The position numbers and the translations under genes were made by a program. From contig NZ_JH815204.1 of assembly GCF_000296465.1 (NCBI RefSeq), positions 248,001 to 312,000 of the forward strand: DNA of 64,000 nucleotides, given 5' to 3'. Shown piece after piece: positions 1 through 64,000 of this stretch. This DNA comes from Barnesiella intestinihominis YIT 11860 (GTDB taxonomy: Bacteria; Bacteroidota; Bacteroidia; Bacteroidales; Barnesiellaceae). Each line of letters begins with the position of its first letter. The first letter of the stretch is position 1. Under the pieces are notes generated by a model, which saw nothing but the letters and a program-made list of their open reading frames with translations, had not been told where the DNA came from and did not search any database.

Positions 1-716
1 TGCAATCGTTGGAGGACCAGTTGCGTAATTGCAATCCTGATAAGGTGAAATTGATAGTGACCGATGGCGTGTTTTCTATGGAAGGCGATGTAGCCAATCT
101 TCCTGAAATCGTACGTCTGGCTAAGCAGTATAATGCAGCAGTGATGGTCGATGAAGCACATGGTATAGGTGTTTTCGGACGAGACGGACGTGGAACATGC
201 GACCATTTTGGTGTGACCGATGATGTGGATCTCATTATGGGTACGTTCAGTAAATCATTTGCTTCGTTGGGCGGTTTTATCGCTACGGATAAGGTAACGG
301 CAAATTATTTACGTCATAACTCTCGTTCCTATATTTTCAGTGCAAGTATTACACCGGCTTCGACTGCGGCGGTGGGTGCTGCTTTGGATATTATGGAGAG
401 TGAACCGGAACGTATAGCCAACTTGTGGGACGTGACGAATTATGCTTTGGAAGGATTCAGACGTATAGGTTGTGAGATAGGGAATACATGTACGCCTATT
501 ATTCCGTTGTTTATTCGTGATAATGAGAAAACATTCCGGGTAACTCGCGATTTGTTTGATGAGGGTATTTTTGTTAATCCGGTTGTTTCTCCGGCTGTTG
601 CGCCTAAGGATACGTTGATAAGATTTTCTCTGATGGCTACGCATACACGAGCACAAGTAGATGTGGCTCTTGAAAAAATCGAAAAGTGTTTCAAACACTT
701 GGATATTATCAAATAA
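1..716 (+). CDS. PLP-dependent alpha-oxoamine synthase, C-terminal part (serine palmitoyltransferase / Kbl-like)
   Basis: Only the 3' part is in the window; the reading frame is open to the left edge, so the real start lies outside. The visible roughly 238 residues match fold-type I aminotransferases of the alpha-oxoamine synthase family, which condense an amino acid with an acyl-CoA. Diagnostic pieces are DEAHGIGVFG (PLP-ring aspartate and histidine) and GTFSKSFAS, whose lysine would form the Schiff base. In Bacteroidales the common members are serine palmitoyltransferase (sphingolipid synthesis) and glycine C-acetyltransferase (Kbl). The fragment does not let me choose; SPT is my preference because sphingolipid synthesis is typical of the group. 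A strong terminator follows directly. Confidence 0.85.
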   Translation, partial: QSLEDQLRNCNPDKVKLIVTDGVFSMEGDVANLPEIVRLAKQYNAAVMVDEAHGIGVFGRDGRGTCDHFGVTDDVDLIMGTFSKSFASLGGFIATDKVTANYLRHNSRSYIFSASITPASTAAVGAALDIMESEPERIANLWDVTNYALEGFRRIGCEIGNTCTPIIPLFIRDNEKTFRVTRDLFDEGIFVNPVVSPAVAPKDTLIRFSLMATHTRAQVDVALEKIEKCFKHLDIIK

Positions 717-740
717 GTATATAAGTATAGTTTGTTTTTA

Positions 741-777
741 ATACCGTTGGAGAGGAACTCTCCAACGGTATTTTTTT
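741..777 (+). terminator. Intrinsic terminator of the PLP enzyme gene
   Basis: Perfect 14-bp stem (arms 741-754 and 757-770 region, ATACCGTTGGAGAG paired with its complement) around a GAA loop, followed by seven T. It ends transcription from the gene on the left. Confidence 0.9.
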
Positions 778-804
778 AGGCAGTAGAGTTTTATTTGAGT
801 TATT

Positions 805-846
805 TAAAAAACTTACCCACCTTATTGAAATAAGGTGGGTAAGTTA
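805..846 (-). terminator. Intrinsic terminator of the PepSY-like gene
   Basis: Near-perfect inverted repeat with arms AACTTACCCACCTTATT (810-826) and its complement (829-845). On the minus strand it is followed by a run of six T, so it terminates the gene at 868-1317. Confidence 0.8.
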
Positions 847-867
847 AAATCGGTTGAGACTAACGTA

Positions 868-1317
868 TTAGTCATCTATGTCGATTAGGTTGAAATTTAA
901 ATCGAATGTAAGCTCTAATCGATTCGTAAGTTTCACTTCATAATCTCTTTTGTCCCTATCGATTTGTACAATTTGTGTATCTGGATAGTTTTGAGATACA
1001 TAGCTTGCAATTTGTGCAGGAATGATAGCTGTTGGCACTGTCGAATATTTACATTCAACTTCTTTCCATTCACCATCTTTCAAAAATTCGACTTTGGAAC
1101 CATTGGTGAAAACAACTTCATAACGGGTTTCCAGAAAATCCCGTTCGAGTTTTGCCAAAGCGACTTTCTCTTTCGGGAAATGTGTCTTGATGAACAGCTG
1201 TGCTTTTTGAGGTAATTGGGTAACAGCAATGGGTTTGTCGTTATCGGCGCAAGCCGTAGAAATACCAAGAGCCATTAGAATTGTTGTAAGAATCATTAGC
1301 TTTTTCATAACATTCAA
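868..1317 (-). CDS. Secreted PepSY-like (DUF2874-type) protein
   Basis: 149 residues. The N-terminus has lysines, a hydrophobic stretch and ALGISTACA, a signal peptide with a likely cleavage or lipobox-like site. The mature part has two similar halves of the PepSY-like pattern (KAQLFIKTHFPKEKV...YEVVFTNGSKVEFLKDGEWKEV and IASYVSQNYPDTQIV...YEVKLTNRLELTFDLN). Such proteins sit in the periplasm of Bacteroidota and often lie next to two-component systems, as here: a kinase and regulator follow on the same strand after about 108 bp. Function is not established; a role as envelope sensor accessory or binding protein is inference. Confidence 0.75.
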   Translation of the reverse strand: MNVMKKLMILTTILMALGISTACADNDKPIAVTQLPQKAQLFIKTHFPKEKVALAKLERDFLETRYEVVFTNGSKVEFLKDGEWKEVECKYSTVPTAIIPAQIASYVSQNYPDTQIVQIDRDKRDYEVKLTNRLELTFDLNFNLIDIDD

Positions 1318-1425
1318 AAATTATTAGTTAGACATTGTTTTAATTTGATGATACAAAGATTAGGAGCAATTTTGAAATGAATTTGAAATTCTGGGATATT
1401 ATTTGAAAAAAATCGTTTTTTTAGT

Positions 1426-2697
1426 TTATGGCCAAGTAATGGAGAAATAGTGCTTCGACTCTTTGAACTGATATTCTATATGCAGATTGTAATATCGACA
1501 AACCGCTTTTACCAGGGCCAAGCCTAATCCGGTAGAACCTTCTTTTTTGCTTCCCTGATAAAATCTTTCGAATATGTGTTCGGTGTCCAAAGGCGTTGTT
1601 CCATCATTGGCAATTGTCAGGGTGCGATTGATAAGAGTGATTTCGATATTGCTGTCTTGTGTTGTATGTACATATGCATTTTTAAGTAAATTGGTAATTA
1701 ATGTAGAGGCCAAAGACTCATTCATTAAAACAATGAATGTTTCAGGAATGTTTATTGTATAGGAAATATTTCGTGATGAGTATATTTCGTTGTATAGAGA
1801 GATTTGTTCTTTAATTATAAAAGCTAAATCTACATTTGTGCTCTCGGGGAATTGTCCGTTTTCAATTTTTGTAAGTAGTAGTAACGTTTTATTGAGTCGA
1901 ACTATATGCCCCAATGTTCTTTGCATCTTAAATAGCTCTTCTATTTGTGTTTCATTGAGTTCTGTGTTATCGAGCAGCCATTCGAGACGATTCCCTAAAA
2001 TGGCTAAGGGAGTTTGTAGTTCATGAGAGGCATTCCCTATAAATTGTTTTTGTTGCTCGAAAAGTTCTTCCGAACGATTTGCCGCTTCTTGTGCCGCGAC
2101 ATTGAGCTTGTGAAATTCAGAAATATTCGTATCGTTGGGTACTGGTGCATTGCGTCTGCCCGGTATGTAATTGTCGAGCCAGTGTAACAGTGCATACAGC
2201 GGGCGCATGTTGCGGTGGAAAATCCATATTGTCGATCCTATTATCGTTATGAGAAGTACGAAGTAGAGGAGTATGATCCAAAATAAAATAGTCCTGACCA
2301 AATCGTCTTTTTCGAAAGTCGGTATGGCGACTTTCAGTTCATAGTAATTATCATCATTATCTAAGAAAATGGTGGAGAGGATGCGTGCTGGTTCTGTCTC
2401 TTCTTTTTCTGGAATGTAGACTTCGGCATCGTAATATTCGATATGGGGTTTTGATGAAGCATAGGCTTCGTCAATGGGTGTTATGGAATAACTATTATTA
2501 GATCCACTATTTAAGGAGGGCAATTCTCTGCCGGCAAGCATGCGTATAATTATCAATTCGGAATAATCTTCCAGTGTATCATCGGCCTCGTCGTTGATTT
2601 CTTCTACCATCATAAAATAGAAGAGAGTCGCCCAAAGCGCCATGAGCGGAATCAGAATTAAAGATAAACGTAAAGCTATACGGTATATGAGTTTCAT
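1426..2697 (-). CDS. Sensor histidine kinase
   Basis: 423 residues. Layout: TM helix near residues 7-29, a periplasmic sensor region to about 135, a second TM near 138-160, a HAMP-like linker, the dimerisation and phosphoacceptor domain with NASHELQTPLA (histidine near residue 225), then the ATPase domain with N box LITNLLKNAYVHT and G box STGLGLALVKAVCRYYN. This is a complete class I kinase. Its start lies 12 bp beyond the end of the response regulator gene, so the pair is one operon with the regulator first. The adjacent PepSY-like protein may belong to the same signalling unit. The stimulus cannot be read from the sequence. Confidence 0.93.
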   Translation of the reverse strand: MKLIYRIALRLSLILIPLMALWATLFYFMMVEEINDEADDTLEDYSELIIIRMLAGRELPSLNSGSNNSYSITPIDEAYASSKPHIEYYDAEVYIPEKEETEPARILSTIFLDNDDNYYELKVAIPTFEKDDLVRTILFWIILLYFVLLITIIGSTIWIFHRNMRPLYALLHWLDNYIPGRRNAPVPNDTNISEFHKLNVAAQEAANRSEELFEQQKQFIGNASHELQTPLAILGNRLEWLLDNTELNETQIEELFKMQRTLGHIVRLNKTLLLLTKIENGQFPESTNVDLAFIIKEQISLYNEIYSSRNISYTINIPETFIVLMNESLASTLITNLLKNAYVHTTQDSNIEITLINRTLTIANDGTTPLDTEHIFERFYQGSKKEGSTGLGLALVKAVCRYYNLHIEYQFKESKHYFSITWP

Positions 2698-2709
2698 GAG
2701 ACGGTGATT

Positions 2710-3393
2710 TTATTCGATTGGCGGAACGAGTTTGTATCCAAATCCATATATGGCTTTTATTTCTATGTTGGCTCCTGCATCAATAAGTTTGCGACGTAAA
2801 TTTTTCATTTGAGCATATACAAAATGAAAATTATCTGCTTGGTCGGCATGGTCTCCCCATACGGCTTCGGCAAGGACCGATTTATCTACTAAGTGATTGG
2901 GGCGTTGCATGAAATAGAATAGAATGTCGAATTCTTTTTTTAATAAGGATAACTCTTTATTATTGACCAACACCCGGGAGCTCTCGGGTTCAAGGGATAC
3001 ATTCCCTAAGATCAATACCATTTCTCCACCGCTTTTTCCTCGCCGTAACACACTTTTTATACGGGCTAAGAGTTCGGCTGTATGAAATGGTTTAGGGAGG
3101 TAGTCATCGGCTCCCATATCCAATCCGAGAATTTTGTCATCAAGGGAATCACGAGCGGATATGATAATGATGTTTTCTCTTTTTCGTAACTCTTTCAGGT
3201 GTTTTAGTAGTTGTAGACCATTCCCGTCGGGCAACATGATATCGAGTAAAATACAGTCGTAACTGTAAGCTGCGATTTTAGCATCTGCTTCGGAATAAGT
3301 GCTGGCAGTTTCGACTACATAGCGCTCCTGTACTAGCGCTCGTTGCATAATTTCCCGCAAGGAGGGTTCGTCTTCTATGATAAGTATTTTCAT
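2710..3393 (-). CDS. OmpR/PhoB-family response regulator
   Basis: 227 residues. The receiver domain has the acidic pair IIEDEP, the phosphoacceptor Asp51 in CILLDIMLPDG, the conserved Ser/Thr region IIISARD and the lysine in DDYLPKPF. A C-terminal winged-helix effector domain (from about residue 125) carries KEFDILFYFMQRPNHLV and NLRRKL...GFGYKLV. It is the first gene of the operon with the downstream histidine kinase and most likely binds promoters as a phosphorylated dimer. Targets are unknown; the PepSY-like gene nearby is a reasonable candidate (inference). Confidence 0.94.
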   Translation of the reverse strand: MKILIIEDEPSLREIMQRALVQERYVVETASTYSEADAKIAAYSYDCILLDIMLPDGNGLQLLKHLKELRKRENIIIISARDSLDDKILGLDMGADDYLPKPFHTAELLARIKSVLRRGKSGGEMVLILGNVSLEPESSRVLVNNKELSLLKKEFDILFYFMQRPNHLVDKSVLAEAVWGDHADQADNFHFVYAQMKNLRRKLIDAGANIEIKAIYGFGYKLVPPIE

Positions 3394-3511
3394 GTATCAA
3401 ATTTATATATTCAATTTTGTAGAGAATTTAAAATGATAAAAAATTGTATTGGGGAAGAGGGAAGTGAAGTAAATAGACTTGATTATTTTATTTCCTTTTT
3501 GGAATAAATAA

Positions 3512-3540
3512 AAAGGAATCTACATTTTATGTAGATTCCC
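3512..3540 (-). terminator. Intrinsic terminator of rubredoxin
   Basis: Perfect 11-bp stem GGAATCTACAT / ATGTAGATTCC with a TTT loop, read on the minus strand and followed there by TTTTTATTT. It lies 22 bp past the rubredoxin stop codon. Confidence 0.85.
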
Positions 3541-3561
3541 CATATGAGAGCAAGAAGTAAA

Positions 3562-3726
3562 TTATTCTGTTACTTCTTCGAATGCGTCTTTCCCAAGTCC
3601 GCAAACTGGACATACCCAATCATCTGGAATATCTTCAAATGGAGTACCCGGAGCTATACCTCCATCAGGATCACCTACTGCTGGGTCATAAACCCATTCA
3701 CAAGCTGTGCAAATGTACTTTTTCAT
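3562..3726 (-). CDS. Rubredoxin
   Basis: A 54-residue protein, full length for the family. Two CxxC knuckles supply the four iron ligands: Cys6 and Cys9 in ICTAC, Cys39 and Cys42 in CPVCGLGK. The intervening aromatic and acidic residues ([21 protein letters not shown]) are canonical. Rubredoxin is a cytoplasmic one-electron carrier that in anaerobes typically donates electrons to rubrerythrin or superoxide reductase for oxidative-stress protection. It appears to be a single-gene unit with its own terminator. Confidence 0.95.
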
Positions 3727-3839
3727 ACAAAATTTTTTTAATAAAACATATTTGGGGTATAAATCAGAAATATACTAATTCTACCGAAAGTAAAAATAGG
3801 TATAATTCGTTTAGAAACCAAATTATCCAGAGTTTCTTT

Positions 3840-3986
3840 TTATAACCATTTCAATTTCCTAACAAAAGAAGAATACTTTTGTTTTGTATCGAGGGGAGGA
3901 TATTGTTCAAACCAATCCGTGCAAGGTCTATTTTTTATAGATTCGCGATACCTGTCAAATCTCGAAATAGCTATCTTTTGTTGAAA
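3840..3986 (-). pseudogene. Possible 3' remnant of a gene at the host side of attL
   Basis: On the minus strand an open frame of about 49 codons runs from the attL edge to a stop at 3840 and reads ...RFDRYRESIKNRPCTDWFEQYPPLDTKQ... in part. It has no start codon of its own, because upstream of it (higher coordinate) lies the tRNA terminator copy. After phage excision this sequence would lie directly downstream of tRNA-Glu. It may be the tail of a gene lost in an earlier integration at the same tRNA. I do not recognise the family and the length is short, so confidence is low. Confidence 0.25.
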
Positions 3987-3987
3987 A

Positions 3988-4046
3988 AGAAAAACCTCAA
4001 AAGATTAATACATAATCTTTTGAGGTTTCATTCCTTGTTGTAGCGA
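3988..4046 (+). other. attL (59-bp direct repeat)
   Basis: Matches 43391-43449 over 59 bp with two mismatches (4004 and 4012); the last 34 bp (4013-4046) are identical. The repeat covers the tRNA-Glu terminator hairpin (CCTCAAAAG...TCTTTTGAGG) and ends with the last six bases of the tRNA gene read in reverse (TAGCGA). This makes it the left attachment site of the prophage. Confidence 0.93.
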
Positions 4047-4112
4047 ATCTTTTTTTTATTCATTTTTTTTTACTTAAATAGCCACTGTGGGGCTGTTGAT
4101 AGAAGCCTTTTG

Positions 4113-4484
4113 TCATATTTTTGACTCGTTCTCGGCTCGATCAATATTTCTTTCGGCCATAAGAATTTTTATAGTTCTTTCTTTTTCTGCCAAAAGCTCT
4201 TTTAACATTTTTACCTCTCCCTGTGTGATATTTACGTTAGCATTTCCAAAGAGTGTAGTTGCGCTTATGTCGCTTACATGATTGCCGTGAGTATCATCGA
4301 AGAAGTAGGATGCGGAGATTCCTATCGCCTTACATATTTTATCCAAAAGCTCACAGTCGATTGAATTTTTACGGACGATTGCCGATAGATAGGTTGGAGT
4401 GATTCCAACTTCTTTTGCGATATCTTTCCGAACGATTCTGCGTTCAGTCATGATTCGATTCAATTCAGGTCCTATATTTTTCAT
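4113..4484 (-). CDS. XRE-family phage repressor
   Basis: 123 residues. The N-terminal helix-turn-helix (about residues 8-62) reads LNRIMTERRIVRKDIAKEVG followed by ITPTYLSAIVRKNSIDCELLDKICKAIGISASYFFDD, the usual pattern of XRE/cI-type DNA-binding domains. The C-terminus is a short helical, coiled-coil-like region (EVKMLKELLAEKERTIKILMAERN) that could mediate oligomerisation; no LexA-like peptidase domain is present, so RecA-triggered self-cleavage is unlikely. It is transcribed divergently from the early operon across a 126-bp AT-rich region with a dyad operator, the usual lysis-lysogeny switch layout. Confidence 0.85.
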   Translation of the reverse strand: MKNIGPELNRIMTERRIVRKDIAKEVGITPTYLSAIVRKNSIDCELLDKICKAIGISASYFFDDTHGNHVSDISATTLFGNANVNITQGEVKMLKELLAEKERTIKILMAERNIDRAENESKI

Positions 4485-4532
4485 AATAAAACAAATTGTT
4501 AATTATGTATAAATAATTAGTTTTATAATCAA

Positions 4533-4569
4533 ACAAATAGTGTATTAAATCAATCTATTTGTATATTTG
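4533..4569 (+). promoter_or_regulatory. Early promoter with dyad operator
   Basis: Inverted repeat ACAAATAG (4533-4540) and CTATTTGT (4555-4562) with a 14-bp spacer overlaps a perfect Bacteroidota -7 box TATATTTG (4562-4569) pointing to the early genes. A repressor bound to the dyad would cover the promoter. The spacing to the first early gene is about 40 bp. Confidence 0.65.
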
Positions 4570-4610
4570 GGTTTATAAATATAATAACTATTTTCTAAAT
4601 ACAAAAATTT

Positions 4611-4841
4611 ATGGAAAAACGAACAAAAGATTCTATCGCCTTATCCGAATTTCTTTCCACATTCTCTTCTAATGAATGTACGGTTGCTATCGATAAAATA
4701 GTTGAAGGTTGTTTAGTCCCTCGTCGTACAGTGTATAATTGGAAATACGGTGTATGTCGGATTCCTGAATTATACAAGCTCAAAATTGAAGAAATTTTCG
4801 GTCAACAGATATTCTCGAGGCCTCTAATTTGTGAAAAATGA
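4611..4841 (+). CDS. Small early regulator, Cro-like candidate
   Basis: 76 residues, first gene of the rightward early operon. The central segment (VAIDKIVEGCLVPRRTVYNWKYGVCRIPELYKLKIEEIFGQQIF) has the spacing of a helix-turn-helix in which RRTVYNWKYG would be the recognition helix. Its place opposite the repressor, across the dyad operator, argues for a Cro-like role. No catalytic motif is visible. The stop codon lies one base before the ATG of the next gene. Confidence 0.55.
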   Translation: MEKRTKDSIALSEFLSTFSSNECTVAIDKIVEGCLVPRRTVYNWKYGVCRIPELYKLKIEEIFGQQIFSRPLICEK

Positions 4842-4842
4842 C

Positions 4843-5403
4843 ATGGACGAACTATTCACTGTCTCCATCGAATTTTTCATCTTTAACGATGAACTATGGT
4901 ATAGAAGTGAGGGCAAATCACCGTGCCGGTTAAAGGAACAAGACTACGAATTTGTGACCTTAATTGCGAATCTGATTGAAAAGTTCTATCCAAAAGCATA
5001 TATCGCTTTGGCCTCTGAATATGCCAAGAGCAAGGCTAATCTTCCACTTTTCCGATATCGGATTGTCTCTAGATTTTGTCGTTGCAACTTTGGCAACATA
5101 GACAACATCATAGACATCGATGCCTCTACCTTCCATTTTGAACATGTTCTTTGTCCTCTCCGGGGAGAATGCAAATTTGAAAATATTGTATGTCACCCTG
5201 AATTTGAGAGCCACATCTCGAAAGCCGAGAAGAGAATCCTGGAAAGATGGTATCGTGGAGAGTCGAAAGAAGAAATAGCCGATGCTCTGTTTTTGTCTAT
5301 ACACACGATAAACAATCATATTCGAAACGCCTTCCAGCGGCTGGATATTCACAATAAAGCCGAATTCGTAAGGTTCGCAGACTTAAATAATCTATTCAAA
5401 TGA
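4843..5403 (+). CDS. LuxR/GerE-type HTH early regulator
   Basis: 186 residues from the ATG at 4843 (a GTG at 4831 is possible but would overlap the previous gene). The C-terminal 60 residues form a typical GerE helix-turn-helix: ISKAEKRILERWYRGESKEEIADALFLSIHTINNHIRNAFQRLDIHNKAEFVRFA. The N-terminal part, with CRCNFGNID and CPLRGECKFENIVCHPEFES, is cysteine-rich and may bind a metal. It is an early-operon transcription factor whose stop codon overlaps the start of the replication gene (ATGA). It is a plausible late-gene activator or copy-number regulator (inference). Confidence 0.75.
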   Translation: MDELFTVSIEFFIFNDELWYRSEGKSPCRLKEQDYEFVTLIANLIEKFYPKAYIALASEYAKSKANLPLFRYRIVSRFCRCNFGNIDNIIDIDASTFHFEHVLCPLRGECKFENIVCHPEFESHISKAEKRILERWYRGESKEEIADALFLSIHTINNHIRNAFQRLDIHNKAEFVRFADLNNLFK

Positions 5404-8400
5404 AAAAATACAACAAATTCGATATTGATAGGGTGAAATCGGCGGCAGATATTCGCGACTTTATACCAGGACTTTCTGGGCGCGGAGCAACCCAATATTG
5501 CGAGTGCCCCGAGTGCCATAAGTCGGGACGGAACAAGGGGCTTTGTGTCACGCATAAAACCAATATGGATATTGCGAAATGCTTCTCGTGCGGGTTCACT
5601 ATAAATGGAGCTATCGATGCCGTTCAATATTATGATAAGGTTGAGTTCATAGACGCCCTGCAAATTGTTGCCTCGAGATACAATATCCTTCTCGAAACAG
5701 AGATGGAGAAACGGCAGCGGGCTATCGACCGAAGCCGAGAGAAAGTAAAGCAGTCGTTTTGTCTCTCTCAACTGGAAGCCAGTGGTCTTACGGTGAAAGA
5801 TGTCACCGCAAAAGTTCGCCTCGACGATAAGAGTGGGGAAATCTATCTGCCGGCATTCCAGCGAGGCGGTATGGATAAGTATTTCAACATCAACAAGAAC
5901 GATGATGAAATGCTCATTTACTATTATGACCTTTGGGGGAATCCTGTTCAATATGCCACGCGAGGGGCCGCCGGCAGTCTCAAACCATACGTCAGGATCC
6001 GGTGGTCGAATCCATCGTTACATCTCGATAAAGATGGCCGGGAGATAAAGTACCAAACACCCAAGGGGGCCCCGACCAAGTTTTACATTCCTCAGTACAT
6101 TAGAGAGCGATTCCTCTCCGAGACGCATATAGAGACGCTCATCGTCCAGGAAGGGGAGAAAAAAGCCGAAAAGGCATGCAAACATGGTATCGCTTCTATC
6201 GGCATTCAAGGAATTTACAATATCGGGAATGCCGAGACAGGGCTAATTCAGGATCTTCAGTACCTGGTCCAAAAATGCACGATAAAGAATGTCGTTCTGT
6301 TGATGGATAGCGACTGGGATCACCTCCACCGCGAGATTCAGATAGGTGACCATGTCGACCAGCGGCCGAATCAGTTCGCCAAGGCCGTCATCAAATTCAA
6401 GCAGTACGTTCAGACAATGCACAATATCGGGGTGTCGGTTGACATCTTCTTCGGTCATATCAATGACACACCCTCACACGACAAAGGCATCGACGATTTA
6501 CTTTGCAATACCCTCAAAGGGAGAGAGGAGGTCCTTCGGAAGGAGATAGACACCGTTATGCACACCCATGACGGTAAAGGCCAATTTCTTGACATACATA
6601 AAATCACATCGAAAACCGATTTCCAAATCAAGGACTTTTGGCTGTTGAACGATAGAGATGGATTTTTTGAGCGTCATAAGGAGGAGCTCTTGCAAATCCC
6701 TAATTTCCGTTTTGCCAAGATAAATTACCGAATTGAGGACGGTAAACTTGTCCAGGCATCGCGCTATTCGAGTGAGAGAGACTTCTGGGTCATCGGGGCA
6801 AATGATAAGGGAAAGAAAACGGTCGATTTCGATTACATCGAAGCCTTACAGTTCATTTCAGCTAATGGCTTCTACCGCATTCATACTTCCGACTTGGAGG
6901 TCGATCAATATAAGTTTGTTCGCATCGACGACGGAGTCGTCCATCTGTCAGGGCCAACCGAAATTCGCGATTTCGTGTACTATTACGCGTTACAAACTTG
7001 TAAGGATCGCGACGTAATTACGATGTTGGCCTCACGGCTCGGTTCTCTTCTGGGGCCTGATAAGCTCGAGCGAATAACGAAGATAGACGATAACTTCGAT
7101 AATTTCGAGCCTCATATCCAAAGAATGTATTACCGCAACGGCCAAATTCAGATTACCTCGCGAGGAATTGAATTTGGCGATCTCCTGGGGCAGGTTTGGA
7201 GCGACAAAGTAATCCGGCGAAAGTTCAAGCGGGTTCCCGTTATTGATAAAATCGAATATGACCCGGCTGCCGGCTTTTCCGTTTTCCCGACAGAAGAGGG
7301 GAAAGCCTGTGAGTTTTTCCGATTCATCTGTAATACTTCCAATTTTTGGAACATACCAGGACACACACCTACCGACCAGGAGGAGCGGGAATTTCAGCAG
7401 CATGTCGTCAACAAGATTACATCTATCGGCTTTCTCATGTGCGACTACAAATATCAGACCGAGTTGAAGGCGGTTATCGCGATGGACGGCCAGATGGGAG
7501 AGGTTGCCCAGTCAAACGGACGAACCGGTAAGTCGCTGGTTGGAGCGGCTCTCGCAAAAATACTCGATCAGACAGCTATCGACGGGCGAAATACCAAAAA
7601 CGACGACGATTACATCTATTCGAATGTGACACCGAGAACCCGAAACATCTTCATCGATGATGTCAAGGTGAATTTTGATTTCGAGCGATTCTTCTTTGCC
7701 GTTACCGGCGACCTCGCGGTCAATCCAAAGACCAAGGCTCGGTTCATCATACCCAACGAAAAATCGCCCAAATTCTACATCACTACGAACCACGCCATAA
7801 ATGCGAACAATCGCTCGGCTCTCGAGCGCATTACCTATATGGCCTTTTCCGACTGGTACAACGACAACCACCGGCCCATCGATGATTTCGGACACCAATT
7901 CTTTGCCGATTGGGACGAGGACCAGTGGAATCTTTTCGATAATTTCATGGCCGAGTGTTGTATGTTCTATTTCAAATCCATGGCCGAGAGTTGGTATCGA
8001 ACAGGGCAAGGGGCAGTTCCGCCGCCGATGCGCGACATCAAGATGAGAACCCTCAAACAGCAAATGGGTGAGGCCTTCGTTCAGTGGGCAGAGACCTATT
8101 TCGACGAGTCGGCGAATAATCTCAATGAAAGGATTCCTCGTAAAACCATGTACGACGCTTATCATAGCTCTTTCCCCGACAGCAAATTCGGGGTTACTCC
8201 CTCCAATTTCCGCACGAAGGTTGTGCTCTATTGTGATTTCAAAGGATATCACTTCAACGTTTCGCGGCCGAACAAATCCGGCATCTCGTTCCGCGATTGG
8301 ATCGAAGATCACCCTGGAGAAGCGTTTGTCGGAGAGGCCGATAAGTCGGGCGGGGTAGAGTATTTCGGCGTGTTTAGCCTTGATTTTGCAAAGAAACAAC

Positions 8401-8408
8401 CATTTTAA
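5400..8408 (+). CDS. Bifunctional primase-helicase (CHC2 zinc finger, Toprim, SF3-like helicase)
   Basis: 1002 residues. Near the N-terminus a CHC2-type zinc-binding motif is formed by C36-x2-C39 and C61-x2-C64. A Toprim-like primase region follows, with LIVQEGEKKAEK near residue 246 and VVLLMDSDWD near 300. The C-terminal third is a superfamily-3-like helicase with a Walker A SNGRTGKSLVG near 705, Walker B NIFIDDVK and sensor FYITTNHAINANNRSALERI. It would open the origin, prime and unwind phage DNA. It is translationally coupled to the upstream regulator (4-bp overlap) and is the only replication gene seen, so the phage must borrow the host polymerase. Confidence 0.85.
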   Translation: MKKYNKFDIDRVKSAADIRDFIPGLSGRGATQYCECPECHKSGRNKGLCVTHKTNMDIAKCFSCGFTINGAIDAVQYYDKVEFIDALQIVASRYNILLETEMEKRQRAIDRSREKVKQSFCLSQLEASGLTVKDVTAKVRLDDKSGEIYLPAFQRGGMDKYFNINKNDDEMLIYYYDLWGNPVQYATRGAAGSLKPYVRIRWSNPSLHLDKDGREIKYQTPKGAPTKFYIPQYIRERFLSETHIETLIVQEGEKKAEKACKHGIASIGIQGIYNIGNAETGLIQDLQYLVQKCTIKNVVLLMDSDWDHLHREIQIGDHVDQRPNQFAKAVIKFKQYVQTMHNIGVSVDIFFGHINDTPSHDKGIDDLLCNTLKGREEVLRKEIDTVMHTHDGKGQFLDIHKITSKTDFQIKDFWLLNDRDGFFERHKEELLQIPNFRFAKINYRIEDGKLVQASRYSSERDFWVIGANDKGKKTVDFDYIEALQFISANGFYRIHTSDLEVDQYKFVRIDDGVVHLSGPTEIRDFVYYYALQTCKDRDVITMLASRLGSLLGPDKLERITKIDDNFDNFEPHIQRMYYRNGQIQITSRGIEFGDLLGQVWSDKVIRRKFKRVPVIDKIEYDPAAGFSVFPTEEGKACEFFRFICNTSNFWNIPGHTPTDQEEREFQQHVVNKITSIGFLMCDYKYQTELKAVIAMDGQMGEVAQSNGRTGKSLVGAALAKILDQTAIDGRNTKNDDDYIYSNVTPRTRNIFIDDVKVNFDFERFFFAVTGDLAVNPKTKARFIIPNEKSPKFYITTNHAINANNRSALERITYMAFSDWYNDNHRPIDDFGHQFFADWDEDQWNLFDNFMAECCMFYFKSMAESWYRTGQGAVPPPMRDIKMRTLKQQMGEAFVQWAETYFDESANNLNERIPRKTMYDAYHSSFPDSKFGVTPSNFRTKVVLYCDFKGYHFNVSRPNKSGISFRDWIEDHPGEAFVGEADKSGGVEYFGVFSLDFAKKQPF

Positions 8409-8417
8409 TTTTAGGAT

Positions 8418-8771
8418 ATGAGTGTGAATTTTAATCCCTATGAAAACTACCGGATTCGGGTTTTTGAAAACTCCGGCGAACTTCGGAATTACAAGAAAGA
8501 CGTTGTCGTTGACAATCGTCGAGAACGTGTCGTACTTCTTATCGGGCAGGTTGCGCCCGATAAGTTTGCGATAGGATACGATATCTTCTTCGCCGATGGG
8601 CGGCGAGCCGGACGGCTCCCGTCGTTGGAGTTCGGGTATTTCGTCAGGGAACGAGAGGCGAAGCTCTATTTCTTGGGGTATATCAAGCAAAACCGTTCGA
8701 GGTTCTTGCCCTCTACTATCGAGGCGGTCGACGATTTGATCCGCACGATCATTCAGCCCGGGCTGTTCTGA
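8418..8771 (+). CDS. Hypothetical early phage protein
   Basis: 117 residues, 9 bp after the primase-helicase and in the same operon. I do not recognise a family. The sequence is compact and mixed alpha/beta, rich in arginine (ENSGELRNYKKDVVVDNRRERVVLLIGQ; IFFADGRRAGRLPS), with no membrane segment or signal peptide. It ends just before a strong terminator, so it is the last early gene. A replication accessory role is only suggested by position. Confidence 0.6.
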   Translation: MSVNFNPYENYRIRVFENSGELRNYKKDVVVDNRRERVVLLIGQVAPDKFAIGYDIFFADGRRAGRLPSLEFGYFVREREAKLYFLGYIKQNRSRFLPSTIEAVDDLIRTIIQPGLF

Positions 8772-8830
8772 TTCGTAAAAGAACGAACGATTATATCCAG
8801 AGCGGACAAGGCAGACGAGAGGTATTCAGA

Positions 8831-8862
8831 CGGGTCGGTGTATCGTTGCACCGACCCGTTTT
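8831..8862 (+). terminator. Terminator of the early operon
   Basis: Perfect 10-bp GC-rich stem CGGGTCGGTG / CACCGACCCG with an 8-nt loop, followed by TTTTATGCTTTT. It closes the early replication operon 60 bp after its last gene. Confidence 0.88.
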
Positions 8863-8974
8863 ATGCTTTTATGCCGGGCTCTTTTTCCCCCACACCCCCT
8901 TCGTTGAGAATGTATGGGAAAGTGCTGCGGTGCAAGGAATACGGTAAAACGCTGAAAAATAGCGCAAAAGCTAT

Positions 8975-9210
8975 GTACGTATATATATTCTTTTTTTTAT
9001 TTTATTTTGAATCTTAATAATAATGGAAAAACGGTACATTCGTACGGTGGTTATTTTACCTTTTGATATTCAATATTTTATGGTCGTACTTTTTTTATTT
9101 TGAAGCAGTGCGAAACTGTGCGTACTGTGCAGGAGTACGGCAAAAAAAACAGTACGAAAAAAGTACGGTCATATCGCTTTGGTATTCAGCTTGTTGAACT
9201 TCTTTCGTAC
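8975..9210. repeat. Cluster of CGTAC/GTACG repeats in the large intergenic region
   Basis: The gene-free stretch 8772-9344 carries eight sites containing CGTAC or GTACG at about 8975, 9041 (CGTACGG), 9085, 9121, 9135, 9152, 9163 and 9206, several extended to GTACGG, in both orientations and set in AT-rich DNA with T tracts. Such a cluster between the early terminator and the late genes could be iterons of a replication origin, or binding sites for a phage regulator controlling the late promoter. I cannot tell which. Confidence 0.5.
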
Positions 9211-9344
9211 TTCTGCACTATTTTTTTGTGATTTTTCATAGAATACACATATAGAAATATTTTAATCCTTTTCGTTCATTTTTCTGGTTGCGTATTTACA
9301 GTTTGTTTGATTATTTATATATTTGTGTATTAAATTATTACGTC

Positions 9345-9857
9345 ATGTCTCAATACTATGTTTATATTCATTTGGAGAAATATCTTGCCGAATGGTTGCT
9401 TCATCAGTTTGGCCAAAATGGTCAGATACGTTTCCCGAGGGGGAGTGCCGAAAACGATATTTTGGAGTATTCACTGACGACGCAGCCAGCCGATATCCCG
9501 GTTCCGTTGAAATCTCCCGATTCTTTGGCGATTGAGATTCCCTATTTTAAAACGAAGGATCCTCGGTATTACAATTTTCTACCACCCCGAGCGAAGAAGG
9601 CTCTTGAGCGGACGATTTATATTCGATTCCGGATTGAGCTTTGGAATGAGCTGCACACCTTCGACAGTCTGTCCCACAATCTTTCTGACCTCATTTGGAC
9701 CTTTATGGAGAAACACGAAATCGCCGACGATCCGAAAAGCTGGGAAACCATTCGACAGATGTATTTTCGAATGAGAAAAACGTACCAAAAAAAACAGCAA
9801 AGAAACGCTCCGAGTTCAAAGGAAGAATTTAACAATACGGTACAAAACGCACAATAA
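9345..9857 (+). CDS. Conserved-type Bacteroidales phage protein of unknown function
   Basis: 170 residues from the ATG at 9345 (MSQYYVYIHLEKYLAEWLLHQFG); an upstream TTG-started extension is unlikely because it begins in low-complexity leader sequence. The N-terminal motif YVYIHLEKYLAEWLLHQFG, followed by a proline-rich central part and a basic C-terminal tail (RMRKTYQKKQQRN), looks familiar from Bacteroides prophages and transposons, but I know no established function. The helical basic tail suggests nucleic-acid binding. It is first of the late block after the repeat cluster. Confidence 0.6.
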   Translation: MSQYYVYIHLEKYLAEWLLHQFGQNGQIRFPRGSAENDILEYSLTTQPADIPVPLKSPDSLAIEIPYFKTKDPRYYNFLPPRAKKALERTIYIRFRIELWNELHTFDSLSHNLSDLIWTFMEKHEIADDPKSWETIRQMYFRMRKTYQKKQQRNAPSSKEEFNNTVQNAQ

Positions 9858-9870
9858 CAAATATTTAGCA

Positions 9871-10290
9871 ATGAAACAAATTTTGCCGGGCATTCTCCGA
9901 TTACAGGTGGTCGATTGTAGTCTGCTTCCGCCTAATGTCTCTTTGAAAAGCAAAGCGAATTTGCCTATTTCTGTGTTAGCGGACACAACGGAAATATCTT
10001 TTGTTGGCTCCCCGAAATGTGAGTATAATATAAAGAATGACAACAATTCGACAAGTGAGAAAACGATATTGGAATTCCTTACAGACGAGTATTTTCCGTT
10101 TGATGAGCAGAATGTTGCCTTTATCATATCATGTGCATCCGGTAAATCTTATTTGATTGGGGCCAGAGAGTCTCCTTTCCCAGTCGTCAATGTAAAAGAG
10201 ATTATCGGTCCGCCTTCGGGTGACTCGGCCGGTTTTCAGATTGAAATCTCTTGGGTTTCTATAAAATCGCTCATTCCGTTGATTTTATAG
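9871..10290 (+). CDS. Hypothetical phage protein
   Basis: 139 residues, 13 bp after the previous gene. Composition is beta-rich with many serines and valines (LRLQVVDCSLLPPNVSLKSKANLPISVLADTTEIS), no membrane segment and no recognisable motif. It directly precedes the capsid protease gene. It could be a regulator or small virion component; the sequence does not decide. Confidence 0.5.
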   Translation: MKQILPGILRLQVVDCSLLPPNVSLKSKANLPISVLADTTEISFVGSPKCEYNIKNDNNSTSEKTILEFLTDEYFPFDEQNVAFIISCASGKSYLIGARESPFPVVNVKEIIGPPSGDSAGFQIEISWVSIKSLIPLIL

Positions 10291-10341
10291 TCTTTTATCG
10301 CTTGTTGTCCAGATGTTACCTTTGGCTAAAAAGGTAATTCT

Positions 10342-11355
10342 ATGGCAAAAAAATTCGACCTGAAACTCAAAGGATATGTTGGCGGATACGACTTCGACTC
10401 CAATTATGTAGAGTATATCCTCGAAAAAAGCGAATCGAAAGAAGTAAATGTGCTCATCGACTCGCTGGGAGGAAGTGTCGCCTCTGCTTTTTCTATCTGT
10501 GAGGCATTCCGCCGACATGGAAATGTTAAAGTCCATTATGTCGGTATGAATGCCAGCGCTGCGACGATAGCATCGCTGGGAGCCAAGCACATCAGCATAG
10601 CGACATCGGGCATGTATCTCGTTCACAAATGCAGCACGGTGATAGCCAAGTGGGCTAGTCTGAACGCCGATCAGCTTCGCCAGTTGATCGAGGAGTATGA
10701 CAAACAGAAAAAGGACATGGAGAAGATCGACCTCAATATCGCCGCCATGTATGCCGACAAGTGTAAAAAAGACAAACAAGCACTGCTCGACCTGATGAAG
10801 GTCGGAGGGTGGCTCACGGCGCAAGAGGCACTCGACTGGGGATTCGTCGACGAGATCTGTGATCTCCCTGGCGATGTCACTCCCAAAGTAACCGCCCAGG
10901 TGATCGAGGATCTGTCGGAAGCTGGCATTCCTTTGCCATTCTCTGTACAAGAGAGAAACGACTCTCGCGTGGACAAGATATTCTCTCTGTTCGCTTCTTT
11001 TTTCCGCTCCAATACTCAACATCAACAATCTAGTGTAACAATGAACAAAAAATTCCAATCGATTATCGGGTGTCTCGAGATCGAGGCAATCGAAGAGAGC
11101 GACGGGAAATTCCATCTTTCCGCCGATCTCATGCAAAAACTTGATTCCCATCTCCAAGAGATGGATTCGAAAATTAAAGAACTGAAAGAGACTATTTCTC
11201 AAAAGGACTCAGAACTCGAAGCCCTTCGCAAAAAGCCCGCAGATGAAACGAAACATGTCGTCGACGACAATTCGGCAGAGAAGGATAAATCTCCATTCGA
11301 ATCGTATGTCGAAAACGTACGACAAGCAAAAGATTTGTTTAACCAAATTCCTTAA
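10342..11355 (+). CDS. ClpP-like prohead protease fused to a scaffold-like domain
   Basis: 337 residues. Residues 1-200 form a ClpP/S49-like fold: VLIDSLGGSVASAFSICEAF, the serine nucleophile in MNASAATIAS near residue 70 and the histidine in MYLVHKCS near 94, then the helical arm EEYDKQKKDMEKIDLNIAAMYADKC. After about residue 233 the protein changes character into a charged coiled coil (MQKLDSHLQEMDSKIKELKE...) like a capsid scaffold. An internal ATG at 11041 would yield the scaffold part alone, as in protease/scaffold nested pairs of other phages. The gene sits 5 bp before the major capsid gene. The protease would cleave scaffold and capsid precursor during maturation. Confidence 0.85.
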   Translation: MAKKFDLKLKGYVGGYDFDSNYVEYILEKSESKEVNVLIDSLGGSVASAFSICEAFRRHGNVKVHYVGMNASAATIASLGAKHISIATSGMYLVHKCSTVIAKWASLNADQLRQLIEEYDKQKKDMEKIDLNIAAMYADKCKKDKQALLDLMKVGGWLTAQEALDWGFVDEICDLPGDVTPKVTAQVIEDLSEAGIPLPFSVQERNDSRVDKIFSLFASFFRSNTQHQQSSVTMNKKFQSIIGCLEIEAIEESDGKFHLSADLMQKLDSHLQEMDSKIKELKETISQKDSELEALRKKPADETKHVVDDNSAEKDKSPFESYVENVRQAKDLFNQIP

Positions 11356-11360
11356 CAAGT

Positions 11361-12329
11361 ATGGCACATAATATCTCATTTTCCGACGAAGAATACCAAA
11401 AGGCCGCCGAGAAGTGGAGACAGCAGTTGCTTCTCCTCCCTATGCTTTCTTGTAAAGATTCACTCCGGTTCATGACCGGTATTCCCGGGATCAGAAATAA
11501 AGAGCATGTCGGAACGGCAAAATCGAATGCTCAGTTCGGTCCTTACAAAGCAGATAAAAATTCATCTTCCACGACCGAGGTGAAATATCGAGAGCTCGAG
11601 ACATTCTTTGGAAATGTCTGCGAGGATTTTGAGCCCAACTCGGTTGTTACGATGCTGTTGGGACAAAATGCCTCATTCTTGGGAGAAGGGCAGAAAACGG
11701 CGCCTTCTGCTAAGCTCGTAATCGCTTCTGTCCTTAAAAGCCTCGGCGAATCGTTGCACAATGTTCTCTTTACGGCTAAAAGAAATGCAGAAGGGGATAC
11801 CTCTGCCGACCTCTTTAACGGCTTTATTACTATTGCCGATGCCGAGGTAACGGCCGAAAACATTTCCGAGGCCAAAGGCAACCTCCTGAAGATTACGACC
11901 GGGTTCAGCGAAGCCGATGCGCTCGATGTTGCCAAGTCCATTGAGCGGAAAGCCCACCCGGTTCTCCGGGCTACCGAGAAATTCCTCTACTGTTCGCCCG
12001 AGTTTGCCGATGCCTACAACGATGCCTATATGCTCACGCATGGCGGTATCGTGTACAACAAGAAATTCGAGCAGGCGGTCGTCGAGGGGTCGAACAACAA
12101 GACGACGCTGGCGCCGCTCACTTGTCTCGCAGGTTCTTCGAAGTTCTTCTTGGCTCCGAAATCGAATATGCTCTATGGATATGACAGCTTGTCTGACCAA
12201 GAAAGAATTCAAGTCGATCGTTTCAAGCCTTTTATGCTGACCCTCTCGGCCGCCATGTTCTTCGGCGTTCAGTTCTACTCGATCGATCCGCGCATGCTGC
12301 TCATGGTCGATGTCACGAAACAGGGATAA
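11361..12329 (+). CDS. Major capsid protein
   Basis: 322 residues, immediately after the protease/scaffold gene, which is the standard place for a HK97-fold major capsid protein. Features consistent with this are an N-terminal helical segment (SFSDEEYQKAAEKWRQQLLLLPML), a long alternating alpha/beta middle, and a C-terminal beta region ending QFYSIDPRMLLMVDVTKQ. Assignment rests mainly on synteny and size, since HK97-type capsid sequences diverge widely. Confidence 0.75.
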   Translation: MAHNISFSDEEYQKAAEKWRQQLLLLPMLSCKDSLRFMTGIPGIRNKEHVGTAKSNAQFGPYKADKNSSSTTEVKYRELETFFGNVCEDFEPNSVVTMLLGQNASFLGEGQKTAPSAKLVIASVLKSLGESLHNVLFTAKRNAEGDTSADLFNGFITIADAEVTAENISEAKGNLLKITTGFSEADALDVAKSIERKAHPVLRATEKFLYCSPEFADAYNDAYMLTHGGIVYNKKFEQAVVEGSNNKTTLAPLTCLAGSSKFFLAPKSNMLYGYDSLSDQERIQVDRFKPFMLTLSAAMFFGVQFYSIDPRMLLMVDVTKQG

Positions 12330-12360
12330 CTAATATTTTTCGTAAATCCAAATCGCTTCA

Positions 12361-12945
12361 ATGATGGAAAATTGCCTGAATATTCAAAAATCGCTCGGGT
12401 GGTGTCAGGGAACCCCCGTGCTTCCCGGTGTCCGCCGCCGGTTGTACTATCTTTCGAAGAGCGCGATCTTGAAATGGCCGACTCTTCCTCGCGATGAAAA
12501 CGGAAGAGCCACATCGGCCGAACTGACCGGCGATTTTGTCCTGGCCGCCGATACCAAGTGGAAATACATCGACCACCTTCCCGACAAAGCGCAACTCACC
12601 AGCGAGCCGCAAGGGGAAGTACCCAGCCAGACCCAACTCAACAAGTTGACGGTCGTACACCCGGGCGTCGGGGCCGATGCTTCGGCCGCGGCTGCCTATA
12701 TCAACAACAACGACAATGTGTTTTTGGTCCAAGATATGGCCGATAATTGGAGGCTCGTCGGCTGCGAACGCTGGCAAACGAAATCCACCGTATCGCAAGA
12801 TTTGGGACAAGGGCCCACGGGGACGACCTCCACGACCGTCTCGGTAGAGGCTACCGATGAAACTCCGGCTCCTTTCTACAAAGGGAAAATCGAAGCCGAA
12901 GAAGGCGATTTCATGGCTGACGGATCGGAAATACCGGAAGAATAG
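12361..12945 (+). CDS. Putative virion structural protein
   Basis: 194 residues following the capsid gene. It is rich in beta-strand-forming residues, alanine and threonine, with a C-terminal stretch VSVEATDETPAPFYKGKI and an acidic tail. Position and composition fit a head decoration, neck or tail-tube protein; the ATDETPAPFY segment hints at the tail-tube type, but this is weak. Confidence 0.5.
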   Translation: MMENCLNIQKSLGWCQGTPVLPGVRRRLYYLSKSAILKWPTLPRDENGRATSAELTGDFVLAADTKWKYIDHLPDKAQLTSEPQGEVPSQTQLNKLTVVHPGVGADASAAAAYINNNDNVFLVQDMADNWRLVGCERWQTKSTVSQDLGQGPTGTTSTTVSVEATDETPAPFYKGKIEAEEGDFMADGSEIPEE

Positions 12946-12960
12946 TCGGCTGTCGAGAGT

Positions 12961-13083
12961 ATGGACGATTTATGGAAAGGACTCTTGAACGATGTGCCGG
13001 AGAATAAACGTTCCGATACTCTCGACCGTTCCGTCTCGAAAGAACGACGATATGATATGGAAGGAATCAAAAACCGACAATGA
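12961..13083 (+). CDS. Small 40-residue ORF between structural genes
   Basis: Reads MDDLWKGLLNDVPENKRS and continues to residue 40, with a TGA at 13081. It fills the otherwise empty gap exactly: 15 bp after the previous stop and 4 bp before the ATG of the next gene. Charged and without a membrane segment. A tight fit in a compact operon favours a real gene, but nothing in the sequence reveals a function. Confidence 0.4.
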   Translation: MDDLWKGLLNDVPENKRSDTLDRSVSKERRYDMEGIKNRQ

Positions 13084-13087
13084 AACT

Positions 13088-13822
13088 ATGGACAAGAAAC
13101 TCACCGAATCTTTACAGAAATGGCTCTCGACTCCCCGCGAGGAGCGGGACTACGAGCAAGGAAATCTCTTGCTTTTCCGCCTATCCGGGAATAAGATCCA
13201 GTATCGCAACCTCGCGCCGAATCCGGCCAAACACGCCGAGTTCATTACCCGGAACATACAGAAATATGTAAATTTCCGAGTGCAGGAATTCACCCACGAA
13301 CAGGTGAAGGAAATGGAAAAGAAGGTCGAGAAGATCTTCGAGAAGAGACTCTCTATCGAGGAAAACAACCCTGCGAGAGATTTCAAAAAAGGCAAACGCG
13401 CCGACCACGATTCGCTTCCCGAGGAAATCCGGGCGCTGTATGTCGAGAACCTCGGTATCGCTCAGCGAATGAGGGACGTTCAAACGAAACTCCGGCTTAT
13501 CTCTACCGAAGAGTCTCCTTGCCCCGACAGCGAGCGATATCCGTTCCTTAAAGAGCTGATCTCGCTCGACAAGCAGCTGCACGAGAATTGGGAGCGGTAC
13601 GACCGCTATGTCCCGCAACAGGGACAGGAAAGCGGAAACGCGCCGGGCTCTCTCTCCGAAGAAAGCCGGAAGGCTCTGCGCTTGGTCACCTTGAATAAGG
13701 GCAAATATGCGAAGAAGCCGACGCCCGAGCTAAAAGCTAGGATTCTGGAATGGTATGGTCTTATCACGGATCCGGCCGAGAAACTTACCGAAGAGTTGAA
13801 GCGGTTGGGTATTCTCGAATGA
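13088..13822 (+). CDS. Hypothetical phage protein, coiled-coil rich
   Basis: 244 residues from the ATG at 13088; longer frames upstream would overlap the small 40-residue ORF. The protein is hydrophilic, lysine/glutamate rich, with an extended helix VQEFTHEQVKEMEKKVEKIFEKRLSIEE split in the sequence and a second helical region around residue 180. No catalytic motif is seen. It lies directly before the small terminase gene, so a packaging or head-assembly role is possible. Confidence 0.55.
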   Translation: MDKKLTESLQKWLSTPREERDYEQGNLLLFRLSGNKIQYRNLAPNPAKHAEFITRNIQKYVNFRVQEFTHEQVKEMEKKVEKIFEKRLSIEENNPARDFKKGKRADHDSLPEEIRALYVENLGIAQRMRDVQTKLRLISTEESPCPDSERYPFLKELISLDKQLHENWERYDRYVPQQGQESGNAPGSLSEESRKALRLVTLNKGKYAKKPTPELKARILEWYGLITDPAEKLTEELKRLGILE

Positions 13823-13841
13823 AGAAGTACGGTGAATCGTT

Positions 13842-14453
13842 ATGCCGCTGCCTGCCACCATAGAAATTTGCCAGAAGGACCTCTTTACCGCCGAGGACGA
13901 ATTGAAGCGGAAATACGACGAAATTACCGTTCGTAGGCTTCTGCGTTTGCGCGAGATGTATGCTTGGGCAGTCGCCAATCCCGATGCGAAAGACCGCCAG
14001 TTCGTCGAAGTCCTTGTTTCCCGGCATCGCATTTCTCAGGCCGCAGCCTATTCCGATCTCGCCATCGTTAAGTCGATGATCCCGAGGATTGCGGAAGCCT
14101 CCCGGGATTATCATCGGTGGAGAGCCAACGAGATGCTTTTGGAGACCTACCAAACGGCCAAAAAGCGCAAGGATGCCAAGACGATGGAACGGGCGGCTTC
14201 CAGCTATGCCAAATACAACCGCGTGGATATCGAGGACGAGCGGGCCATGCCTTACGACCGGATCGTCGTGCAGCCCTTTACGGCCACCGACGACCCTACG
14301 GTGCTGGGTATTAAACCTATTCCCAATATCAACGAGAAAATCAAAGAGATGCTCGACAAGTACCGTAAAGAGACTATCGACATCGAAGATATCGAATTCG
14401 AGGAAGCCGATCTCGAAGAAGACGAACTGTTCGGAGATGGAAGCGCAAAATAA
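13842..14453 (+). CDS. Terminase small subunit (TerS-like)
   Basis: 203 residues. The N-terminal half is all helical and contains a helix-turn-helix-like segment (VSRHRISQAAAYSDLAIVKSMIP), as expected for the DNA-recognition domain; the C-terminus is very acidic (IDIEDIEFEEADLEEDELFGD). It overlaps the large terminase gene by 17 bp. TerS binds phage DNA at the packaging site and loads TerL. Assignment is by synteny and architecture. Confidence 0.7.
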   Translation: MPLPATIEICQKDLFTAEDELKRKYDEITVRRLLRLREMYAWAVANPDAKDRQFVEVLVSRHRISQAAAYSDLAIVKSMIPRIAEASRDYHRWRANEMLLETYQTAKKRKDAKTMERAASSYAKYNRVDIEDERAMPYDRIVVQPFTATDDPTVLGIKPIPNINEKIKEMLDKYRKETIDIEDIEFEEADLEEDELFGDGSAK

Positions 14454-16065
14454 GGTCTATTTCAACGCGCCGCAGCGACTCACGCAGCTTATCGGGGCCA
14501 ATACTACGGTAATCGTCGCCGGCAGGCGTACCGGCAAAACCGACAGTATCGCCTCGCCGTTCGTCCTCAGGAACATGCAGCGCATGCCGGGCTCTACCGG
14601 AGGCATCGTCGTCCCCACTTTCAAACACGGGCTCACGAACACTTTGCCCGGGTTATTCGCCGCATGGAAGCGGTGGGGATTCGCCGAAGGCATCCATTAT
14701 GTCGTGGGGCGTCGTCCCCCGAAATGGTTCGCGAAGCCGATTACCGAGCCGGCTGACTATGAACATGTAATTTCGTTTTATAATGGCTCGGTGGCGATTA
14801 TCATTTCGCAAGACCGTCCCGGTTCTTCCAACTCTTTAACGCTCTCGTGGGTGCTCGTCGACGAAGCCAAGTTCATCGACTACAAAAAGCTCAAAGAAGA
14901 AACGCTCCCCGCCAACGGCGGCATAAAATCCTATTTTGGCGCCCGCTCGTTCAACCATTCGCTCATGATTTTGAGCGATATGCCCCAAACGCAAAAGGGC
15001 TCTTGGTTCCTTCATTACAAGGAGAAGATGGACGTCGAACTCATCGACACCATCAAAGCCACGGTCTTCGAAATTTGGAGAACAAAAACTCGGATACGGG
15101 AGTGTAAAAAAGAAGGGAAACCAATCCCCAAATACTTGCAAAGCTATCTCCGTCGTCTCGATACGAACCTCAATAAAATGAGGTCGGTCGCCGTGTATTA
15201 CAAAGAGTACTCCTCTATCGAGAACCTTCAACTTTTGGGTGAGAACTATATCAAGCAGATGAAGCGCGACCTGACGCCGAAAACATTCCGGACCTCTATC
15301 CTCTGCCAGCGGATAGGTATCGCCAAAGACGGGTTCTACTCCTCCATGCGCGAAGCCCATAAATACAACGCCAGCGATTTCGATTATCTCGATTCGCTCG
15401 GCTACGACTTCGACCCCGCTTTGCTCGACAGTCGGGTCGATAAGGACGTCGATCCGTTCGAACCTATTTGTATCGGCATGGACTACAACGCCAATATCAA
15501 CTGGATAGTCGCCGGGCAACCCTCCGGGCGTCGGCTCAACATCATAAAATCGTTCTTCGTCAAATTCGAGCGGAAAATCCCTGCTCTTATCGACGACTTC
15601 TGCACATACTATGCGAATCACGAAAATAAGACCGTCGTCTATTACTACGATTCCACGGCTCTCGGAGCCAACTATGCCGTCAACGACCAAGACTTTCACT
15701 GGGTGGTTTGCCACGAATTCGAGAGGCACGGTTGGACGGTCGTCGATGTCTATCTCGGGAACCCTATGCGGCACGACGAGAAATACCTCTTGATCAATCA
15801 AGGTTTCTCAGGCAAACAGCGGTTCATGCCCTTTTTCAACCGCCAGAATAACGACGACCTCATTCTTGCGATACAATCTGCCGGTGTCTCCCGGGGGCGG
15901 AACGGTTTTCGGAAAGACAAAGGCGGAGAAAAGCTCGAAGAGTCGGAAGAATCCCTGCTCGAACATCGTACCGACGGAACCGATGCTTTCGACACGCTAT
16001 ACATCGGGTGCGAAAAATTCCCGCAGAATGCCCTATATCGCTACTCCTCCAACGGAGTCGCATGA
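14437..16065 (+). CDS. Terminase large subunit (TerL)
   Basis: 542 residues from the ATG at 14437, inside the end of TerS; an earlier in-frame ATG would duplicate most of TerS. The ATPase domain has Walker A VAGRRTGKTD near residues 27-36 and Walker B LSWVLVDEAKF near 140. The RNase H-like nuclease domain begins near 345 with the first acidic residue in CIGMDYNAN and continues with VVYYYDSTALG. TerL is the packaging motor and headful or site-specific nuclease. It is the last gene before island 1. Confidence 0.92.
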   Translation: MEAQNKVYFNAPQRLTQLIGANTTVIVAGRRTGKTDSIASPFVLRNMQRMPGSTGGIVVPTFKHGLTNTLPGLFAAWKRWGFAEGIHYVVGRRPPKWFAKPITEPADYEHVISFYNGSVAIIISQDRPGSSNSLTLSWVLVDEAKFIDYKKLKEETLPANGGIKSYFGARSFNHSLMILSDMPQTQKGSWFLHYKEKMDVELIDTIKATVFEIWRTKTRIRECKKEGKPIPKYLQSYLRRLDTNLNKMRSVAVYYKEYSSIENLQLLGENYIKQMKRDLTPKTFRTSILCQRIGIAKDGFYSSMREAHKYNASDFDYLDSLGYDFDPALLDSRVDKDVDPFEPICIGMDYNANINWIVAGQPSGRRLNIIKSFFVKFERKIPALIDDFCTYYANHENKTVVYYYDSTALGANYAVNDQDFHWVVCHEFERHGWTVVDVYLGNPMRHDEKYLLINQGFSGKQRFMPFFNRQNNDDLILAIQSAGVSRGRNGFRKDKGGEKLEESEESLLEHRTDGTDAFDTLYIGCEKFPQNALYRYSSNGVA

Positions 16066-16096
16066 CTTGACTTCATAGATTATTATTTAAGTTAGG

Positions 16097-16130
16097 AAAA
16101 GTCTCGGCTTGTGAAAGTCGGGGCTTTTTG
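16097..16130 (+). terminator. Terminator after terL, left edge of island 1
   Basis: Stem GTCTCGGC / GTCGGGGC (8 bp with three G.U pairs, extended by AAAA/TTTT) around the loop TTGTGAAA, then a T run. The same loop occurs in the terminator at 31181-31215, at the left edge of island 3. Confidence 0.8.
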
Positions 16131-16153
16131 TTCTATTTCTTTATAATCATATT

Positions 16154-16203
16154 GATAGATATATAATACATTTGTTATATTTGTCATGTATTATATATCT
16201 ATC
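16154..16203 (+). promoter_or_regulatory. Promoter inside an 18-bp perfect inverted repeat
   Basis: Arms GATAGATATATAATACAT (16154-16171) and its exact reverse complement (16186-16203) flank a 14-bp centre that contains a perfect -7 box TATATTTG (16176-16183). Transcription would start in the right arm, just before the ATG at 16205. This looks like an operator straddling a promoter; the small centre argues against an invertible promoter segment. Confidence 0.65.
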
Positions 16204-16204
16204 T

Positions 16205-16303
16205 ATGGAAGCATTGAATTTTGTAGCTTTTGACTTCGGAACAGCGACTTCTATTTGTGAAATTGGTTCGCGGTCTTCAGAGATTCGGCGGTTGATTTTT
16301 TGA
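16205..16303 (+). pseudogene. Remnant of a DEDDh 3'-5' exonuclease (DnaQ-like), first 32 codons
   Basis: Reads MEALNFVAFDFGTATSICEI and ends at a TGA after 32 codons. It resembles the start of the DnaQ/epsilon-type exonucleases common in Bacteroidota, whose exo I motif is FVAIDFET; here the catalytic glutamate of DFE is replaced by glycine and the rest of the gene is missing. It still has the promoter and operator just upstream. I read it as the leftover of a former cargo gene of island 1. Confidence 0.5.
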
Positions 16304-16338
16304 GTAATTTATAAAGAGAAGAGTATAGAATACATGAT

Positions 16339-17130
16339 ATGGATAAAATATCTCCAAAATATCAAATGCAGTTGATTAAGAGTATAGAGCAAGCTCTTTG
16401 GCAAGAATACGGTTCATATAAAGAAATGTTGCAATATATCTTGAAGTGGCATGAAACAAGCAGTGGTTTTAATTCCTATATCAATTACACGGAAAATTTT
16501 AAGGTCTGTTATAAGGATAATGATGAAAAAAATATAGATGTCTATTCTACATTACATGGTATAGATGGGGAGACATTGCTGAAAATGGCAATCGATTTAG
16601 GCGTTGAAACTCCTGATTTTATACCTTCTATCCCCGTTTTTAGGAATGAAATAAAGTCTAATTATCAAACAGCAAGTAAGACTTTTGAAAAAGCATTTAA
16701 GTGTATCGAGAATGATCCGAGTACCGCTATTGGTTTAGCGAATTCAGCATTAGAGAGTATTGCCAAAGAAATTTTGCAAGATAAACGATTAAAGATACAG
16801 TATAATCCCAAAGATACATTATACAAACTTACACAAAATATATTGAAGGCATTCGGTATGTTCCCGAGTGAAAATATACCTATGGAAATAAAGACAATTT
16901 GTAGTAATTTGTTAGGTATAGGGAAGTCGATAGAAGATCTTAGAAGTACTAAAACAGAGTTTCATGGGAAAGTAAATGGGGATTATATTGTATCAGAGTC
17001 TGTTTTTGTTTATTTGTGTTTCAATTCTATATGTACAGTAGGTCTGTTTTTACTTTCGTATTATAAGGAGATATTTCCTAAACAACAAATTGAACAGTCA
17101 GAGAGCATTGATGATGTTTTGCCTTTTTAA
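16339..17130 (+). CDS. Abortive-infection protein with Abi_C-type C-terminus
   Basis: 263 residues, AT-rich compared with the surrounding phage genes. The C-terminal half (about residues 115-215) has the pattern of the Abi_C domain: NDPSTAIGLANSALESIAKEIL, then a KDTLYKLTQNILKAFGM region and LLGIGKSIEDLRSTKTEFHG, ending with the conserved asparagine/histidine-type turn before a hydrophobic helix. Such proteins stop infection by causing growth arrest or death of the infected cell. Carried by a prophage it would protect the lysogen against other phages. It stands alone, with a terminator after it. Confidence 0.7.
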   Translation: MDKISPKYQMQLIKSIEQALWQEYGSYKEMLQYILKWHETSSGFNSYINYTENFKVCYKDNDEKNIDVYSTLHGIDGETLLKMAIDLGVETPDFIPSIPVFRNEIKSNYQTASKTFEKAFKCIENDPSTAIGLANSALESIAKEILQDKRLKIQYNPKDTLYKLTQNILKAFGMFPSENIPMEIKTICSNLLGIGKSIEDLRSTKTEFHGKVNGDYIVSESVFVYLCFNSICTVGLFLLSYYKEIFPKQQIEQSESIDDVLPF

Positions 17131-17156
17131 GTAATTTAAGTCTCCCTTTATACCAG

Positions 17157-17183
17157 GCATCGGATTTTGTCCGATTCTTTTTT
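17157..17183 (+). terminator. Terminator before cassette A
   Basis: ATCGGA TTTTG TCCGAT hairpin and a T-rich run. An almost identical terminator (25601-25627) stands at the same distance before cassette B, so it is part of the conserved cassette boundary. Confidence 0.8.
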
Positions 17184-17216
17184 GTATTATCCTTTGCTCA
17201 TTTCAAAAAAAAACCT

Positions 17217-17454
17217 CATATTTGTAGTGCCAAAACCTAAGAGCGTATGCTCTCCGGTAGAGTCCCGGTTAACGGCTCAATACGAATTTGGGCTTTTTTT
17301 ATGTCCATACATGTCCATATAAGATATGGCGTGCAATACGATCTTCGGCTGTCTATCCCGTTTGATTTTTCTCTTCGGAGGAGACTCTTAGGTTTTGGCG
17401 AACACGGGAAATGACAGCCGTTTTTCTGTCTATTACGCCAAAACCTAAGAGATT
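17217..17454 (+). promoter_or_regulatory. Cassette A promoter and three-word structured leader
   Basis: A Bacteroidota-type -7 box CATATTTG (17217-17224) puts the transcript start at or just before the 15-nt word GCCAAAACCTAAGAG (17229-17243). The exact reverse complement is at 17385-17399 and a third, direct copy at 17437-17451, three bases before the ORF1 ATG. Between the first two lies a terminator-like hairpin, GCTCAA / TTGGGC followed by T7. A second stem, CGGCTGTC...CCCGT with ACGGG...GACAGCCG, encloses the middle word, and a small hairpin GACAG/CTGTC follows. The middle word can pair with either outer copy but not both. Confidence 0.7.
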
Positions 17455-17754
17455 ATGGACACTACAAAATCCATCGGGATTCAGGGTAAAATTTCCCCTG
17501 CCCGCACAGAACGACAAAACTCTGCGTTCGAAAATTATCTTATCCGTTTTTTTGAAAGAGAGCTCGAAGTAAAGCTCACCCGCCGTGAAATGTGGCGAAG
17601 CGTCCGTTTCGTCGCCTCGTTGTTTGTCTTGTTGCTCGCCCTGTCGACCGGCGAGCCTCTGCCGGTCTTGCCGGCGCTCGCACTGGCAGCTTACGCCTAT
17701 CGGGGCGTAGCCGACATAACCTCCCGTTTTACGGAGAAAGGAGGTGCGCGATGA
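17455..17754 (+). CDS. Cassette A ORF1: small membrane protein, unknown family
   Basis: 99 residues. N-terminal variant type I begins MDTTKSIGIQGKI; the common part starts near residue 25 with ENYLIRFFERELEVKLTRREMWRSV, a charged amphipathic helix, and continues into two hydrophobic stretches (FVASLFVLLLAL and LPVLPALALAAYAY) that could form a helical hairpin in the membrane. The C-terminus is basic. It overlaps ORF2 by 4 bp (ATGA). Near-identical copies occur at 26279 and 35340. A toxin-like or holin-like membrane role is only a guess; I do not recognise the family. Confidence 0.7.
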   Translation: MDTTKSIGIQGKISPARTERQNSAFENYLIRFFERELEVKLTRREMWRSVRFVASLFVLLLALSTGEPLPVLPALALAAYAYRGVADITSRFTEKGGAR

Positions 17755-17981
17755 AAAGCCATACGATCGAGTTCACCCGCGACGACCTGGTCGTTCGGAT
17801 CACCCGCTACCCGGCCGGAGAACCGGGGAAATCGCCGTCGGTAGAGATAGAGGTCGAATCCTCCGGATTGCCCCGGTCGTTCGTATGGTTCGACAGAGAG
17901 CCGCAGTTGTTCGCCTTCAAAGAGATGCTCGAAGAATATATCGAGACATTCCGGCCGATGACAGACGACGCAGACGATTAA
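17751..17981 (+). CDS. Cassette A ORF2: small acidic protein, unknown family
   Basis: 76 residues: MKSHTIEFTRDDLVVRITRY, then a glycine/proline turn, VEIEVESSGLPRSFVWFD and a C-terminal helix FAFKEMLEEYIETF. Predicted small alpha/beta soluble protein. It is preceded by AAAGGAGGTGCGCG, a perfect Shine-Dalgarno at good spacing, unusual for Bacteroidota, in addition to coupling with ORF1. The other two copies are almost identical at the DNA level, pointing to recent duplication or gene conversion. It could be the soluble partner or antidote of ORF1 (inference). Confidence 0.7.
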   Translation: MKSHTIEFTRDDLVVRITRYPAGEPGKSPSVEIEVESSGLPRSFVWFDREPQLFAFKEMLEEYIETFRPMTDDADD

Positions 17982-17998
17982 TCTCTCTTGTTAAATAA

Positions 17999-18060
17999 TA
18001 GTAAAAATACTACTTTTTAATCGGTGTTTATTGTATATCGTAGTAAATATACTATCTTTG
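17999..18060 (+). promoter_or_regulatory. hicAB promoter with two operators
   Basis: Two copies of TAGTA-N4-TACTA (17999-18012 and 18041-18054), 42 bp apart; the second overlaps a perfect -7 box TATCTTTG (18053-18060). HicB antitoxins with a C-terminal DNA-binding domain repress their own operon, so these are the likely HicB sites. Confidence 0.75.
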
Positions 18061-18080
18061 TGGCATAAAAAAAGAACGAT

Positions 18081-18278
18081 ATGAAAGTTCTAAAAACAAG
18101 CTTGGTTCTTAAATTGTTGCTCGACGATGGCTGGGAAATCGTTCATCAGAGAGGGAGCCATCGACAGCTAAAACACCCGGTGAAAAAAGGGAAGGTAACG
18201 TTGAACGGCAAACCTTCCGATGACATCTGGGGCGATAACCTGAAAAGCGTGGAGAAACAATCGGGGCTAAAATTTTAG
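18081..18278 (+). CDS. hicA: HicA-family toxin (mRNA interferase)
   Basis: 65 residues, the normal size for HicA. It has the double-stranded-RNA-binding-like fold pattern LVLKLLLDDGWEIVHQRGSHRQLKHP with the catalytic histidine in GSHRQ, followed by KGKVTLNGKPSDDI. HicA cleaves mRNA and arrests translation unless HicB binds it. The gene has its own promoter and lies upstream of hicB, the usual order. In a prophage such a pair stabilises the element and can restrict rival phages. Confidence 0.85.
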   Translation: MKVLKTSLVLKLLLDDGWEIVHQRGSHRQLKHPVKKGKVTLNGKPSDDIWGDNLKSVEKQSGLKF

Positions 18279-18361
18279 CCCCGGTTCTCCGGCTTTGCAC
18301 AAGACTAAAAAATACTTATTTGTTATACTCCTTATATTACTATTTATAAAATAATACTGTT

Positions 18362-18781
18362 ATGGGACTTTCTAAGCAAAATGTTGTTGTAAATGTTGCG
18401 AAAACCGAGAGCGGCTATTCTGCTTCTTGCGATTTGCTGGACGGTTGGGTAGTGGCTGTTACCGGCGATTGGAGCGATCTGGAAAGAGAGGTCCGAGATA
18501 GCATCGATTTCTATATCGATTGCGCCAAAGAAGACGGGGATAGCTATCCCGAAATTTTCGACCGGGATTACCGAATCGAATATCGATTCGATGTGCAAAG
18601 TTTACTTTGTTTTTATCAGAATATTTTTTCTTTTTCGGCCTTGCAGTATATTACCGGAATCAATCAAAAGCAGTTGGGCCATTATGCTGCCGGCAGGTCC
18701 AAGCCGAGAAAGAAGCAAGCCGAGAAAATCGTAAACGGCTTACATAAATTGGGGAAAGAACTGGCTGCCCTTTCTTTCTAG
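18362..18781 (+). CDS. hicB: HicB-family antitoxin
   Basis: 139 residues, 83 bp after hicA. The N-terminal half has the partly degraded RNase H-like fold of HicB (VVVNVAKTESGYSASCDLLDGWVVAVTGDWSDLEREVRDSIDFYIDCAKEDG). The C-terminal half is a helix-turn-helix (LQYITGINQKQLGHYAAGRSKPRKKQAEKI) suited to bind the TAGTA/TACTA operators upstream. The gap before it is AT-rich and might hold an additional promoter giving antitoxin excess. A terminator follows immediately. Confidence 0.85.
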   Translation: MGLSKQNVVVNVAKTESGYSASCDLLDGWVVAVTGDWSDLEREVRDSIDFYIDCAKEDGDSYPEIFDRDYRIEYRFDVQSLLCFYQNIFSFSALQYITGINQKQLGHYAAGRSKPRKKQAEKIVNGLHKLGKELAALSF

Positions 18782-18805
18782 TTAAGCCCGTTACCGAATA
18801 TCCGG

Positions 18806-18870
18806 CCCCGTATCTCGAAGATACGGGGTTTTTTTGTCTTTTTGGAGAATGCCGCATAGTTCTATTTTTG
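18806..18870 (+). promoter_or_regulatory. Terminator-promoter junction closing island 1
   Basis: Stem CCCCGTATCT / AGATACGGGG and seven T (18806-18835) end hicAB; TTTG at 18841-18844 and a perfect -7 box TATTTTTG at 18863-18870, 18 bp apart, restart transcription of the late genes. The same joint, with a compensated T.G pair in the stem, is at 26830-26893. Confidence 0.8.
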
Positions 18871-18889
18871 AGTACAAAATAGAAGGCGT

Positions 18890-19975
18890 ATGATAGTAGG
18901 GCTCAATACTTGGTTTAGCGATATTATATTCACCTCGGCATTCCCGGACCTTGAACTGGTTTCAGACCAGAATTGGGAGCGCCTCGAACTTTGGGCAGGA
19001 GAACGATCGATATTCTCTGTCTACCTTTGTGCGAACGAAAATGGTCTTATTTATTTGACCGATTTAGGGCAAGTAATGGAGCAATACATGATTGAAAATC
19101 GGCTGCCATTTGCCTCTTTTTCTCTTCGAGAGAGTCCTGAACGTCCGGAGGATCCTTTTCGCCGTGATTTTGTCGCTGTATTTTCCAGCTATTTTTGGGA
19201 CGATTATGCCGAATCCTTTATCGCCCAAAATTTCCTGACGACTTTGTCCGCGAAACAAATATCTTCGTCGGCATACGATATGGTCGCTTTCATCTCGAAA
19301 AAGGGAGAGAATATCACCGTTCGCCATCATGTCGTATTCTATGCCGACGGGATTCTCGGAACGATGGACTGGGAAAACGAGGGGATAGAAGAAAAGGATA
19401 TCGCGCAGCATGATATCAACGTGTCGGCTATGAATTATGAGGCGGAAATTCAGGAGTCATACCCGGACAAAGAGATAAAGCTCCTCTCTCTCTCCGTGTC
19501 GGTAGGTCCTCGAAATATTACCTACTATGTCATCGATCGAAAGAATCTCACCCAGATGTTTTTCATCAACGCATTCAATGTGTTCGAGCTCTTCGAGATT
19601 CAAGGTGTTACCACCGCAAAGACAACCGTCGAGCGAGATACGGCTGTGATCAATCGCCGGGAGACATTCTACGACCGGACAATCGAAAAAAAGTATGAGG
19701 TGCAAACGTCAGCTCTTTCTTCCCCGGTGAAGGACTGGGTGGAGCAGTTCCTGTTCTCTCCGCTCGTGAAGATGTTCGACCCCGACGCCGATTCTATCGA
19801 TGAGATGACCGAGGTCCTTATCACCGAATCCGCTTGCGAAATCAGTAATTCGAATACCGAACTCGGCAAAGTGAAATTTACTTGGAAATATGCCGATGTC
19901 TATCCCCGTCTAAATTCTATCGATAGGGAAACAAAGGACCTTTTTTCACAACAGTTCGAGTTCCAATTTAAATAG
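18890..19975 (+). CDS. Hypothetical phage protein, 361 residues
   Basis: First gene after the restart promoter, 2 bp before the next gene and so co-transcribed with the portal operon. Soluble, mixed alpha/beta, no membrane segment; the N-terminal 120 residues contain WFSDIIFTSAFPDLELVSDQ and LYLTDLGQ-like strands, the second half is strand-rich. I do not recognise it. It could be a late virion protein or a remaining cargo gene; its base composition matches the neighbouring phage genes rather than the AT-rich cargo. Confidence 0.6.
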   Translation: MIVGLNTWFSDIIFTSAFPDLELVSDQNWERLELWAGERSIFSVYLCANENGLIYLTDLGQVMEQYMIENRLPFASFSLRESPERPEDPFRRDFVAVFSSYFWDDYAESFIAQNFLTTLSAKQISSSAYDMVAFISKKGENITVRHHVVFYADGILGTMDWENEGIEEKDIAQHDINVSAMNYEAEIQESYPDKEIKLLSLSVSVGPRNITYYVIDRKNLTQMFFINAFNVFELFEIQGVTTAKTTVERDTAVINRRETFYDRTIEKKYEVQTSALSSPVKDWVEQFLFSPLVKMFDPDADSIDEMTEVLITESACEISNSNTELGKVKFTWKYADVYPRLNSIDRETKDLFSQQFEFQFK

Positions 19976-19977
19976 TT

Positions 19978-20211
19978 ATGGCGCAATCTATTCACATCAA
20001 TACCATGCGGGAAATGCTGAAAGCCGGCGATCCTGTCGATATAACTCTTTGGACAAAATCCGGCCAGATACAGCGCTGGCGGAATTGCATATCCCTTCGT
20101 TACGATTTTTATAAAGGGGTTCGTCGGGTGAAGCTGCTCGACAGCCGCCAAATTCGCACGGTACGCGATGTGTGCATCTTTGAAATCAACAATCTAACAG
20201 TATTCTTATGA
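19978..20211 (+). CDS. Small phage protein upstream of portal
   Basis: 77 residues (MAQSIHINTMREMLKAGDPV...). Basic, with two short strands and a WRNCISLRYDFYKGVRRVKLLDSRQIRTVR stretch, spread here over two pieces. It overlaps the portal start by 4 bp. Proteins of this look precede portal genes in Bacteroides prophages as far as I recall; no function is known to me. A small assembly or head-neck factor is plausible. Confidence 0.55.
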   Translation: MAQSIHINTMREMLKAGDPVDITLWTKSGQIQRWRNCISLRYDFYKGVRRVKLLDSRQIRTVRDVCIFEINNLTVFL

Positions 20212-21560
20212 GCGATTTTGAGCCTATCGACTTTACGAGCATCGACGATATTCCCGGTATCAATGCAAAAGCCTTGTTCTCTTCGGAACTGAGCAAAACA
20301 GAGTTTCGTGAAACAGGCGATATTTCGCCCGTTCCCATAGGAGATAAGCATCGATATATGCCCTGGGGAGCCGACGACCAGCTTCCGTATGATATTCTCG
20401 AGCTGATCGAGCGCGACGAAACCTTGTCGACCTGCCAGATGTTCAACGCCGAAATTTGCTATGGGTCGGGGCTTCTCTACAATACCGAGGCCTGTTCGGA
20501 AAAAGTCAAGGAAGAAATTGATTCCTTCTTCGTCGGGAATAATATACCGACAAACTATCTGGGTGTATGTCAGGACTTCAAATACTTTGCCTTTTGCGTG
20601 AATGTCATTATTTTGAACGGAGACGGTTCGAAAATAATTCGGTTAATAAGAAAAGAAGCCTGTTACTGTCGCCTGGGGGTTGCCGATTCAAATGGCCGCA
20701 TCGATAAACTGTACTATGCAAATTGGCGGAAAGCTAAGCCGATGGAAGACCAGGTCGAAATCATCGACCTGCTCGACTTGAATGCTCCGCTCTGCGACCT
20801 TATGGTACGCATGGGGCGCATGCCCGGCGACGACGGGGAAACACGCATGAGAACGGACACAAGGAAATTTGCCGTTCTGACAAAGGTTCCTACTCCCGAT
20901 AATACCTATTATCCGATACCCTATTATGCTTCGCTATTCCGGGGACGGTGGTACAACATCAAGCGACTTATTGGCCTGGCCAAGGAGGCCAAACTCAAGA
21001 ACTCGGCGCCCATCAAATACCACATTGAAATTTCCGACAAATACTGGACCGGTATCTTCCGGGCCGAAGGAATCACGGATAGAGCCAAACAACAGGCGAG
21101 GGTTGTCGAAGAGAAGAAGAAAATACTCGAATTTCTTACCGGTGTCGAAAATAGCGGGAAGGCTTGGTTCTCCCAGGTTTACACCAATCCGAACGGCGAT
21201 GTCGTACATGATGTCGTCATCAACAAGATAGAGACCGACAAGGAGGGCGGCGACTGGGCTTCTGATATCATCGAGGCCGTGAACATGATATGCTTCACCA
21301 TGCGGGTTCATTCCAACCTGGTCGGCTCCGTGCCGGGGAAGGCGCAGACCAACAACAGCGGGAGCGACAAGCGCGAACTCTACACTATCGCCCAGGCCTT
21401 GCAGAAGCCCTATCACGATTTGCTCTTCACCGTTCACAACCTTGTTATCCGATTCAACGAATGGAAAGGCGCATATCCCGACTGCCCCTTCATTATGCTC
21501 ACGACACTCGACGAAAAAAACGACGCGAAAACAGTTACCGTTAATACTTCCGAAATATGA
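20208..21560 (+). CDS. Portal-like protein
   Basis: 450 residues. The N-terminal region (RYMPWGADDQLPYDILELIERDETLSTCQMFNAEICYGSGL) is typical of portal proteins that begin with an unstructured arm and a helix-rich wing; the middle and end contain a long helix with DRAKQQARVVEEKKKILEFL and the motif VGSVPGKAQTNNSGSDKRELYTIAQ resembling the conserved clip/stem end of siphovirus portals. It would form the dodecameric DNA gate at one capsid vertex. It lies after, not before, the terminase and capsid genes, which is unusual. Confidence 0.75.
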   Translation: MSDFEPIDFTSIDDIPGINAKALFSSELSKTEFRETGDISPVPIGDKHRYMPWGADDQLPYDILELIERDETLSTCQMFNAEICYGSGLLYNTEACSEKVKEEIDSFFVGNNIPTNYLGVCQDFKYFAFCVNVIILNGDGSKIIRLIRKEACYCRLGVADSNGRIDKLYYANWRKAKPMEDQVEIIDLLDLNAPLCDLMVRMGRMPGDDGETRMRTDTRKFAVLTKVPTPDNTYYPIPYYASLFRGRWYNIKRLIGLAKEAKLKNSAPIKYHIEISDKYWTGIFRAEGITDRAKQQARVVEEKKKILEFLTGVENSGKAWFSQVYTNPNGDVVHDVVINKIETDKEGGDWASDIIEAVNMICFTMRVHSNLVGSVPGKAQTNNSGSDKRELYTIAQALQKPYHDLLFTVHNLVIRFNEWKGAYPDCPFIMLTTLDEKNDAKTVTVNTSEI

Positions 21561-22381
21561 TCATCTCGAACGATTTCGAATTAAGGCGTTTTATCCCCAA
21601 CGTTATGTCCACCGTAGAAGGGGAGGGTTCTCTCTATGAGAAGATAGAGCCCTATATGGGGCTCGTCGAAGCCTCGCTGTCCGATATTTTCATCGGTCCC
21701 GAGATGCTGGCAAATCCCCGGTCGATGCCCGAGGCGCTGCGAAATGCCGCATCGGTCTATGTCGCCAACGAGGCATTCCGTATGGCTGTCCCTTCGCTCG
21801 ACCTGGTACTCACTCCTAACGGCTTCGGTATCGTCAATAACCAGAATGTCGTACCGGCATCGAAAGAGCGAATCGAGCGCCTGATGTTCTCTTTGGCTCA
21901 GATGCGAGATAAAGCTGTTTCTACTATGGTGATAGCCCTGGCGGATATAGATGGCTATGCCGAGACCCCTCAGGGAGAGTGGTTCTCCTCTTCATTGTTC
22001 CTGCCTTTGGCCGGTCACCTTTCCGGACTGGTCGACCCCGAAAAACCCATGTGGGACGAGTACCTCAGGATTCGTAATATCGCTGAGCCTCTCGAAAACG
22101 AGGCGGCCGATGAATTTATTTCGCCCGAACTGATGACTCGTTTACGTGCGGCCCCCTTCGAGAAAGGTTCGGGTTATGCCCGGTTGGCCGGCCGTGTCCG
22201 CCGGGTTATCGCCAGGGCAATACCCGGAGCCCCTCTCGATAAAAGGGCGCTCACTGACCTCGTGAACTTTATTCGGGAGAATCCCGATAAATATCCCGAA
22301 TGGCACGCCTCCCGAACGGCCGGGCTGTTCGACCCTCCCGTTTTCGGGAACGATAAAAAGAGTTCGGGATATTGGTTTTGA
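21557..22381 (+). CDS. Head-tail connector-type protein
   Basis: 274 residues, overlapping the portal gene by 4 bp. Helix-rich, with repeated short helices (EALRNAASVYVANEAFRMAVPSLDLVLTPNGFGIVNNQNVVPASKERIERL). The GFGIVNNQNVVPAS segment is characteristic of a Bacteroidetes phage family (DUF6712-like) that I associate with head-tail connection. The assignment is by resemblance and by position behind the portal. Confidence 0.6.
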   Translation: MIISNDFELRRFIPNVMSTVEGEGSLYEKIEPYMGLVEASLSDIFIGPEMLANPRSMPEALRNAASVYVANEAFRMAVPSLDLVLTPNGFGIVNNQNVVPASKERIERLMFSLAQMRDKAVSTMVIALADIDGYAETPQGEWFSSSLFLPLAGHLSGLVDPEKPMWDEYLRIRNIAEPLENEAADEFISPELMTRLRAAPFEKGSGYARLAGRVRRVIARAIPGAPLDKRALTDLVNFIRENPDKYPEWHASRTAGLFDPPVFGNDKKSSGYWF

Positions 22382-22398
22382 CTTTAATTTTTTTTGAT

Positions 22399-23148
22399 AT
22401 GAATAGGAAAATAGCGATTACATTGCCCGTATCGTGGCAGGAGTTGACCGATAGGCAGCTCTATTATCTTTACGATCTGTTTTTGGACAACCTTTCGGCC
22501 GACCAAATTAAAACCTATTGTTTCTTCTTGTGGGGAAAAATCAGGATAGAATGCCGGTACGACGAACATGATTACATCGTGCGGCACGATAAGGAAACAT
22601 TCAAAGTCAGTCGGGAACTGATAGCTTCGGCTATCCACGAGCTCGATTGGATCGTCGAGATTCCCGAATATCCGGTGAGAATCTCCCGAATAAGGAAACA
22701 TGCCGCTCTCCCCGCCGATTTTCAAGGAGTCGAATTCGAAAAATACATCTACTGCGACAACCTGTATCAGGGCTATCTTTCTACGCAGAAGCAAGAACTT
22801 CTCAACGAGATGGCCGGTATCTTGTACAATGCGCCGGGCATAAAGACGAACGCCGCCGAGAAACTTTCTACCTTCTATTGGTTCGCCTCGCTCAAAGAGC
22901 TGTTCTCGCGGACTTTCCCGAGCTTTCTCCGACCGGCGGGTTCGATGACGTCGGAGAACCTGCTTGAACAGGGAGCGCCTCTCGGCCGACGATTGCAAGA
23001 AGCGATGAACGCTCAGATACGAGCCCTTACCAAAGGAGATATCACCAAAGAGCGTGAAGTATTGTCTATGGACACCTGGCGAGCTTTGGCCGAGCTCGAT
23101 GCCCAGGCGAAAGAGTACGAAGAATTAAAGAAACAGTATGGAAAGTAA
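22399..23148 (+). CDS. Hypothetical phage structural or assembly protein
   Basis: 249 residues from the ATG at 22399 (MNRKIAITLPVSWQELTDRQLYYLYDL); an upstream TTG start would overlap the previous gene. Helical and charged, with KERE...AELDAQAKEYEELKKQYGK at the end. Position between connector-like genes suggests head completion. No recognised domain. Confidence 0.55.
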   Translation: MNRKIAITLPVSWQELTDRQLYYLYDLFLDNLSADQIKTYCFFLWGKIRIECRYDEHDYIVRHDKETFKVSRELIASAIHELDWIVEIPEYPVRISRIRKHAALPADFQGVEFEKYIYCDNLYQGYLSTQKQELLNEMAGILYNAPGIKTNAAEKLSTFYWFASLKELFSRTFPSFLRPAGSMTSENLLEQGAPLGRRLQEAMNAQIRALTKGDITKEREVLSMDTWRALAELDAQAKEYEELKKQYGK

Positions 23149-23632
23149 ATCGTTCAACTGGGACGCCGCCGATTTCTTTCGGCGGCTGACCGAGAGCAAC
23201 AAACTCGCCCGGTCGAAGAATTTCAAATTCTGTCTCGTGAGCAGTTTGGAAGGCTTCGAGGAAGCTCTCGCCCGCATGCAGAGCTCTACGGCGTTCGTAT
23301 GCGTGAGCGACGTGTCCTCCGGCTCCACCGATTTGACCAACAGCCCGCATACCGTTCGGACAAAAACAGTGTTTTTCGCTGTGCGGCATAAAATCGACGA
23401 TATGAAGGCCCGCATGGAAGCCTTCGACTTGCAACGGGAAATTTTTCGCCAGTTCATGTCGAAACTGATTCTCGAGAGCACGCGCCTCGCCGAGGACCGA
23501 ATCTTCATCGACCAGAAAATCCGATTCAGCGAGATAGACAAATATTTCTTTTCCGGCTGCGCCTGCTCCTTTTTCAACATATCCGTAAGTACATACACCG
23601 ATTTAAGACTTAACGCCGATGAATGGGAATAA
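23138..23632 (+). CDS. Hypothetical phage structural protein
   Basis: 164 residues, overlapping both neighbours (11 and 14 bp), which argues for a real operon gene. Mixed alpha/beta: FKFCLVSSLEGFEEALARMQSSTAFVCVSDVSSG, a central helix DDMKARMEAFDLQREIFRQF and a short strand end. The size and place fit a neck or tail-terminator protein. Not recognised by sequence. Confidence 0.55.
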   Translation: MESKSFNWDAADFFRRLTESNKLARSKNFKFCLVSSLEGFEEALARMQSSTAFVCVSDVSSGSTDLTNSPHTVRTKTVFFAVRHKIDDMKARMEAFDLQREIFRQFMSKLILESTRLAEDRIFIDQKIRFSEIDKYFFSGCACSFFNISVSTYTDLRLNADEWE

Positions 23633-24077
23633 CATAACCGAAGAGAAGGCGCTCGAAGAACGGGCCAAATTTATAGGGGCGTTTAACGGGACGATGATCG
23701 ACATCTGGAAAGAGAAGATCGTCGATATGGACATCATAGACACCGGGAGTTTGCTCGATTCGGTGGCCGCTCTCCCGGTGCGTGCCGACGGCCGGTTCTC
23801 CGAGGTCGTCCTCGTACAGTGTTTTCTCGAATATGGCCTTTGGCAGGATTACGGGACAGGCCGGGAGGTATGGCGGGGAAATCCCGGCGACATCGGCCGC
23901 GACAAGGTGAGAGAACGTCGCCGGTGGTTCTCGACCAAATACTACTCGTCGGTGATGAACTTGCGAGATTTTATGGCTGACAGCATGGGTAGGGAGTTTG
24001 TCGGCATAGTAGCCGATGCATTCAACGACCAGCGGCTGAAGAAGTCGACCGAATTTTATAAGAATCACTCGTTGTAA
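23619..24077 (+). CDS. HK97 gp10-like / tail completion protein candidate
   Basis: 152 residues. The arrangement of an N-terminal long helix, MDIIDTGSLLDSV, then a strand pair and VQCFLEYGLWQDYGTGREVW is typical of HK97 gp10-like neck proteins (the TGxLxxS and E-YG-xxDxGTG pattern). It would connect head and tail. It is the last gene before island 2. Confidence 0.65.
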   Translation: MNGNNITEEKALEERAKFIGAFNGTMIDIWKEKIVDMDIIDTGSLLDSVAALPVRADGRFSEVVLVQCFLEYGLWQDYGTGREVWRGNPGDIGRDKVRERRRWFSTKYYSSVMNLRDFMADSMGREFVGIVADAFNDQRLKKSTEFYKNHSL

Positions 24078-24172
24078 GGAGGTTTGAAAATCCGCCTGTA
24101 AAGTCATATAGGTTGCCCCGTGTGCCGAATATGTGATAAAATCTGAAAAATTCACTTTTTTGTTAAGTTTGC

Positions 24173-24203
24173 TTGGAAAACACGATAACTTGCTATATCT
24201 TTG
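24173..24203 (+). promoter_or_regulatory. Promoter of the island 2 toxin-antitoxin operon
   Basis: TTG at 24173-24175 and a perfect -7 box TATCTTTG at 24196-24203, 20 bp apart, 27 bp before the first start codon of the three-gene operon. Confidence 0.7.
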
Positions 24204-24230
24204 CAATCCCCAATCGTTGTATAGTTTTAT

Positions 24231-24728
24231 ATGGGAAAACTTGAACTGGTAATAGAGTCTGAGAATATCAGCATTTATTCTCCAAAATTTGATGGGGAGA
24301 CTGCGACCGAGTTCGAGAAATTCATGTTTATCAATAGAGATTTGTCTTATCCCCAGTTGAAGAGAGATTTCGATGCTATTATTAGCGTCATTAAGAAAAT
24401 GACTGATGATTGTGGTGCGAGAGAAAACCTTTTTAGATTGGAAGGAGGAAATATTAAAGCCATACCGCTCTGTGTCTCCCTTCGCCGCAAAGATCGGTCT
24501 GTTGGAACGTTGCGATTATATTGTATCCGGATATCGGATAAGATACTTGTTATAGGGAATGGCGGAATAAAGAGAACTGACACTTTTCAAGAAGATCCGG
24601 CTCTACTCGGTATAGTAAATCGACTCAGGCAGATTGAACATCAGATTTTTGTTGAATCCAAAAAAGCTCATGTCAATTACTATGACTTCGATAAAATGAA
24701 ACCGATAATTGAAACTATCACCATTTAA
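24231..24728 (+). CDS. HigB/RelE-like toxin candidate of a three-gene TA-chaperone operon
   Basis: 165 residues. The part LRLYCIRISDKILVIGNGGIKRTDTFQEDPALLGIVNRLRQIEHQI has the typical end of RelE/HigB-type toxins (two strands, a turn, then a helix), preceded by a basic strand CVSLRRKDRSVGT. It is longer than a classical HigB because of an N-terminal helical addition. It is followed after 9 bp by an XRE antitoxin gene and then a SecB-like gene. By comparison with TAC systems it would be a ribosome-dependent mRNA endonuclease. Activity is inferred. Confidence 0.55.
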   Translation: MGKLELVIESENISIYSPKFDGETATEFEKFMFINRDLSYPQLKRDFDAIISVIKKMTDDCGARENLFRLEGGNIKAIPLCVSLRRKDRSVGTLRLYCIRISDKILVIGNGGIKRTDTFQEDPALLGIVNRLRQIEHQIFVESKKAHVNYYDFDKMKPIIETITI

Positions 24729-24737
24729 ATATAAATT

Positions 24738-25121
24738 ATGAAGAAGATTCCACTATTTGAACAATGTGTTGCAAATGTTGCTCCTGAGGTGATGGAGGAG
24801 GTAAATCTCAACATTGACATTGCAAACAGAATTTATGACCTTCTCAAAGCTAAGAATTTGACTCAACACGAGTTCGCTTCCCGTATGGGTAAGCGCGATT
24901 CGGAAATCTCAAGATGGCTGACAGGAACTCATGGTTTTACAACGGCGACTCTTGCTAAGATTTCAGCGGTTCTCGGGGAGCCTATCGTTGAAGTTCGCCG
25001 AGATCCAGAGACTAAGTATGTCTTTATGTCGATGCCTTCTTATAACAGCTCATTAGGGATTTCTGGCAATAGTTATACTAGTCATGAGACTAATTCATGT
25101 GTTATTTCATACGAAAACTAA
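24738..25121 (+). CDS. XRE-family antitoxin (HigA-like)
   Basis: 127 residues. The central helix-turn-helix reads LNIDIANRIYDLLKAKNLTQHEFASRMGKRDSEISRWLTGTHGFTTATLAKISAVLGEPIVEV, split in the usual five-helix pattern. The C-terminal 30 residues are flexible and hydrophobic-poor (SSLGISGNSYTSHETNS); in TAC systems the antitoxin tail is the part recognised by the dedicated chaperone. The antitoxin should also repress the operon promoter. Confidence 0.75.
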   Translation: MKKIPLFEQCVANVAPEVMEEVNLNIDIANRIYDLLKAKNLTQHEFASRMGKRDSEISRWLTGTHGFTTATLAKISAVLGEPIVEVRRDPETKYVFMSMPSYNSSLGISGNSYTSHETNSCVISYEN

Positions 25122-25127
25122 TTTATT

Positions 25128-25562
25128 ATGGCAGGGCGTGATGTAAATGTTCAAATGGGGCTTACTTCTGTCGATGAAGTAAGTTTTATGATGTTGCCGG
25201 GTAAGGTTACTGAAGATGTGCGGCCCGGAAATATAAAACTTGGTTTCTTCAATCAGATTCAACCCGAAGTGGAGAGTGATAAGATTGCCCTAATATTCGG
25301 TGTTAAGTATGAATTGGAGGACGATAAAATCCTTGAATGTGTATATCGCTTTGAATTTAGAGTGAACGGTTTGGATCGATTCATTACTACGCATGATAAA
25401 GAGGGCATCACGGTTACTTACATCATGCCACTTCTTATTAATGTGGCGATCGGTACTATGCGAGGAATCTTAGTTGTCAAAACGGCTGGGACGAATCTTT
25501 CGAAGTACCCGCTTCCTATAATAGATTCGGTTCGATTGACTCAAAGTCTGTCCAATCCTTAA
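25128..25562 (+). CDS. SecB-like chaperone of the TA triad
   Basis: 144 residues, 6 bp after the antitoxin gene. The second half, with VYRFEFRVNGLDRFI and LLINVAIGTMRGILVVKTAGTNLSKYPLPIIDSVRL split across it, matches the SecB-like pattern of strands followed by the conserved LPxLINxAxGTxRGIL helix. In toxin-antitoxin-chaperone systems the SecB-like partner folds and protects an aggregation-prone antitoxin. Here it completes the triad on one transcript. Confidence 0.6.
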   Translation: MAGRDVNVQMGLTSVDEVSFMMLPGKVTEDVRPGNIKLGFFNQIQPEVESDKIALIFGVKYELEDDKILECVYRFEFRVNGLDRFITTHDKEGITVTYIMPLLINVAIGTMRGILVVKTAGTNLSKYPLPIIDSVRLTQSLSNP

Positions 25563-25600
25563 GATTAGTTGTTAGTTAATACAAAATTTATTTCTAAAAA

Positions 25601-25627
25601 GCATCGGATTTTGTCCGATGCTTTTTT
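25601..25627 (+). terminator. Terminator before cassette B
   Basis: Stem GCATCGGA / TCCGATGC, loop TTTTG, six T. It is a near copy of the one at 17157-17183. Confidence 0.9.
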
Positions 25628-25660
25628 GTATTATCCCTTGCTCGTTTCAAAAAAATCCCT

Positions 25661-25871
25661 CATATTTGCAATGTCAAGCATTTGAAACAGGCGACGAGGT
25701 TCGCCAACATAGCCGTTGGCATTTTTTGTGCCCATCGGTCAATATATAGTTCCGTCCCGTGTGGAGCGTTAATGCGCCCACAGCCTGTTTCAGGTGCTTG
25801 ACAACGGGGAGCGGAACTTTTTTGTTCCCTTCCCGTCCTTAACATATTGTTTCATTTAATTGTCAAGCAAA
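25661..25871 (+). promoter_or_regulatory. Cassette B promoter and three-word structured leader
   Basis: -7 box CATATTTG at 25661-25668. Word TGTCAAGCA at 25672-25680, reverse complement at 25795-25803, direct copy at 25861-25869 just before the ATG. The first two words are part of a 21-bp stem (25672-25692 with 25783-25803) that includes TGAAACAGGC/GCCTGTTTCA and two T.G positions. Inside it, GCCAAC/GTTGGC (25703-25720) with a following T6 is an intrinsic-terminator-like hairpin; after it comes a GC-rich hairpin with a U-rich loop. If transcribed to the end it reads into a truncated ORF1. Confidence 0.7.
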
Positions 25872-26264
25872 ATGAAAAAAACAGTCGTGTTGCCTGTATC
25901 GCAGGCAAAAGAAGGCCGTAAAACGTCGGCCTTAGAGAAATCCCTCATTCGATTTTTCGAGCGGGAGCTCGAAGTAAAGCTCACTCGCCGTGAGATGTGG
26001 CGAAGCGTTTCTTTTTTCGCCCGATCTCTTGCTTTTCTCGAAAAGAACCCCCATCTTTGCAATGCTGAACATTTTGAGAAGGCGACGATGTTCGCCAACT
26101 TTGCCGTTGGCATTTTTTATGCCTATCGGCTGATATTATATAAGTTCCGACCCCCGTGTGGAGTGTTAATGCACCCACGGCCTTCTCAAGGTGTTCAGCA
26201 GCGGGAAAGCGGAACTTTTTTTGTTCCCTTTCCCGTCATCAGTCAACATATTGTTTCATTTTAA
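25872..26264 (+). pseudogene. Cassette B ORF1, 5' part fused to the next leader
   Basis: Starts MKKTVVLPVSQAKEGRKTSA (type II N-terminus) and follows ORF1 as far as MWRSVSFFA, about 54 codons. There the coding sequence is replaced by the promoter and leader of cassette C, through which the frame stays open to a TAA at 26262, 14 bp before the ATG of cassette C. ORF2 is missing. The same junction is present in cassette D, so it is an inherited arrangement, not a random break. Whether the fusion protein is made is unknown. Confidence 0.6.
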
Positions 26265-26278
26265 ACTGCTGAACAAAA
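26052..26278 (+). promoter_or_regulatory. Cassette C promoter and three-word structured leader
   Basis: -7 box CATCTTTG at 26052-26059. Word TGCTGAACA at 26063-26071, reverse complement at 26192-26200, direct copy at 26267-26275 before the ATG. The 21-bp stem (26063-26083 with 26180-26200) keeps the two T.G positions, but its inner arm is TTGAGAAGGC/GCCTTCTCAA, a compensated change relative to B and E. The terminator-like hairpin GCCAAC/GTTGGC and T run are conserved. Confidence 0.7.
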
Positions 26279-26566
26279 ATGAAAAAAACAGTCGCATTGC
26301 CTGTATCGCAGGCAAAAGAAGGGCGAAAGACATCGGCTCTTGAAAATTACCTCATTCGATTTTTCGAGCGGGAGCTCGAAGTAAAGCTCACTCGCCGTGA
26401 GATGTGGCGAAGCGTTTCTTTTTTCGCCTCGCTATTCGTCTTGCTGCTCGCCCTGTCGACCGGCGAGCCCCTGTTGGCCTTGCCGGCGCTCGCACTGGCA
26501 GCCTACGCCTATCGGGGCGTAGCCGACATAACCTCCCGTTTTACGGAGAAAGGAGGTGCGCGATGA
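26279..26566 (+). CDS. Cassette C ORF1: small membrane protein, unknown family
   Basis: 95 residues, type II N-terminus (MKKTVALPVSQAKEGRKTSA), then the shared ENYLIRFFERELEVKLTRREM helix and the hydrophobic pair SLFVLLLALSTGEPLLALPALALAAY. It is identical to the cassette A protein over most of the C-terminal half and overlaps ORF2 by 4 bp. This is the complete member of the B/C tandem. Confidence 0.7.
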   Translation: MKKTVALPVSQAKEGRKTSALENYLIRFFERELEVKLTRREMWRSVSFFASLFVLLLALSTGEPLLALPALALAAYAYRGVADITSRFTEKGGAR

Positions 26567-26796
26567 AAAGCCATACGATCGAGTTCACCCGCGACGACCT
26601 GGTCGTTCGGATCACCCGCTACCCTTCCGAAGAACCGGGGAAATCGCCGTCGGTAGAGATAGAGGTCGAATCCTCCGGATTGCCCCGGTCGTTCGTATGG
26701 TTCGACAAGGAGCCGCAGTTGTTCGCCTTCAAGGAGATGCTCGAAGAATATATCGAGACGTTCTGGCCGATGAAAGACGACGCTGGCGGTTCATGA
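26563..26796 (+). CDS. Cassette C ORF2: small acidic protein, unknown family
   Basis: 77 residues, almost identical to the copies in cassettes A and E (for example P-S-E-E in place of P-A-G-E after ITRY). The same strong Shine-Dalgarno AGGAGGT precedes it. The acidic C-terminal tail differs slightly between copies. It is the last gene of island 2. Confidence 0.7.
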   Translation: MKSHTIEFTRDDLVVRITRYPSEEPGKSPSVEIEVESSGLPRSFVWFDKEPQLFAFKEMLEEYIETFWPMKDDAGGS

Positions 26797-26829
26797 AGTC
26801 CGAACGATAATTTGTTATGGAATATCCGA

Positions 26830-26893
26830 CCCCGTATCTTCGAGATGCGGGGTTTTTTGTCTTTTTACGATTCGTCATTCGTCCATATTTTTG
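26830..26893 (+). promoter_or_regulatory. Terminator-promoter junction closing island 2
   Basis: Stem CCCCGTATC / GATGCGGGG plus T6 (26830-26858), then a perfect -7 box TATTTTTG at 26886-26893. It has the layout of the joint at 18806-18870. Confidence 0.75.
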
Positions 26894-26911
26894 AGGAAAA
26901 ACAGAAACACT

Positions 26912-27607
26912 ATGGCTCAAATCGACGAAATCAAAGCGAAAATCAAAGCACTCCGCGCAGAAACCGAAGCGAACAGCATCACCCCCGACAGTCTCGGGCT
27001 TATTCTTGACGATATGGCTTCTTTGATTGGCAGCCAAAATTCTGGCCCTATCGGAGTAGCATCACCATACATCGACATCACGCTGAAAATAGAACAGGGG
27101 AATCTTGTCCTGTATCCGGTCGAATACCTACCGACTGGGGCGGATGCCTCGACGTTTGAAATTCGCCTCATGCGCCATGTCTCTACGCGAGACAGGAATT
27201 TTGATAAAAAAGGGTATCGAAAAGTGGCCGGCTGGCGAATCCCGCAGAACGTAAACAACCCGGAATCAAGGTTCCAGTTCTATCGGTGGCCCTATACGCC
27301 CGGAGCCGCAACCATAATTTCGAATACACCTGATGAGATTGGAGGACAAGTTGTGGAAGACAAATTCCCGAGAGTCATTGTCCATTATGGCCGATATAAA
27401 CAAGAATTCATCTTTACAGAAACACCGCATGGTAAAAGTCGAGAACAGATTGTAGTTCGACAGTTTGGCCTGGCTGTGTTCGACGGGAGAACTCGAATTT
27501 CGAATATCGCAAGGTTCTCGCTTCGAGTAGTCGGTAATGAAATTCCCAATGGCGTTGATTTCTCATTCACTTTTGAAAAAGGGGAAATGTTAAAGGAGAA
27601 GATATGA
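26912..27607 (+). CDS. Phage tail-associated protein (fibre/baseplate type)
   Basis: 231 residues from the ATG at 26912, 18 bp after the -7 box. The N-terminal 45 residues (MAQIDEIKAKIKALRAETEA...SLGLILDDMASLIGSQ) form a helical trimerisation-like segment that I recognise from Bacteroides phage tail proteins; the rest is beta-rich (ITLKIEQGNLVLYPVEYLPTG). It probably forms part of a tail fibre or its attachment. It is followed by a pair of hairpins, then by the receptor-type protein. Confidence 0.6.
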   Translation: MAQIDEIKAKIKALRAETEANSITPDSLGLILDDMASLIGSQNSGPIGVASPYIDITLKIEQGNLVLYPVEYLPTGADASTFEIRLMRHVSTRDRNFDKKGYRKVAGWRIPQNVNNPESRFQFYRWPYTPGAATIISNTPDEIGGQVVEDKFPRVIVHYGRYKQEFIFTETPHGKSREQIVVRQFGLAVFDGRTRISNIARFSLRVVGNEIPNGVDFSFTFEKGEMLKEKI

Positions 27608-27612
27608 AAAAA

Positions 27613-27685
27613 GCCCGAAGACTATTCAGTCGGGCCTACAAAAGGATTTTTCACTCCGGACTGCCCGAAGACTATTCAGTCGGGC
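27613..27685 (+). repeat. Two tandem 23-bp hairpin repeats
   Basis: GCCCGAAGACTATTCAGTCG and the following GGC form a 23-bp unit at 27613-27635 and again, identically, at 27663-27685; the period is 50 bp. Each folds as GCCCGA(AG)ACT / AGTCGGGC with an ATTC loop. They stand in the 108-bp gap between two tail genes. A double terminator/attenuator or protein-binding pair is likely; there is no long T run. Confidence 0.7.
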
Positions 27686-27715
27686 TAGGACAAAGATACT
27701 TATTATATATAAAAT

Positions 27716-28048
27716 ATGACAGGAATGCATGAAAAATATTCATGGGAAGGAATAAAATTCGAAATCGTATTCGAAGATTCGCAAGGTAATCCCCTAGATG
27801 CCGAAAATATGGTTTTCCGCTTCATCTATCGCGATGAAGCCGGGCAGTCTTGTGTAATATCGCAGAATGGCGATGAACGCGTTAATTGCGTTTTTCGCGA
27901 CGGTAAACTGATAGGCATATTCGAGCCGAATACATTCCGTCGGGGGATTCTCACCGTAGAGCGACGTTTCTGTCGGGAGGATCCTGATTTCGAAAAAGGA
28001 TATTGCCCGTACGGAAGGCAAGAAGCTACAAACATCAAAATTATATAA
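27716..28048 (+). CDS. Small phage tail protein
   Basis: 110 residues, MTGMHEKYSWEGIKFEIVFED. A beta-sandwich-like short protein with alternating strands (GNPLDAENMVFRFIYRDEAG, VNCVFRDGKLIGIFEPN) and no membrane segment. It sits 4 bp before the LRR fibre gene and is most likely a fibre base or chaperone. Not recognised. Confidence 0.55.
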   Translation: MTGMHEKYSWEGIKFEIVFEDSQGNPLDAENMVFRFIYRDEAGQSCVISQNGDERVNCVFRDGKLIGIFEPNTFRRGILTVERRFCREDPDFEKGYCPYGRQEATNIKII

Positions 28049-28052
28049 TGGT

Positions 28053-29423
28053 ATGGGAACATGCGATTGTGCAGTAATCCAAGAGCGAGTAATCGTGCTG
28101 GAGGCCGTTGCGGTAAAAGAGACGGTAAGCGTGCCGGCTATTGTTCAAAAACCGAGGTGGATTCCTGATATCGAATGGGGAGATTTGGAAGAATGCCCGA
28201 AAGATAGTATATGGTTTGTCGTTACAGACGAATTACCGTCGGCCATCGGTAGGCCGCATGTTCAATTCAGTTCCTTCTATGACCAATATTTCATAGATTG
28301 GGGGGACGGAGAATCTTATGCTTCTCCGACGAGAATCAATACTTTGGACTTTATAAATCATACTTATGCCAAAGGAACCGGCAATATAGACAGCAAAGGC
28401 AGAGAGTTCTGGATAATGAAGGCAAAATTCAGTAATCCGGCGCAAAGCGATATTGCCCCTAACGGATATGTGTATGTAAAAGTCGGCGTAAAATTGGCAT
28501 GGAATATATCGCCCATAAAATATGTGGTAGTCGGAGAGGACATAGACCCGGACTATAATTTTGAATTTAATCAAGGGTGGGATCATTTGGAGGCGATAAG
28601 ATTTAAAGGTAAAGACAGGAGTATTAGAGACTTTCCTTCTTTTTCTTATGGCAGAACTCCTCTAAGGCATATTTTGACGGACGGGACTCTTAAAATTAGG
28701 AAACTGAGCGGTTATAGATTCAGGAATATCATAGCCGAAAATATGGATAACATTGAAGTATCGGGAGGAACTATCGGAGAATATATTTGGGGGAACGACA
28801 ACATGGCTTTCGGTAAAGCCGATTTGTCGAAAATGACTTTCGGCAATCTTTCTCACTGTTTCTATGGGATCGGACGAAGTGTTGAAGAAGTGATTTTACC
28901 CCAAGTAGAATATACCGGTAACGATATGACGAACTGTTTTAACAATTGCAGAAATCTAAAAAGAATAGTTTTCCCGCCCAAAATGGATTATATAGAGAAG
29001 GCCAACGGTGCTTTTTTCGGTTGCTATTCTCTTTATGACTTTGAATTCCCGGAAGGATTTGCAACGAAGGGAAACGGACTCAGAATACAAATGTCAGACT
29101 TTAATAAGACCTTTTCGTTGGATTGGCCGGACGTTAAATTGGACTGGTTCGTTTACAACGGAATAGTTGCAGAGGGTAATGTAGGCCTGCAAAATTTAAT
29201 CTTCTCGAAAGAGTCGAAATTTTCATATTCGACTGCTACGAACTTGGAAATAACCAATTCACCGTTGGGGCATGACAATATCGTGAGCATACTCGATCGA
29301 TTGCCCGATTTTACAGGAATGAGTCCTAAGACCATTAAACTGACCGGTTGTGTAGGAGTTTCGGAATTAACAGACGACGAGAAAAAAATCGCTACGGATA
29401 AAAATTGGATACTGACGGTATGA
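28053..29423 (+). CDS. Putative receptor-binding tail protein with PKD-like and BspA-type LRR regions
   Basis: 456 residues. After an N-terminal strand-rich part (CAVIQERVIVLEAVAVKETV) comes a PKD-like motif (YFIDWGDGESY). The second half has degenerate leucine-rich repeats of the BspA/LRR_5 type (EEVILPQVEYTGNDMTNCFNNCRNLKRIVFPP, LYDFEFPEGF), ending with the frequent C-terminal unit LTDDEKKIATDKNWILTV. Such repeats bind proteins or surface glycans; on a tail tip they fit receptor recognition. The gene is more AT-rich than its neighbours, suggesting exchange between phages. Confidence 0.65.
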   Translation: MGTCDCAVIQERVIVLEAVAVKETVSVPAIVQKPRWIPDIEWGDLEECPKDSIWFVVTDELPSAIGRPHVQFSSFYDQYFIDWGDGESYASPTRINTLDFINHTYAKGTGNIDSKGREFWIMKAKFSNPAQSDIAPNGYVYVKVGVKLAWNISPIKYVVVGEDIDPDYNFEFNQGWDHLEAIRFKGKDRSIRDFPSFSYGRTPLRHILTDGTLKIRKLSGYRFRNIIAENMDNIEVSGGTIGEYIWGNDNMAFGKADLSKMTFGNLSHCFYGIGRSVEEVILPQVEYTGNDMTNCFNNCRNLKRIVFPPKMDYIEKANGAFFGCYSLYDFEFPEGFATKGNGLRIQMSDFNKTFSLDWPDVKLDWFVYNGIVAEGNVGLQNLIFSKESKFSYSTATNLEITNSPLGHDNIVSILDRLPDFTGMSPKTIKLTGCVGVSELTDDEKKIATDKNWILTV

Positions 29424-29602
29424 AAAGACTGAGAGCAAAAGACAAATACGTATTTGTCCATAAGGATAGGAATAATGGTGTAACCATAGTCTCGGAAATA
29501 AATTATCCGGAGAATTACAATCCTTGTGCTTATTGGGAGGAACTCCCCGAAACGGAGGCGAGAGAATTGGAACGAGTATTTAACGAGAGACGGACGAATT
29601 GA
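29420..29602 (+). CDS. Small phage protein between fibre and holin
   Basis: 60 residues from the ATG at 29420, overlapping the preceding stop (ATGA). Basic N-terminus (MKRLRAKDKYVFVHKDRNNG) and acidic C-terminus (WEELPETEARELERVFNERR). No membrane segment. The coupling to its neighbours supports it as a real gene; role unknown. Confidence 0.5.
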   Translation: MKRLRAKDKYVFVHKDRNNGVTIVSEINYPENYNPCAYWEELPETEARELERVFNERRTN

Positions 29603-29603
29603 T

Positions 29604-30038
29604 ATGCAGGAGAGAAACGTATTGCAAGAAGTATTTACAGCTACGCTGACGCTGTTTACCGATCTGTTGGAGCCGGTGAAGTGGTTTATTCTCGCGGCCG
29701 TGTGCTTGATCGTGGCGGACTTGAAATTCGGCATCGAGGCAGCTCGGAAGCGAGGGGAGAAGATACGGACGAGTCGGGCGACTCGGCGGAGCGTGAACAA
29801 ATTGGTGGATTATATTTGCTGGATATTGGTGGCCATGAGTTTCGGGAAAGTGTTCGGCGAACCTTTCGGATTGCCGATACTCCCGGCATTGGTGCTGTTG
29901 GTGGTTTACGGTTGCGAGATCAATTCGTGTTTCAACAATTACTTCGAAGCTCGGGGAAGTAAGTTACGCATCAATATCTTCAAACTGTTCAAGAATAAGA
30001 GCGGCGATGTGATCGAACCGGAGAATAGAGACGAGTAA
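29604..30038 (+). CDS. Holin-like membrane protein
   Basis: 144 residues from the ATG at 29604. It has several hydrophobic segments: WFILAAVCLIVADLKFG (about residues 25-41), ICWILVAMSFGKVFG and LPILPALVLLVVYGCEI, with a basic loop ARKRGEKIRTSRATRRS between the first two and a charged C-terminus. Size, topology and location directly before the amidase fit a phage holin that opens the inner membrane at lysis. Confidence 0.75.
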   Translation: MQERNVLQEVFTATLTLFTDLLEPVKWFILAAVCLIVADLKFGIEAARKRGEKIRTSRATRRSVNKLVDYICWILVAMSFGKVFGEPFGLPILPALVLLVVYGCEINSCFNNYFEARGSKLRINIFKLFKNKSGDVIEPENRDE

Positions 30039-30081
30039 TCGTCTTTCGAAAGACAGTCCATTATATAAAATCTAAAAGAAA

Positions 30082-30666
30082 ATGAAGGTGATTCTAGACA
30101 ACGGACATGGTCGGGACACAGCGGGAAAGAGAAGCCCGGACGGAAGGTTAAGGGAGTATGCCTATGCCCGTGAGATGGCCCGCAAGATAGCGCAGGATTT
30201 GAAACGACAGGGTATCGATGTATCCTTGCTCGTTCCCGAAGATACAGACGTTCCTTTGAAGGAGCGTGTGGAACGAGCGAACCGAATTTATGCGGAAACT
30301 GGCAAGCAGGCTATACTCGTATCGATACATGTCAATGCCGCCGGTAACGGTTCGACATGGTTTTCGGCCAGAGGGTGGAGCGTGTTCGTCGATCCGGCGG
30401 CATCGCAAGACAGCGAGCGGCTTGCGACGTCCATAGCCGAAGCCGCCGGAAACATCGGCCTGACGGTACGCATGGAGACGGGCGGCCGCAATTATTGGGT
30501 AAGTAGCCTTTACATCTGCAAACACACGAATTGCCCGGCCGTATTGACAGAGAATCTTTTCCAAGATAACCGGGAGGACGTGGATTATCTTTTGAGCGAT
30601 GCGGGCAAGCAGGCGATAGTCCGTTTGCACGTAAAAGGAATTATCGATTATCTGAACTCGTTATGA
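30082..30666 (+). CDS. N-acetylmuramoyl-L-alanine amidase (endolysin)
   Basis: 194 residues. Amidase_3 signatures: ILDNGHGRDT (first zinc histidine and nearby region), REYAYAREMARKIAQDL (with the glutamate), ILVSIHVNAAGNGSTWFSARG (second histidine) and NCPAVLTENLFQDN (catalytic glutamate). It cleaves the bond between MurNAc and L-alanine in peptidoglycan. No signal peptide is visible, so release depends on the holin encoded just upstream. It overlaps the next gene by 4 bp. Confidence 0.9.
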   Translation: MKVILDNGHGRDTAGKRSPDGRLREYAYAREMARKIAQDLKRQGIDVSLLVPEDTDVPLKERVERANRIYAETGKQAILVSIHVNAAGNGSTWFSARGWSVFVDPAASQDSERLATSIAEAAGNIGLTVRMETGGRNYWVSSLYICKHTNCPAVLTENLFQDNREDVDYLLSDAGKQAIVRLHVKGIIDYLNSL

Positions 30667-31154
30667 AAACATTGCCCTGGCTTCTCGTCGGTATGCTTCT
30701 CGTTGTCGCTTTTTGGGGCTGGTTACGCCCCGTCGATACCGCTCCCGAGGGAAATCGGGAGAAAGACACCGCGACGTTTGTCGATACGATTCCCTACTTC
30801 GTCCCGGTTCCCCGGGATAGCATAGTAGTGAAATATGTCATTGCACGACTTCCGTCCGCTGTCGATGATAGTGTCGGGAGCCATGCAGTCGACACCGTAC
30901 ATCGGAGCGATAGCGTTGCGGTCGCTATTCCCATTACGCAGAAAGTCTATGAAGACAGTACCTACCGAGCCTATGTGTCGGGGTATCGTCCGAGACTCGA
31001 CAGTCTGTTTCTCTTTCCGAGGACGCAGATTATCACCGTTCGGGAGAAGCCCCGCAGGTGGAATATCGGAGTCGGAGCCGGTTATGGCCTTACCCCGCGA
31101 GGTTTCCAGCCATTCGTCGGGGTGACGGTTAGCTATACTCTTTGGGCGTTCTGA
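30663..31154 (+). CDS. Single-pass inner-membrane protein with outer-membrane-type C-terminus (spanin candidate)
   Basis: 163 residues. N-terminal TM (LPWLLVGMLLVVAFWGW), a periplasmic stretch rich in charged and proline residues, and a C-terminal beta motif IGVGAGYGLTPRGF...VGVTVSYTLWAF that ends in phenylalanine, as outer-membrane barrel strands do. Directly after holin and amidase, this matches what a one-protein spanin linking inner and outer membranes needs. Proteins of this DUF6808-like type are frequent in Bacteroidetes phages as far as I recall; the spanin role is inference. Confidence 0.6.
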   Translation: MKTLPWLLVGMLLVVAFWGWLRPVDTAPEGNREKDTATFVDTIPYFVPVPRDSIVVKYVIARLPSAVDDSVGSHAVDTVHRSDSVAVAIPITQKVYEDSTYRAYVSGYRPRLDSLFLFPRTQIITVREKPRRWNIGVGAGYGLTPRGFQPFVGVTVSYTLWAF

Positions 31155-31180
31155 TAGTTGTTTTTAGTTAGAATGAGCGA

Positions 31181-31215
31181 TGCAGTCTGCTTGTGAAAGC
31201 GGGCTGCATTTTTTT
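31181..31215 (+). terminator. Terminator after lysis genes, left edge of island 3
   Basis: 10-bp stem TGCAGTCTGC / GCGGGCTGCA with loop TTGTGAAA, followed by eight T. The loop equals that of the terminator at 16101-16129. Confidence 0.88.
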
Positions 31216-31248
31216 ATAGATACGCCTCGATACCGGGCTTTTGTACAT

Positions 31249-31273
31249 ATTCCGCTATTTCGAAATACGGAAT
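31249..31273. repeat. Near-perfect 25-bp palindrome in gene-free stretch 31216-31540
   Basis: ATTCCG C TATTTCGAAATA CGGAAT: the inner 12 bp are a perfect palindrome and the outer six pair, with a single extra C. No gene is present from 31155 to 31540; apart from the terminator and this element I see only AT-rich sequence. A protein-binding site or the scar of an insertion is possible. Confidence 0.55.
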
Positions 31274-31540
31274 CTGCTTTTGTTTTTCAGGGCAGTAGGG
31301 GGCACTTCCGACTGAAAGAAGGAAAAAAAATTCCTTTTTGAACCCCTAAGAGCTTATTTTTTAGGGTATTAAGTTTTTGAAGGCTGGAAAAAGTGTGGGG
31401 ATTTGAAAAAAATATAGAAATGAATATGTTTCAAAAAATTGATTTTCAGATTTTTATAATTAAAATCGTAATATTCTATCGAGAAACGAACCGTTTTGTT
31501 TCCCAAAATAGTGCGGTCGTCGACTAGGGCTTATTCAATT

Positions 31541-31960
31541 TTAGTTTTGGTTTTTGATTTCGTCGAAGAGTCTGGATAATCTATCGTTTCTTTTGGCGAT
31601 AGTATTTATTTCGCATTGCCAAATTACTATCACATGCCACCCTTTTTCTTTTAATTCTTCGATTTTACGGGAGTCTCGTTCTATATTTTTTTCTATTTTA
31701 GGAATCCAATAGTCGGTATTGCTACTGGGTCTATGACCGGCGCGACACGAATGTCCGTGCCAGAAGCAACCGTGAATGAAAATGGCTGTTTTATATTTTT
31801 TCAAAACGATATCGGGAGAGCCCGGCAAACTTTTGAAGTTCGTCCTGTATCTTAGGCCTCTTGAAAATAGATATTTACGAACTTGTATTTCGGGGCGAGT
31901 ATCTTTTCGCTTGACTTTCGACATTATTTCGGATCGTTTCTCTTTACTGCAAGAATCCAT
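31541..31960 (-). CDS. vsr: Very-short-patch repair endonuclease (Vsr)
   Basis: 139 residues, the usual length. Signature parts are MSKVKRKDTRPEIQVRKYLF, GSPDIVLKKYKTAIFIHGCFWHGHSC with the catalytic aspartate and the histidines of the FWHGH motif, and a C-terminal KEKGWHVIVIWQCEI. Vsr nicks next to T in T:G mismatches that arise by deamination of 5-methylcytosine and so protects the genome from the partner methyltransferase. It is divergent from that gene; both share the palindromic promoter. Confidence 0.93.
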   Translation of the reverse strand: MDSCSKEKRSEIMSKVKRKDTRPEIQVRKYLFSRGLRYRTNFKSLPGSPDIVLKKYKTAIFIHGCFWHGHSCRAGHRPSSNTDYWIPKIEKNIERDSRKIEELKEKGWHVIVIWQCEINTIAKRNDRLSRLFDEIKNQN

Positions 31961-31997
31961 AATTATATAAAAATTATTCTATTTTCAAACTCTTTCC

Positions 31998-32017
31998 CTA
32001 TCTTTGTACAAAGATAG
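31998..32017. promoter_or_regulatory. Perfect 20-bp palindrome with a -7 box on each strand
   Basis: CTATCTTTGTACAAAGATAG equals its own reverse complement and contains TATCTTTG, a perfect -7 box, in both directions. It therefore supplies face-to-face overlapping promoters: rightward to the methyltransferase (ATG 32034) and leftward to vsr (start 31960). Only one polymerase can use it at a time; it could also bind a dimeric regulator. Confidence 0.8.
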
Positions 32018-32033
32018 ACACTTTGAAAGAAGA

Positions 32034-33101
32034 ATGGACGATATGTCGAAACAAAATCGAATAGGGGTAATCGACCTGTTCTGCGGGATAGGAGGATTGA
32101 GCTATGGATTGAAACGCAAAGGGCTGAAAATCATAGCGGGATTCGATGTCGATAAGACTTGTAAATTCGCATATACTTATAATAACGAGGCCGAATTTTT
32201 CGATACGGATATTACACGAGTGACCGATGAACGGATTCGATCTCTTTTCGGGAATCATGAGATCAAAGTTTTAGCGGGTTGTGCTCCATGTCAGCCGTTT
32301 TCTTCGTATTCATTCAAGCATAAGGAAAAAGACCCGAATAAATACGATTTATTGTATGAATTCGGGCGATTGGTCGACGGTGTCGAGCCGGATATCGTTA
32401 CGATGGAGAATGTAACGCAGATCGCTCGTTTTAAGTTAAAACCGGTTCTACAAGATTTCGTCGAGCTGTTAAACGAAAATGATTATCATGTAAGTGTAAA
32501 CGAGGTTTATTGTCCCGATTACGGAATACCTCAGACGAGAAAAAGATTAGTGCTTTTGGCTTCTAAATTCGGAGATATAGAATTAATACCTCCTACGCAT
32601 ACTCCCGACGATTACGTGTCGGTAAAGTCCGTTATCGGCGATTTACCAGAGATTGAAGCCGGAGAAACGGATAAGAACGACCCGTTGCATAGAGCCAAGT
32701 CGCTTTCTCCGTTAAATCTCTTACGCATTCGAAGTACCCCCTATGGTGGAAGTTGGAAAGATTGGCCGGAAGAGTTGAGATTGAAATGCCATAAAACAGA
32801 TGCCGGGAAGTCGTTCGGAAGCGTGTACGGTAGAATGGTATGGGAGTCGCCTGCACCTACGATGACGACACAGTGTACAGGGCTAGGAAACGGCCGATTC
32901 GGACATCCTTCGCAAGATCGTGCTATATCGGTCAGAGAAGCCGCATTGATACAGACTTTTCCTAAAACCTATAAATTCTTTTCCGATGAAGAGCGAGTCT
33001 CTATTACTAAAGCATCTAGGTATATCGGGAATGCTGTCCCTCCGAGATTGGGAGAAATAATAGCAGAAAGTATAATTAACCATATAATAAAAATATTATG
33101 A
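32034..33101 (+). CDS. C5-cytosine DNA methyltransferase
   Basis: 355 residues from the ATG at 32034 (32043 also possible). Motif I VIDLFCGIGGLSYGLK, motif IV VLAGCAPCQPFSSYSF with the catalytic cysteine in PCQ, motif VI TMENVTQ, motif VIII YGIPQTRKRLVLLAS and motif X ASRYIGNAVPPRLGE are all present, so the enzyme is complete. It methylates cytosine in a specific site; the site cannot be read from sequence. It overlaps the GHKL ATPase gene by 4 bp and shares the promoter with vsr. Confidence 0.94.
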   Translation: MDDMSKQNRIGVIDLFCGIGGLSYGLKRKGLKIIAGFDVDKTCKFAYTYNNEAEFFDTDITRVTDERIRSLFGNHEIKVLAGCAPCQPFSSYSFKHKEKDPNKYDLLYEFGRLVDGVEPDIVTMENVTQIARFKLKPVLQDFVELLNENDYHVSVNEVYCPDYGIPQTRKRLVLLASKFGDIELIPPTHTPDDYVSVKSVIGDLPEIEAGETDKNDPLHRAKSLSPLNLLRIRSTPYGGSWKDWPEELRLKCHKTDAGKSFGSVYGRMVWESPAPTMTTQCTGLGNGRFGHPSQDRAISVREAALIQTFPKTYKFFSDEERVSITKASRYIGNAVPPRLGEIIAESIINHIIKIL

Positions 33102-34753
33102 AAACGTACACTTTTAATATATCTCTTAGTATCCTTAATCATTTAGGACGAAATTTATATAGGAGTTTTATAACTGTATTGGGGGAAGCTATTTCAAACT
33201 CGTGGGATGCTGATGCTACTAATGTAAATATTTGTGTGGATAAGGAGAAAAATATTCTTGTTATTCAAGATGATGGGAAAGGGATGACAGATTATGATTT
33301 TCAGAATAAGTTCTTGAAAATTGGGTATTCTAAGCGAAAGGGTAATATAATAAAAACAGACTCGGGCCGTCCTTTTATTGGAAGAAAGGGAATTGGGAAA
33401 TTAGCATTGTTGTCTTGTGCCAAAAGAATAACAGTAATAACAAAGACTGAGAATACAGACATAGTTGGAGGTGTTATTGATAATTCTGGTTTGGATGAGG
33501 CTATAAAAGATGATGTTTCGGCAAATGAGTATAATCTTATGGAACCATCAGAAAGGATAATAGAGGAATATACACGAAGTTTGTCCCATGGGACTGTAAT
33601 TGTATTTGAGGAGATCAATGATGGCATAAGGAATAGAGTCGACTATATACGAAAATTGGTCGCTTTGTATTTCCGATTTTCTTTATTGGATCCTAATTTC
33701 AATATAGTATTAAATGATAAGAAAATCAGTTTGGAAGAACTGAATGAGCTTGTAGATAATACGCAACTTTTATGGGAAATAAATAGTCCTAATGATCCAT
33801 ATTTAAAAGATTATTTAAAAAATCGAAATTCATTAAAACGAAATGTGAATCTAAAAGTAGATGCGATTGGAATAAATGGTTTTATAGCATCTGTGGCGAA
33901 ACCTTCGATGCTAAAAATTCGAGGCTCAGAAGAAAAAGTGAGTATAGACTTATATGTTAATGGGCGGATCAGAGAGAAGAACATATTAAAACACATTCCG
34001 ACTGCAAGAATTGTTGAGAGTTACTTATATGGGCAGATTCATTATAATGAATTAGATGATGAAAATGACCGCTTTACGAGTAGTAGAGAGGGTATTGTCT
34101 CTGATGATCCCAAATTCTTGGGATTACTTCAAGAATTGGAGACGTTGTTAAAGAGAATTATAGAAGACTGGGATATTTGGCGCACAGAATTAAAGCAGGA
34201 AGGTGATTCGGAGAATACAAGAATTCCTCCGAAGGATAGAAAATCAAAAGAACTGTTTAATGAAATTTCGAAAGATTTTGTACCAGAGGGGACAAGTAAT
34301 GCAAATAGGAAAAAGGTGGAGCAATGGATTGCAGAGTTAGATGAAGATGCAACATTTAATTTTACTTCTTATGGAGAGTGTTTTATTTCAGAAAACCTTT
34401 TGAGAAAGTATATTAGAGAAAAATCACTTGATTTAAGCGATAAAAAGAAAGAAATAGAAAAATGGAGGAAAACTGCTGAAAATGCAAAGAATTCAGCTAA
34501 TATTAGTTTTGATATAAGGGAAGACGATAGTGATCTTTCGTATTTTTCAATGGACGATTTGACTTATTTGGTTGAACCAATATCTAAAGGAGACCTTAAA
34601 AAGGCTAGTTTACATCGAGATGCTCAAGAATATAAACCTATTAGAGACGCTATGGCCCATACATCAAGATTGACAAGAGCCGCGAAAAATAAATTGAATG
34701 CAACATATGAAAATATCAAGGCTAGGATAATTCATTTACTTAGTGAGATTTAA
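33098..34753 (+). CDS. GHKL-type ATPase of a restriction-modification locus (MORC/MutL-related)
   Basis: 551 residues. Bergerat-type ATP site: N box GEAISNSWDADATNV near residue 30, G1 IQDDGKGMTD near 58, then GRKGIGKLALLSC near 92. The C-terminal half is helical and charged, ending with a helical domain that has RDAMAHTSRLTRAAKN. In many bacterial loci such ATPases accompany a C5-methyltransferase and a Vsr-like nuclease and are considered the restriction-linked relatives of MORC and MutL (established work of Iyer and Aravind). No separate restriction endonuclease gene is present here. The gene is markedly AT-rich compared with the phage backbone. Confidence 0.8.
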   Translation: MKTYTFNISLSILNHLGRNLYRSFITVLGEAISNSWDADATNVNICVDKEKNILVIQDDGKGMTDYDFQNKFLKIGYSKRKGNIIKTDSGRPFIGRKGIGKLALLSCAKRITVITKTENTDIVGGVIDNSGLDEAIKDDVSANEYNLMEPSERIIEEYTRSLSHGTVIVFEEINDGIRNRVDYIRKLVALYFRFSLLDPNFNIVLNDKKISLEELNELVDNTQLLWEINSPNDPYLKDYLKNRNSLKRNVNLKVDAIGINGFIASVAKPSMLKIRGSEEKVSIDLYVNGRIREKNILKHIPTARIVESYLYGQIHYNELDDENDRFTSSREGIVSDDPKFLGLLQELETLLKRIIEDWDIWRTELKQEGDSENTRIPPKDRKSKELFNEISKDFVPEGTSNANRKKVEQWIAELDEDATFNFTSYGECFISENLLRKYIREKSLDLSDKKKEIEKWRKTAENAKNSANISFDIREDDSDLSYFSMDDLTYLVEPISKGDLKKASLHRDAQEYKPIRDAMAHTSRLTRAAKNKLNATYENIKARIIHLLSEI

Positions 34754-34814
34754 GATTAAATTTCTTTGGGCGTTGAATTCAATTTAAGGACATAATAAGT
34801 TTTATTTGTTATTA

Positions 34815-34932
34815 CGAATATCGGCTGTCTTTCCTGTTCATTTTTTTGCGCTCGACGCATCAAGATGGTTTGTTTGGCGACACGGGAAATGGCAGCCGTT
34901 TTTCTGCCTGAAAATGCCAAACAAACCATCTT
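34815..34932 (+). promoter_or_regulatory. Cassette D partial leader (two words only)
   Basis: The 3' part of a type I leader: stem CGGCTGTCTTTCCTGT pairing with ACGGGAAATGGCAGCCG, the reverse word AAGATGGTTTGTTTGGC at 34862-34878 and the direct word at 34916-34932, immediately before the ATG. The hairpin GGCAG/CTGCC (34891-34908) is the compensated counterpart of GACAG/CTGTC in cassette A. The first word and the promoter are missing; the end of the ATPase gene is only about 60 bp away, so cargo seems to have replaced them. Confidence 0.65.
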
Positions 34933-35343
34933 ATGGACACTACAAAATCCATCGGGATTCAGGGGAAAATTTTCTCCGCCCGCACTGAACGACAGAATTC
35001 TGCGTTCGAAAACTATCTTATCCGTTTTTTTGAAAAAGAGCTCGAAGTGAAGCTTACCCGCCGGGAGATGTGGCGAAGCGTTTCTTTTTTCGCCCGATCT
35101 CTTGCTTTTCTCGAAAAGAACCCCCATCTTTGCAATGCACTACATTTGAAACAGGCGACGAGGTTCGCCAACAAAGCCGTTGGCATTTTTTGTGTCCATC
35201 GGTCAATTTATAGTTCCGTCCCGTGTGGAGCGTTAATGCGCCCACTGCCTGTTTCAGGTGTAGTGCAACGGGGAGCGGAACTTTTTTTGTCCCCTCTCCG
35301 TGTTTATATTTTATTTATTCATTTTAATGCACTACAAAAATGA
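34933..35343 (+). pseudogene. Cassette D ORF1, 5' part fused to the next leader
   Basis: Starts MDTTKSIGIQGKIFSARTER (type I, as in cassette A) and follows ORF1 to MWRSVSFFA, then continues through the promoter and leader of cassette E without a stop until the TGA at 35341, which overlaps the ATG of cassette E (ATGA). Junction and following 40 bases are the same as in the B/C tandem. If translated it would couple to the next gene. Confidence 0.6.
35125..35339 (+). promoter_or_regulatory. Cassette E promoter and three-word structured leader
   Basis: -7 box CATCTTTG at 35125-35132. Word TGCACTACA at 35136-35144, reverse complement at 35259-35267, direct copy at 35328-35336, three bases before the ATG. 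The 21-bp stem (35136-35156 with 35247-35267) has the same inner arm TGAAACAGGC and the same two T.G positions as cassette B, while the word itself is different. The inner terminator-like hairpin GCCAAC/GTTGGC with T6 is retained. Confidence 0.7.
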
Positions 35344-35627
35344 AAAGAACAGTCGTGTTGCCTGTATCGCAGACAAAAGAAGGCCGTAAAACGTCGGCCT
35401 TAGAGAAATCCCTCATTCGATTTTTCGAACGGGAGCTCGAAGTAAAGCTCACCCGCCGTGAAATGTGGCGAAGCGTCCGTTTCGTCGCTTCGTTGTTTGT
35501 CTTGTTGCTCGCCCTGTCGACCGGCGAGCCCCTGTTGGCCTTGCCGGTGCTCGCATTGGCAGCTTACGCCTATCGGGGCGTTGCCGACATTACTTCCCGT
35601 TTTACGGAGAAAGGAGGTGCGCGATGA
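35340..35627 (+). CDS. Cassette E ORF1: small membrane protein, unknown family
   Basis: 95 residues, type II N-terminus (MKRTVVLPVSQTKEGRKTSA), the shared helix (RFFERELEVKLTRREMWRSV) and the hydrophobic hairpin region ending AYAYRGVADITSRFTEKGG. Third complete copy of the family in this prophage. It overlaps ORF2 by 4 bp. Confidence 0.7.
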   Translation: MKRTVVLPVSQTKEGRKTSALEKSLIRFFERELEVKLTRREMWRSVRFVASLFVLLLALSTGEPLLALPVLALAAYAYRGVADITSRFTEKGGAR

Positions 35628-35854
35628 AAAGCCATACGATCGAGTTCACCCGCGACGACCTGGTCGTTCGGATCACCCGCTACCCGGCCGAAGAACCGGG
35701 GAAATCGCCGTCGGTAGAGATAGAGGTCGAATCCTCCGGATTGCCCCGGTCGTTCGTATGGTTCGACAGGGAGCCGCAGTTGTTCGCCTTCAAAGAGATG
35801 CTCGAAGAATATATCGAGACGTTCCGGCCGACGAAGGACGAGACCGCGCGATAA
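35624..35854 (+). CDS. Cassette E ORF2: small acidic protein, unknown family
   Basis: 76 residues, differing from the A copy at a handful of positions, mainly in the C-terminal tail (RPTKDETAR). The same AGGAGGT Shine-Dalgarno precedes it. A terminator follows 17 bp after the stop. Confidence 0.7.
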   Translation: MKSHTIEFTRDDLVVRITRYPAEEPGKSPSVEIEVESSGLPRSFVWFDREPQLFAFKEMLEEYIETFRPTKDETAR

Positions 35855-35871
35855 TTTTTTGCTCCCGGCTT

Positions 35872-35910
35872 GCGAATGCCGGGAGTTTTTCGTATCTTCG
35901 AAGAAAAGGA
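35872..35910 (+). promoter_or_regulatory. Terminator-promoter junction after cassette E
   Basis: Stem CTCCCGGC / GCCGGGAG plus T5 (35872-35900), then a -7-like box TATCTTCG at 35903-35910. It separates cassette E from the small membrane protein gene. Confidence 0.7.
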
Positions 35911-35916
35911 GGAAAT

Positions 35917-36108
35917 ATGTTTATAATCGAGGCCTTAGGATTTGTGATCTTGTTCGTGATAATTATAGCTCTTGGAGCATTCACGGCGGCTAGCGTTGTA
36001 TTGTCGTACATATATTGGATCGTGGTAGCTGCTTTTTCGGTCACGGCGATAGCCGCTCTTTGCAGTCGCCTCGTTCGCTTTTTCAAAAGGAAAGCTCGTC
36101 GTTCGTAA
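35917..36108 (+). CDS. Small two-helix membrane protein
   Basis: 63 residues, MFIIEALGFVILFVIIIALG followed by a second hydrophobic stretch IYWIVVAAFSVTAIAALCS and a very basic C-terminus (RLVRFFKRKARRS). AAAAGGAGG precedes the ATG, and a promoter-like box is only 7 bp from the start, so the message may be nearly leaderless. It forms a one-gene unit between two terminators. Size and topology would fit a superinfection-exclusion or antiholin protein; not recognised. Confidence 0.6.
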   Translation: MFIIEALGFVILFVIIIALGAFTAASVVLSYIYWIVVAAFSVTAIAALCSRLVRFFKRKARRS

Positions 36109-36138
36109 ATCGTTGTTGTAGAAATAGAATTCTTATCG

Positions 36139-36170
36139 GAGCCTCGGGAAATCTTCCCGAGGCTCTTTTT
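36139..36170 (+). terminator. Terminator closing island 3
   Basis: Perfect 12-bp stem GAGCCTCGGGAA / TTCCCGAGGCTC with loop ATC, then TTTTT. A weak -7-like box TATTCGTG lies about 35 bp further, ahead of the tape measure gene. Confidence 0.9.
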
Positions 36171-36224
36171 GTGTCTTTTTCCCTCTCGCCGGGAGTAGCC
36201 ATATTCGTGAAAAATTAATCGGAT

Positions 36225-39200
36225 ATGAGCAATTACGAAACATCGGCCTCCATCACCTTGGAGGTGAACGGCAAGAACGCGGAGGATCGCTTGAAGGCTC
36301 TTCGGCAGAGAGCCGAGGATCTGGAAAACGCTTTGGCCCGTGCCCGGAATACCGGAGACAAAATCGAGATGAACAAGCTCCAAAAGGAGCTGAAAAAGAC
36401 GAATAAGGAGATTAGGGAGATGTCGTCGTCGGCTCAGCAAGCCGAGAGCGTCATGCGCCGTCTCGACAGGGCTACCCCGAGAGAGCTCTCTAAAACGCTA
36501 TCTACCCTCCGGAAGCAGCTCGACAATATCGAGCGGGGATCGGCCGCATGGAATGCCCAGATAGAAAAAATCAAAGCGGTGCAAAGAGAATTGAACTCCG
36601 TAAAGGGTTCGATGAAAGAACATGAGTCGTTGTGGTCCCGGTTCGCCAAAAAAATGTACGACTGGGGAAGCGCCCTTACGATGTCCATGGCCGCGATATC
36701 CGGCTTGACTATTACCGGCAGGCGGGCTGTACAGAGTTATGCGGACATGGAAGGCGAAATGGCGAATGTGCGCAAATTCACCGGCATGACGACGGAAGAG
36801 GTCGAGCGACTGAACGAATCGTTCAAGACGATGGATACACGCTCGTCTCGCGAGCAGCTCAACAAACTTGCCCAAGAGGCCGGGAAACTGGGAATCGCCT
36901 CGCAGCAGGCGGTTATCGAATATGTCGAGGCGGCCGATGTGATCAACGTCGCCCTCGACGAATTGGGAGAGGGGGCGACCCGGGATATCGGAAAACTTTC
37001 GTCGATTTACGGCGATGCCGAGAGAATGGGCTTGGGAAAAGCCATGCTGGCCGTGGGCGCTGCCATCAACGAAGTCTCCCAAAACTCCACCGCTTCGGCT
37101 TCTTATTTGGTAGATTTCGAGAACCGTATGGTCGGTGTGGGTAAACAGGCCGATATGAGTATCCCTAAAATCATGGGTTACGCTTCGGTGCTCGACCAGA
37201 ACGCCCAGCAAGTAGAGATGTCGGCCACCGCTTTGCAGGGCATTATCATGAAAATGTATCAGGATCCGGGGAAACTGGCCCGCATAGCAGGCATCGACGT
37301 GAAAGAGTTCGCCCGGCTGGTGAGGGAGGATGCGAACGAGGCTTTGCTGCAACTGCTCGACACCCTCGGTAAGGCCGGAGGCATGCAGGCGCTGGCTCCG
37401 ATGTTCGACGAGATGAAGCTCGACGGATCACGGGCGGCCAGCGTGTTGTCGGTGCTGGCCGGGAATATCGAATCGGTTCGGAGAGAGCAAAAGCTGGCTC
37501 AGGAAGCATTTGATGAAGGCACATCGGCCATTACAGAGTTTAATGTCCAAAATAATACGGTGCAGGCGCAGCTCGACAAGGCCAAAAAGTCGTTCAACGA
37601 GTTATCGGTCGAGCTCGGGAAAGATCTGCTTCCTGTCATGCGCCATGCGATTACCGGTGCGTCGGCCTTGCTCCTGGTATTTAAGGAGGTTATCTCCGTT
37701 ATGAAAGAGAATAGAGCCTTGATCGTCTCTGTGGCGGCCGGTATAGCCGGATATACGGTCGCCGTGAAAGCGAGTACCGTCGCTCAAAATCTTTGGAATG
37801 CGACGCAGAAGGCCGGAAATTCGATTGCGGCGACAGGGAGAGGTATCGTTCTATTGCTCAGATACGCCTATTTTAGATTAGAAGGTCAGGTCCGCAAAGC
37901 CGATGTCGTGATGAAGGCCTTCAATCGTACGACCAAAATGTCGCCTGTCGGGATATTGGTAGGAGCCTTGTCGGCCGGAGTCGCAGCCTTGCTTTCCTAT
38001 CGGGAAAAGATGAAATCTGCTCGTGAGGCGGCGGCCGAGGCCGCCAAAGCCGAGCGGGAATACGAGAAAAGCATCACCGATGTCTCGGAAGCTGCCGCCT
38101 CGGCATCGAAGGAGGAACTCGCACGTTTGCAAGCATTGTATCGGGCAGCCGTCGACGAAGCCCGATCGAAGGAAGAACGAATCGAGGCAGCCCGCCGGTT
38201 GCAATCGCTCTATCCCGATTATTTTTCCAAAATGTCGACCGAACAAATCATGTTGGGAGACGCCAAAGCCAAATACGATGAATTGACCGATTCGATTCTG
38301 AAAAATGCGAAGGCGAAGGCCGCGGCCGATTTGATAAAGAGGAATGCCGAGCAAATCGTTGAGATAGAACAATCCATGCCGGAGTTGGAGAAAAACGCTG
38401 TCGATACGGACATAGCCTATGACCGGGCGAAGAAGCGGAGGCAGGAATATATCGATAGATACAACATAAGCCCGTCGGCCATGGGAGGCGGTTATGCGCA
38501 AGATCAGTCGGCGCTTTTGTCGAATGTCATGGTAAGGAAATCGGCTCCCGGAACCGACGATGAACGGAAGGCGGCGGAAGCAGCGTGGAAAGCGTATGCC
38601 GAAGCGAACGACAAGCTGACTAAGCTGCAAGCGGCCAATAAGAAACTGGCCGAGGAGTACGGTATATCTTTGACCGATGTGTTCGCCGGGCAGGGAGACG
38701 GTGGAAATATGAGTTCTGTTTCTGCTTCCGGTAGTGCGGGGAAAAGCGGGGAAAGAAATAAGTTTCAAGCAGAAGACGACTGGCTGTCGATCGAGAAGTC
38801 GAAGGCTCTCGCCGGCTATGCTACCGGATTGATGGATTACAACGAATATATCGAGAAAAAAGCAGAGCTCGATAAACAGTATCTTCTCAAAAAGTTGCAG
38901 AACGCAGAGGCCACGGAAAAGGAGATAGCCGATATCGTCGGCGAGCTCGACAAACTCACTGAAAAGGAGGTGACACAGCGGAATAAAGAGCAATTCGATG
39001 CCGCAAGAGAGGAGATAGAAGCCGAACGCCGGGAACGCGATGCTGCCGATACCGACAGTTATATGCGAGGCCGAATTTCGGAAAAGACTTACCAGCGAAT
39101 GAAATTCGAGTCGGAGATAGCATATCTCAACCGGCTCAAAGAGTTGTATGCCGAGGGTAGCCAGGAGCGCGCCGAGATTGAAAAACAGATTACCGACAAA

Positions 39201-40358
39201 CTGCAAGCCGACAAGCTGGCCAAATTCGAGGAGACGCAAGACAGGCAGAAGACTCTTTATGAGGAGTATTTCAAAGGGATATCCCTTATGTCGGCCGAAG
39301 AGAGGGAGCAGCAGTATCGGCTGCAAATCGATTCTCTGAATGCCTTGACGAAGAAGATGCTCGACGCGGCCGGAAACGACGAGGCTAAAAGGCAGAAAAT
39401 CATCGAAGCCTCTGCCATCGCCGAAAAGGCATTGAAAAAGCAGTATTTCGAAGAGACTACGGAGGAGAGTTTCAATGCCATGGAGAAAGCCAACGCCGAG
39501 CTGGCCGAGTGGTTGCAAAGCGACGGCGGGAAAGCCGTGACCGACTCTTTCGGTATGATCATGTCGGGAATGTCGGCTATCTTCTCGCAAATATCCTCGA
39601 TAGTCCAGTCGAATATGGAGATGGAGACCGCCGCCATCGAGAAACGCTACGACAAAGAGATTTCGTTGGCCGAAGGAAATACTTACAAAGTCAAGAAGCT
39701 CGAGCAGGATAGAGAGAATGAGATAGCCCGGGCAAAGAACGAAGCGAACCGCAAGATGTTCGCCATGCAGGTGATCCAAGCCGTGGCGCAGACTGCTCAG
39801 AACGCTTTGGCCGCTTATGGCTCAGCTGCGGCGATACCCATCGTCGGATATATCATGGCTCCTATTGCGGCGGCCATGGCCGTAGCTGCCGGCGCCGTGC
39901 AGATCGCGGCTATAAAGAAACAGCAACAGGCCTCCGAAGCGCAGGGGTATGCCGCCGGCGGATTCACCCGCCCCGGCCCGGTGGACGAGCCGGCCGGTAT
40001 CGTCCATGCCGGCGAGTGGGTCGCCAGTCAGAAACTGGTGACTTCGCCGGTAACGCGTCCTATCATCGATGCCCTCGAATATGCGCAGCGAACCAACACG
40101 ATCGGCTCTATCCGTCGAGTGTCTGCTCTCCCCGCGCCGATTAGCTTACCAGCCCCTTCGCCTGATGGAGGAGGAAACTCCCCGGACACAGGCGTATTGC
40201 TCGCCACATATTTTGCGGTTCTCAAAAAATTGGGTGACCGACTGGACGAGCCCTTCGTCACGGTCAACACGGTTACCGGCGACCGGGGCATCAAGAAGGC
40301 TCAGGACGAATACGATCGTTTGATCAGAAACAAAACCCCTAAATCACGCAGGAAATGA
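36225..40358 (+). CDS. Tail tape measure protein
   Basis: 1377 residues. An N-terminal coiled coil (NAEDRLKALRQRAEDLENALARARNTGDKIEMNKLQKELKK, quoted in parts) precedes the TP901-type core (VRKFTGMTTEEVERLNESF, LAQEAGKLGIASQQAVIEYV, ASASYLVDFENRM). Hydrophobic segments are found near residues 500-540 and 580-600, then long coiled coils, and a C-terminal region with alanine-rich hydrophobic stretch (PIVGYIMAPIAAAMAVAAGA). Length of this protein sets tail length, so a long non-contractile tail is expected. It overlaps the next gene by 4 bp. Confidence 0.92.
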   Translation: MSNYETSASITLEVNGKNAEDRLKALRQRAEDLENALARARNTGDKIEMNKLQKELKKTNKEIREMSSSAQQAESVMRRLDRATPRELSKTLSTLRKQLDNIERGSAAWNAQIEKIKAVQRELNSVKGSMKEHESLWSRFAKKMYDWGSALTMSMAAISGLTITGRRAVQSYADMEGEMANVRKFTGMTTEEVERLNESFKTMDTRSSREQLNKLAQEAGKLGIASQQAVIEYVEAADVINVALDELGEGATRDIGKLSSIYGDAERMGLGKAMLAVGAAINEVSQNSTASASYLVDFENRMVGVGKQADMSIPKIMGYASVLDQNAQQVEMSATALQGIIMKMYQDPGKLARIAGIDVKEFARLVREDANEALLQLLDTLGKAGGMQALAPMFDEMKLDGSRAASVLSVLAGNIESVRREQKLAQEAFDEGTSAITEFNVQNNTVQAQLDKAKKSFNELSVELGKDLLPVMRHAITGASALLLVFKEVISVMKENRALIVSVAAGIAGYTVAVKASTVAQNLWNATQKAGNSIAATGRGIVLLLRYAYFRLEGQVRKADVVMKAFNRTTKMSPVGILVGALSAGVAALLSYREKMKSAREAAAEAAKAEREYEKSITDVSEAAASASKEELARLQALYRAAVDEARSKEERIEAARRLQSLYPDYFSKMSTEQIMLGDAKAKYDELTDSILKNAKAKAAADLIKRNAEQIVEIEQSMPELEKNAVDTDIAYDRAKKRRQEYIDRYNISPSAMGGGYAQDQSALLSNVMVRKSAPGTDDERKAAEAAWKAYAEANDKLTKLQAANKKLAEEYGISLTDVFAGQGDGGNMSSVSASGSAGKSGERNKFQAEDDWLSIEKSKALAGYATGLMDYNEYIEKKAELDKQYLLKKLQNAEATEKEIADIVGELDKLTEKEVTQRNKEQFDAAREEIEAERRERDAADTDSYMRGRISEKTYQRMKFESEIAYLNRLKELYAEGSQERAEIEKQITDKLQADKLAKFEETQDRQKTLYEEYFKGISLMSAEEREQQYRLQIDSLNALTKKMLDAAGNDEAKRQKIIEASAIAEKALKKQYFEETTEESFNAMEKANAELAEWLQSDGGKAVTDSFGMIMSGMSAIFSQISSIVQSNMEMETAAIEKRYDKEISLAEGNTYKVKKLEQDRENEIARAKNEANRKMFAMQVIQAVAQTAQNALAAYGSAAAIPIVGYIMAPIAAAMAVAAGAVQIAAIKKQQQASEAQGYAAGGFTRPGPVDEPAGIVHAGEWVASQKLVTSPVTRPIIDALEYAQRTNTIGSIRRVSALPAPISLPAPSPDGGGNSPDTGVLLATYFAVLKKLGDRLDEPFVTVNTVTGDRGIKKAQDEYDRLIRNKTPKSRRK

Positions 40359-42109
40359 AAATATTCGTAGAGGGTAAAGAGGCTTTCTTGAAGAAAGGAA
40401 CCTCCTTCGAGTTTATCGCTGAAAACAGGCTTTTCTCTGGTTCCGACGAGTACACCTTGTCTATCACCTTCCCCATAGTCGATTGTCCTCGGAATCGGGC
40501 GATATTCGGGCTTTTGTATCGGAAAGATGTCGATATCGAAAAAGTGAACTTCGCCTGTGAACTACGGGATACCGATTTCTATAAAATGGGGGTTCTCGCT
40601 ATTGTCGAGGTGTCGCAATCCGAAATCAAAGGGCAATTCCTCGATGGAATGAGCGCCCAAAACTTCATCGGTGATTTCGACGAAATATACATCAACGAAC
40701 TCGACTTGGGCGATTATGAGTATGTGAATATGAGTAATACACCTCCAGAATGGCTTTGGAGGAGCATCGACCGCATGAAAAACTATATATCTTTGCCCTG
40801 GGTCAACAACTATTCGGGGAATATACAAAATGAGGTCGTATATGAAAATGGCACTTATAAATGGCATCCGGACACCAAGGGGGTATCGTTTCAGCCATAT
40901 TTGCTATTCATCGCAAAACAAATTTGCGAGGTATTAGGTTATAGTTATGATTTCGGGGAATGGGAGAGGTCGACATATCGTCATCTCATAGTCTGCAATT
41001 CGCTCCCGTATGCCTGGGATATGCCCCAAATAGCAAAAGCCCTTCCTCACTGGACTGTGACAGAGTTTTTTGAACATTTGGAGAACTTTCTGTCGGCATT
41101 TATTGACGTTGACCATAGGGGCAAGACAGTGACATTCCATTTCATCGCTAATGACTCGGATTTCAATACCAGTATAACCCTTAACCATGTTGCCGACGAT
41201 TTTACGGTAGAGGTTAGCTCCGAGGGGGAATCTTCATACAGGGGAGTATCTACTTTGAGATATTCCGATTGCGACCATGAAATGTGGAAATTCTACTCGT
41301 GTAACTGGTTGGTGGAAAATCATGAGAAGATGATTGTCCGATATGAGACTCTGAATGATTTAATCGAGGCCAATGAAAACTTGAAGGAGACCGTTGTCGG
41401 GGTTGAGTATCCTGATTCAAATTTGGGAAAAATCTTATATGTCGAGTCTTTGAATACCTATTTCGTATTTAGACCGGTAAAGATTATACCTCAGAGCTGT
41501 TATGATCCAGTGGCTGATACCTATTATGACCAGTATGTGAACATTCTTCAACCGATAAACCAGTTTGGAGAACGCATCGGTACAAATGAGGAAAGCGATA
41601 GCATAGAGATAGGGATTGTCCCCGCCTGGATAGATGACACAGAAACCAGTAAAGGGCAATGTCTGTTTTTAGAGCTCGACTTCAATGATGGAGAAACAGA
41701 TGGCAATTCTGAGTATTTACCGATAAGTCTACTCGAATCTGGGGAGAGTGAAAAAAGTGGGGCATACTTCTCTCAACTTTTTGTCGCATTCTGGGACGGT
41801 ACGAATTATTTCAAAGGGCTGCAGCCGCGTCCAATTATCGACAAAATATCTACGAATGAAGACTGGACTTATGTTGAGACTGGGTATAGCATGCGTCTAA
41901 ATAGGGATCCTAGCGACCTTTCCTATTTCAACTCTCCGATCGACAGCGGCAAAAAATACAATTTCCAGTTTTTGGCGAACAAAATTCCGCCTGTGAGGGC
42001 TTTGTTCTTTATTCAAGGTAAGCCGTATATCTGTGAAAAAATCACGGCCACATTCACGGAATATGGTATGTCGCAGCTCTTGAAGGGGACGTTCTATCGA
42101 ACCGATTAA
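40355..42109 (+). CDS. Distal tail / tail-tip protein candidate
   Basis: 584 residues, beta-rich, starting KIFVEGKEAFLKKGTSFEFI, typical of the N-terminal ring domain of distal tail proteins, and with galectin-like or baseplate-like strands later (KTVTFHFIANDSDFNTSITLNHVADDFTVEVSS). Immediately downstream of the tape measure gene, which is where distal tail (Dit) or tail-associated proteins are encoded. No lysozyme or peptidase motif is seen. Its stop overlaps the convergent integrase gene by 4 bp. Confidence 0.65.
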   Translation: MKIFVEGKEAFLKKGTSFEFIAENRLFSGSDEYTLSITFPIVDCPRNRAIFGLLYRKDVDIEKVNFACELRDTDFYKMGVLAIVEVSQSEIKGQFLDGMSAQNFIGDFDEIYINELDLGDYEYVNMSNTPPEWLWRSIDRMKNYISLPWVNNYSGNIQNEVVYENGTYKWHPDTKGVSFQPYLLFIAKQICEVLGYSYDFGEWERSTYRHLIVCNSLPYAWDMPQIAKALPHWTVTEFFEHLENFLSAFIDVDHRGKTVTFHFIANDSDFNTSITLNHVADDFTVEVSSEGESSYRGVSTLRYSDCDHEMWKFYSCNWLVENHEKMIVRYETLNDLIEANENLKETVVGVEYPDSNLGKILYVESLNTYFVFRPVKIIPQSCYDPVADTYYDQYVNILQPINQFGERIGTNEESDSIEIGIVPAWIDDTETSKGQCLFLELDFNDGETDGNSEYLPISLLESGESEKSGAYFSQLFVAFWDGTNYFKGLQPRPIIDKISTNEDWTYVETGYSMRLNRDPSDLSYFNSPIDSGKKYNFQFLANKIPPVRALFFIQGKPYICEKITATFTEYGMSQLLKGTFYRTD

Positions 42110-43314
42110 AGAGTCCCGTCGAGGTCGAGAATGGCTTTATCGGCATTGTCTCGGTGGCGGGTATATACATCGGTAACGGCCAGTGAGCTGTGTCTTGCCT
42201 GGTCTCTCACCGAGATGTTGCTCAGTTTTTTGTCCAGCATCTCGGTGATTCCTGTATCTTTTAGCGAGTAGAATGTGTAATCTTTGTCGAGTTTCAATTC
42301 TTTTTTCAGGCGGGTCCAGCGAATAGTTATGAGCCGTCGGTCTACTTGCACGTTGCCGGGCATGATGTTGTTTGAGAATAGGAAATAGTGAGGAGGGTAG
42401 TCGAATACCCCCAAGTCGAGCATGAACATCATTACCTTTTTCGGGATAGTTATAGTTTGTGTCGTTCTGTTTTTGCTGTCTTCGGACGGGATTGTCAAGG
42501 TACAATTCTTAACGTTGAAATATCGAAGCCTCAGCCGGGTCTGTTCGATGGGACGAATATAGCAGTAGTATAAGAGATAACACGATAAAAGAAAGTGTTT
42601 GTCGTTCGACATCAAATATTCGCTTATCTGTCGAATCACAGAGGGAGGAATAACTTTCCTCCTTTTCTGGAATAATTTTCGACTGAAAGGTTTTATGCCG
42701 GAGGCCGGATTCTCGTTCATAAGTCCTTTTTCTACGCAAAAGGAGCAAAAAGCTTTGAGAAAAGTGAGACAATTATTCCTATACTGAGGGGACAGTTTCA
42801 GTTCCAAGTGTATGTAATCGAGGAAATCGTTGCAAAATCGTTTGTCCAGCTGGTAGAGGTAGATGATGGGTGAGGTTCTCTGTTGATTATAGGCAACCAA
42901 CTTTTTAATCTTTGATTCGTGGCTGATGTATGTCTCTTTTCTGAAAATCCCATCGGAGTACATCTTCTTGTTATTCTCCACATATCGTTTGATGGCATCA
43001 TCAAACGATATCGCAACCTTAAATTCTTTCTCGATCCAGGGATTCCACCCCCGGATAAGTTGTTGGTAAAGCCGGATAATCAGACCTGCAGCATACTCCC
43101 GCCTCTGTTTCTTTGTCGCCAATCGGTTTATCTTTATTCGCTTCCTTCTCATTTTCCCTCTAACTGGGTCGAAAGCGTAAAACTCAACATACCAGGCAGG
43201 GTCATTTTCACGAAGCCTTGGGTATGTAAAACTTATTATTTCGTCGATTGTGGATTTTTGTGGCAGATTGTCAATGTTAAAATCAATCCGCGCGGGAATC
43301 GTATTTTTAAGCAT
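42106..43314 (-). CDS. Tyrosine recombinase (phage integrase)
   Basis: 402 residues. N-terminal SAM-like DNA-binding domain to about residue 210, then the catalytic domain with Arg in YYCYIRPIEQTRL, YSLKDTGITEML at the place of the HxxR box, ARHSSLAVTDVYTRH with the second His and the nucleophilic tyrosine in VYTRH. The Arg of the HxxR box is replaced (SLKDT), a variation frequent in Bacteroidetes enzymes. It lies 76 bp from attR and would catalyse integration into tRNA-Glu. Confidence 0.93.
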   Translation of the reverse strand: MLKNTIPARIDFNIDNLPQKSTIDEIISFTYPRLRENDPAWYVEFYAFDPVRGKMRRKRIKINRLATKKQRREYAAGLIIRLYQQLIRGWNPWIEKEFKVAISFDDAIKRYVENNKKMYSDGIFRKETYISHESKIKKLVAYNQQRTSPIIYLYQLDKRFCNDFLDYIHLELKLSPQYRNNCLTFLKAFCSFCVEKGLMNENPASGIKPFSRKLFQKRRKVIPPSVIRQISEYLMSNDKHFLLSCYLLYYCYIRPIEQTRLRLRYFNVKNCTLTIPSEDSKNRTTQTITIPKKVMMFMLDLGVFDYPPHYFLFSNNIMPGNVQVDRRLITIRWTRLKKELKLDKDYTFYSLKDTGITEMLDKKLSNISVRDQARHSSLAVTDVYTRHRDNADKAILDLDGTL

Positions 43315-43390
43315 TTTTTTATTTAACGAATCTGGGGTGATTCGCTAAACACGAGCGGGCTTTTGATCCGTATTAGCCCTGTTTTAGGGA

Positions 43391-43449
43391 AGAAAAACCT
43401 CAAAAGCTTAATACGTAATCTTTTGAGGTTTCATTCCTTGTTGTAGCGA
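43391..43449 (+). other. attR (59-bp direct repeat)
   Basis: Right copy of the repeat at 3988-4046 with mismatches at 43407 and 43415. It ends in the 3' end of tRNA-Glu, so integration rebuilt the tRNA gene exactly. It includes the hairpin CCTCAAAAG...TCTTTTGAGG, followed on the minus strand by T residues, which serves as terminator of the tRNA. Confidence 0.93.
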
Positions 43450-43516
43450 TTCCGGGAATCGAACCCGAGTCTCAACCGTGAGAGGGTTGCGTGCTAGGCC
43501 ACTACACTAAACCGCC
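43444..43516 (-). tRNA. tRNA-Glu (CTC)
   Basis: Read on the minus strand: acceptor GGCGGTT pairs with AATCGCT; D arm begins TAGTGTAGTGG, typical of tRNA-Glu; anticodon stem CAACC/GGTTG closes the loop CTCTCAC with anticodon CTC; T loop TTCGATT. The CCA end is not encoded. It carries the phage attachment site at its 3' end. Confidence 0.93.
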
Positions 43517-43632
43517 GTTCGCTTTTTGAAAAGCGATGCAAATATAACCGATTTGTTTTTATTGAACAAACTTTCGGTATGAAATTTTTTCAGTGTCTCG
43601 AATAAGATTGTTATTGTTTTGAAGATGAATGA

Positions 43633-44994
43633 CTAAATTATTTTTTCTAACTCCTTGATGTTTTTAGCTATTTCTTCTTCTGGTAAATTGTAGTTCAGAA
43701 GGTCTCCTGCTAAATATTGGTCATAGGCAGCCATATCGATGAGCCCGTGGCCGGATAGATTGAAGAGGATGCATTTTTCTTTTCCCTCTTCTTTTGCTCT
43801 TAATGCTTCTTGTATAGTGGCGGCTATTGCATGAGAAGATTCCGGGGCAGGGATAATTCCTTCGCATTGAGCGAATAATGTAGCTGCTTTGAATGTATCG
43901 AGTTGTTCTATGTCCACGGCTTCCAAGAGGCCATCTTTTTTCAGTTGGCTGACGATTGTTCCTGCTCCGTGGTAACGTAGTCCACCTGCATGTATATTGG
44001 CCGGGGAGAAGTTATGTCCCAAAGTGTACATGGGCAGTAGAGGTGTATAGCCCGCTTCATCTCCAAAATCGTATTGAAAAATTCCTTTGGTCAATTTGGG
44101 ACAGGAGGCAGGCTCGGCTGCGATTAACCGAATGTCTTTTCCCTCTTTTAATTTATGGCGTAAAAATGGGAATGAAATTCCCGAGAAGTTGGACCCACCT
44201 CCGAAGCAAGCGATGACAATATCGGGGTATTCGCCAGCCATTTCCATTTGTTTTTCAGCTTCTAGCCCGATTACTGTTTGATGTAAAGATACGTGATTGA
44301 GTACACTACCTAAAGTATATTTACAGTTGGGAGTACTCATTGCCAATTCTATCGCTTCAGATATTGCCGTACCTAAACTTCCTTGATAATTGGGGTGATC
44401 GGTTAATATTTTACGTCCTGCTTTGGTCGACATACTGGGTGAAGCAATAACTTGTGCGCCGAATGTTTGCATAATAGAACGTCGATAGGGCTTTTGATGG
44501 AAGCTCACTTTAACCATGTAGACTGCAAGTTCCAATCCGAATGCTTTTGCGGCTAAAGAGAGTGCAGCCCCCCATTGTCCTGCTCCGGTTTCGGTTGTGA
44601 TGTTGGTTATACCTTGTTTTTTACAATAGTAGGCTTGTGGTATGGCCGAATTTAGTTTGTGAGAACCAACAGGGCTTACACTTTCGTTCTTGAAATAGAT
44701 GTGTGCAGGAGTGGCCAATGCTTTTTCGAGCCCCAAAGCTCTGACAAGAGGAGTAGGACGCCATATTTTGTACATATCGCGTACTTCTTCGGGGATTTCT
44801 ATCCATGCGTCGGAAGTGTTTAATTCTTGTTTACAGAGTTCTTCTGCAAAAATCGGATAGAGGTCTTCTACGGCTAGGGGAGATTTGGTTGCCGGATTTA
44901 ATGGACTCATTGGCTTGTTGGGCATGTCTGCAATGACATTATACCATGCTTGTGGTATGTCTTTTTCTGCAAGGATAAATTTTTTTGTAGCCAT
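43633..44994 (-). CDS. trpB: TrpB2-type tryptophan synthase beta chain
   Basis: 453 residues, longer than TrpB1 (about 400) and with the N-terminal extension typical of the TrpB2 group. The PLP-binding lysine is in SVSPVGSHKLNSA, the glycine-rich phosphate loop is CFGGGSNFSG, and TETGAGQWGAALS contains the catalytic glutamate region. It joins indole and serine to tryptophan; TrpB2 enzymes work without a tightly bound TrpA and are thought to salvage indole. No other trp genes lie near, which agrees with that. Confidence 0.9.
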   Translation of the reverse strand: MATKKFILAEKDIPQAWYNVIADMPNKPMSPLNPATKSPLAVEDLYPIFAEELCKQELNTSDAWIEIPEEVRDMYKIWRPTPLVRALGLEKALATPAHIYFKNESVSPVGSHKLNSAIPQAYYCKKQGITNITTETGAGQWGAALSLAAKAFGLELAVYMVKVSFHQKPYRRSIMQTFGAQVIASPSMSTKAGRKILTDHPNYQGSLGTAISEAIELAMSTPNCKYTLGSVLNHVSLHQTVIGLEAEKQMEMAGEYPDIVIACFGGGSNFSGISFPFLRHKLKEGKDIRLIAAEPASCPKLTKGIFQYDFGDEAGYTPLLPMYTLGHNFSPANIHAGGLRYHGAGTIVSQLKKDGLLEAVDIEQLDTFKAATLFAQCEGIIPAPESSHAIAATIQEALRAKEEGKEKCILFNLSGHGLIDMAAYDQYLAGDLLNYNLPEEEIAKNIKELEKII

Positions 44995-45141
44995 TTTACT
45001 CCTTTGGTTTTTGTGATTTATAAAGTAAAAATAAAGTTTTTACATCTAATTGAAAAGTAAATATATGAATTTTTCATTAAATGTATAGAAAAACTATGAT
45101 TTTTTTTGTCTATATGAATTTATCTTTGAATTTTTAAATGC

Positions 45142-45177
45142 AAAAAGAGACGCTGCTCACGCAGCATCTCTTTTTTA
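45142..45177 (-). terminator. Bidirectional terminator after sodB
   Basis: AGAGACGCTGC / GCAGCATCTCT with loop TCAC and one mismatch, flanked by A5 and T6, so it works on both strands. It lies 67 bp past the superoxide dismutase stop codon. The 45000-45140 stretch before it is AT-rich and holds the upstream region of trpB. Confidence 0.85.
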
Positions 45178-45243
45178 GAATTCATCACATTATGCTTATT
45201 TTAAAGTGCTAGATAGAGTTACGCTCACGCGCGACTATGCGAA

Positions 45244-45822
45244 TTATAGATATCTTGATTCAACAACCGACCAATCGACGATTTTCCAGAGGTTGTGCAA
45301 TTGCTCTGCTCGTCTGTTGCGATAGTCGATATAGTAGGCGTGTTCCCATACGTCGAACGTTAACAAAGGAGTAAGTCCTTTGGTCAAAGGAGTGCCCGCA
45401 TTATTTTCTTTACTGATAACCAGATTTCCGTCTTTATCTTTGGATAACCAGACCCAACCAGATCCAAATAGAGTAGTCCCTGCTTGTTCAAATTCTTTTT
45501 GGAAGTTTTCGAAATTTCCCCACTTCTTATTTATAGCTTCTGCCAACTTCCCTTGTGGACTTTTTTTCCCATTCGGGGAGAATGTGAAGAAATAAAATAT
45601 GTGGTTCCATGCTTGGGAGGCATTATTAAATAGAGCTCCGTCGGCTTCTTTGATGATTTCTTCGAGAGGCTTGTCTGCGAAGGGTGTTCCTTCGATAAGT
45701 TTATTTAGGTTATCGATATAAGTTTGTTCATGTTTACCGTAATGGTATTCTATCGTTTCCTGACTGATTACAGGGGCTAAATCATTAATACCATAAGGTA
45801 ATGGAGGCAATTCGTAAATCAT
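45244..45822 (-). CDS. sodB: Iron/manganese superoxide dismutase
   Basis: 192 residues. Metal ligands are visible: His in IEYHYGKHEQTYI (near residue 27), His in ASQAWNHIFYFF (near 75), Asp and His in TFDVWEHAYYIDYRNRR (near 160). GSGWVWLSKDKDGNL is the standard central motif. The glutamine of NNASQAWNH is at the position typical of Fe-type enzymes. It converts superoxide in the cytoplasm and belongs with rubredoxin to oxygen protection in this anaerobe. Confidence 0.95.
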   Translation of the reverse strand: MIYELPPLPYGINDLAPVISQETIEYHYGKHEQTYIDNLNKLIEGTPFADKPLEEIIKEADGALFNNASQAWNHIFYFFTFSPNGKKSPQGKLAEAINKKWGNFENFQKEFEQAGTTLFGSGWVWLSKDKDGNLVISKENNAGTPLTKGLTPLLTFDVWEHAYYIDYRNRRAEQLHNLWKIVDWSVVESRYL

Positions 45823-45961
45823 AATTATTTATTTTTCTTTGTTACTTATATAACAATCGTCGGACTAAAAAAGTTTCGTATATCTAAGTATTTTTTTTTC
45901 TGTTACTTGGAGTATACACATTTTTATAATGTCCGATTCATTCTCTAATTACTTGATTTCG

Positions 45962-46936
45962 TTATTTCTCGGGTTTACTCGATGGCTTGGCTATCGATTC
46001 ACGCATGGCTGTGTCTGCCTCGACATTTTTCATTTTATAATAATCCATGATTCCGAGATTTCCCGAACGAAAGGCTTCCGCCATAGCTCTGGGAACTTCG
46101 GCTTCGGCTTCGATTACTTTTGCTCTTGCCTCTTGTGCTTTGGCTTTCATTTCTTGTTCGAGAGCGATAGCCATGGCCCGACGTTCTTCTGCTTTTGCTT
46201 GTGCGATGTTTTTATCGGCTTGTGCCTGATCCATTTGCAAGGTGGCTCCAATGTTTTTACCGATGTCGATATCGGCTATATCAATGGAGAGGATTTCAAA
46301 TGCAGTTCCTGAATCAAGCCCCTTTTTCAATACTAGTTTGGATATGGAATCCGGGTTTTCAAGAACTTGTTTGTGGGACTCGGACGAGCCGATGGACGAC
46401 ACGATACCTTCTCCTACACGAGCCAATATGGTATCTTCACCTGCACCGCCGACTAGTTGACGAATATTTGCCCGTACTGTTACACGAGCTTTGGCTATTA
46501 ACTGTATACCGTCTTTGGCCACGGCTGTAACCGGCGGTGTGTCGATAACTTTCGGGTTGACAGACATTTGCACGGCTTCGAATACATCGCGTCCGGCTAA
46601 GTCAATAGCGGTAGCCATTTGGAAGCCTAAATCTATATTAGCTTTCGAAGCGGATACGAGTGCGTGTACGACGCGTTCTACATGACCTCCGGCCAGATAG
46701 TGAGCTTCTAATTCATCACGCGTGATTGTTTTAAGTCCGGCTTTGTGGGCTTCAATCATAGCTCGAACAATGACTTGTGGCGGTACTTTTCTGATTCTCA
46801 TCAAGAATAATTGGATAAGAGAGATTCTTACCCCCGATACTCGTGCCGAAATCCATAAAAGGAAAGGTACGAAGTAAAAGAATACAGCGAGTATGGCAAT
46901 AATGCCAATTAGAAGAAATACGCTTAATCCTACCAT
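45962..46936 (-). CDS. floA: Flotillin-like protein FloA
   Basis: 324 residues. N-terminal membrane segment ([20 protein letters not shown]), SPFH-type domain with [31 protein letters not shown] and [25 protein letters not shown], then the alanine/glutamate-rich coiled coil ([21 protein letters not shown]) usual for flotillins. FloA organises membrane microdomains. It lies 4 bp from the NfeD gene, the regular partner. Confidence 0.93.
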
Positions 46937-46940
46937 AATT

Positions 46941-47456
46941 TTATTTTTGTTTAGAAGTGTTTATATTATTCCCTGTTTTTTCATTTTCTGTTTCTTTGCA
47001 AACAATGACTACCGTGGGTTCTATGCGGATTATTTTTACAGGTGTATCTTCGTCAATCAGTTCATTATCTGCGCGGGCTTCGATGGTGTGGATTCCCACG
47101 ATGATTTTTCCCATAGGGTTTAGTCTACTTAGTGTTACTCCCATGTCACCGACTTTAATATCAGGGGTTATCGGGGAGGGTACTACCGAGCTTATTTCGG
47201 TATGCAGAGACATTTTGTCCAAGCTTCGGGATCGCATAAATCCTATGATGACAGCAATAGTAGTGACGGCTGCAATGAATAATGTTATTACAGCCCCATT
47301 TGTCCCGAAGGCCGAATAGGCATAGTAAATTCCACCTCCATAAAATAAGACCGAACATATACCTGCGATGGTAATTCCGGGAAGAAAGAATATTTCCAGT
47401 ACCGCCAGAACTAGCGCTAATATTATTAGTAGTGTAACAGCTAATATATCAAACAT
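46941..47456 (-). CDS. NfeD-family membrane protein
   Basis: 171 residues. Three or four hydrophobic segments ([60 protein letters not shown]) followed by a soluble OB-fold domain ([32 protein letters not shown]). This is the short NfeD form that pairs with flotillins; it lacks the N-terminal serine protease domain of long NfeD. Encoded upstream of floA in one operon, with which it should interact in the membrane. Confidence 0.88.
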
Positions 47457-47474
47457 ATTTCTTAGATTTAGGTT

Positions 47475-48929
47475 CTATCTATGTTCCTTTTGCAAATTAT
47501 CGAGTTCTATCTTTCGAGCCTGATTTTCGTAATTTTCCGGTTGAGGATAGAGTGTGAGTAGTTGCGATTCCAAATTTTGAATTTCGGACGATAGTCTTTT
47601 TAAAGTTGTGCCTTTCGATTTAGCATATTGAGATCGCAGTTCCGAGAGCTTAGTTTCTATTTGAATGATATTCTTACGTAATTCTTTGGACTTTACATAT
47701 AGATTGCGAGCTTCAAGACTGACGAATTGGTCAAGTTTAGTATAATGGATTCCGTTACAAATTGCAAAGATGAAATCGGGGCGAGTCTCTTTTTGGGGTT
47801 CCTTGATATTGTCCAATTGTTGCAATAAATCGGTATAATCTGCATTTTCTGGCCAAGACTCTCGAATAGATCGAATCAGAGCTAGCGATTTGATATCGGT
47901 TTTGATTTCATCGATGTTATATGTTTGTTTGCTCTCATTCGGGATAAATAGATAGATTGTCACTTTTCCGGGAATTTGTTCTCTATCCGATACAAACCAA
48001 CCGATGTTTAACATTTCGTCTATTGCCATCATGTAATCGTTGTATATCGAATTGAAAGGCATACCTACGTTTTCGGGTTTCAAGTAGGTGTTATTTTCAA
48101 GATTTAAACGGGTGATAAATATGTCGTATCCTCCGATCGAACCTTCTCCATTTGAGGCAAAGTAGAGTGTAACTCCGTCGTTGAGAAAAAATGGATAGGC
48201 TTCATCTTGTTCTGTATTGACACCATTGGGTAACGGTATGATGTCACTCCATTTCCCTTCTATCAGTTTATTTTTTGTACATAATTCATATCCTTTACCT
48301 TCAAGGGGATATCCGAAAAATACATTGTCTCCGCGTTGGGGAATATAGCCGATCGTGTTTTCGGGAATATCTATGCCTAGTGTTTTATTCGTTCCTATCC
48401 GTCCAGATTCGGGGGACATTTTGAAATACTTGAAAAACGAATCGGCATCAACTATCAAACTATCTATGATTTGTACCCGTTCGACATATTGCAACATTAA
48501 TTTCGCTCTACGTGCACGAGCTATGGCTTTGCCGATAGAATCGGGTATTTGTTTTTTCGCTTTGGACAATGCAGCTGTATATTCTTCATAACTGCTTATG
48601 GCATCTTCAAAGCGGTATTGAGCCATATACATGTCTGCTAAATAGTGAGGCGATTCGAGAACTTTACGTTTAGCCCCTATTTTCAGATATTTTTCAGCTT
48701 CGTTATATTTTTTCTCGTGAAAAAGGCATACTCCATACCAATGGTTCAACGATCCATCATTGGGGCGGCGTTTCAGTTGTGCCTTGAATACAGGAGCGGC
48801 TTCTTTGTATTTACCGGCCTTGTACAACTCTCGTGCTTCGTCAAGCGTCAGTGCACTCGATGAGAAGATTGTCGAGAAGACAATTAGGACTGCAAATGAA
48901 TATTTTAGAATTTGTCTGAACATTTTCAT
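47475..48929 (-). CDS. Secreted TPR protein with PD40-like middle region
   Basis: 484 residues with a signal peptide (KYSFAVLIVFSTIFSSSALT). Residues 28-150 contain TPR-like repeats (EARELYKAGKYKEAAPVFKAQL, WYGVCLFHEKKYNEAEKYLK, MYMAQYRFEDAISSYEEYT). The middle has WD40-like/PD40 strands (YFASNGEGSIGGYDIFITRL, IGWFVSDREQ), and the end is coiled coil. Proteins of this shape in Bacteroidota are periplasmic or surface scaffolds; here there is no OmpA domain. Cotranscribed just upstream of the nfeD-floA pair. Confidence 0.75.
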   Translation of the reverse strand: MKMFRQILKYSFAVLIVFSTIFSSSALTLDEARELYKAGKYKEAAPVFKAQLKRRPNDGSLNHWYGVCLFHEKKYNEAEKYLKIGAKRKVLESPHYLADMYMAQYRFEDAISSYEEYTAALSKAKKQIPDSIGKAIARARRAKLMLQYVERVQIIDSLIVDADSFFKYFKMSPESGRIGTNKTLGIDIPENTIGYIPQRGDNVFFGYPLEGKGYELCTKNKLIEGKWSDIIPLPNGVNTEQDEAYPFFLNDGVTLYFASNGEGSIGGYDIFITRLNLENNTYLKPENVGMPFNSIYNDYMMAIDEMLNIGWFVSDREQIPGKVTIYLFIPNESKQTYNIDEIKTDIKSLALIRSIRESWPENADYTDLLQQLDNIKEPQKETRPDFIFAICNGIHYTKLDQFVSLEARNLYVKSKELRKNIIQIETKLSELRSQYAKSKGTTLKRLSSEIQNLESQLLTLYPQPENYENQARKIELDNLQKEHR

Positions 48930-48957
48930 GTTTGAAAAATTGTACTCAAATATACAA

Positions 48958-49446
48958 TTATTTTTTATTCTGAATGTTGAGAGCGAGAAAATTTTTTAAG
49001 AAGTATTCTAAATCGTCATTCGATTTGAACGAATTGTATGGTAAAATGAAAAAAATATAGTTTGATAAGTGGAAGATAATGTCTGTCGAGGTATAACGTA
49101 TACGGGTAATTCGTTCCCATACTATGGATTCTGTTCGTCCATCGTCGAAAGTACAAGAAAGGCCGTTTTTGTTTATTTCGACTGTTTTTGAAAGTATGGA
49201 CATACGGCAATCGGGGTGTAGAGCATAAGCGAACCACAGGTAAGAGATGATCATAGGAAATACCAAAAATAAAATGATAAGTCCTACATAAATAAATAGA
49301 GGGTTTTGAATGGATAGCCCCACGAGAAGGAGGAAAAAAGATAGAAGCCACCCCCAATTATTATGTAACCAGATTTTCAGCAGTCTGTTAAAATAGTATT
49401 GAGGAGATAACTGGTATGAAAAAGTTTCAATATGGGTTCTATTCAT
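48958..49446 (-). CDS. YcxB-like membrane protein
   Basis: 162 residues. Two hydrophobic segments (WGWLLSFFLLLVGLSI, PLFIYVGLIILFLVFPMIISYLWF) are followed by a small strand-rich domain (KNGLSCTFDDGRTESIVWERITRIRYTSTDIIFHLSNYIFFILP) of the YcxB-like type. Role unknown. It lies 29 bp upstream of the TPR gene and may be in the same operon. Confidence 0.65.
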   Translation of the reverse strand: MNRTHIETFSYQLSPQYYFNRLLKIWLHNNWGWLLSFFLLLVGLSIQNPLFIYVGLIILFLVFPMIISYLWFAYALHPDCRMSILSKTVEINKNGLSCTFDDGRTESIVWERITRIRYTSTDIIFHLSNYIFFILPYNSFKSNDDLEYFLKNFLALNIQNKK

Positions 49447-49680
49447 ACAATGTTTTACTATATACTTTTACAAAGATAATATAATTGATGACAAAATCAA
49501 ATTTTTGATTTTACCGAAGTATAGCCTATTTTTTATATTATGTGAATATAGAGATAATATATCGAGGGGAAATAATTTTTGAAGGGGACTTTTATTGTAC
49601 AGCTTTTGATAAATTTGACCTATGAAATTTATTCTATTTACTGCTATTTCGTGTAACTTTGCACTCCAAAATAAGACGCA

Positions 49681-50049
49681 ATGCAAGGATTATATTCGAT
49701 AGGATTACTTATTGTTTCTAATGTGTTTATGACACTGGCTTGGTATGGGCATTTGAAATTGCAAGAAATGAAGGTTATCAATAATTGGCCGCTTTATGGT
49801 GTGATATTGCTTAGTTGGGGTATAGCATTGTTCGAATATTGTTGCCAAGTACCAGCTAATCGATTGGGATTTAGAGAGAATGGAGGACCGTTTAGTCTTA
49901 TGCAATTAAAGGTAATACAAGAAGTAATAACCTTAATCATATTCACTTTATTTTCGGTCGTAGTTTTTAAAGGAGAGTCGTTGCATTGGAACCATATTGC
50001 GGCGTTCGGCTGCCTTGTTCTTGCCGTTTATTTCGTATTTATGAAATAA
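49681..50049 (+). CDS. DMT-superfamily small membrane protein (DUF486)
   Basis: 122 residues with four hydrophobic helices, beginning LYSIGLLIVSNVFMTLAWYGHL and including NWPLYGVILLSWGIALFEYCCQVPANRLG and the ending HIAAFGCLVLAVYFVFMK. This is the DUF486 pattern, in which WYGHL and YCxQVPANRxG are conserved. Members resemble half-size drug/metabolite transporters and may dimerise. Substrate unknown. Confidence 0.85.
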   Translation: MQGLYSIGLLIVSNVFMTLAWYGHLKLQEMKVINNWPLYGVILLSWGIALFEYCCQVPANRLGFRENGGPFSLMQLKVIQEVITLIIFTLFSVVVFKGESLHWNHIAAFGCLVLAVYFVFMK

Positions 50050-50191
50050 GCGATAATCGTATCGATTTAATGACTAGGTGTAATATAGGGTAGAGCTTTC
50101 CCGAAAGGTCGATTTTGTCCCGACCGATTATTTTGGAACAGATAAGTGCAGTAGAATCGAATGACTTTTATATTGTGTTCGTATCTATCCG

Positions 50192-50365
50192 ATGGATATT
50201 CTTATTCTACAACTTGTTGTCCTAATTCTCGGCCTTGTGACGGGGAATATTTCGATTCCGTCATTACTTAGTCCTATAAATGAGGTTATTTCATTCTTCT
50301 CATTTTTAACAATGTACAATTCTACTTGTGAAGAAGATGTAAATAAAGACACTGGCGAGGTATAG
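50192..50365 (+). CDS. Possible small membrane peptide, 57 residues
   Basis: MDILILQLVVLILGLVTGNI starts a short frame with one strongly hydrophobic helix and a polar tail rich in acidic residues (CEEDVNKDTGEV). It lies in the otherwise empty region 50050-50420. No promoter or Shine-Dalgarno is clear, so it may be chance. Confidence 0.25.
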   Translation: MDILILQLVVLILGLVTGNISIPSLLSPINEVISFFSFLTMYNSTCEEDVNKDTGEV

Positions 50366-50421
50366 TGTTATCAGAGTTAAACACATTGAGCCCGTCTACT
50401 GTATTTTAAAGGGCAAAATAA

Positions 50422-50718
50422 CTAAATCGATTCAATATGCTTATTCCAAGCCAGCACAAACGGATCCAATTTAGGAACCTCTTTGGTAGCAATCCTGGCA
50501 TTCTCACGTCCTACATCAAAGTTATGCTGGTATTTAAAAGTCGTTTCAGGCTTGGGTGTATCCTTTGAAGAACTTAAGTCTAAGTCTTATTTCTGAGTTT
50601 TAGTTATTGTAACATTAAGATCTTCACTTAGCCGAGTTTTATCTTGAGCAGAGCACTTGATAATGGAATCACGGCCCAAGAAATTATAGAATTTTAAGCC
50701 ATTAAGTATCTTTTGTGA
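50422..50718 (-). pseudogene. Degenerate 3' gene fragment
   Basis: On the minus strand a frame reads SQKILNGLKFYNFLGRDS..., continues through KTRLSEDLNVTITKTQK, meets an in-frame TAA, and goes on DLDLSSSKDTPKPETTFKYQ...NARIATKEVPKLDPFVLAWN to a normal-looking stop at 50422. The codon usage is gene-like on both sides of the internal stop, so it is the decayed end of a gene without a start. I do not recognise the family. Confidence 0.5.
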
Positions 50719-50782
50719 CTAAAATCTATAATTTTAGAATACAATATCTTTTTACAAACTTATACAAAGACTCATCTTATTT

Positions 50783-51820
50783 TCAAACACTTCTTATCGC
50801 AACCTTGATAACTCCGTCCTCTCTATTTTCAAAGATACGGTAAGCTTTCTCAATTTCATTCAATGAAAAACGGTGAGTAATGAGCGGCGCGGTATCTATA
50901 CGGCCCGATTCTATCAAGCGAAGTATCTCTGCACAATTACAACCGTCCACCCCTCCGGTTTTAAAGATAAGATTTTTTCCATACATATCGGGTAAGGGCA
51001 AAATTTGAGGTTTATCGTAAAGTGCCACGATCGTTACAATAGCATTGGGACGAGCACATTTCCAAGCCAAACGGAAAGTATTCTCGCTTCCCGCCACTTC
51101 CAAAACCACATCAGCACCGCCATGATCGCTATTTTTACGAACAAACTCCTCGCAATGTTCAGGAGTAGTTACCAATATGTCGGGATAATGTTCTTGCAAA
51201 AACTGTATTCTTTCCGGGGACTGCTCACAAACAATAATACGCCGGGGATTCTTTAACAAAGCGCACAATAAGGTACAAATGCCGGTAGGACCGGCTCCAA
51301 TAATCAGAATCGTATCCTCCGATGTAATTTCCGAAATACGTACGGACCAAAAACCGGTTGCCAAAATATCGCCTACAAACAAAGCTTGTTCGTCGCTTAC
51401 CGTATCTGGAATACGATTCAAACCTTGATCGGCATAGGGCACTCGAACATATTCGGCTTGACCGCCATCGATACGACACCCCAAAGCCCAACCGCCATTG
51501 GGATCCATACAATTATTGACACACCCACGACGACAGAAGAAACATTCGCCACAAAAAGTTTCGACATTTACAGTAACCCTATCTCCCGGCTTAATACCTA
51601 TAACATCTTCTCCCACATCTTCTACGACACCCACCATCTCGTGCCCGACCGTTACTCCCGGTACGGCACGCGGCACGCTACCATGTTTGATATGGAGATC
51701 GCTGGTACAAATACTTCCAAGAGTCACCCTCACAATCGCATCGCGCGAATCTTTCAACCCGGGTTTCGGCTTTTCTTGCAATTCAAACTTACCGGGTTTA
51801 ACGTATGTATATGCCAACAT
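50783..51820 (-). CDS. Zinc-dependent alcohol dehydrogenase (MDR family)
   Basis: 345 residues from the ATG at 51818-51820 (MLAYTYVKPGKFELQEKPKP); a longer frame exists but the extra part is not homologous-looking. Catalytic zinc site: CTSDLHIKHG and GHEMVGVVEDVG; structural zinc lobe: CGECFFCRRGCVNNC. The Rossmann motif is IGAGPTGICT. It would oxidise an alcohol or reduce an aldehyde with NAD(P). Substrate cannot be read. It is alone, with no operon partner. Confidence 0.88.
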   Translation of the reverse strand: MLAYTYVKPGKFELQEKPKPGLKDSRDAIVRVTLGSICTSDLHIKHGSVPRAVPGVTVGHEMVGVVEDVGEDVIGIKPGDRVTVNVETFCGECFFCRRGCVNNCMDPNGGWALGCRIDGGQAEYVRVPYADQGLNRIPDTVSDEQALFVGDILATGFWSVRISEITSEDTILIIGAGPTGICTLLCALLKNPRRIIVCEQSPERIQFLQEHYPDILVTTPEHCEEFVRKNSDHGGADVVLEVAGSENTFRLAWKCARPNAIVTIVALYDKPQILPLPDMYGKNLIFKTGGVDGCNCAEILRLIESGRIDTAPLITHRFSLNEIEKAYRIFENREDGVIKVAIRSV

Positions 51821-52063
51821 AATATTATCCTTATCATTTTTCAAAACTTCTCTTACAAAGATAGGCGAAACGGATTTCAGAAGCAAGTATTCTTTGTTAA
51901 ACAGTGTCACTACGAATCAAATAGCAATCTACCGGTGTACTCTATGGCAACTATCAGCTATGTAAAAAGAGTATGATATCAATTAAAAAATATTTACTTC
52001 ATACAAATACAAACAGCTTTCACAACTTTCTTGTTATTTTTGTATGACTAAAAGAGTGTTAAT

Positions 52064-55054
52064 ATGAAAAACCGAACAAAAAAATTGTTTAAGATTACGG
52101 GTATTACACTGGGAGCGTTGATAGTCTTTCTCTCGGCAGTAATCGCTTTCTCCATAAATTTTATATTTACGCCTGAAAAATTGACCCCCATCGTATTAAA
52201 CGTAGCCAATCAAAACATAAATGCCAAGCTCGATATGAATAGCGTAGAGCTGACCTTTTTTTCAACTTTTCCCCGTTTTGGAATAAAATTGGAAAATGGC
52301 ACATTGGTATCAAAGGCTATCCGTGATTCTTTATGGCAACGTACCGACACATTAGCCTCTTTTCGAAAAGCCATTGCCGTAATCAATCTCGTCGATTATT
52401 TGCAACAAAAAAAGATCAGTATCAACCGATTATCATTGGATAGTACAAACATATACGCCTTTAAAGGAAAAGATGGAATCGCCAACTGGAATATATTGAT
52501 CGCCGACACGACAAATACACCCGATACAACAACCGCTACTTCGCCAGTTATTAACGAAATAGACATCAAGCACGTTTCGCTACATCATACCACGGTCACT
52601 TTCGACGATCGGGAAACGAATGTCTTCGCCAATCTATGGGATGCAAATCTTAAATTAAAAGCAAATTTAAAGAAAGAACAGTCTACGTTAACGTTGGATT
52701 TCAACAACAAAAACATTCTGTTCTGGCAAAATGGTGAATTACTGGCTCATCGTATCGCCACCCACCTACAAACCGCCATCGAGCTAAATCGTTCGAAACG
52801 GGCTCTTTCCTTGCACGATGCTATGATGGAGATTAACGGCATAAAATTAGACATACACGGTTCTATCTGTAAAGACACGACCGCACAAGCGTTAGATATC
52901 GATCTGCAATACGGGCTACATGCTCCTTCGTTGGAAACAGTCCTTCACATGATTCCCGAAAGTATTCTCAAAAAAGAAAAAGTTTCGGCCAAAGGCGACG
53001 TTACAGTTAATGGCAATCTAAAAGGTCTATATGGAAAAGGGAAAATGCCATTAGCTACATTAAAAATAGAAATAAACGATGCATCCGCCCAATATGCCCA
53101 ATTGCCCTATGGAATAGATGAACTTAAAGCCAACTTTTTCGGACAGATAGACTTAATGCGACAATCGCCATCTTATCTCGATCTTAAAATATTTCACTTC
53201 AAAGGAGCTCACACCGATATCTTGGCCGACGCCAAAGTAAATGATCTATTAGGCGATCCCGACATCTCGTTTCATACCCAATCTACGATAGACCTAACTG
53301 CATTGGCACAAACATTTCCTTTACAAGATGGTGTGAGTATCGAAGGGAAATTAGATGCCGACATGAACGTGCGTTGTCGTTTGTCATCTATCAAAAAGAA
53401 AGACATAGGACGAATTCGGGCCAAAGGAAAAATAAATATGAGCAAATTGGCTTTACGAGACAAAAATAAGAAATTCGAATTCACGAGCGATGCTTCACTG
53501 TCTTTCGTGGGAAACGATGTATTAGGAGCCCATATCGAAATAGGAAATATGGCTTTTCACTCAACGCGATTAAACTCATCGATAAACAATCTATCGGCTT
53601 TAATAAAAACGACCAACCCACAAGATACTACACGAATCGCTCTTGTAGAGTGTAAACTAAATGCAAACAAACTAAAAGCATCCCTACCGGATACATCAAA
53701 TTTATTTTGCGGAAAAACTGCCGCAACCATAAAATTACAACCGACAGAAAACAATCCTACCCGACCCGAAATAGGATTCGCATTAGAAGCCGACACCTTG
53801 TTCTGCCGTCTCGGAGATACTAAATTGGGCATGGACAAAGCCGGGATTACAATAACGGCACAACAATTAAAAGACTCTTTGTGGATTCCAAAAGGCATAG
53901 TAGGTTTTAATCGGCTTTTTGTACGTACCCCACAATCGGCTTTACCTATTCGAATGCAAAAGACTGCAATTTCAGTCGGTAATCGAGCTATTACTTTACA
54001 TAACGCGACCATGAAAATAGGAAGATCCGATTTAACGGCGACCGGTGCGATTCACGATTTATATGGCGCTATGCGTCACAATAAAAAACTACGGGCCACA
54101 TTAACACTTTCCTCTAAGAATCTAAATTGTAACCAGTTAATTCGGTCTATCTCTTTTCCAAAAGACACTGCTCAAATCGAAACTGAATCCGACACTACGT
54201 CGACAGCCCTAAAACTATTCGTTATTCCTCGAAATATCGATTTTGAATTACAAACCAATTTGAATCGGGTTCGTTACGGGAAAATGGTTTTCAAAAACGT
54301 ACACGGTGCAATAGATATACGCAATCAAGCCATTCACCTCAAAGAGCTCAGTATGGAAGGAATGGATGCGACTATGCGCACGACGCTGATCTATCAAGCC
54401 CGACAACCAGAGCAAGGATATGCCGGATTCGATTTCAAACTTCATAATATCAATATAGGGAAACTTGTCGATTTTATTCCTTCGTTAGATACTATTGTCC
54501 CCATGCTACGGTCATTTCAAGGAACTGTCGATTTCAATGTATCGGCCGAGTCGGGCTTAGACTCATGCCTCAATATAAAAATACCCTCATTACGATCAGC
54601 TATCCATGTTGAAGGCGATAGCCTCGTCCTTCTCGACGGTGAAACTTTTGCCGAAATATCGAAAAAATTTTTCTTCAAGAACAAAGAGAGAAATTTGATC
54701 GACAGTATCTCTGTCAACATCAGTGTCGAAGACGGTAATGTAACTGTCTACCCGTTTGTAATAGAAATGGATCGCTACCGGGCTGCCGTAGGAGGGAACC
54801 AAGACTTGGATATGAATTTCAATTATCACATATCCATACTCAAATCGCCCATACCCTTCAAACTGGGACTGAATATTTCGGGAAATTTAGATAAAATGAA
54901 GTTCGGTATGGGCAAAGCCAAATACAAAAACGCTGTCACACCGGTAGAAATACACAAAGTCGACAGTACTATTGTAAATATGGGAGAACAAATTGTTCGG
55001 GATTTCAAGAAAGTCATGCGACGACAATTGCCACAAACACAAACCACCAACTAA
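52064..55054 (+). CDS. AsmA-like inner-membrane-anchored protein
   Basis: 996 residues. One N-terminal TM (ITGITLGALIVFLSAVIAFS) followed by a very long beta-rich periplasmic part, starting FTPEKLTPIVLNVANQNINA with the usual AsmA-like N-terminal domain, and ending with an AsmA_2-like part (FDFKLHNINIGKLVDFIPSLD...). Such proteins form long hydrophobic grooves and are thought to move phospholipids between membranes. It has its own promoter region and no operon partner. Confidence 0.85.
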   Translation: MKNRTKKLFKITGITLGALIVFLSAVIAFSINFIFTPEKLTPIVLNVANQNINAKLDMNSVELTFFSTFPRFGIKLENGTLVSKAIRDSLWQRTDTLASFRKAIAVINLVDYLQQKKISINRLSLDSTNIYAFKGKDGIANWNILIADTTNTPDTTTATSPVINEIDIKHVSLHHTTVTFDDRETNVFANLWDANLKLKANLKKEQSTLTLDFNNKNILFWQNGELLAHRIATHLQTAIELNRSKRALSLHDAMMEINGIKLDIHGSICKDTTAQALDIDLQYGLHAPSLETVLHMIPESILKKEKVSAKGDVTVNGNLKGLYGKGKMPLATLKIEINDASAQYAQLPYGIDELKANFFGQIDLMRQSPSYLDLKIFHFKGAHTDILADAKVNDLLGDPDISFHTQSTIDLTALAQTFPLQDGVSIEGKLDADMNVRCRLSSIKKKDIGRIRAKGKINMSKLALRDKNKKFEFTSDASLSFVGNDVLGAHIEIGNMAFHSTRLNSSINNLSALIKTTNPQDTTRIALVECKLNANKLKASLPDTSNLFCGKTAATIKLQPTENNPTRPEIGFALEADTLFCRLGDTKLGMDKAGITITAQQLKDSLWIPKGIVGFNRLFVRTPQSALPIRMQKTAISVGNRAITLHNATMKIGRSDLTATGAIHDLYGAMRHNKKLRATLTLSSKNLNCNQLIRSISFPKDTAQIETESDTTSTALKLFVIPRNIDFELQTNLNRVRYGKMVFKNVHGAIDIRNQAIHLKELSMEGMDATMRTTLIYQARQPEQGYAGFDFKLHNINIGKLVDFIPSLDTIVPMLRSFQGTVDFNVSAESGLDSCLNIKIPSLRSAIHVEGDSLVLLDGETFAEISKKFFFKNKERNLIDSISVNISVEDGNVTVYPFVIEMDRYRAAVGGNQDLDMNFNYHISILKSPIPFKLGLNISGNLDKMKFGMGKAKYKNAVTPVEIHKVDSTIVNMGEQIVRDFKKVMRRQLPQTQTTN

Positions 55055-55079
55055 TAAGTATCATGTTCGATAAACCCAT

Positions 55080-55312
55080 ATGTCATATAAAATCGCCCTA
55101 TCTTCTTCCCGAGATTACACAGAAATACTTAATGTATGGAAAAACTCTGCAAGAAGTTCCCTTTACTTTTTAAGTGAAAAAGATGTACTTTATGTTCCCT
55201 CCTACTTTCGATGCATTTAATTGGCATATATGAATGCGGGAATAAGGTAAAGGCAATTTTGTTGTCTGACAGAATACATATTGTTTGGCAGGTATGTGCC
55301 AATTCATATTGA
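55080..55312 (+). pseudogene. GNAT-type acetyltransferase remnant
   Basis: The first frame reads MSYKIALSSSRDYTEILNVW and then NSARSSLYFLSEKDVLYV, which matches the start of GNAT acetyltransferases (the DYxEILxVWxxSVRAT-FL pattern). It ends at a TAA at 55218; a shifted frame continues with LIGIYECGNKVKAILLSDRI, corresponding to the following GNAT strands, to a stop at 55310. The acetyl-CoA loop and C-terminus are missing. It is a frameshifted and truncated gene in the gene-free gap 55055-55465. Confidence 0.55.
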
Positions 55313-55465
55313 GAAAAAATAGGGTGCTCATTGACTAATTCACTCAAGACTGCATACAACTTATGTAGATGTGCACTGCAAATTTTAAACGGATTATTTT
55401 ATCATCTTATGCTTTATTGCGATATTTGCGTTACGATAAATCTGTAACGGAATGATTGAAATAGT

Positions 55466-56590
55466 ATGAAGCCTAATAATCCTTTTCTTATTTCGGGATA
55501 TTACAGCCCAGAACTCTTTTGCGACAGGGAGCAGGAGACCAGAGCTATTCTCGAAGCTCTCCACAATGGACGCAACGTGACATTGATAGCACCCCGTCGT
55601 ATGGGAAAGACCGGGCTGATCCGTCATGCCTTTTACCGTTTGAAAGAGCAGCAGCCAGATATCGATACTTTCTATTTGGATATCTATTCAACCCAATCAT
55701 TAGGCGATTTTGTACGATTGTTTGCTAGTACAGTGTTGGGACAGCTGGACTCCGCCTCACAAAAGGCTTTGAGTCGTATAAGTAAGTTTGTCCGCAGTTG
55801 CCGCCCCGTGTTTACTTTTGACGAATTGACAGGTGTTCCTAAGGTGACGATAGATGTGGCTCCGGCCGAGGAAGAAAACACTTTGAAAGAGATATTCGAG
55901 TATCTGGGCTCGTCAGAGAAACGATGCTATGTTGCCATAGACGAGTTCCAGCAGATTGTTGAATATCCGGAGAAAGGTGTTGAAGCATTGTTGCGCTCCT
56001 ATATCCAGTTCCTGCCCAATGTAAACTTTATCTTTGCCGGCAGCAAACAACATCAGATACAGGAGATGTTCACTTCGTCGAGAAGGCCGTTCTATCAAAG
56101 TACGCAACCGCTTACAATCGGTCCGATACAACGGGACGAATATGCAAGTTTTGCAACAGGGCATTTTGCCGAGCACAATGTGAAATTGCATCAAGAAGTT
56201 TTCAATTCAATATATGAAAAGTACGAGGGTCATACCTGGTATGTGCAGTGTCTCCTTAACCGCCTGTACGGGTACGATCGGAATGTGGATATGGAACTGG
56301 TTTCATACGCCACAGAGCAGATTTTATCCGAGTATAGTTACATGTATGCAGACTTGCTGAAAACATATTCTTTCGGTCAGGTGCGCCTGTTGAAAGCTAT
56401 TGCCCGCGAGGGGTGTGTCAAAGAGGTTTTGGCTGGAGATTTTATCAGTGCCCACAAACTCCGGGCGGCGAGCAGTGTCAGTGCTTCATTAAAGAAACTG
56501 CTCGACAACGAATTGATCTACCAGACACCTTGCGGGTATATCATTTACGATCGTTTTATGAGCGAGTGGTTGCGGAAACAACCATTCTAA
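55466..56590 (+). CDS. AAA-type ATPase (archaeal ATPase-like family)
   Basis: 374 residues. Walker A NVTLIAPRRMGKTGLIRH near residue 40, Walker B KRCYVAIDEFQQIVEY near 155, and sensor I FIFAGSKQH near 190; the C-terminal part (residues 260-374) is a winged-helix-like domain. This is the pattern of ATPase_2/DUF-type ATP-binding proteins common in Bacteroidetes. It ends 38 bp before hsdM and runs in the same direction, so it may be part of the defence locus, although such ATPases also occur alone. Confidence 0.75.
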   Translation: MKPNNPFLISGYYSPELFCDREQETRAILEALHNGRNVTLIAPRRMGKTGLIRHAFYRLKEQQPDIDTFYLDIYSTQSLGDFVRLFASTVLGQLDSASQKALSRISKFVRSCRPVFTFDELTGVPKVTIDVAPAEEENTLKEIFEYLGSSEKRCYVAIDEFQQIVEYPEKGVEALLRSYIQFLPNVNFIFAGSKQHQIQEMFTSSRRPFYQSTQPLTIGPIQRDEYASFATGHFAEHNVKLHQEVFNSIYEKYEGHTWYVQCLLNRLYGYDRNVDMELVSYATEQILSEYSYMYADLLKTYSFGQVRLLKAIAREGCVKEVLAGDFISAHKLRAASSVSASLKKLLDNELIYQTPCGYIIYDRFMSEWLRKQPF

Positions 56591-56628
56591 AATAGCGGAA
56601 ATATTCAATAGAACTTAGAAAAATCATT

Positions 56629-59052
56629 ATGGCGGTAAAAAAGTCAGAACTATATAGTACATTGTGGAAATGCTGTGACGAACTTCGCGGCGGTATGGAT
56701 GCAAGTCAATACAAGGATTATGTGTTGGTCATTCTTTTCGTTAAATATATCAGCGATAAAAAGCGTAATGACGAAGGCTTCGATATAGATATACCTAAAG
56801 GTTGTTACTTTGAGGATTTTGTCGCTCTCAAAGGTAACCCGAATATTGGGGAGGAGATGAATAAAAAGATGGCTGCTCTTGCCGAGGAAAATCAACTTGG
56901 TGGCGTTTTTGTAGCCGATTTTGAAGATGACACCAAGCTGGGCAAAGGAAAGGATAAAGTTGAAACTCTAAGTAAACTTATTGCCGTTTTCCAGAATGAG
57001 AACCTCGATTTTAGCAAAAATAGAGCGGCAGATGACGATCTTATAGGTGATGCTTATGAGTATCTGATGAAGAATTTTGCCACAGAGAGCGGTAAGAGTA
57101 AAGGCCAGTTTTATACTCCGGCCGAGGTCAGTCGTGTGATGGCCGAGGTTATCGGGTTAGGAAATGCCAAAAATGGGAGAAAGACGACTATCTATGACCC
57201 TACTTGCGGCTCGGGTTCCCTGCTTCTTCGTGCTATGTGTGAAACTCCCGGTGGGGCAACTCTCTATGGTCAGGAAAAAGATAATGCTACTGTCGGTTTG
57301 GCAAAAATGAATATGATTCTTCATAATGAAATCTATGCCGATATCAGACAAGGCGATACGATTAATGATCCTCAATTTAAGGAAAGCGACCAGTTAAAGA
57401 CCTTCGACTATATTGTCGCAAATCCACCTTTTTCAACAAAGTCGTGGTTGAAGAGTGCAAAGTTCGAAGATGAATACCATCGTTGGGGCGAAGGCATTAA
57501 AATAGGTGTTCCGCCGGAAAAGAATGGCGATTATGCTTTCCTCCTCCATATCGTACGCTCTCTGAAACAGACCGGCTGTGCCGCCTGCATTTTGCCTCAT
57601 GGCGTCCTTTTTAGAGGCAATGCCGAGGCTCAGATTCGTAAATATCTCGTTGCCGAAAAACGGTATATCAAGGGCATCATAGGACTCCCTGCCAACCTTT
57701 TTTATGGTACAGGTATTCCGGCTTGTATCATCATTATAGAAAAGTCGGAAGCAGCAGGGCGTAAGGGAGTGTTTATGATCGATGCCAAAGGTGGATATAT
57801 CAAAGATGGAGCTAAGAATCGTCTGCGAGAGCAGGATATTCGGCGCATTGTCGATGTGTGGCAAGCACAACGCGATGTGCCTCATTATGCGCGCTTTGTG
57901 CCTATGGAGGAGATTGAACGTAACGATTACAATCTCAACATTCCTCGCTATATATCTGCTCCTGATACGGAGATTCTGCAAGATATCGATGCACACCTTC
58001 ATGGAGGTTTGCCCAAACACGATATAGACCAACTCGATACCTATTGGGAGGTATGTCCGTCGCTTTGTGATGACCTCTTTTGCGACCATCTTACGCGCAA
58101 AGGTTACTATTCTTTGAAGTGTAACCCGGAGGCAGTGCGTGATGCTGTTACCGGGAATGTAGATTTCCGTAATCAGAAAGAGGTGTTCCAGAAGAGTTTT
58201 GCCGAGTGGTGCGATTCTCACCGGGCTCAACTTTACGCTCTCGTCCCGGGTTTTGCTCCCAAGAAACTTATCGAGCAGCTGGGTAACTCGTTGTTGGCTG
58301 TCTTTGAGGTAGATAAGTCGCTTGTCGAGGCGTATGATGTTTATGACAGTTTGATGAACTACTGGGGTGAAACGATGCAAGATGATTGCTATATGATTTC
58401 GTCCGGAGGCTGGACAGTGCAACTGTACACGCCACAACCAGCTTCCAAGAAGAAAGAGAAAAAGGCTGCTACGCCCGAAGATGTCGTTTGCGACCTGCTG
58501 CCTGTGCCAATCGTTATCGACGAGTATTTTGCAGAGAAGCGCGATGTTATTGCTGCGGCCGAGGAGTTGCTGGTACAAAATGAGACACAGCTTGCGGAAT
58601 TGGTCGAGGAGCAGGCGGAGAATTACCTCGATGAGGACAACTTCCCCGATGGTAAGGTGACCGATGCCAATATCAAGAAACGAATGAAGGCGCTCGATAA
58701 GAAAACCGATGCCGACGAAATTGCCGTACTACAAAAGTATCTCGACCTCAAAGGTGATATATCACTCAATAAGAAACTGATCAAGGAGTGCAAGTACGAT
58801 CTGCTTACCGCTCTTGTAGTCAAGTATGCCGATTTGTCCGAGGCGGATATCAAGCGCTTGGTTATCGAGCGGAAGTGGTTCGCATCGCTTGCCTTGCGCC
58901 TTGATGGCGAGATGCAGCATATCAGTCAGCAGCTCACTTCTAAGGTTTCGGCTCTTGCGGAGCGTTATGCACAGACGCTCCCCGAGATTGATGCCGAGAT
59001 AGCCGATTTAGAAGCAAAAGTTGCTGCACATTTGAAACAGATGGGATATTGA
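56629..59052 (+). CDS. hsdM: Type I restriction-modification methyltransferase subunit
   Basis: 807 residues. N-terminal HsdM helical domain (LWKCCDELRGGMDASQYKDYVLVILFVKYISDKK), then the adenine-methyltransferase core: motif I TIYDPTCGSGSLLLRA near residue 190 and motif IV VANPPFSTKSW near 265 (NPPF catalytic). A further C-terminal 300 residues with long coiled coil (LVEEQAENYLDEDNFPDG, KALDKKTDADEIAVLQKYLDL) exceed the usual roughly 500 residues. It modifies adenine in the site chosen by HsdS. Followed by hsdS after 54 bp. Confidence 0.93.
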   Translation: MAVKKSELYSTLWKCCDELRGGMDASQYKDYVLVILFVKYISDKKRNDEGFDIDIPKGCYFEDFVALKGNPNIGEEMNKKMAALAEENQLGGVFVADFEDDTKLGKGKDKVETLSKLIAVFQNENLDFSKNRAADDDLIGDAYEYLMKNFATESGKSKGQFYTPAEVSRVMAEVIGLGNAKNGRKTTIYDPTCGSGSLLLRAMCETPGGATLYGQEKDNATVGLAKMNMILHNEIYADIRQGDTINDPQFKESDQLKTFDYIVANPPFSTKSWLKSAKFEDEYHRWGEGIKIGVPPEKNGDYAFLLHIVRSLKQTGCAACILPHGVLFRGNAEAQIRKYLVAEKRYIKGIIGLPANLFYGTGIPACIIIIEKSEAAGRKGVFMIDAKGGYIKDGAKNRLREQDIRRIVDVWQAQRDVPHYARFVPMEEIERNDYNLNIPRYISAPDTEILQDIDAHLHGGLPKHDIDQLDTYWEVCPSLCDDLFCDHLTRKGYYSLKCNPEAVRDAVTGNVDFRNQKEVFQKSFAEWCDSHRAQLYALVPGFAPKKLIEQLGNSLLAVFEVDKSLVEAYDVYDSLMNYWGETMQDDCYMISSGGWTVQLYTPQPASKKKEKKAATPEDVVCDLLPVPIVIDEYFAEKRDVIAAAEELLVQNETQLAELVEEQAENYLDEDNFPDGKVTDANIKKRMKALDKKTDADEIAVLQKYLDLKGDISLNKKLIKECKYDLLTALVVKYADLSEADIKRLVIERKWFASLALRLDGEMQHISQQLTSKVSALAERYAQTLPEIDAEIADLEAKVAAHLKQMGY

Positions 59053-59106
59053 TCTGAAAAGTTGAGGTTGTAAGTGGGCAGATTGATAATTATTAAAGTG
59101 TAAGTG

Positions 59107-61014
59107 ATGGATATACCACAAGGATATAAACAAACCGAGTTAGGAATAATACCCGAAGATTGGGAGATTGTAAATCTTGGTAGTGTCGCAAAGATTAATG
59201 GCCGTATTGGTTTTCGAGGGTATACTACGGCAGACCTTGTTGGTGTCGGCCAAGGTGCATATACCATAGGTGGTAAGCATATTACAAATATGGTTTTAGA
59301 TTTGCATGATGCAGAGTACATATCGTGGCAGAAATATTATGAATCCCCTGAGATTATGGTTAGAAAAGGGGATATTGTATTCGCGCAACGGGGGACTCTG
59401 GGCAAAAGTGCTTTTATTGTAAACGATATTGGTCCAGCAACTATTAATCCGAGTCTTGTTCTAATTAATAAAATTAAATGTGATAATGAGTATTTGTCTT
59501 ATTGGTTACAATGTGACAAAATAGTTGAATACATTTGTTCTATTAATAGTCAGACCTCCATTCCAATGATTACGCAAAATCAAATTGAGCATATCCCTGT
59601 GGTTTTGTCTAGAATCAAGGCAGAACAGCAGGCTATTGCTGAAGCGCTGGGTGATATAGATGGATTGATTGCAACATTGGATAAGAAAATCGCCAAGAAA
59701 CGCCTGATTAAGCAAGGGGCAATGTCACAACTCCTAACCGGCAAAAAACGCCTCCCCGGCTTTTCCGACCCATGGGTGGAAAAGAAATTAGGGGAGATTG
59801 GATATACATACTCTGGATTAACAGGAAAAAGCAAAGATGATTTTGGGCAAGGGAATGCAAAATATATTACATTCTTAAATGTATTGGCAAATCCGATACT
59901 AAAGGAAAATTTATTTGGGTCTATTACGATTCGGGAGAATGAACAGCAGAATAAAGTTCAATTTGGGGATCTATTTTTTAATACTTCGTCAGAGACCCCT
60001 GAAGATGTAGGCACTTGTGCAGTATTGCTTTCTTATCATGAAGAGCTATATTTAAATAGTTTCTGTTTTGGGTACAGATTGACCGATGATAATGTTCTTG
60101 GATTATATTTAGCTTACTATTTTCGGAGTAGATTAGGCCGCCAGTTAATGACTTCTTTGGCACAAGGAGCAACTCGATATAATCTATCAAAAGAGCTATT
60201 TAACGCTTCCCGGATTATATTACCAGAAACAAAAGATGAGCAAATAGCGATTGCTACGATGCTGAACGATATGGATAAAGAGATAGACGACCTTGAAGCC
60301 CAGCGAGATAAGTACCGCCTCTTAAAATCGGGCATGATGCAAAAGCTATTAACGGGACAAATTCGTTTGACAAAACCACTGACAAATGTTGTCCCCTTGG
60401 TTCCAGGGGACTCCGCAGTAAGAGAAATTCCCGTGGATGCCCATATTTGGGCTGGACATATTGTTAATAGGTTGTGGCAATCAAAAGGATGGGGGCGTAC
60501 GAAGTTACAAAAGTCGTTACATCTTGTTGGCTGTTATGCACAATTAGATTTAGGTGAGGAGTATATACGCAATACTGCAGGCCCTGACGATCAACGACTG
60601 ATGAACTATATTGACCGAAAATTCAAACAGTATCGTCATGTTAATATAGAAAAAGAGAGATTGTTAGATGGGAAAATACATTATACCTATACCCCTACAT
60701 CTCGTATACAAGAGGTGGAGATGGCATACGAGCGATATCCGCAGGATATTCGCGAGCGCGTAGACAATTTGCTTGACAAATTAAATTTGATGAATTTAGC
60801 CGAGGCAGAGATTTTGTCAACCCTTTATGCGGTATGGAATAACCGAATAATTAAGGGAGAGCGGATAACAGATGATTTGCTGGTCTCTGACTTTTATGCG
60901 TGGAGTGAACACAAAGCAGACTTTGAAGAAAGGAAAGTAAGGCGAATGTTGGATTATATGTGTAAAGAAAATATAGTCCCAATCGGTTGGGGTAAATATA
61001 TTGATGAGAAATAA
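59107..61014 (+). CDS. hsdS: Type I specificity subunit with extra C-terminal domain
   Basis: 635 residues from the ATG at 59107. Residues 1-200 and 215-420 are two target-recognition domains, each closed by the conserved helical spacer (EQQAIAEALGDIDGLIATLDKKIAKKRLIKQGAMSQLLTGKKRLPG and DEQIAIATMLNDMDKEIDDLEAQRDKYRLLKSGMMQKLLTGQIRL, quoted in parts). A normal HsdS would end here. Another roughly 215 residues follow, with WGRTKLQKSLHLVGCYAQL and TAGPDDQRLMNYIDRKFKQY, resembling Panacea/SocA-like domains, and a helical end. Confidence 0.88.
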   Translation: MDIPQGYKQTELGIIPEDWEIVNLGSVAKINGRIGFRGYTTADLVGVGQGAYTIGGKHITNMVLDLHDAEYISWQKYYESPEIMVRKGDIVFAQRGTLGKSAFIVNDIGPATINPSLVLINKIKCDNEYLSYWLQCDKIVEYICSINSQTSIPMITQNQIEHIPVVLSRIKAEQQAIAEALGDIDGLIATLDKKIAKKRLIKQGAMSQLLTGKKRLPGFSDPWVEKKLGEIGYTYSGLTGKSKDDFGQGNAKYITFLNVLANPILKENLFGSITIRENEQQNKVQFGDLFFNTSSETPEDVGTCAVLLSYHEELYLNSFCFGYRLTDDNVLGLYLAYYFRSRLGRQLMTSLAQGATRYNLSKELFNASRIILPETKDEQIAIATMLNDMDKEIDDLEAQRDKYRLLKSGMMQKLLTGQIRLTKPLTNVVPLVPGDSAVREIPVDAHIWAGHIVNRLWQSKGWGRTKLQKSLHLVGCYAQLDLGEEYIRNTAGPDDQRLMNYIDRKFKQYRHVNIEKERLLDGKIHYTYTPTSRIQEVEMAYERYPQDIRERVDNLLDKLNLMNLAEAEILSTLYAVWNNRIIKGERITDDLLVSDFYAWSEHKADFEERKVRRMLDYMCKENIVPIGWGKYIDEK

Positions 61015-61089
61015 ACTGATATGAGTGGTTATTTCTTGAAAATAGATGGGATATGCTTTTAAGAAAATGAGGTAGAACGAAATAATATT

Positions 61090-64000
61090 ATGGACACAAA
61101 TATCGGGGCAAAGGAGCGTGTAACGCAAAACAGGTTGATAGGGCTCTTTAAGAATGTCTTAAAGTACACCTGTCTCGGGAATTGGGAGACTCGTGAAGGT
61201 AACGTCAATATCGAAGAAAAGTTGCTCACGGCATATCTCTCGCGGTGTGGCTATACCGACAAGGAGATACGGGGTGCCATCGCTAAACTCAAGCAAGCGG
61301 CAAACTCTCTTGGTGGGGGATTATATAACGCCAACAAGGAGGTGTATACCTTGTTGCGCTACGGTGTGAATGTCCAGGCCGAGGTGACCGAAAAGAAAAA
61401 GATGGTGCACCTTATCGACTGGGCGAACCCGATGGAGAATGATCTCCAGATAGCCGAGGAAGTAACCATTCAAGGCGAAAGCGACCGCCGTCCCGATCTG
61501 GTCGTTTATGTCAATGGTATTGCTCTTGCCGTAATCGAGCTCAAGCGTAGTACGGTCTCTGCTCACGAGGGTATTCGCCAGAATATTCGTAACCAGCAGG
61601 ACGGTTATATTCCTCGATTCTTCACGACCATACAGTTACTTTTTGCGGGTAACGATACTGAGGGATTGCACTATGGTGTAATCAAGACGCCCGAAAAATT
61701 CTGGTTGCGTTGGAAAGAACCGTGTGGCGAGCCGTGCCAGCCATCGCATTTTACAGTGGGTGAGTATCCCAATGAGTTGGATCGTAGTGTGTTGCAGTTT
61801 TTTGAGCCCGCAAGGTTATTGGAATATATCCATGATTTTATCATCTTCGATGGAGGTGTAAAAAAGGCGGCACGTCCTAATCAATATTTTGCCGTCAAGG
61901 CAGCTCAACCCAGAGTTCGCAAGAAGCAAAACGGTATTATATGGCATTCGCAGGGTTCGGGTAAATCGCTTACGATGATTTGGCTGGCCCGATGGATACG
62001 AGAAAACGTAAGTGATGCTCGTGTGGTGATTATTACAGACCGTGATGAGCTGGACAAACAAATAGAATCGGGCTTCAAAGATGCAGGGGAGCAGATTCAG
62101 CGAGCCAAGAGTGGTGGTAAGCTGATTGAGATGCTCAATGCTGCCGAACCTTGGTTGATTTGCACGTTGATTCACAAATTTGGCAATAAGAATGACGGCG
62201 ATGCCATATCGGTAGGAAATAAGAAGGCAAGTAAGTCGCTCGACTTGTATCTTGAAGAGTTGGCAAAATCGCTCCCCGCTGATTTTCGAGCGAAGGGTAA
62301 TATTTATGTCTTTATTGATGAATGTCATCGCACACAAGGAGGCATGCTTCACGAAGCCATGAAGCATATAATGGGTGACGATGTGATGCTGATAGGTTTC
62401 ACGGGTACGCCTTTGCTCCATACGGATAAGAAAAAATCGATAGAGACCTTTGGTTCTTATATACATAGCTATAAGTTTAATGAGGCCGTAGAAGATGGGG
62501 TTATTCTTGACTTGCGTTATGAGGCCCGAAATGTAGAACAATACTTGGGCAAACGAGAGAAAATCGATGAGTGGTTTGACGCGAAGACTAGGGGCTTGAG
62601 TTCGGTTGCCCGGGCAGCTCTAAAAGAGCGTTGGGCAAAAATGGAGAAGCTGTTTAGCAGTAAGGAGCGTATCGACCGTATCGTCGCGGATATTTGCCAA
62701 GATATGAGTACCAAACGGGCTTTGGCAGGCGGCTATGGAAATGCCATGCTTGTGGCCGACAGTATTTATCAGGCGTGTCGTTACTGGGAGGTTTTTCAAT
62801 CGACAGAGTTGAAAGGGCATTGCGCTGTGGTTACAAGTTACGATGCGAGTACTGCATCGGTAAAAGACGAGTATCAAGGTGATGGAGAGACCGAGGATCT
62901 CACAAAATATGAGATATACCAAAGAATGATCGGCGACAAAACTCCTGAACAGTTTGAAACTTGGGCGAAAAAGGTGTTTACGGACCATCCCGGAGATATG
63001 AAGTTGCTGATTGTCGTAGATAAGTTATTGACCGGATTTGATGCACCGTCGGCAACCTATCTCTACATCGATAAAAAAATGCGGGATCACAATCTTTTCC
63101 AAGCGGTCTGTCGTGTGAATCGAGTAGATAGTGAGGAAAAAGATTTCGGGTATATTATTGATTACCAAGATCTGTTTGGAGCGGTAAAGAGTGCAATCGA
63201 GGATTATACGAATGGGGCATTTGATGGTTACGATGCCGACGATGTTAAAGGCCTTCTTTTGACTCGTCTTGCCGAAGGTCGCAAGGCCTTGGAAGAGTCA
63301 TTACAGGCAGTATATACGATGTGTGAGGTGATACATCCGCAAACGCGAGAAGGTTATTTTGCATATTTTGTCTATGCGGAGAATACTCCTGTTGAAAATC
63401 AGCAAAATGAATGTGAGGGGAATGCCAATAAACGCGAAACCTTCTATAAACTTGTGTCGCGTTTGGTGCGCCGTTATATTGACATAGCCAATGAGATGGA
63501 ACAGGCTGGCTATACAGCAGAGGAGGCTGCCGATATCAAAAAGCAGGTTGACTATTTTAATGATATCAAAGATGAAATAAAATTAAAAAGTGGAGATGCG
63601 CTCGATTTGAAATATTATGATCCAGCAATGCGTCAGCTTATTGATAACTATGTACGAGCAGAAGATAGTGAGAAATTGGTGGATTTAGCCGATATCTCAT
63701 TTCTTGACCTGATTGATACGGAGGGTGATAAGGCGATTGATGCGCTGCCAAAGAAAATCAAGCAGAATGAACGTTCTGTTGCAGAGATTTTGGCGGCAAA
63801 TATGCGAAAGATGATTATCAGCGAGCGTCCGAACAATCCGGCCTACTTTGATAAAATGTCTGATTTGCTCAACCACCTGCTTCAAGAACAGAAAGATGGT
63901 AAGATCCAATATAAGGAATTGATAAAACAACTCATTGAGAAACTGAAAGAGGCTCGATTGACCATTAAGACAAAATACCCTGCAACCATTGATACAAAGG
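61090..64000 (+). CDS. hsdR: Type I restriction endonuclease subunit, 3' end outside window
   Basis: About 970 residues are visible from the ATG at 61090, open to the window edge; the full protein should be only slightly longer. Nuclease domain: RRPDLVVYVNGIALAVIELKRS (PD-(D/E)xK). Motor: Walker A IIWHSQGSGKSLTMIWLA, DEAD-like box VFIDECHRTQ, motif III GFTGTPLL, and motif VI-type QAVCRVNRVD. It pulls DNA toward the complex and cleaves unmodified DNA at a distance. It completes hsdMSR and lies 75 bp after hsdS. Confidence 0.95.
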   Translation, partial: MDTNIGAKERVTQNRLIGLFKNVLKYTCLGNWETREGNVNIEEKLLTAYLSRCGYTDKEIRGAIAKLKQAANSLGGGLYNANKEVYTLLRYGVNVQAEVTEKKKMVHLIDWANPMENDLQIAEEVTIQGESDRRPDLVVYVNGIALAVIELKRSTVSAHEGIRQNIRNQQDGYIPRFFTTIQLLFAGNDTEGLHYGVIKTPEKFWLRWKEPCGEPCQPSHFTVGEYPNELDRSVLQFFEPARLLEYIHDFIIFDGGVKKAARPNQYFAVKAAQPRVRKKQNGIIWHSQGSGKSLTMIWLARWIRENVSDARVVIITDRDELDKQIESGFKDAGEQIQRAKSGGKLIEMLNAAEPWLICTLIHKFGNKNDGDAISVGNKKASKSLDLYLEELAKSLPADFRAKGNIYVFIDECHRTQGGMLHEAMKHIMGDDVMLIGFTGTPLLHTDKKKSIETFGSYIHSYKFNEAVEDGVILDLRYEARNVEQYLGKREKIDEWFDAKTRGLSSVARAALKERWAKMEKLFSSKERIDRIVADICQDMSTKRALAGGYGNAMLVADSIYQACRYWEVFQSTELKGHCAVVTSYDASTASVKDEYQGDGETEDLTKYEIYQRMIGDKTPEQFETWAKKVFTDHPGDMKLLIVVDKLLTGFDAPSATYLYIDKKMRDHNLFQAVCRVNRVDSEEKDFGYIIDYQDLFGAVKSAIEDYTNGAFDGYDADDVKGLLLTRLAEGRKALEESLQAVYTMCEVIHPQTREGYFAYFVYAENTPVENQQNECEGNANKRETFYKLVSRLVRRYIDIANEMEQAGYTAEEAADIKKQVDYFNDIKDEIKLKSGDALDLKYYDPAMRQLIDNYVRAEDSEKLVDLADISFLDLIDTEGDKAIDALPKKIKQNERSVAEILAANMRKMIISERPNNPAYFDKMSDLLNHLLQEQKDGKIQYKELIKQLIEKLKEARLTIKTKYPATIDTK

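Follow-up and report, generated by a model that had tools for sequence, protein, structure and literature searches.

Leaders of Barnesiella prophage cassettes and related Bacteroidota loci probably form self-addressed antisense RNA switches

The window, that is, the whole 64,000-nt stretch of DNA analysed here, covers positions 248,001–312,000 (forward strand) of contig NZ_JH815204.1 from Barnesiella intestinihominis YIT 11860 (GCF_000296465.1). Five prophage cassettes, A to E, lie on its + strand. In cassette A, word 1, the target copy at the predicted transcript start (17229–17243), is followed by an antisense hairpin, seen in sequence and fold, that is also the predicted terminator T2 (17346–17425) and carries the reverse complement of the word (the anti-word, 17385–17399) in its loop. 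Word 3 (17437–17451) ends 3 nt 5′ of the ATG at 17455, and ORF1 (99 aa, 17455–17754) is overlapped by 4 nt by ORF2 (76 aa, 17751–17981). Cassette B has word 1 at 25672–25680 (25672–25692 with its extension), a predicted first terminator, T1, of the form GCCAAC..GTTGGC-ATTTTTT (25703–25727; sequence and fold), an antisense module with T2 (25747–25825; R1 match and fold) that holds the anti-word (25795–25803), a predicted antiterminator arm (25824–25836; from the fold, z only −1.8) and word 3 (25861–25869), 2 nt 5′ of the ATG at 25872. The ORF1 of B (25872–26264) is shortened and reads through leader C, in which word 1 (26063–26071; 26063–26083 with its extension), the antisense module with T2 (26142–26223; R1 match), the anti-word (26192–26200) and word 3 (26267–26275, 3 nt 5′ of the ATG at 26279) precede ORF1 (26279–26566) and ORF2 (26563–26796). 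Cassette D comprises an antisense hairpin with T2 (34822–34903; fold and a weak R1 match, 19.3 bits, E 0.11), an anti-word (34862–34878), word 3 (34916–34932) immediately 5′ of the ATG at 34933, and a shortened ORF1 (34933–35343) that reads through leader E. The latter has word 1 at 35136–35144 (35136–35156 with its extension), the antisense module with T2 at 35211–35289 (R1 match), the anti-word at 35259–35267 and word 3 at 35328–35336, 3 nt 5′ of the ATG at 35340, followed by ORF1 (35340–35627) and ORF2 (35624–35854).

The ORF1 products of A, C and E matched no Pfam or PHROG family, and that of C contains a hydrophobic stretch. ORF2 had no Pfam match better than E 0.017, and no homologues of it were found in named phages; a Pur-alpha-like assignment was not used, the model having a pLDDT of 70 and weak Foldseek matches (best E 0.44). 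Accessory genes adjoin the cassettes.

A search of the 64 kb for a word, its reverse complement and the word again (k of at least 9, span up to 320 nt) returned four triples only, those of A, B, C and E, compared with an average of 0.087, and never more than 1, in 150 dinucleotide shuffles. The three-word plan that a preliminary description had noticed in these cassettes is thus real: exact triples occur nowhere else in the window, and the copies agree within each cassette. As that description also stated, D keeps two copies, the reverse complement and the last direct copy; word 1 was not found. Its view that the words are unrelated does not wholly hold for B, C and E, which share the frame TG-----CA around a variable core. 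In these three, the complementarity of word 1 to the middle copy runs past the word itself, giving 21-nt arms that are 90% complementary. Word 1 lies a few bases 3′ of a TTTG in a stretch called promoter-like on the basis of the promoter consensus of Bacteroidota; the transcription start is a prediction from sequence.

Beyond this prophage, the same antisense module recurs in leaders from further Bacteroidota genomes and from phage contigs in IMG/VR. Our main co-variation set held 42 distinct leaders with 26 words, including B, C and E and leaving out two solo modules and one truncated leader (L042); a held-out set held 22 leaders, with one duplicate (L102) removed. Within its own leader, word 1 matched at 8 or more of 9 letters in 42/42 cases of the main set, against 119 of 1678 swapped pairings, and word 3 did so in 38/42, against 109 of 1678. 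With one leader per word, 0 of 20000 permutations reached the observed sums. In the held-out set the corresponding values were 19/22 against 25/462 for word 1 and 14/22 against 17/462 for word 3, so that at this threshold word 3 was absent in 8/22 leaders and word 1 in 3/22. The preliminary description had named homologues whose three words do not co-vary as grounds for dropping its switch model; both sets show co-variation. Between C and its counterpart b66b in bin66, a single core letter differs and is altered in all three copies; the third copy of b66b is otherwise frayed. Words within one genome were shared in 0 of 28 pairs, with 0.56 expected by chance, a difference that is not beyond chance. 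Cross-pairing occurs between B and E: the antisense segment of each pairs with the extended word 1 of the other, at −23.0 and −24.8 kcal/mol, compared with −36 for its own. In An55, antisense modules occur solo, without words 1 and 3, and both of their words recur in full leaders: TGCACTACA in E of the window, b66c and L058, and TGCTCAACA in L031 and L065. Leader B matched no plasmid. Two phage records of P. gingivalis have CDSs annotated over the leaders.

An inverted copy between direct copies, in cassettes that recur in a prophage, might also suggest a self-processing or guide RNA, or a mobile DNA element, whose middle word guides cleavage at the outer words in the style of a group I internal guide or of IS200/IS605. 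We regard this as very improbable. TTTG stands immediately 5′ of word 1 in 42/42 leaders, and the ATG overlaps word 3 in 14/42 or follows it by 0–3 nt in 27/42; differing genes follow one module; and the window proteins scanned included 0 transposases. At gathering thresholds the Rfam scan of the window returned tRNA only, with no ribozyme or intron. The self-processing RNA guided by its middle word, an option raised in the preliminary description, found no support.

The antisense module is a covarying three-stem fold: across 44 distinct rows, 95.6% of cells are paired, with 97 double changes compared with 23.9 in shuffled alignments and at most 12 when the structure is slid. Its inner parts differ in A and D from those of the other cassettes. 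The outer stem doubles as the predicted terminator T2, ending in a U-tract, and the anti-word is exposed. Equilibrium folding of the 42 leaders gave, for nascent RNA, a T2 stem probability of 0.01 with word 1 free and 0.88 with word 1 masked (0.0 and 0.99 for A). When word 1 was free, it was computed to pair with the middle word in 42/42 nascent RNAs and, at a probability above 0.5, in 40/42 full leaders. Pairing of the middle word with word 3 in full leaders rose on masking from 1/42 to 28/42, and its probability from 0.02 to 0.63. Because the anti-word then pairs with word 3, the T2 stem exceeded 0.5 in only 11/42 complete leaders with word 1 masked. Only the ORF1-type leaders show a clear predicted antiterminator helix (z<−2 in 23/42; B itself, −1.8); the swapped control did not discriminate, and we keep the helix as a subtype feature only. 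The claim that the two pairings are mutually exclusive is thus supported by folding in the 42 leaders, including B, C and E; in the complete A leader, anti-word and word 3 pair at 0.99 even with word 1 free, although nascent A RNA prefers word 1. In D, which lacks word 1, the same pairing reaches 0.98. On these computations the A and D leaders appear to be OFF in cis at equilibrium.

Exclusion of this kind could be the whole of the mechanism: within one molecule the middle word would pair with word 1 (ON) or word 3 (OFF), the choice being made by a ligand, a protein, transcription speed or 5′ trimming rather than by an antisense RNA in trans. The rise in anti-word:word 3 pairing upon masking is what such a switch predicts, A shows the shift from word 1 in nascent RNA to word 3 in the complete leader that a timing switch would give, and the anti-word of D, which has no word 1 to bind, goes to word 3. 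We nevertheless consider a purely cis switch unlikely. Word 1 outcompetes word 3 so strongly in B-type and related leaders that something has to occupy or remove it, and the displacement of word 1 is what this version leaves unexplained, even though folding and co-variation uphold the exclusion itself. Solo modules lacking words 1 and 3 also argue against it, the variable core resembles an address rather than a ligand site, and the leader plan is that of C4, an RNA that acts in trans. A second option of the preliminary description, an attenuated leader RNA that acts in trans on its own mRNA, appears to fit better, because the module is a terminator-like hairpin with an exposed antisense segment, occurs solo in An55 and follows the C4 plan.

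We therefore favour the reading that each leader is a C4/CI-like, self-addressed antisense RNA switch with a private address, and we consider it probable. The promoter RNA would run, in order, through word 1 (target copy 1), T1, the antisense module and word 3 (target copy 2), the last on or just 5′ of the start codon. When antisense RNA is absent, the nascent anti-word would be captured by word 1, blocking T2, and polymerase would read through (ON); in B-type leaders word 3 would then be left free. Earlier transcripts or solo modules would supply antisense RNA that covers word 1 of new transcripts, upon which T2 would fold, transcription would end and further antisense RNA would be produced. 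Any mRNA made by read-through would have the anti-word paired over its start, in cis or in trans, and the cassette would thus be OFF and remain so. The variable core would serve as the cassette-specific address. An RNA terminated at T2 keeps word 1 and should mask its own anti-word; the switch would therefore require that this RNA be processed, like C4, or that antisense RNA come from elsewhere.

C4 RNA of the coliphages P1 and P7 (RF01695; c4-a1b1, RF03163) is processed by RNase P to about 77 nt and represses in trans. Its locus shares with the leaders the order promoter, target copy, antisense RNA and target copy at the start, with target copies upstream (a1b1) and downstream across the start (a2b2). 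The gene order in P1, a1b1-C4-a2b2-icd-ant1, is the same as in the leaders, with a small ORF after the second target copy and then a gene overlapping it by 4 nt. When the structure lines were compared by eye, both RNAs had an outer stem, P2, P3 and a single-stranded antisense segment 5′ of the 3′ outer strand, and in both the target is bound in two stretches, the first by the junction segment and the following one by P3. C4 controls an antirepressor operon; in several loci, antirepressor-type proteins are encoded after the module. C4 specificity is set by only a few letters, according to passages of PMC5320573, as would be the case in the leaders. The two also differ: words and scaffold sequence are not those of C4, the outer stem with its U-tract is a predicted terminator, the P3 loop is mostly 3 nt, word 1 is a predicted cis antiterminator, and several cassettes occur per prophage. 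The Rfam C4 model matched none of 6 loci at E≤1, nor leader B at E≤10, the same kind of search detecting C4 in P1 at 2.7e-13; conversely, our R2 model did not match P1 C4. The taxa given for C4 in Table 1 of PMC2864571 are Proteobacteria, whereas those of the module are Bacteroidota.

CI RNA of satellite phage P4 offers a further parallel: passages of PMC4825925 describe one antisense segment complementary to an upstream and a downstream target copy, with premature termination. The leaders share this seqA–seqB–seqC order with a complementary middle, and our word finder, run on P4, returned TTCACAGG, its complement and TTCACAGG at 8651, 8463 and 8384 in the cI region; the remaining 8-letter triples of P4 lie in ori repeats or are T-rich. 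We take the triple at 8651/8463/8384 to be seqA/B/C. P4 CI governs a replication operon, in contrast to the antirepressors or ORF1/ORF2 found here. AnrP is an antirepressor. In the passages available on IsrK of the Salmonella prophage Gifsy-1, the leader yields a small terminated RNA and also forms the 5′ end of the mRNA for an operon reaching anrP; that small RNA opens translation in trans, whereas the leader RNA here is predicted to close it. Pedo-repair RNA (RF01715) gave a sub-threshold alignment with leader B over the word 1:antisense helix and the next hairpin, a lead only, at 16.2 of the 150 bits of its gathering score; its search found 0 matches in 198 genomes and likewise 0 in its 14 controls, and is therefore uninformative. 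Rfam scans of the leaders by E value returned no C4, and STnc40, MicX and others fell far below gathering scores. As no Rfam family matches the leaders searched, standard annotation would overlook the module. This RNA is not described from Bacteroidota in the titles, abstract openings and passages covered, a scope that excludes most subscription papers.

The genes that follow the module differ. Among 114 proteins encoded by the first or second ORF after 63 leaders (some second ORFs being in the wrong frame; L093 was left out, having no ORF), Pfam matches at E≤1e-4 were Phage_pRha (3), Bro-N (2), KilA-N (2), P22_AR_N (1), AntA (1), ANT (3), SymE_toxin (4) and IF2_N (1). Almost all are antirepressor-type domains or SymE toxins; antirepressor-type N-terminal domains number 9 among the 114, the majority of which have no known domain. 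Where the controlled gene appears to be an antirepressor, as in many loci, the role of the switch is likely to be immunity or lysogeny control. No antirepressor was found after cassettes A to E; the controlled genes in the Barnesiella prophage would be ORF1/ORF2, and in some bacterial genomes (G639, with two, G038 and G213) a SymE-family toxin.

The SymE ORFs, 4 of the 114, raise the alternative of a type I toxin–antitoxin logic, in which ORF1 would be toxic, the leader RNA its private antitoxin, and addiction rather than immunity would keep the cassettes. Further points in its favour are that P1 icd, at the equivalent place, is annotated as an inhibitor of cell division, that ORF1 of C has its hydrophobic stretch and that accessory genes adjoin the cassettes. 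We think this rather unlikely, because antitoxin and mRNA share one promoter and strand, so that post-segregational killing is not obvious. Moreover, ORF1 of A, C and E belongs to no Pfam or PHROG family, ORF2 reaches no better than E 0.017 in Pfam, and antirepressors are likewise common targets. In SymE/SymR, a type I system, the antitoxin RNA is transcribed from the opposite strand across the toxin start; the antisense module here lies on the same strand, upstream of the SymE-family ORF. The RNA mechanism would be identical to that of the C4-like switch, and the purpose alone would differ.

Immunity through short antisense RNAs whose address can be swapped is already known in Proteobacterial phages. 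The same plan in phages and prophages of Bacteroidota, ahead of antirepressors, SymE-family toxins and other cassettes, would open a way into lysogeny control in an important group of gut phages, would allow the five-letter core to predict which prophages silence one another, and offers a supply of RNA switches with different addresses. A broader reading is possible, which we advance tentatively: an RNA-only immunity or silencing system across Bacteroidota, with swappable addresses, a self-perpetuating terminator (bistable OFF), addresses that coexist within a prophage, solo modules as stored immunity against phages with the same word, and the switch adopted for SymE-family toxins.

The word triples described in the window check out at their coordinates. 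As claimed in the preliminary description, which took the words to be unrelated between cassettes yet consistent within each, four cassettes (A, B, C and E) carry a word, its reverse complement (the anti-word) and, ahead of the start codon, the word once more in direct orientation, and they are the sole sites of exact triples (≥9 letters, span ≤320 nt) within the 64 kb; dinucleotide-shuffled windows (n = 150) gave a mean of 0.087 triples and a maximum of 1. Cassette D, said to keep two copies only, indeed holds the complement and the third copy (word 3) and nothing else of the triple. In B, C and E, the match of word 1 extends past the word into 21-nt arms, 90% complementary, that pair with the anti-word and the third stem of the surrounding antisense module. 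The common leader plan runs from a promoter-like TTTG through word 1, a first terminator hairpin, the antisense module and word 3 to an ATG. In B, C and E, the fold and consensus of the module show an outer stem with a U-tract behind it; inside lie two further stems, and the anti-word is single-stranded. The scaffolds of A and D are unlike those of B, C and E, with the order kept and longer words; D matched a model of the B-type module (R1) weakly (19.3 bits, E 0.11).

Collecting and comparing homologous leaders, the check proposed in that description, revealed that the three words co-vary. Across nine B-type leaders from three genomes, the antisense formed 81 of 81 pairs with its own word 1 and 78 of 81, including G-U, with its own word 3; among all 362880 permutations, 4 equalled this pairing, the number expected from two words each occurring twice. 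A module-derived pattern search of IMG/VR returned 40 contigs, 39 of which contain, by eye, a leader or a cut part of one; locus L060 was rejected by eye. Together, the window, the Barnesiella relatives bin66 and An55 and the IMG/VR contigs provided 42 distinct leaders with 26 words. Own word 1 matched the anti-word at 9/9 positions in 33 leaders and 8/9 in 9; own word 3 matched at 9/9 in 29, 8/9 in 9, 7/9 in 3 and 6/9 in 1, and G-U adds pairs in three of the four weaker copies, bringing two of these to 9/9. No recognisable word 3 copy was seen in L045, one of the 42. When anti-words were swapped among leaders, matches of at least 8/9 fell to 119 of 1678 for word 1 and 109 of 1678 for word 3, and with one leader per word, 0 of 20000 permutations attained the observed sums. 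In 14 of the 42 leaders an ATG shares bases with word 3, which may explain the constant TG of the words; in 27, an ATG lies 0–3 nt downstream of word 3.

Co-variation also held, more weakly for word 3, among 23 module matches outside the loci used for model building (6 in 6 new IMG/VR contigs, 3 in two Porphyromonas gingivalis phages and 14 in other genomes), which gave 22 distinct leaders and 22 words. Matches of at least 8/9 were found for word 1 in 19 of 22 own versus 25 of 462 swapped combinations, and for word 3 in 14 of 22 versus 17 of 462. By the same threshold, a clear word 3 is absent from 8 of the 22 and a clear word 1 from 3; such leaders are either decayed or under termination control alone. 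With R2, a second model of the B-type module (E ≤ 0.001), modules were detected in 3 of 345 phylum-draw genomes, 10 of 393 order-draw genomes and 1 of 149 genomes from the family of a genome with SymE-family ORFs; the draws partly overlap, and stricter filters applied in the larger ones.

The module fold is supported by 44 distinct modules, in an alignment whose fitting to the structure biases these values in its favour: 95.6% of cells are base-paired versus 86.7 in shuffled alignments, double-sided changes occupy 97 cells versus 23.9 shuffled and 6 to 12 when slid by 1–3 columns, and the covariation score is 0.265 versus 0.098. Covariation sits in the third stem and, within the outer stem, in its outer part, the inner part being nearly invariant.

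We computed the switch as equilibrium partition functions, without proteins or kinetics. In nascent RNA (word 1 through the U-tract) of the 42 leaders, mean word 1:anti-word pairing was 0.95, and the terminator stem averaged 0.01 with word 1 free, 0.88 with its 9 nt masked (>0.5 in 40 of 42) and 0.91 with 22 nt masked (42 of 42). In the full leader, masking word 1 raised anti-word:word 3 pairing from 0.02 to 0.63 (>0.5 in 28 of 42), with the terminator stem above 0.5 in just 11 of 42. Because masking raises both predicted structures, word 1 would double as terminator block and start shield. For most of these leaders, folding thus supports the proposal that the middle word can pair with either outer copy; in complete A, anti-word:word 3 pairing is 0.99 despite a free word 1. 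Nascent A behaves like other leaders (word 1:anti-word 0.99 and terminator 0.0, rising to 0.99 once word 1 is masked); in D, the terminator reaches 0.99 in nascent RNA and word 3 pairing 0.98 in the complete leader. A and D are therefore predicted to be closed at equilibrium, a result compatible with either cis or trans control of these two. Kinetics should favour word 1 pairing by default, because transcription begins with word 1 and reaches the 3′ arm of the outer stem only at the end. Mean duplex energies are also word-specific: −33.3 kcal/mol for own versus −14.5 for other word 1 partners, and −14.8 versus −6.1 for word 3, with own the best row partner in 25 of 26 (word 1) and 21 of 26 (word 3). 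Window B and E cross-pair via the extended word 1, not via word 3.

This plan resembles that of C4, the antisense RNA of phages P1 and P7. The P1 record places a1 at 48255, b1 at 48269, C4 at 48343–48419, a2 at 48423, b2 at 48452, icd at 48470–48691 and ant1 from 48688, the same order as in our leaders, where a small ORF likewise overlaps the following gene by 4 nt. In topology, the Rfam C4 structure line agrees with the module fold. By eye, the C4 junction segment complements a1 and its P3 loop b1, which parallels the pairing of our anti-word and third stem. A similar finder also recovered a word triple in the cI region of satellite phage P4, alongside other triples in ori repeats. Searching the leaders with Rfam C4, and P1 C4 with R2, gave no match. 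By analogy of plan and topology, in models that do not match each other, the leader switch probably works like C4 and the P4 CI RNA. Along the word 1:antisense helix, window 25640–25900 shows a sub-threshold alignment to the Pedo-repair RNA (RF01715), and this orphan Pedobacter family may share the leader design.

Because the proteins downstream of IMG/VR leaders differ, the leader RNA is not tied to ORF1 and ORF2. First and second ORFs picked mechanically after 64 leaders (63 and 54, respectively; 114 distinct proteins) gave Pfam matches (E ≤ 1e-4, raw counts) to SymE_toxin (4), Phage_pRha (3), ANT (KilAC) (3), Bro-N (2), KilA-N (2), P22_AR_N (1), AntA (1) and IF2_N (1). IF2_N apart, every recognised family is either of antirepressor type or SymE; the majority of the 114 proteins lack any Pfam family. 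Single scans assigned AntA to locus L057, pRha to L032, L053 and L101, KilA-N to L045 (second ORF), P22_AR_N to L054 (second ORF), Bro-N with ANT to L082, Bro-N to L081, and SymE to L075, L077, L089 and L080 (second ORF). The leader of P. gingivalis phage BK068097 lies downstream of an annotated anti-repressor gene, near two annotated repressor genes; BK068110 has two leaders in tandem. Annotated CDSs lying on top of leaders in BK068110 (L095, 2202–3461) and BK068097 (L096, 3467–4036) are likely to be annotation artefacts.

Two An55 modules (L027:7079–7160 and L028:6909–6991) lack word 1 and word 3 and sit just 5′ of promoters of other cassettes. Their outer stems are altered on both sides, with one mismatch each remaining, and both words recur in full leaders elsewhere. 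Such solo modules could be stored immunity, which we offer only as a hypothesis because chance can readily produce such word matches when 66 modules share 40 words.

The window cassettes lie in a prophage with a terminase (14089–16065), a portal-like protein (weak match), a tape measure and an integrase (42106–43314) adjoining a tRNA. Cassette A follows the terminase; B–C and D–E lie farther along the late genes, B and D being truncated ORF1 copies that continue into leaders C and E, respectively. ORF1 has a hydrophobic stretch, and the best Pfam match of ORF2 was no better than E 0.017. Relatives carrying ORF2 are Barnesiella sp. An55 and the Barnesiella MAG bin66; ORF2 was detected in 3 of the family's 9 genomes and in 2 of 393 order-draw genomes, both within the genus. 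In bin66, by eye, one cassette follows the terminase and another a gene cluster matching that upstream of B. Around the cassettes, we observed an Abi_C (abortive infection C-terminus) match immediately upstream of A (16339–17130), with no Abi_C-type gene, by eye, in the terminase-to-cassette interval of bin66; two small genes, HicA/HicB-like by eye, downstream of A (18082–18781); and a three-gene cluster upstream of B (24231–25562) that includes an HTH_3 protein (24738–25121), with the same cluster, by eye, also preceding the bin66 cassette in locus L005. Downstream of a phage gene, 27603–27687 contains GCCCGAAGACTATTCAGTCGGGC twice, as terminator-like hairpins. Accessory genes at 31541–34753, upstream of D, comprise a small Vsr-like gene (31541–31960, minus strand; by eye), a cytosine-methyltransferase-like gene (32004–33101; PHROG DNA methyltransferase) and, after it, a 551-aa gene (ATPase by eye); D's promoter and its word 1 may have been displaced by them. 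Accessory genes seem to insert at spots that the cassettes mark.
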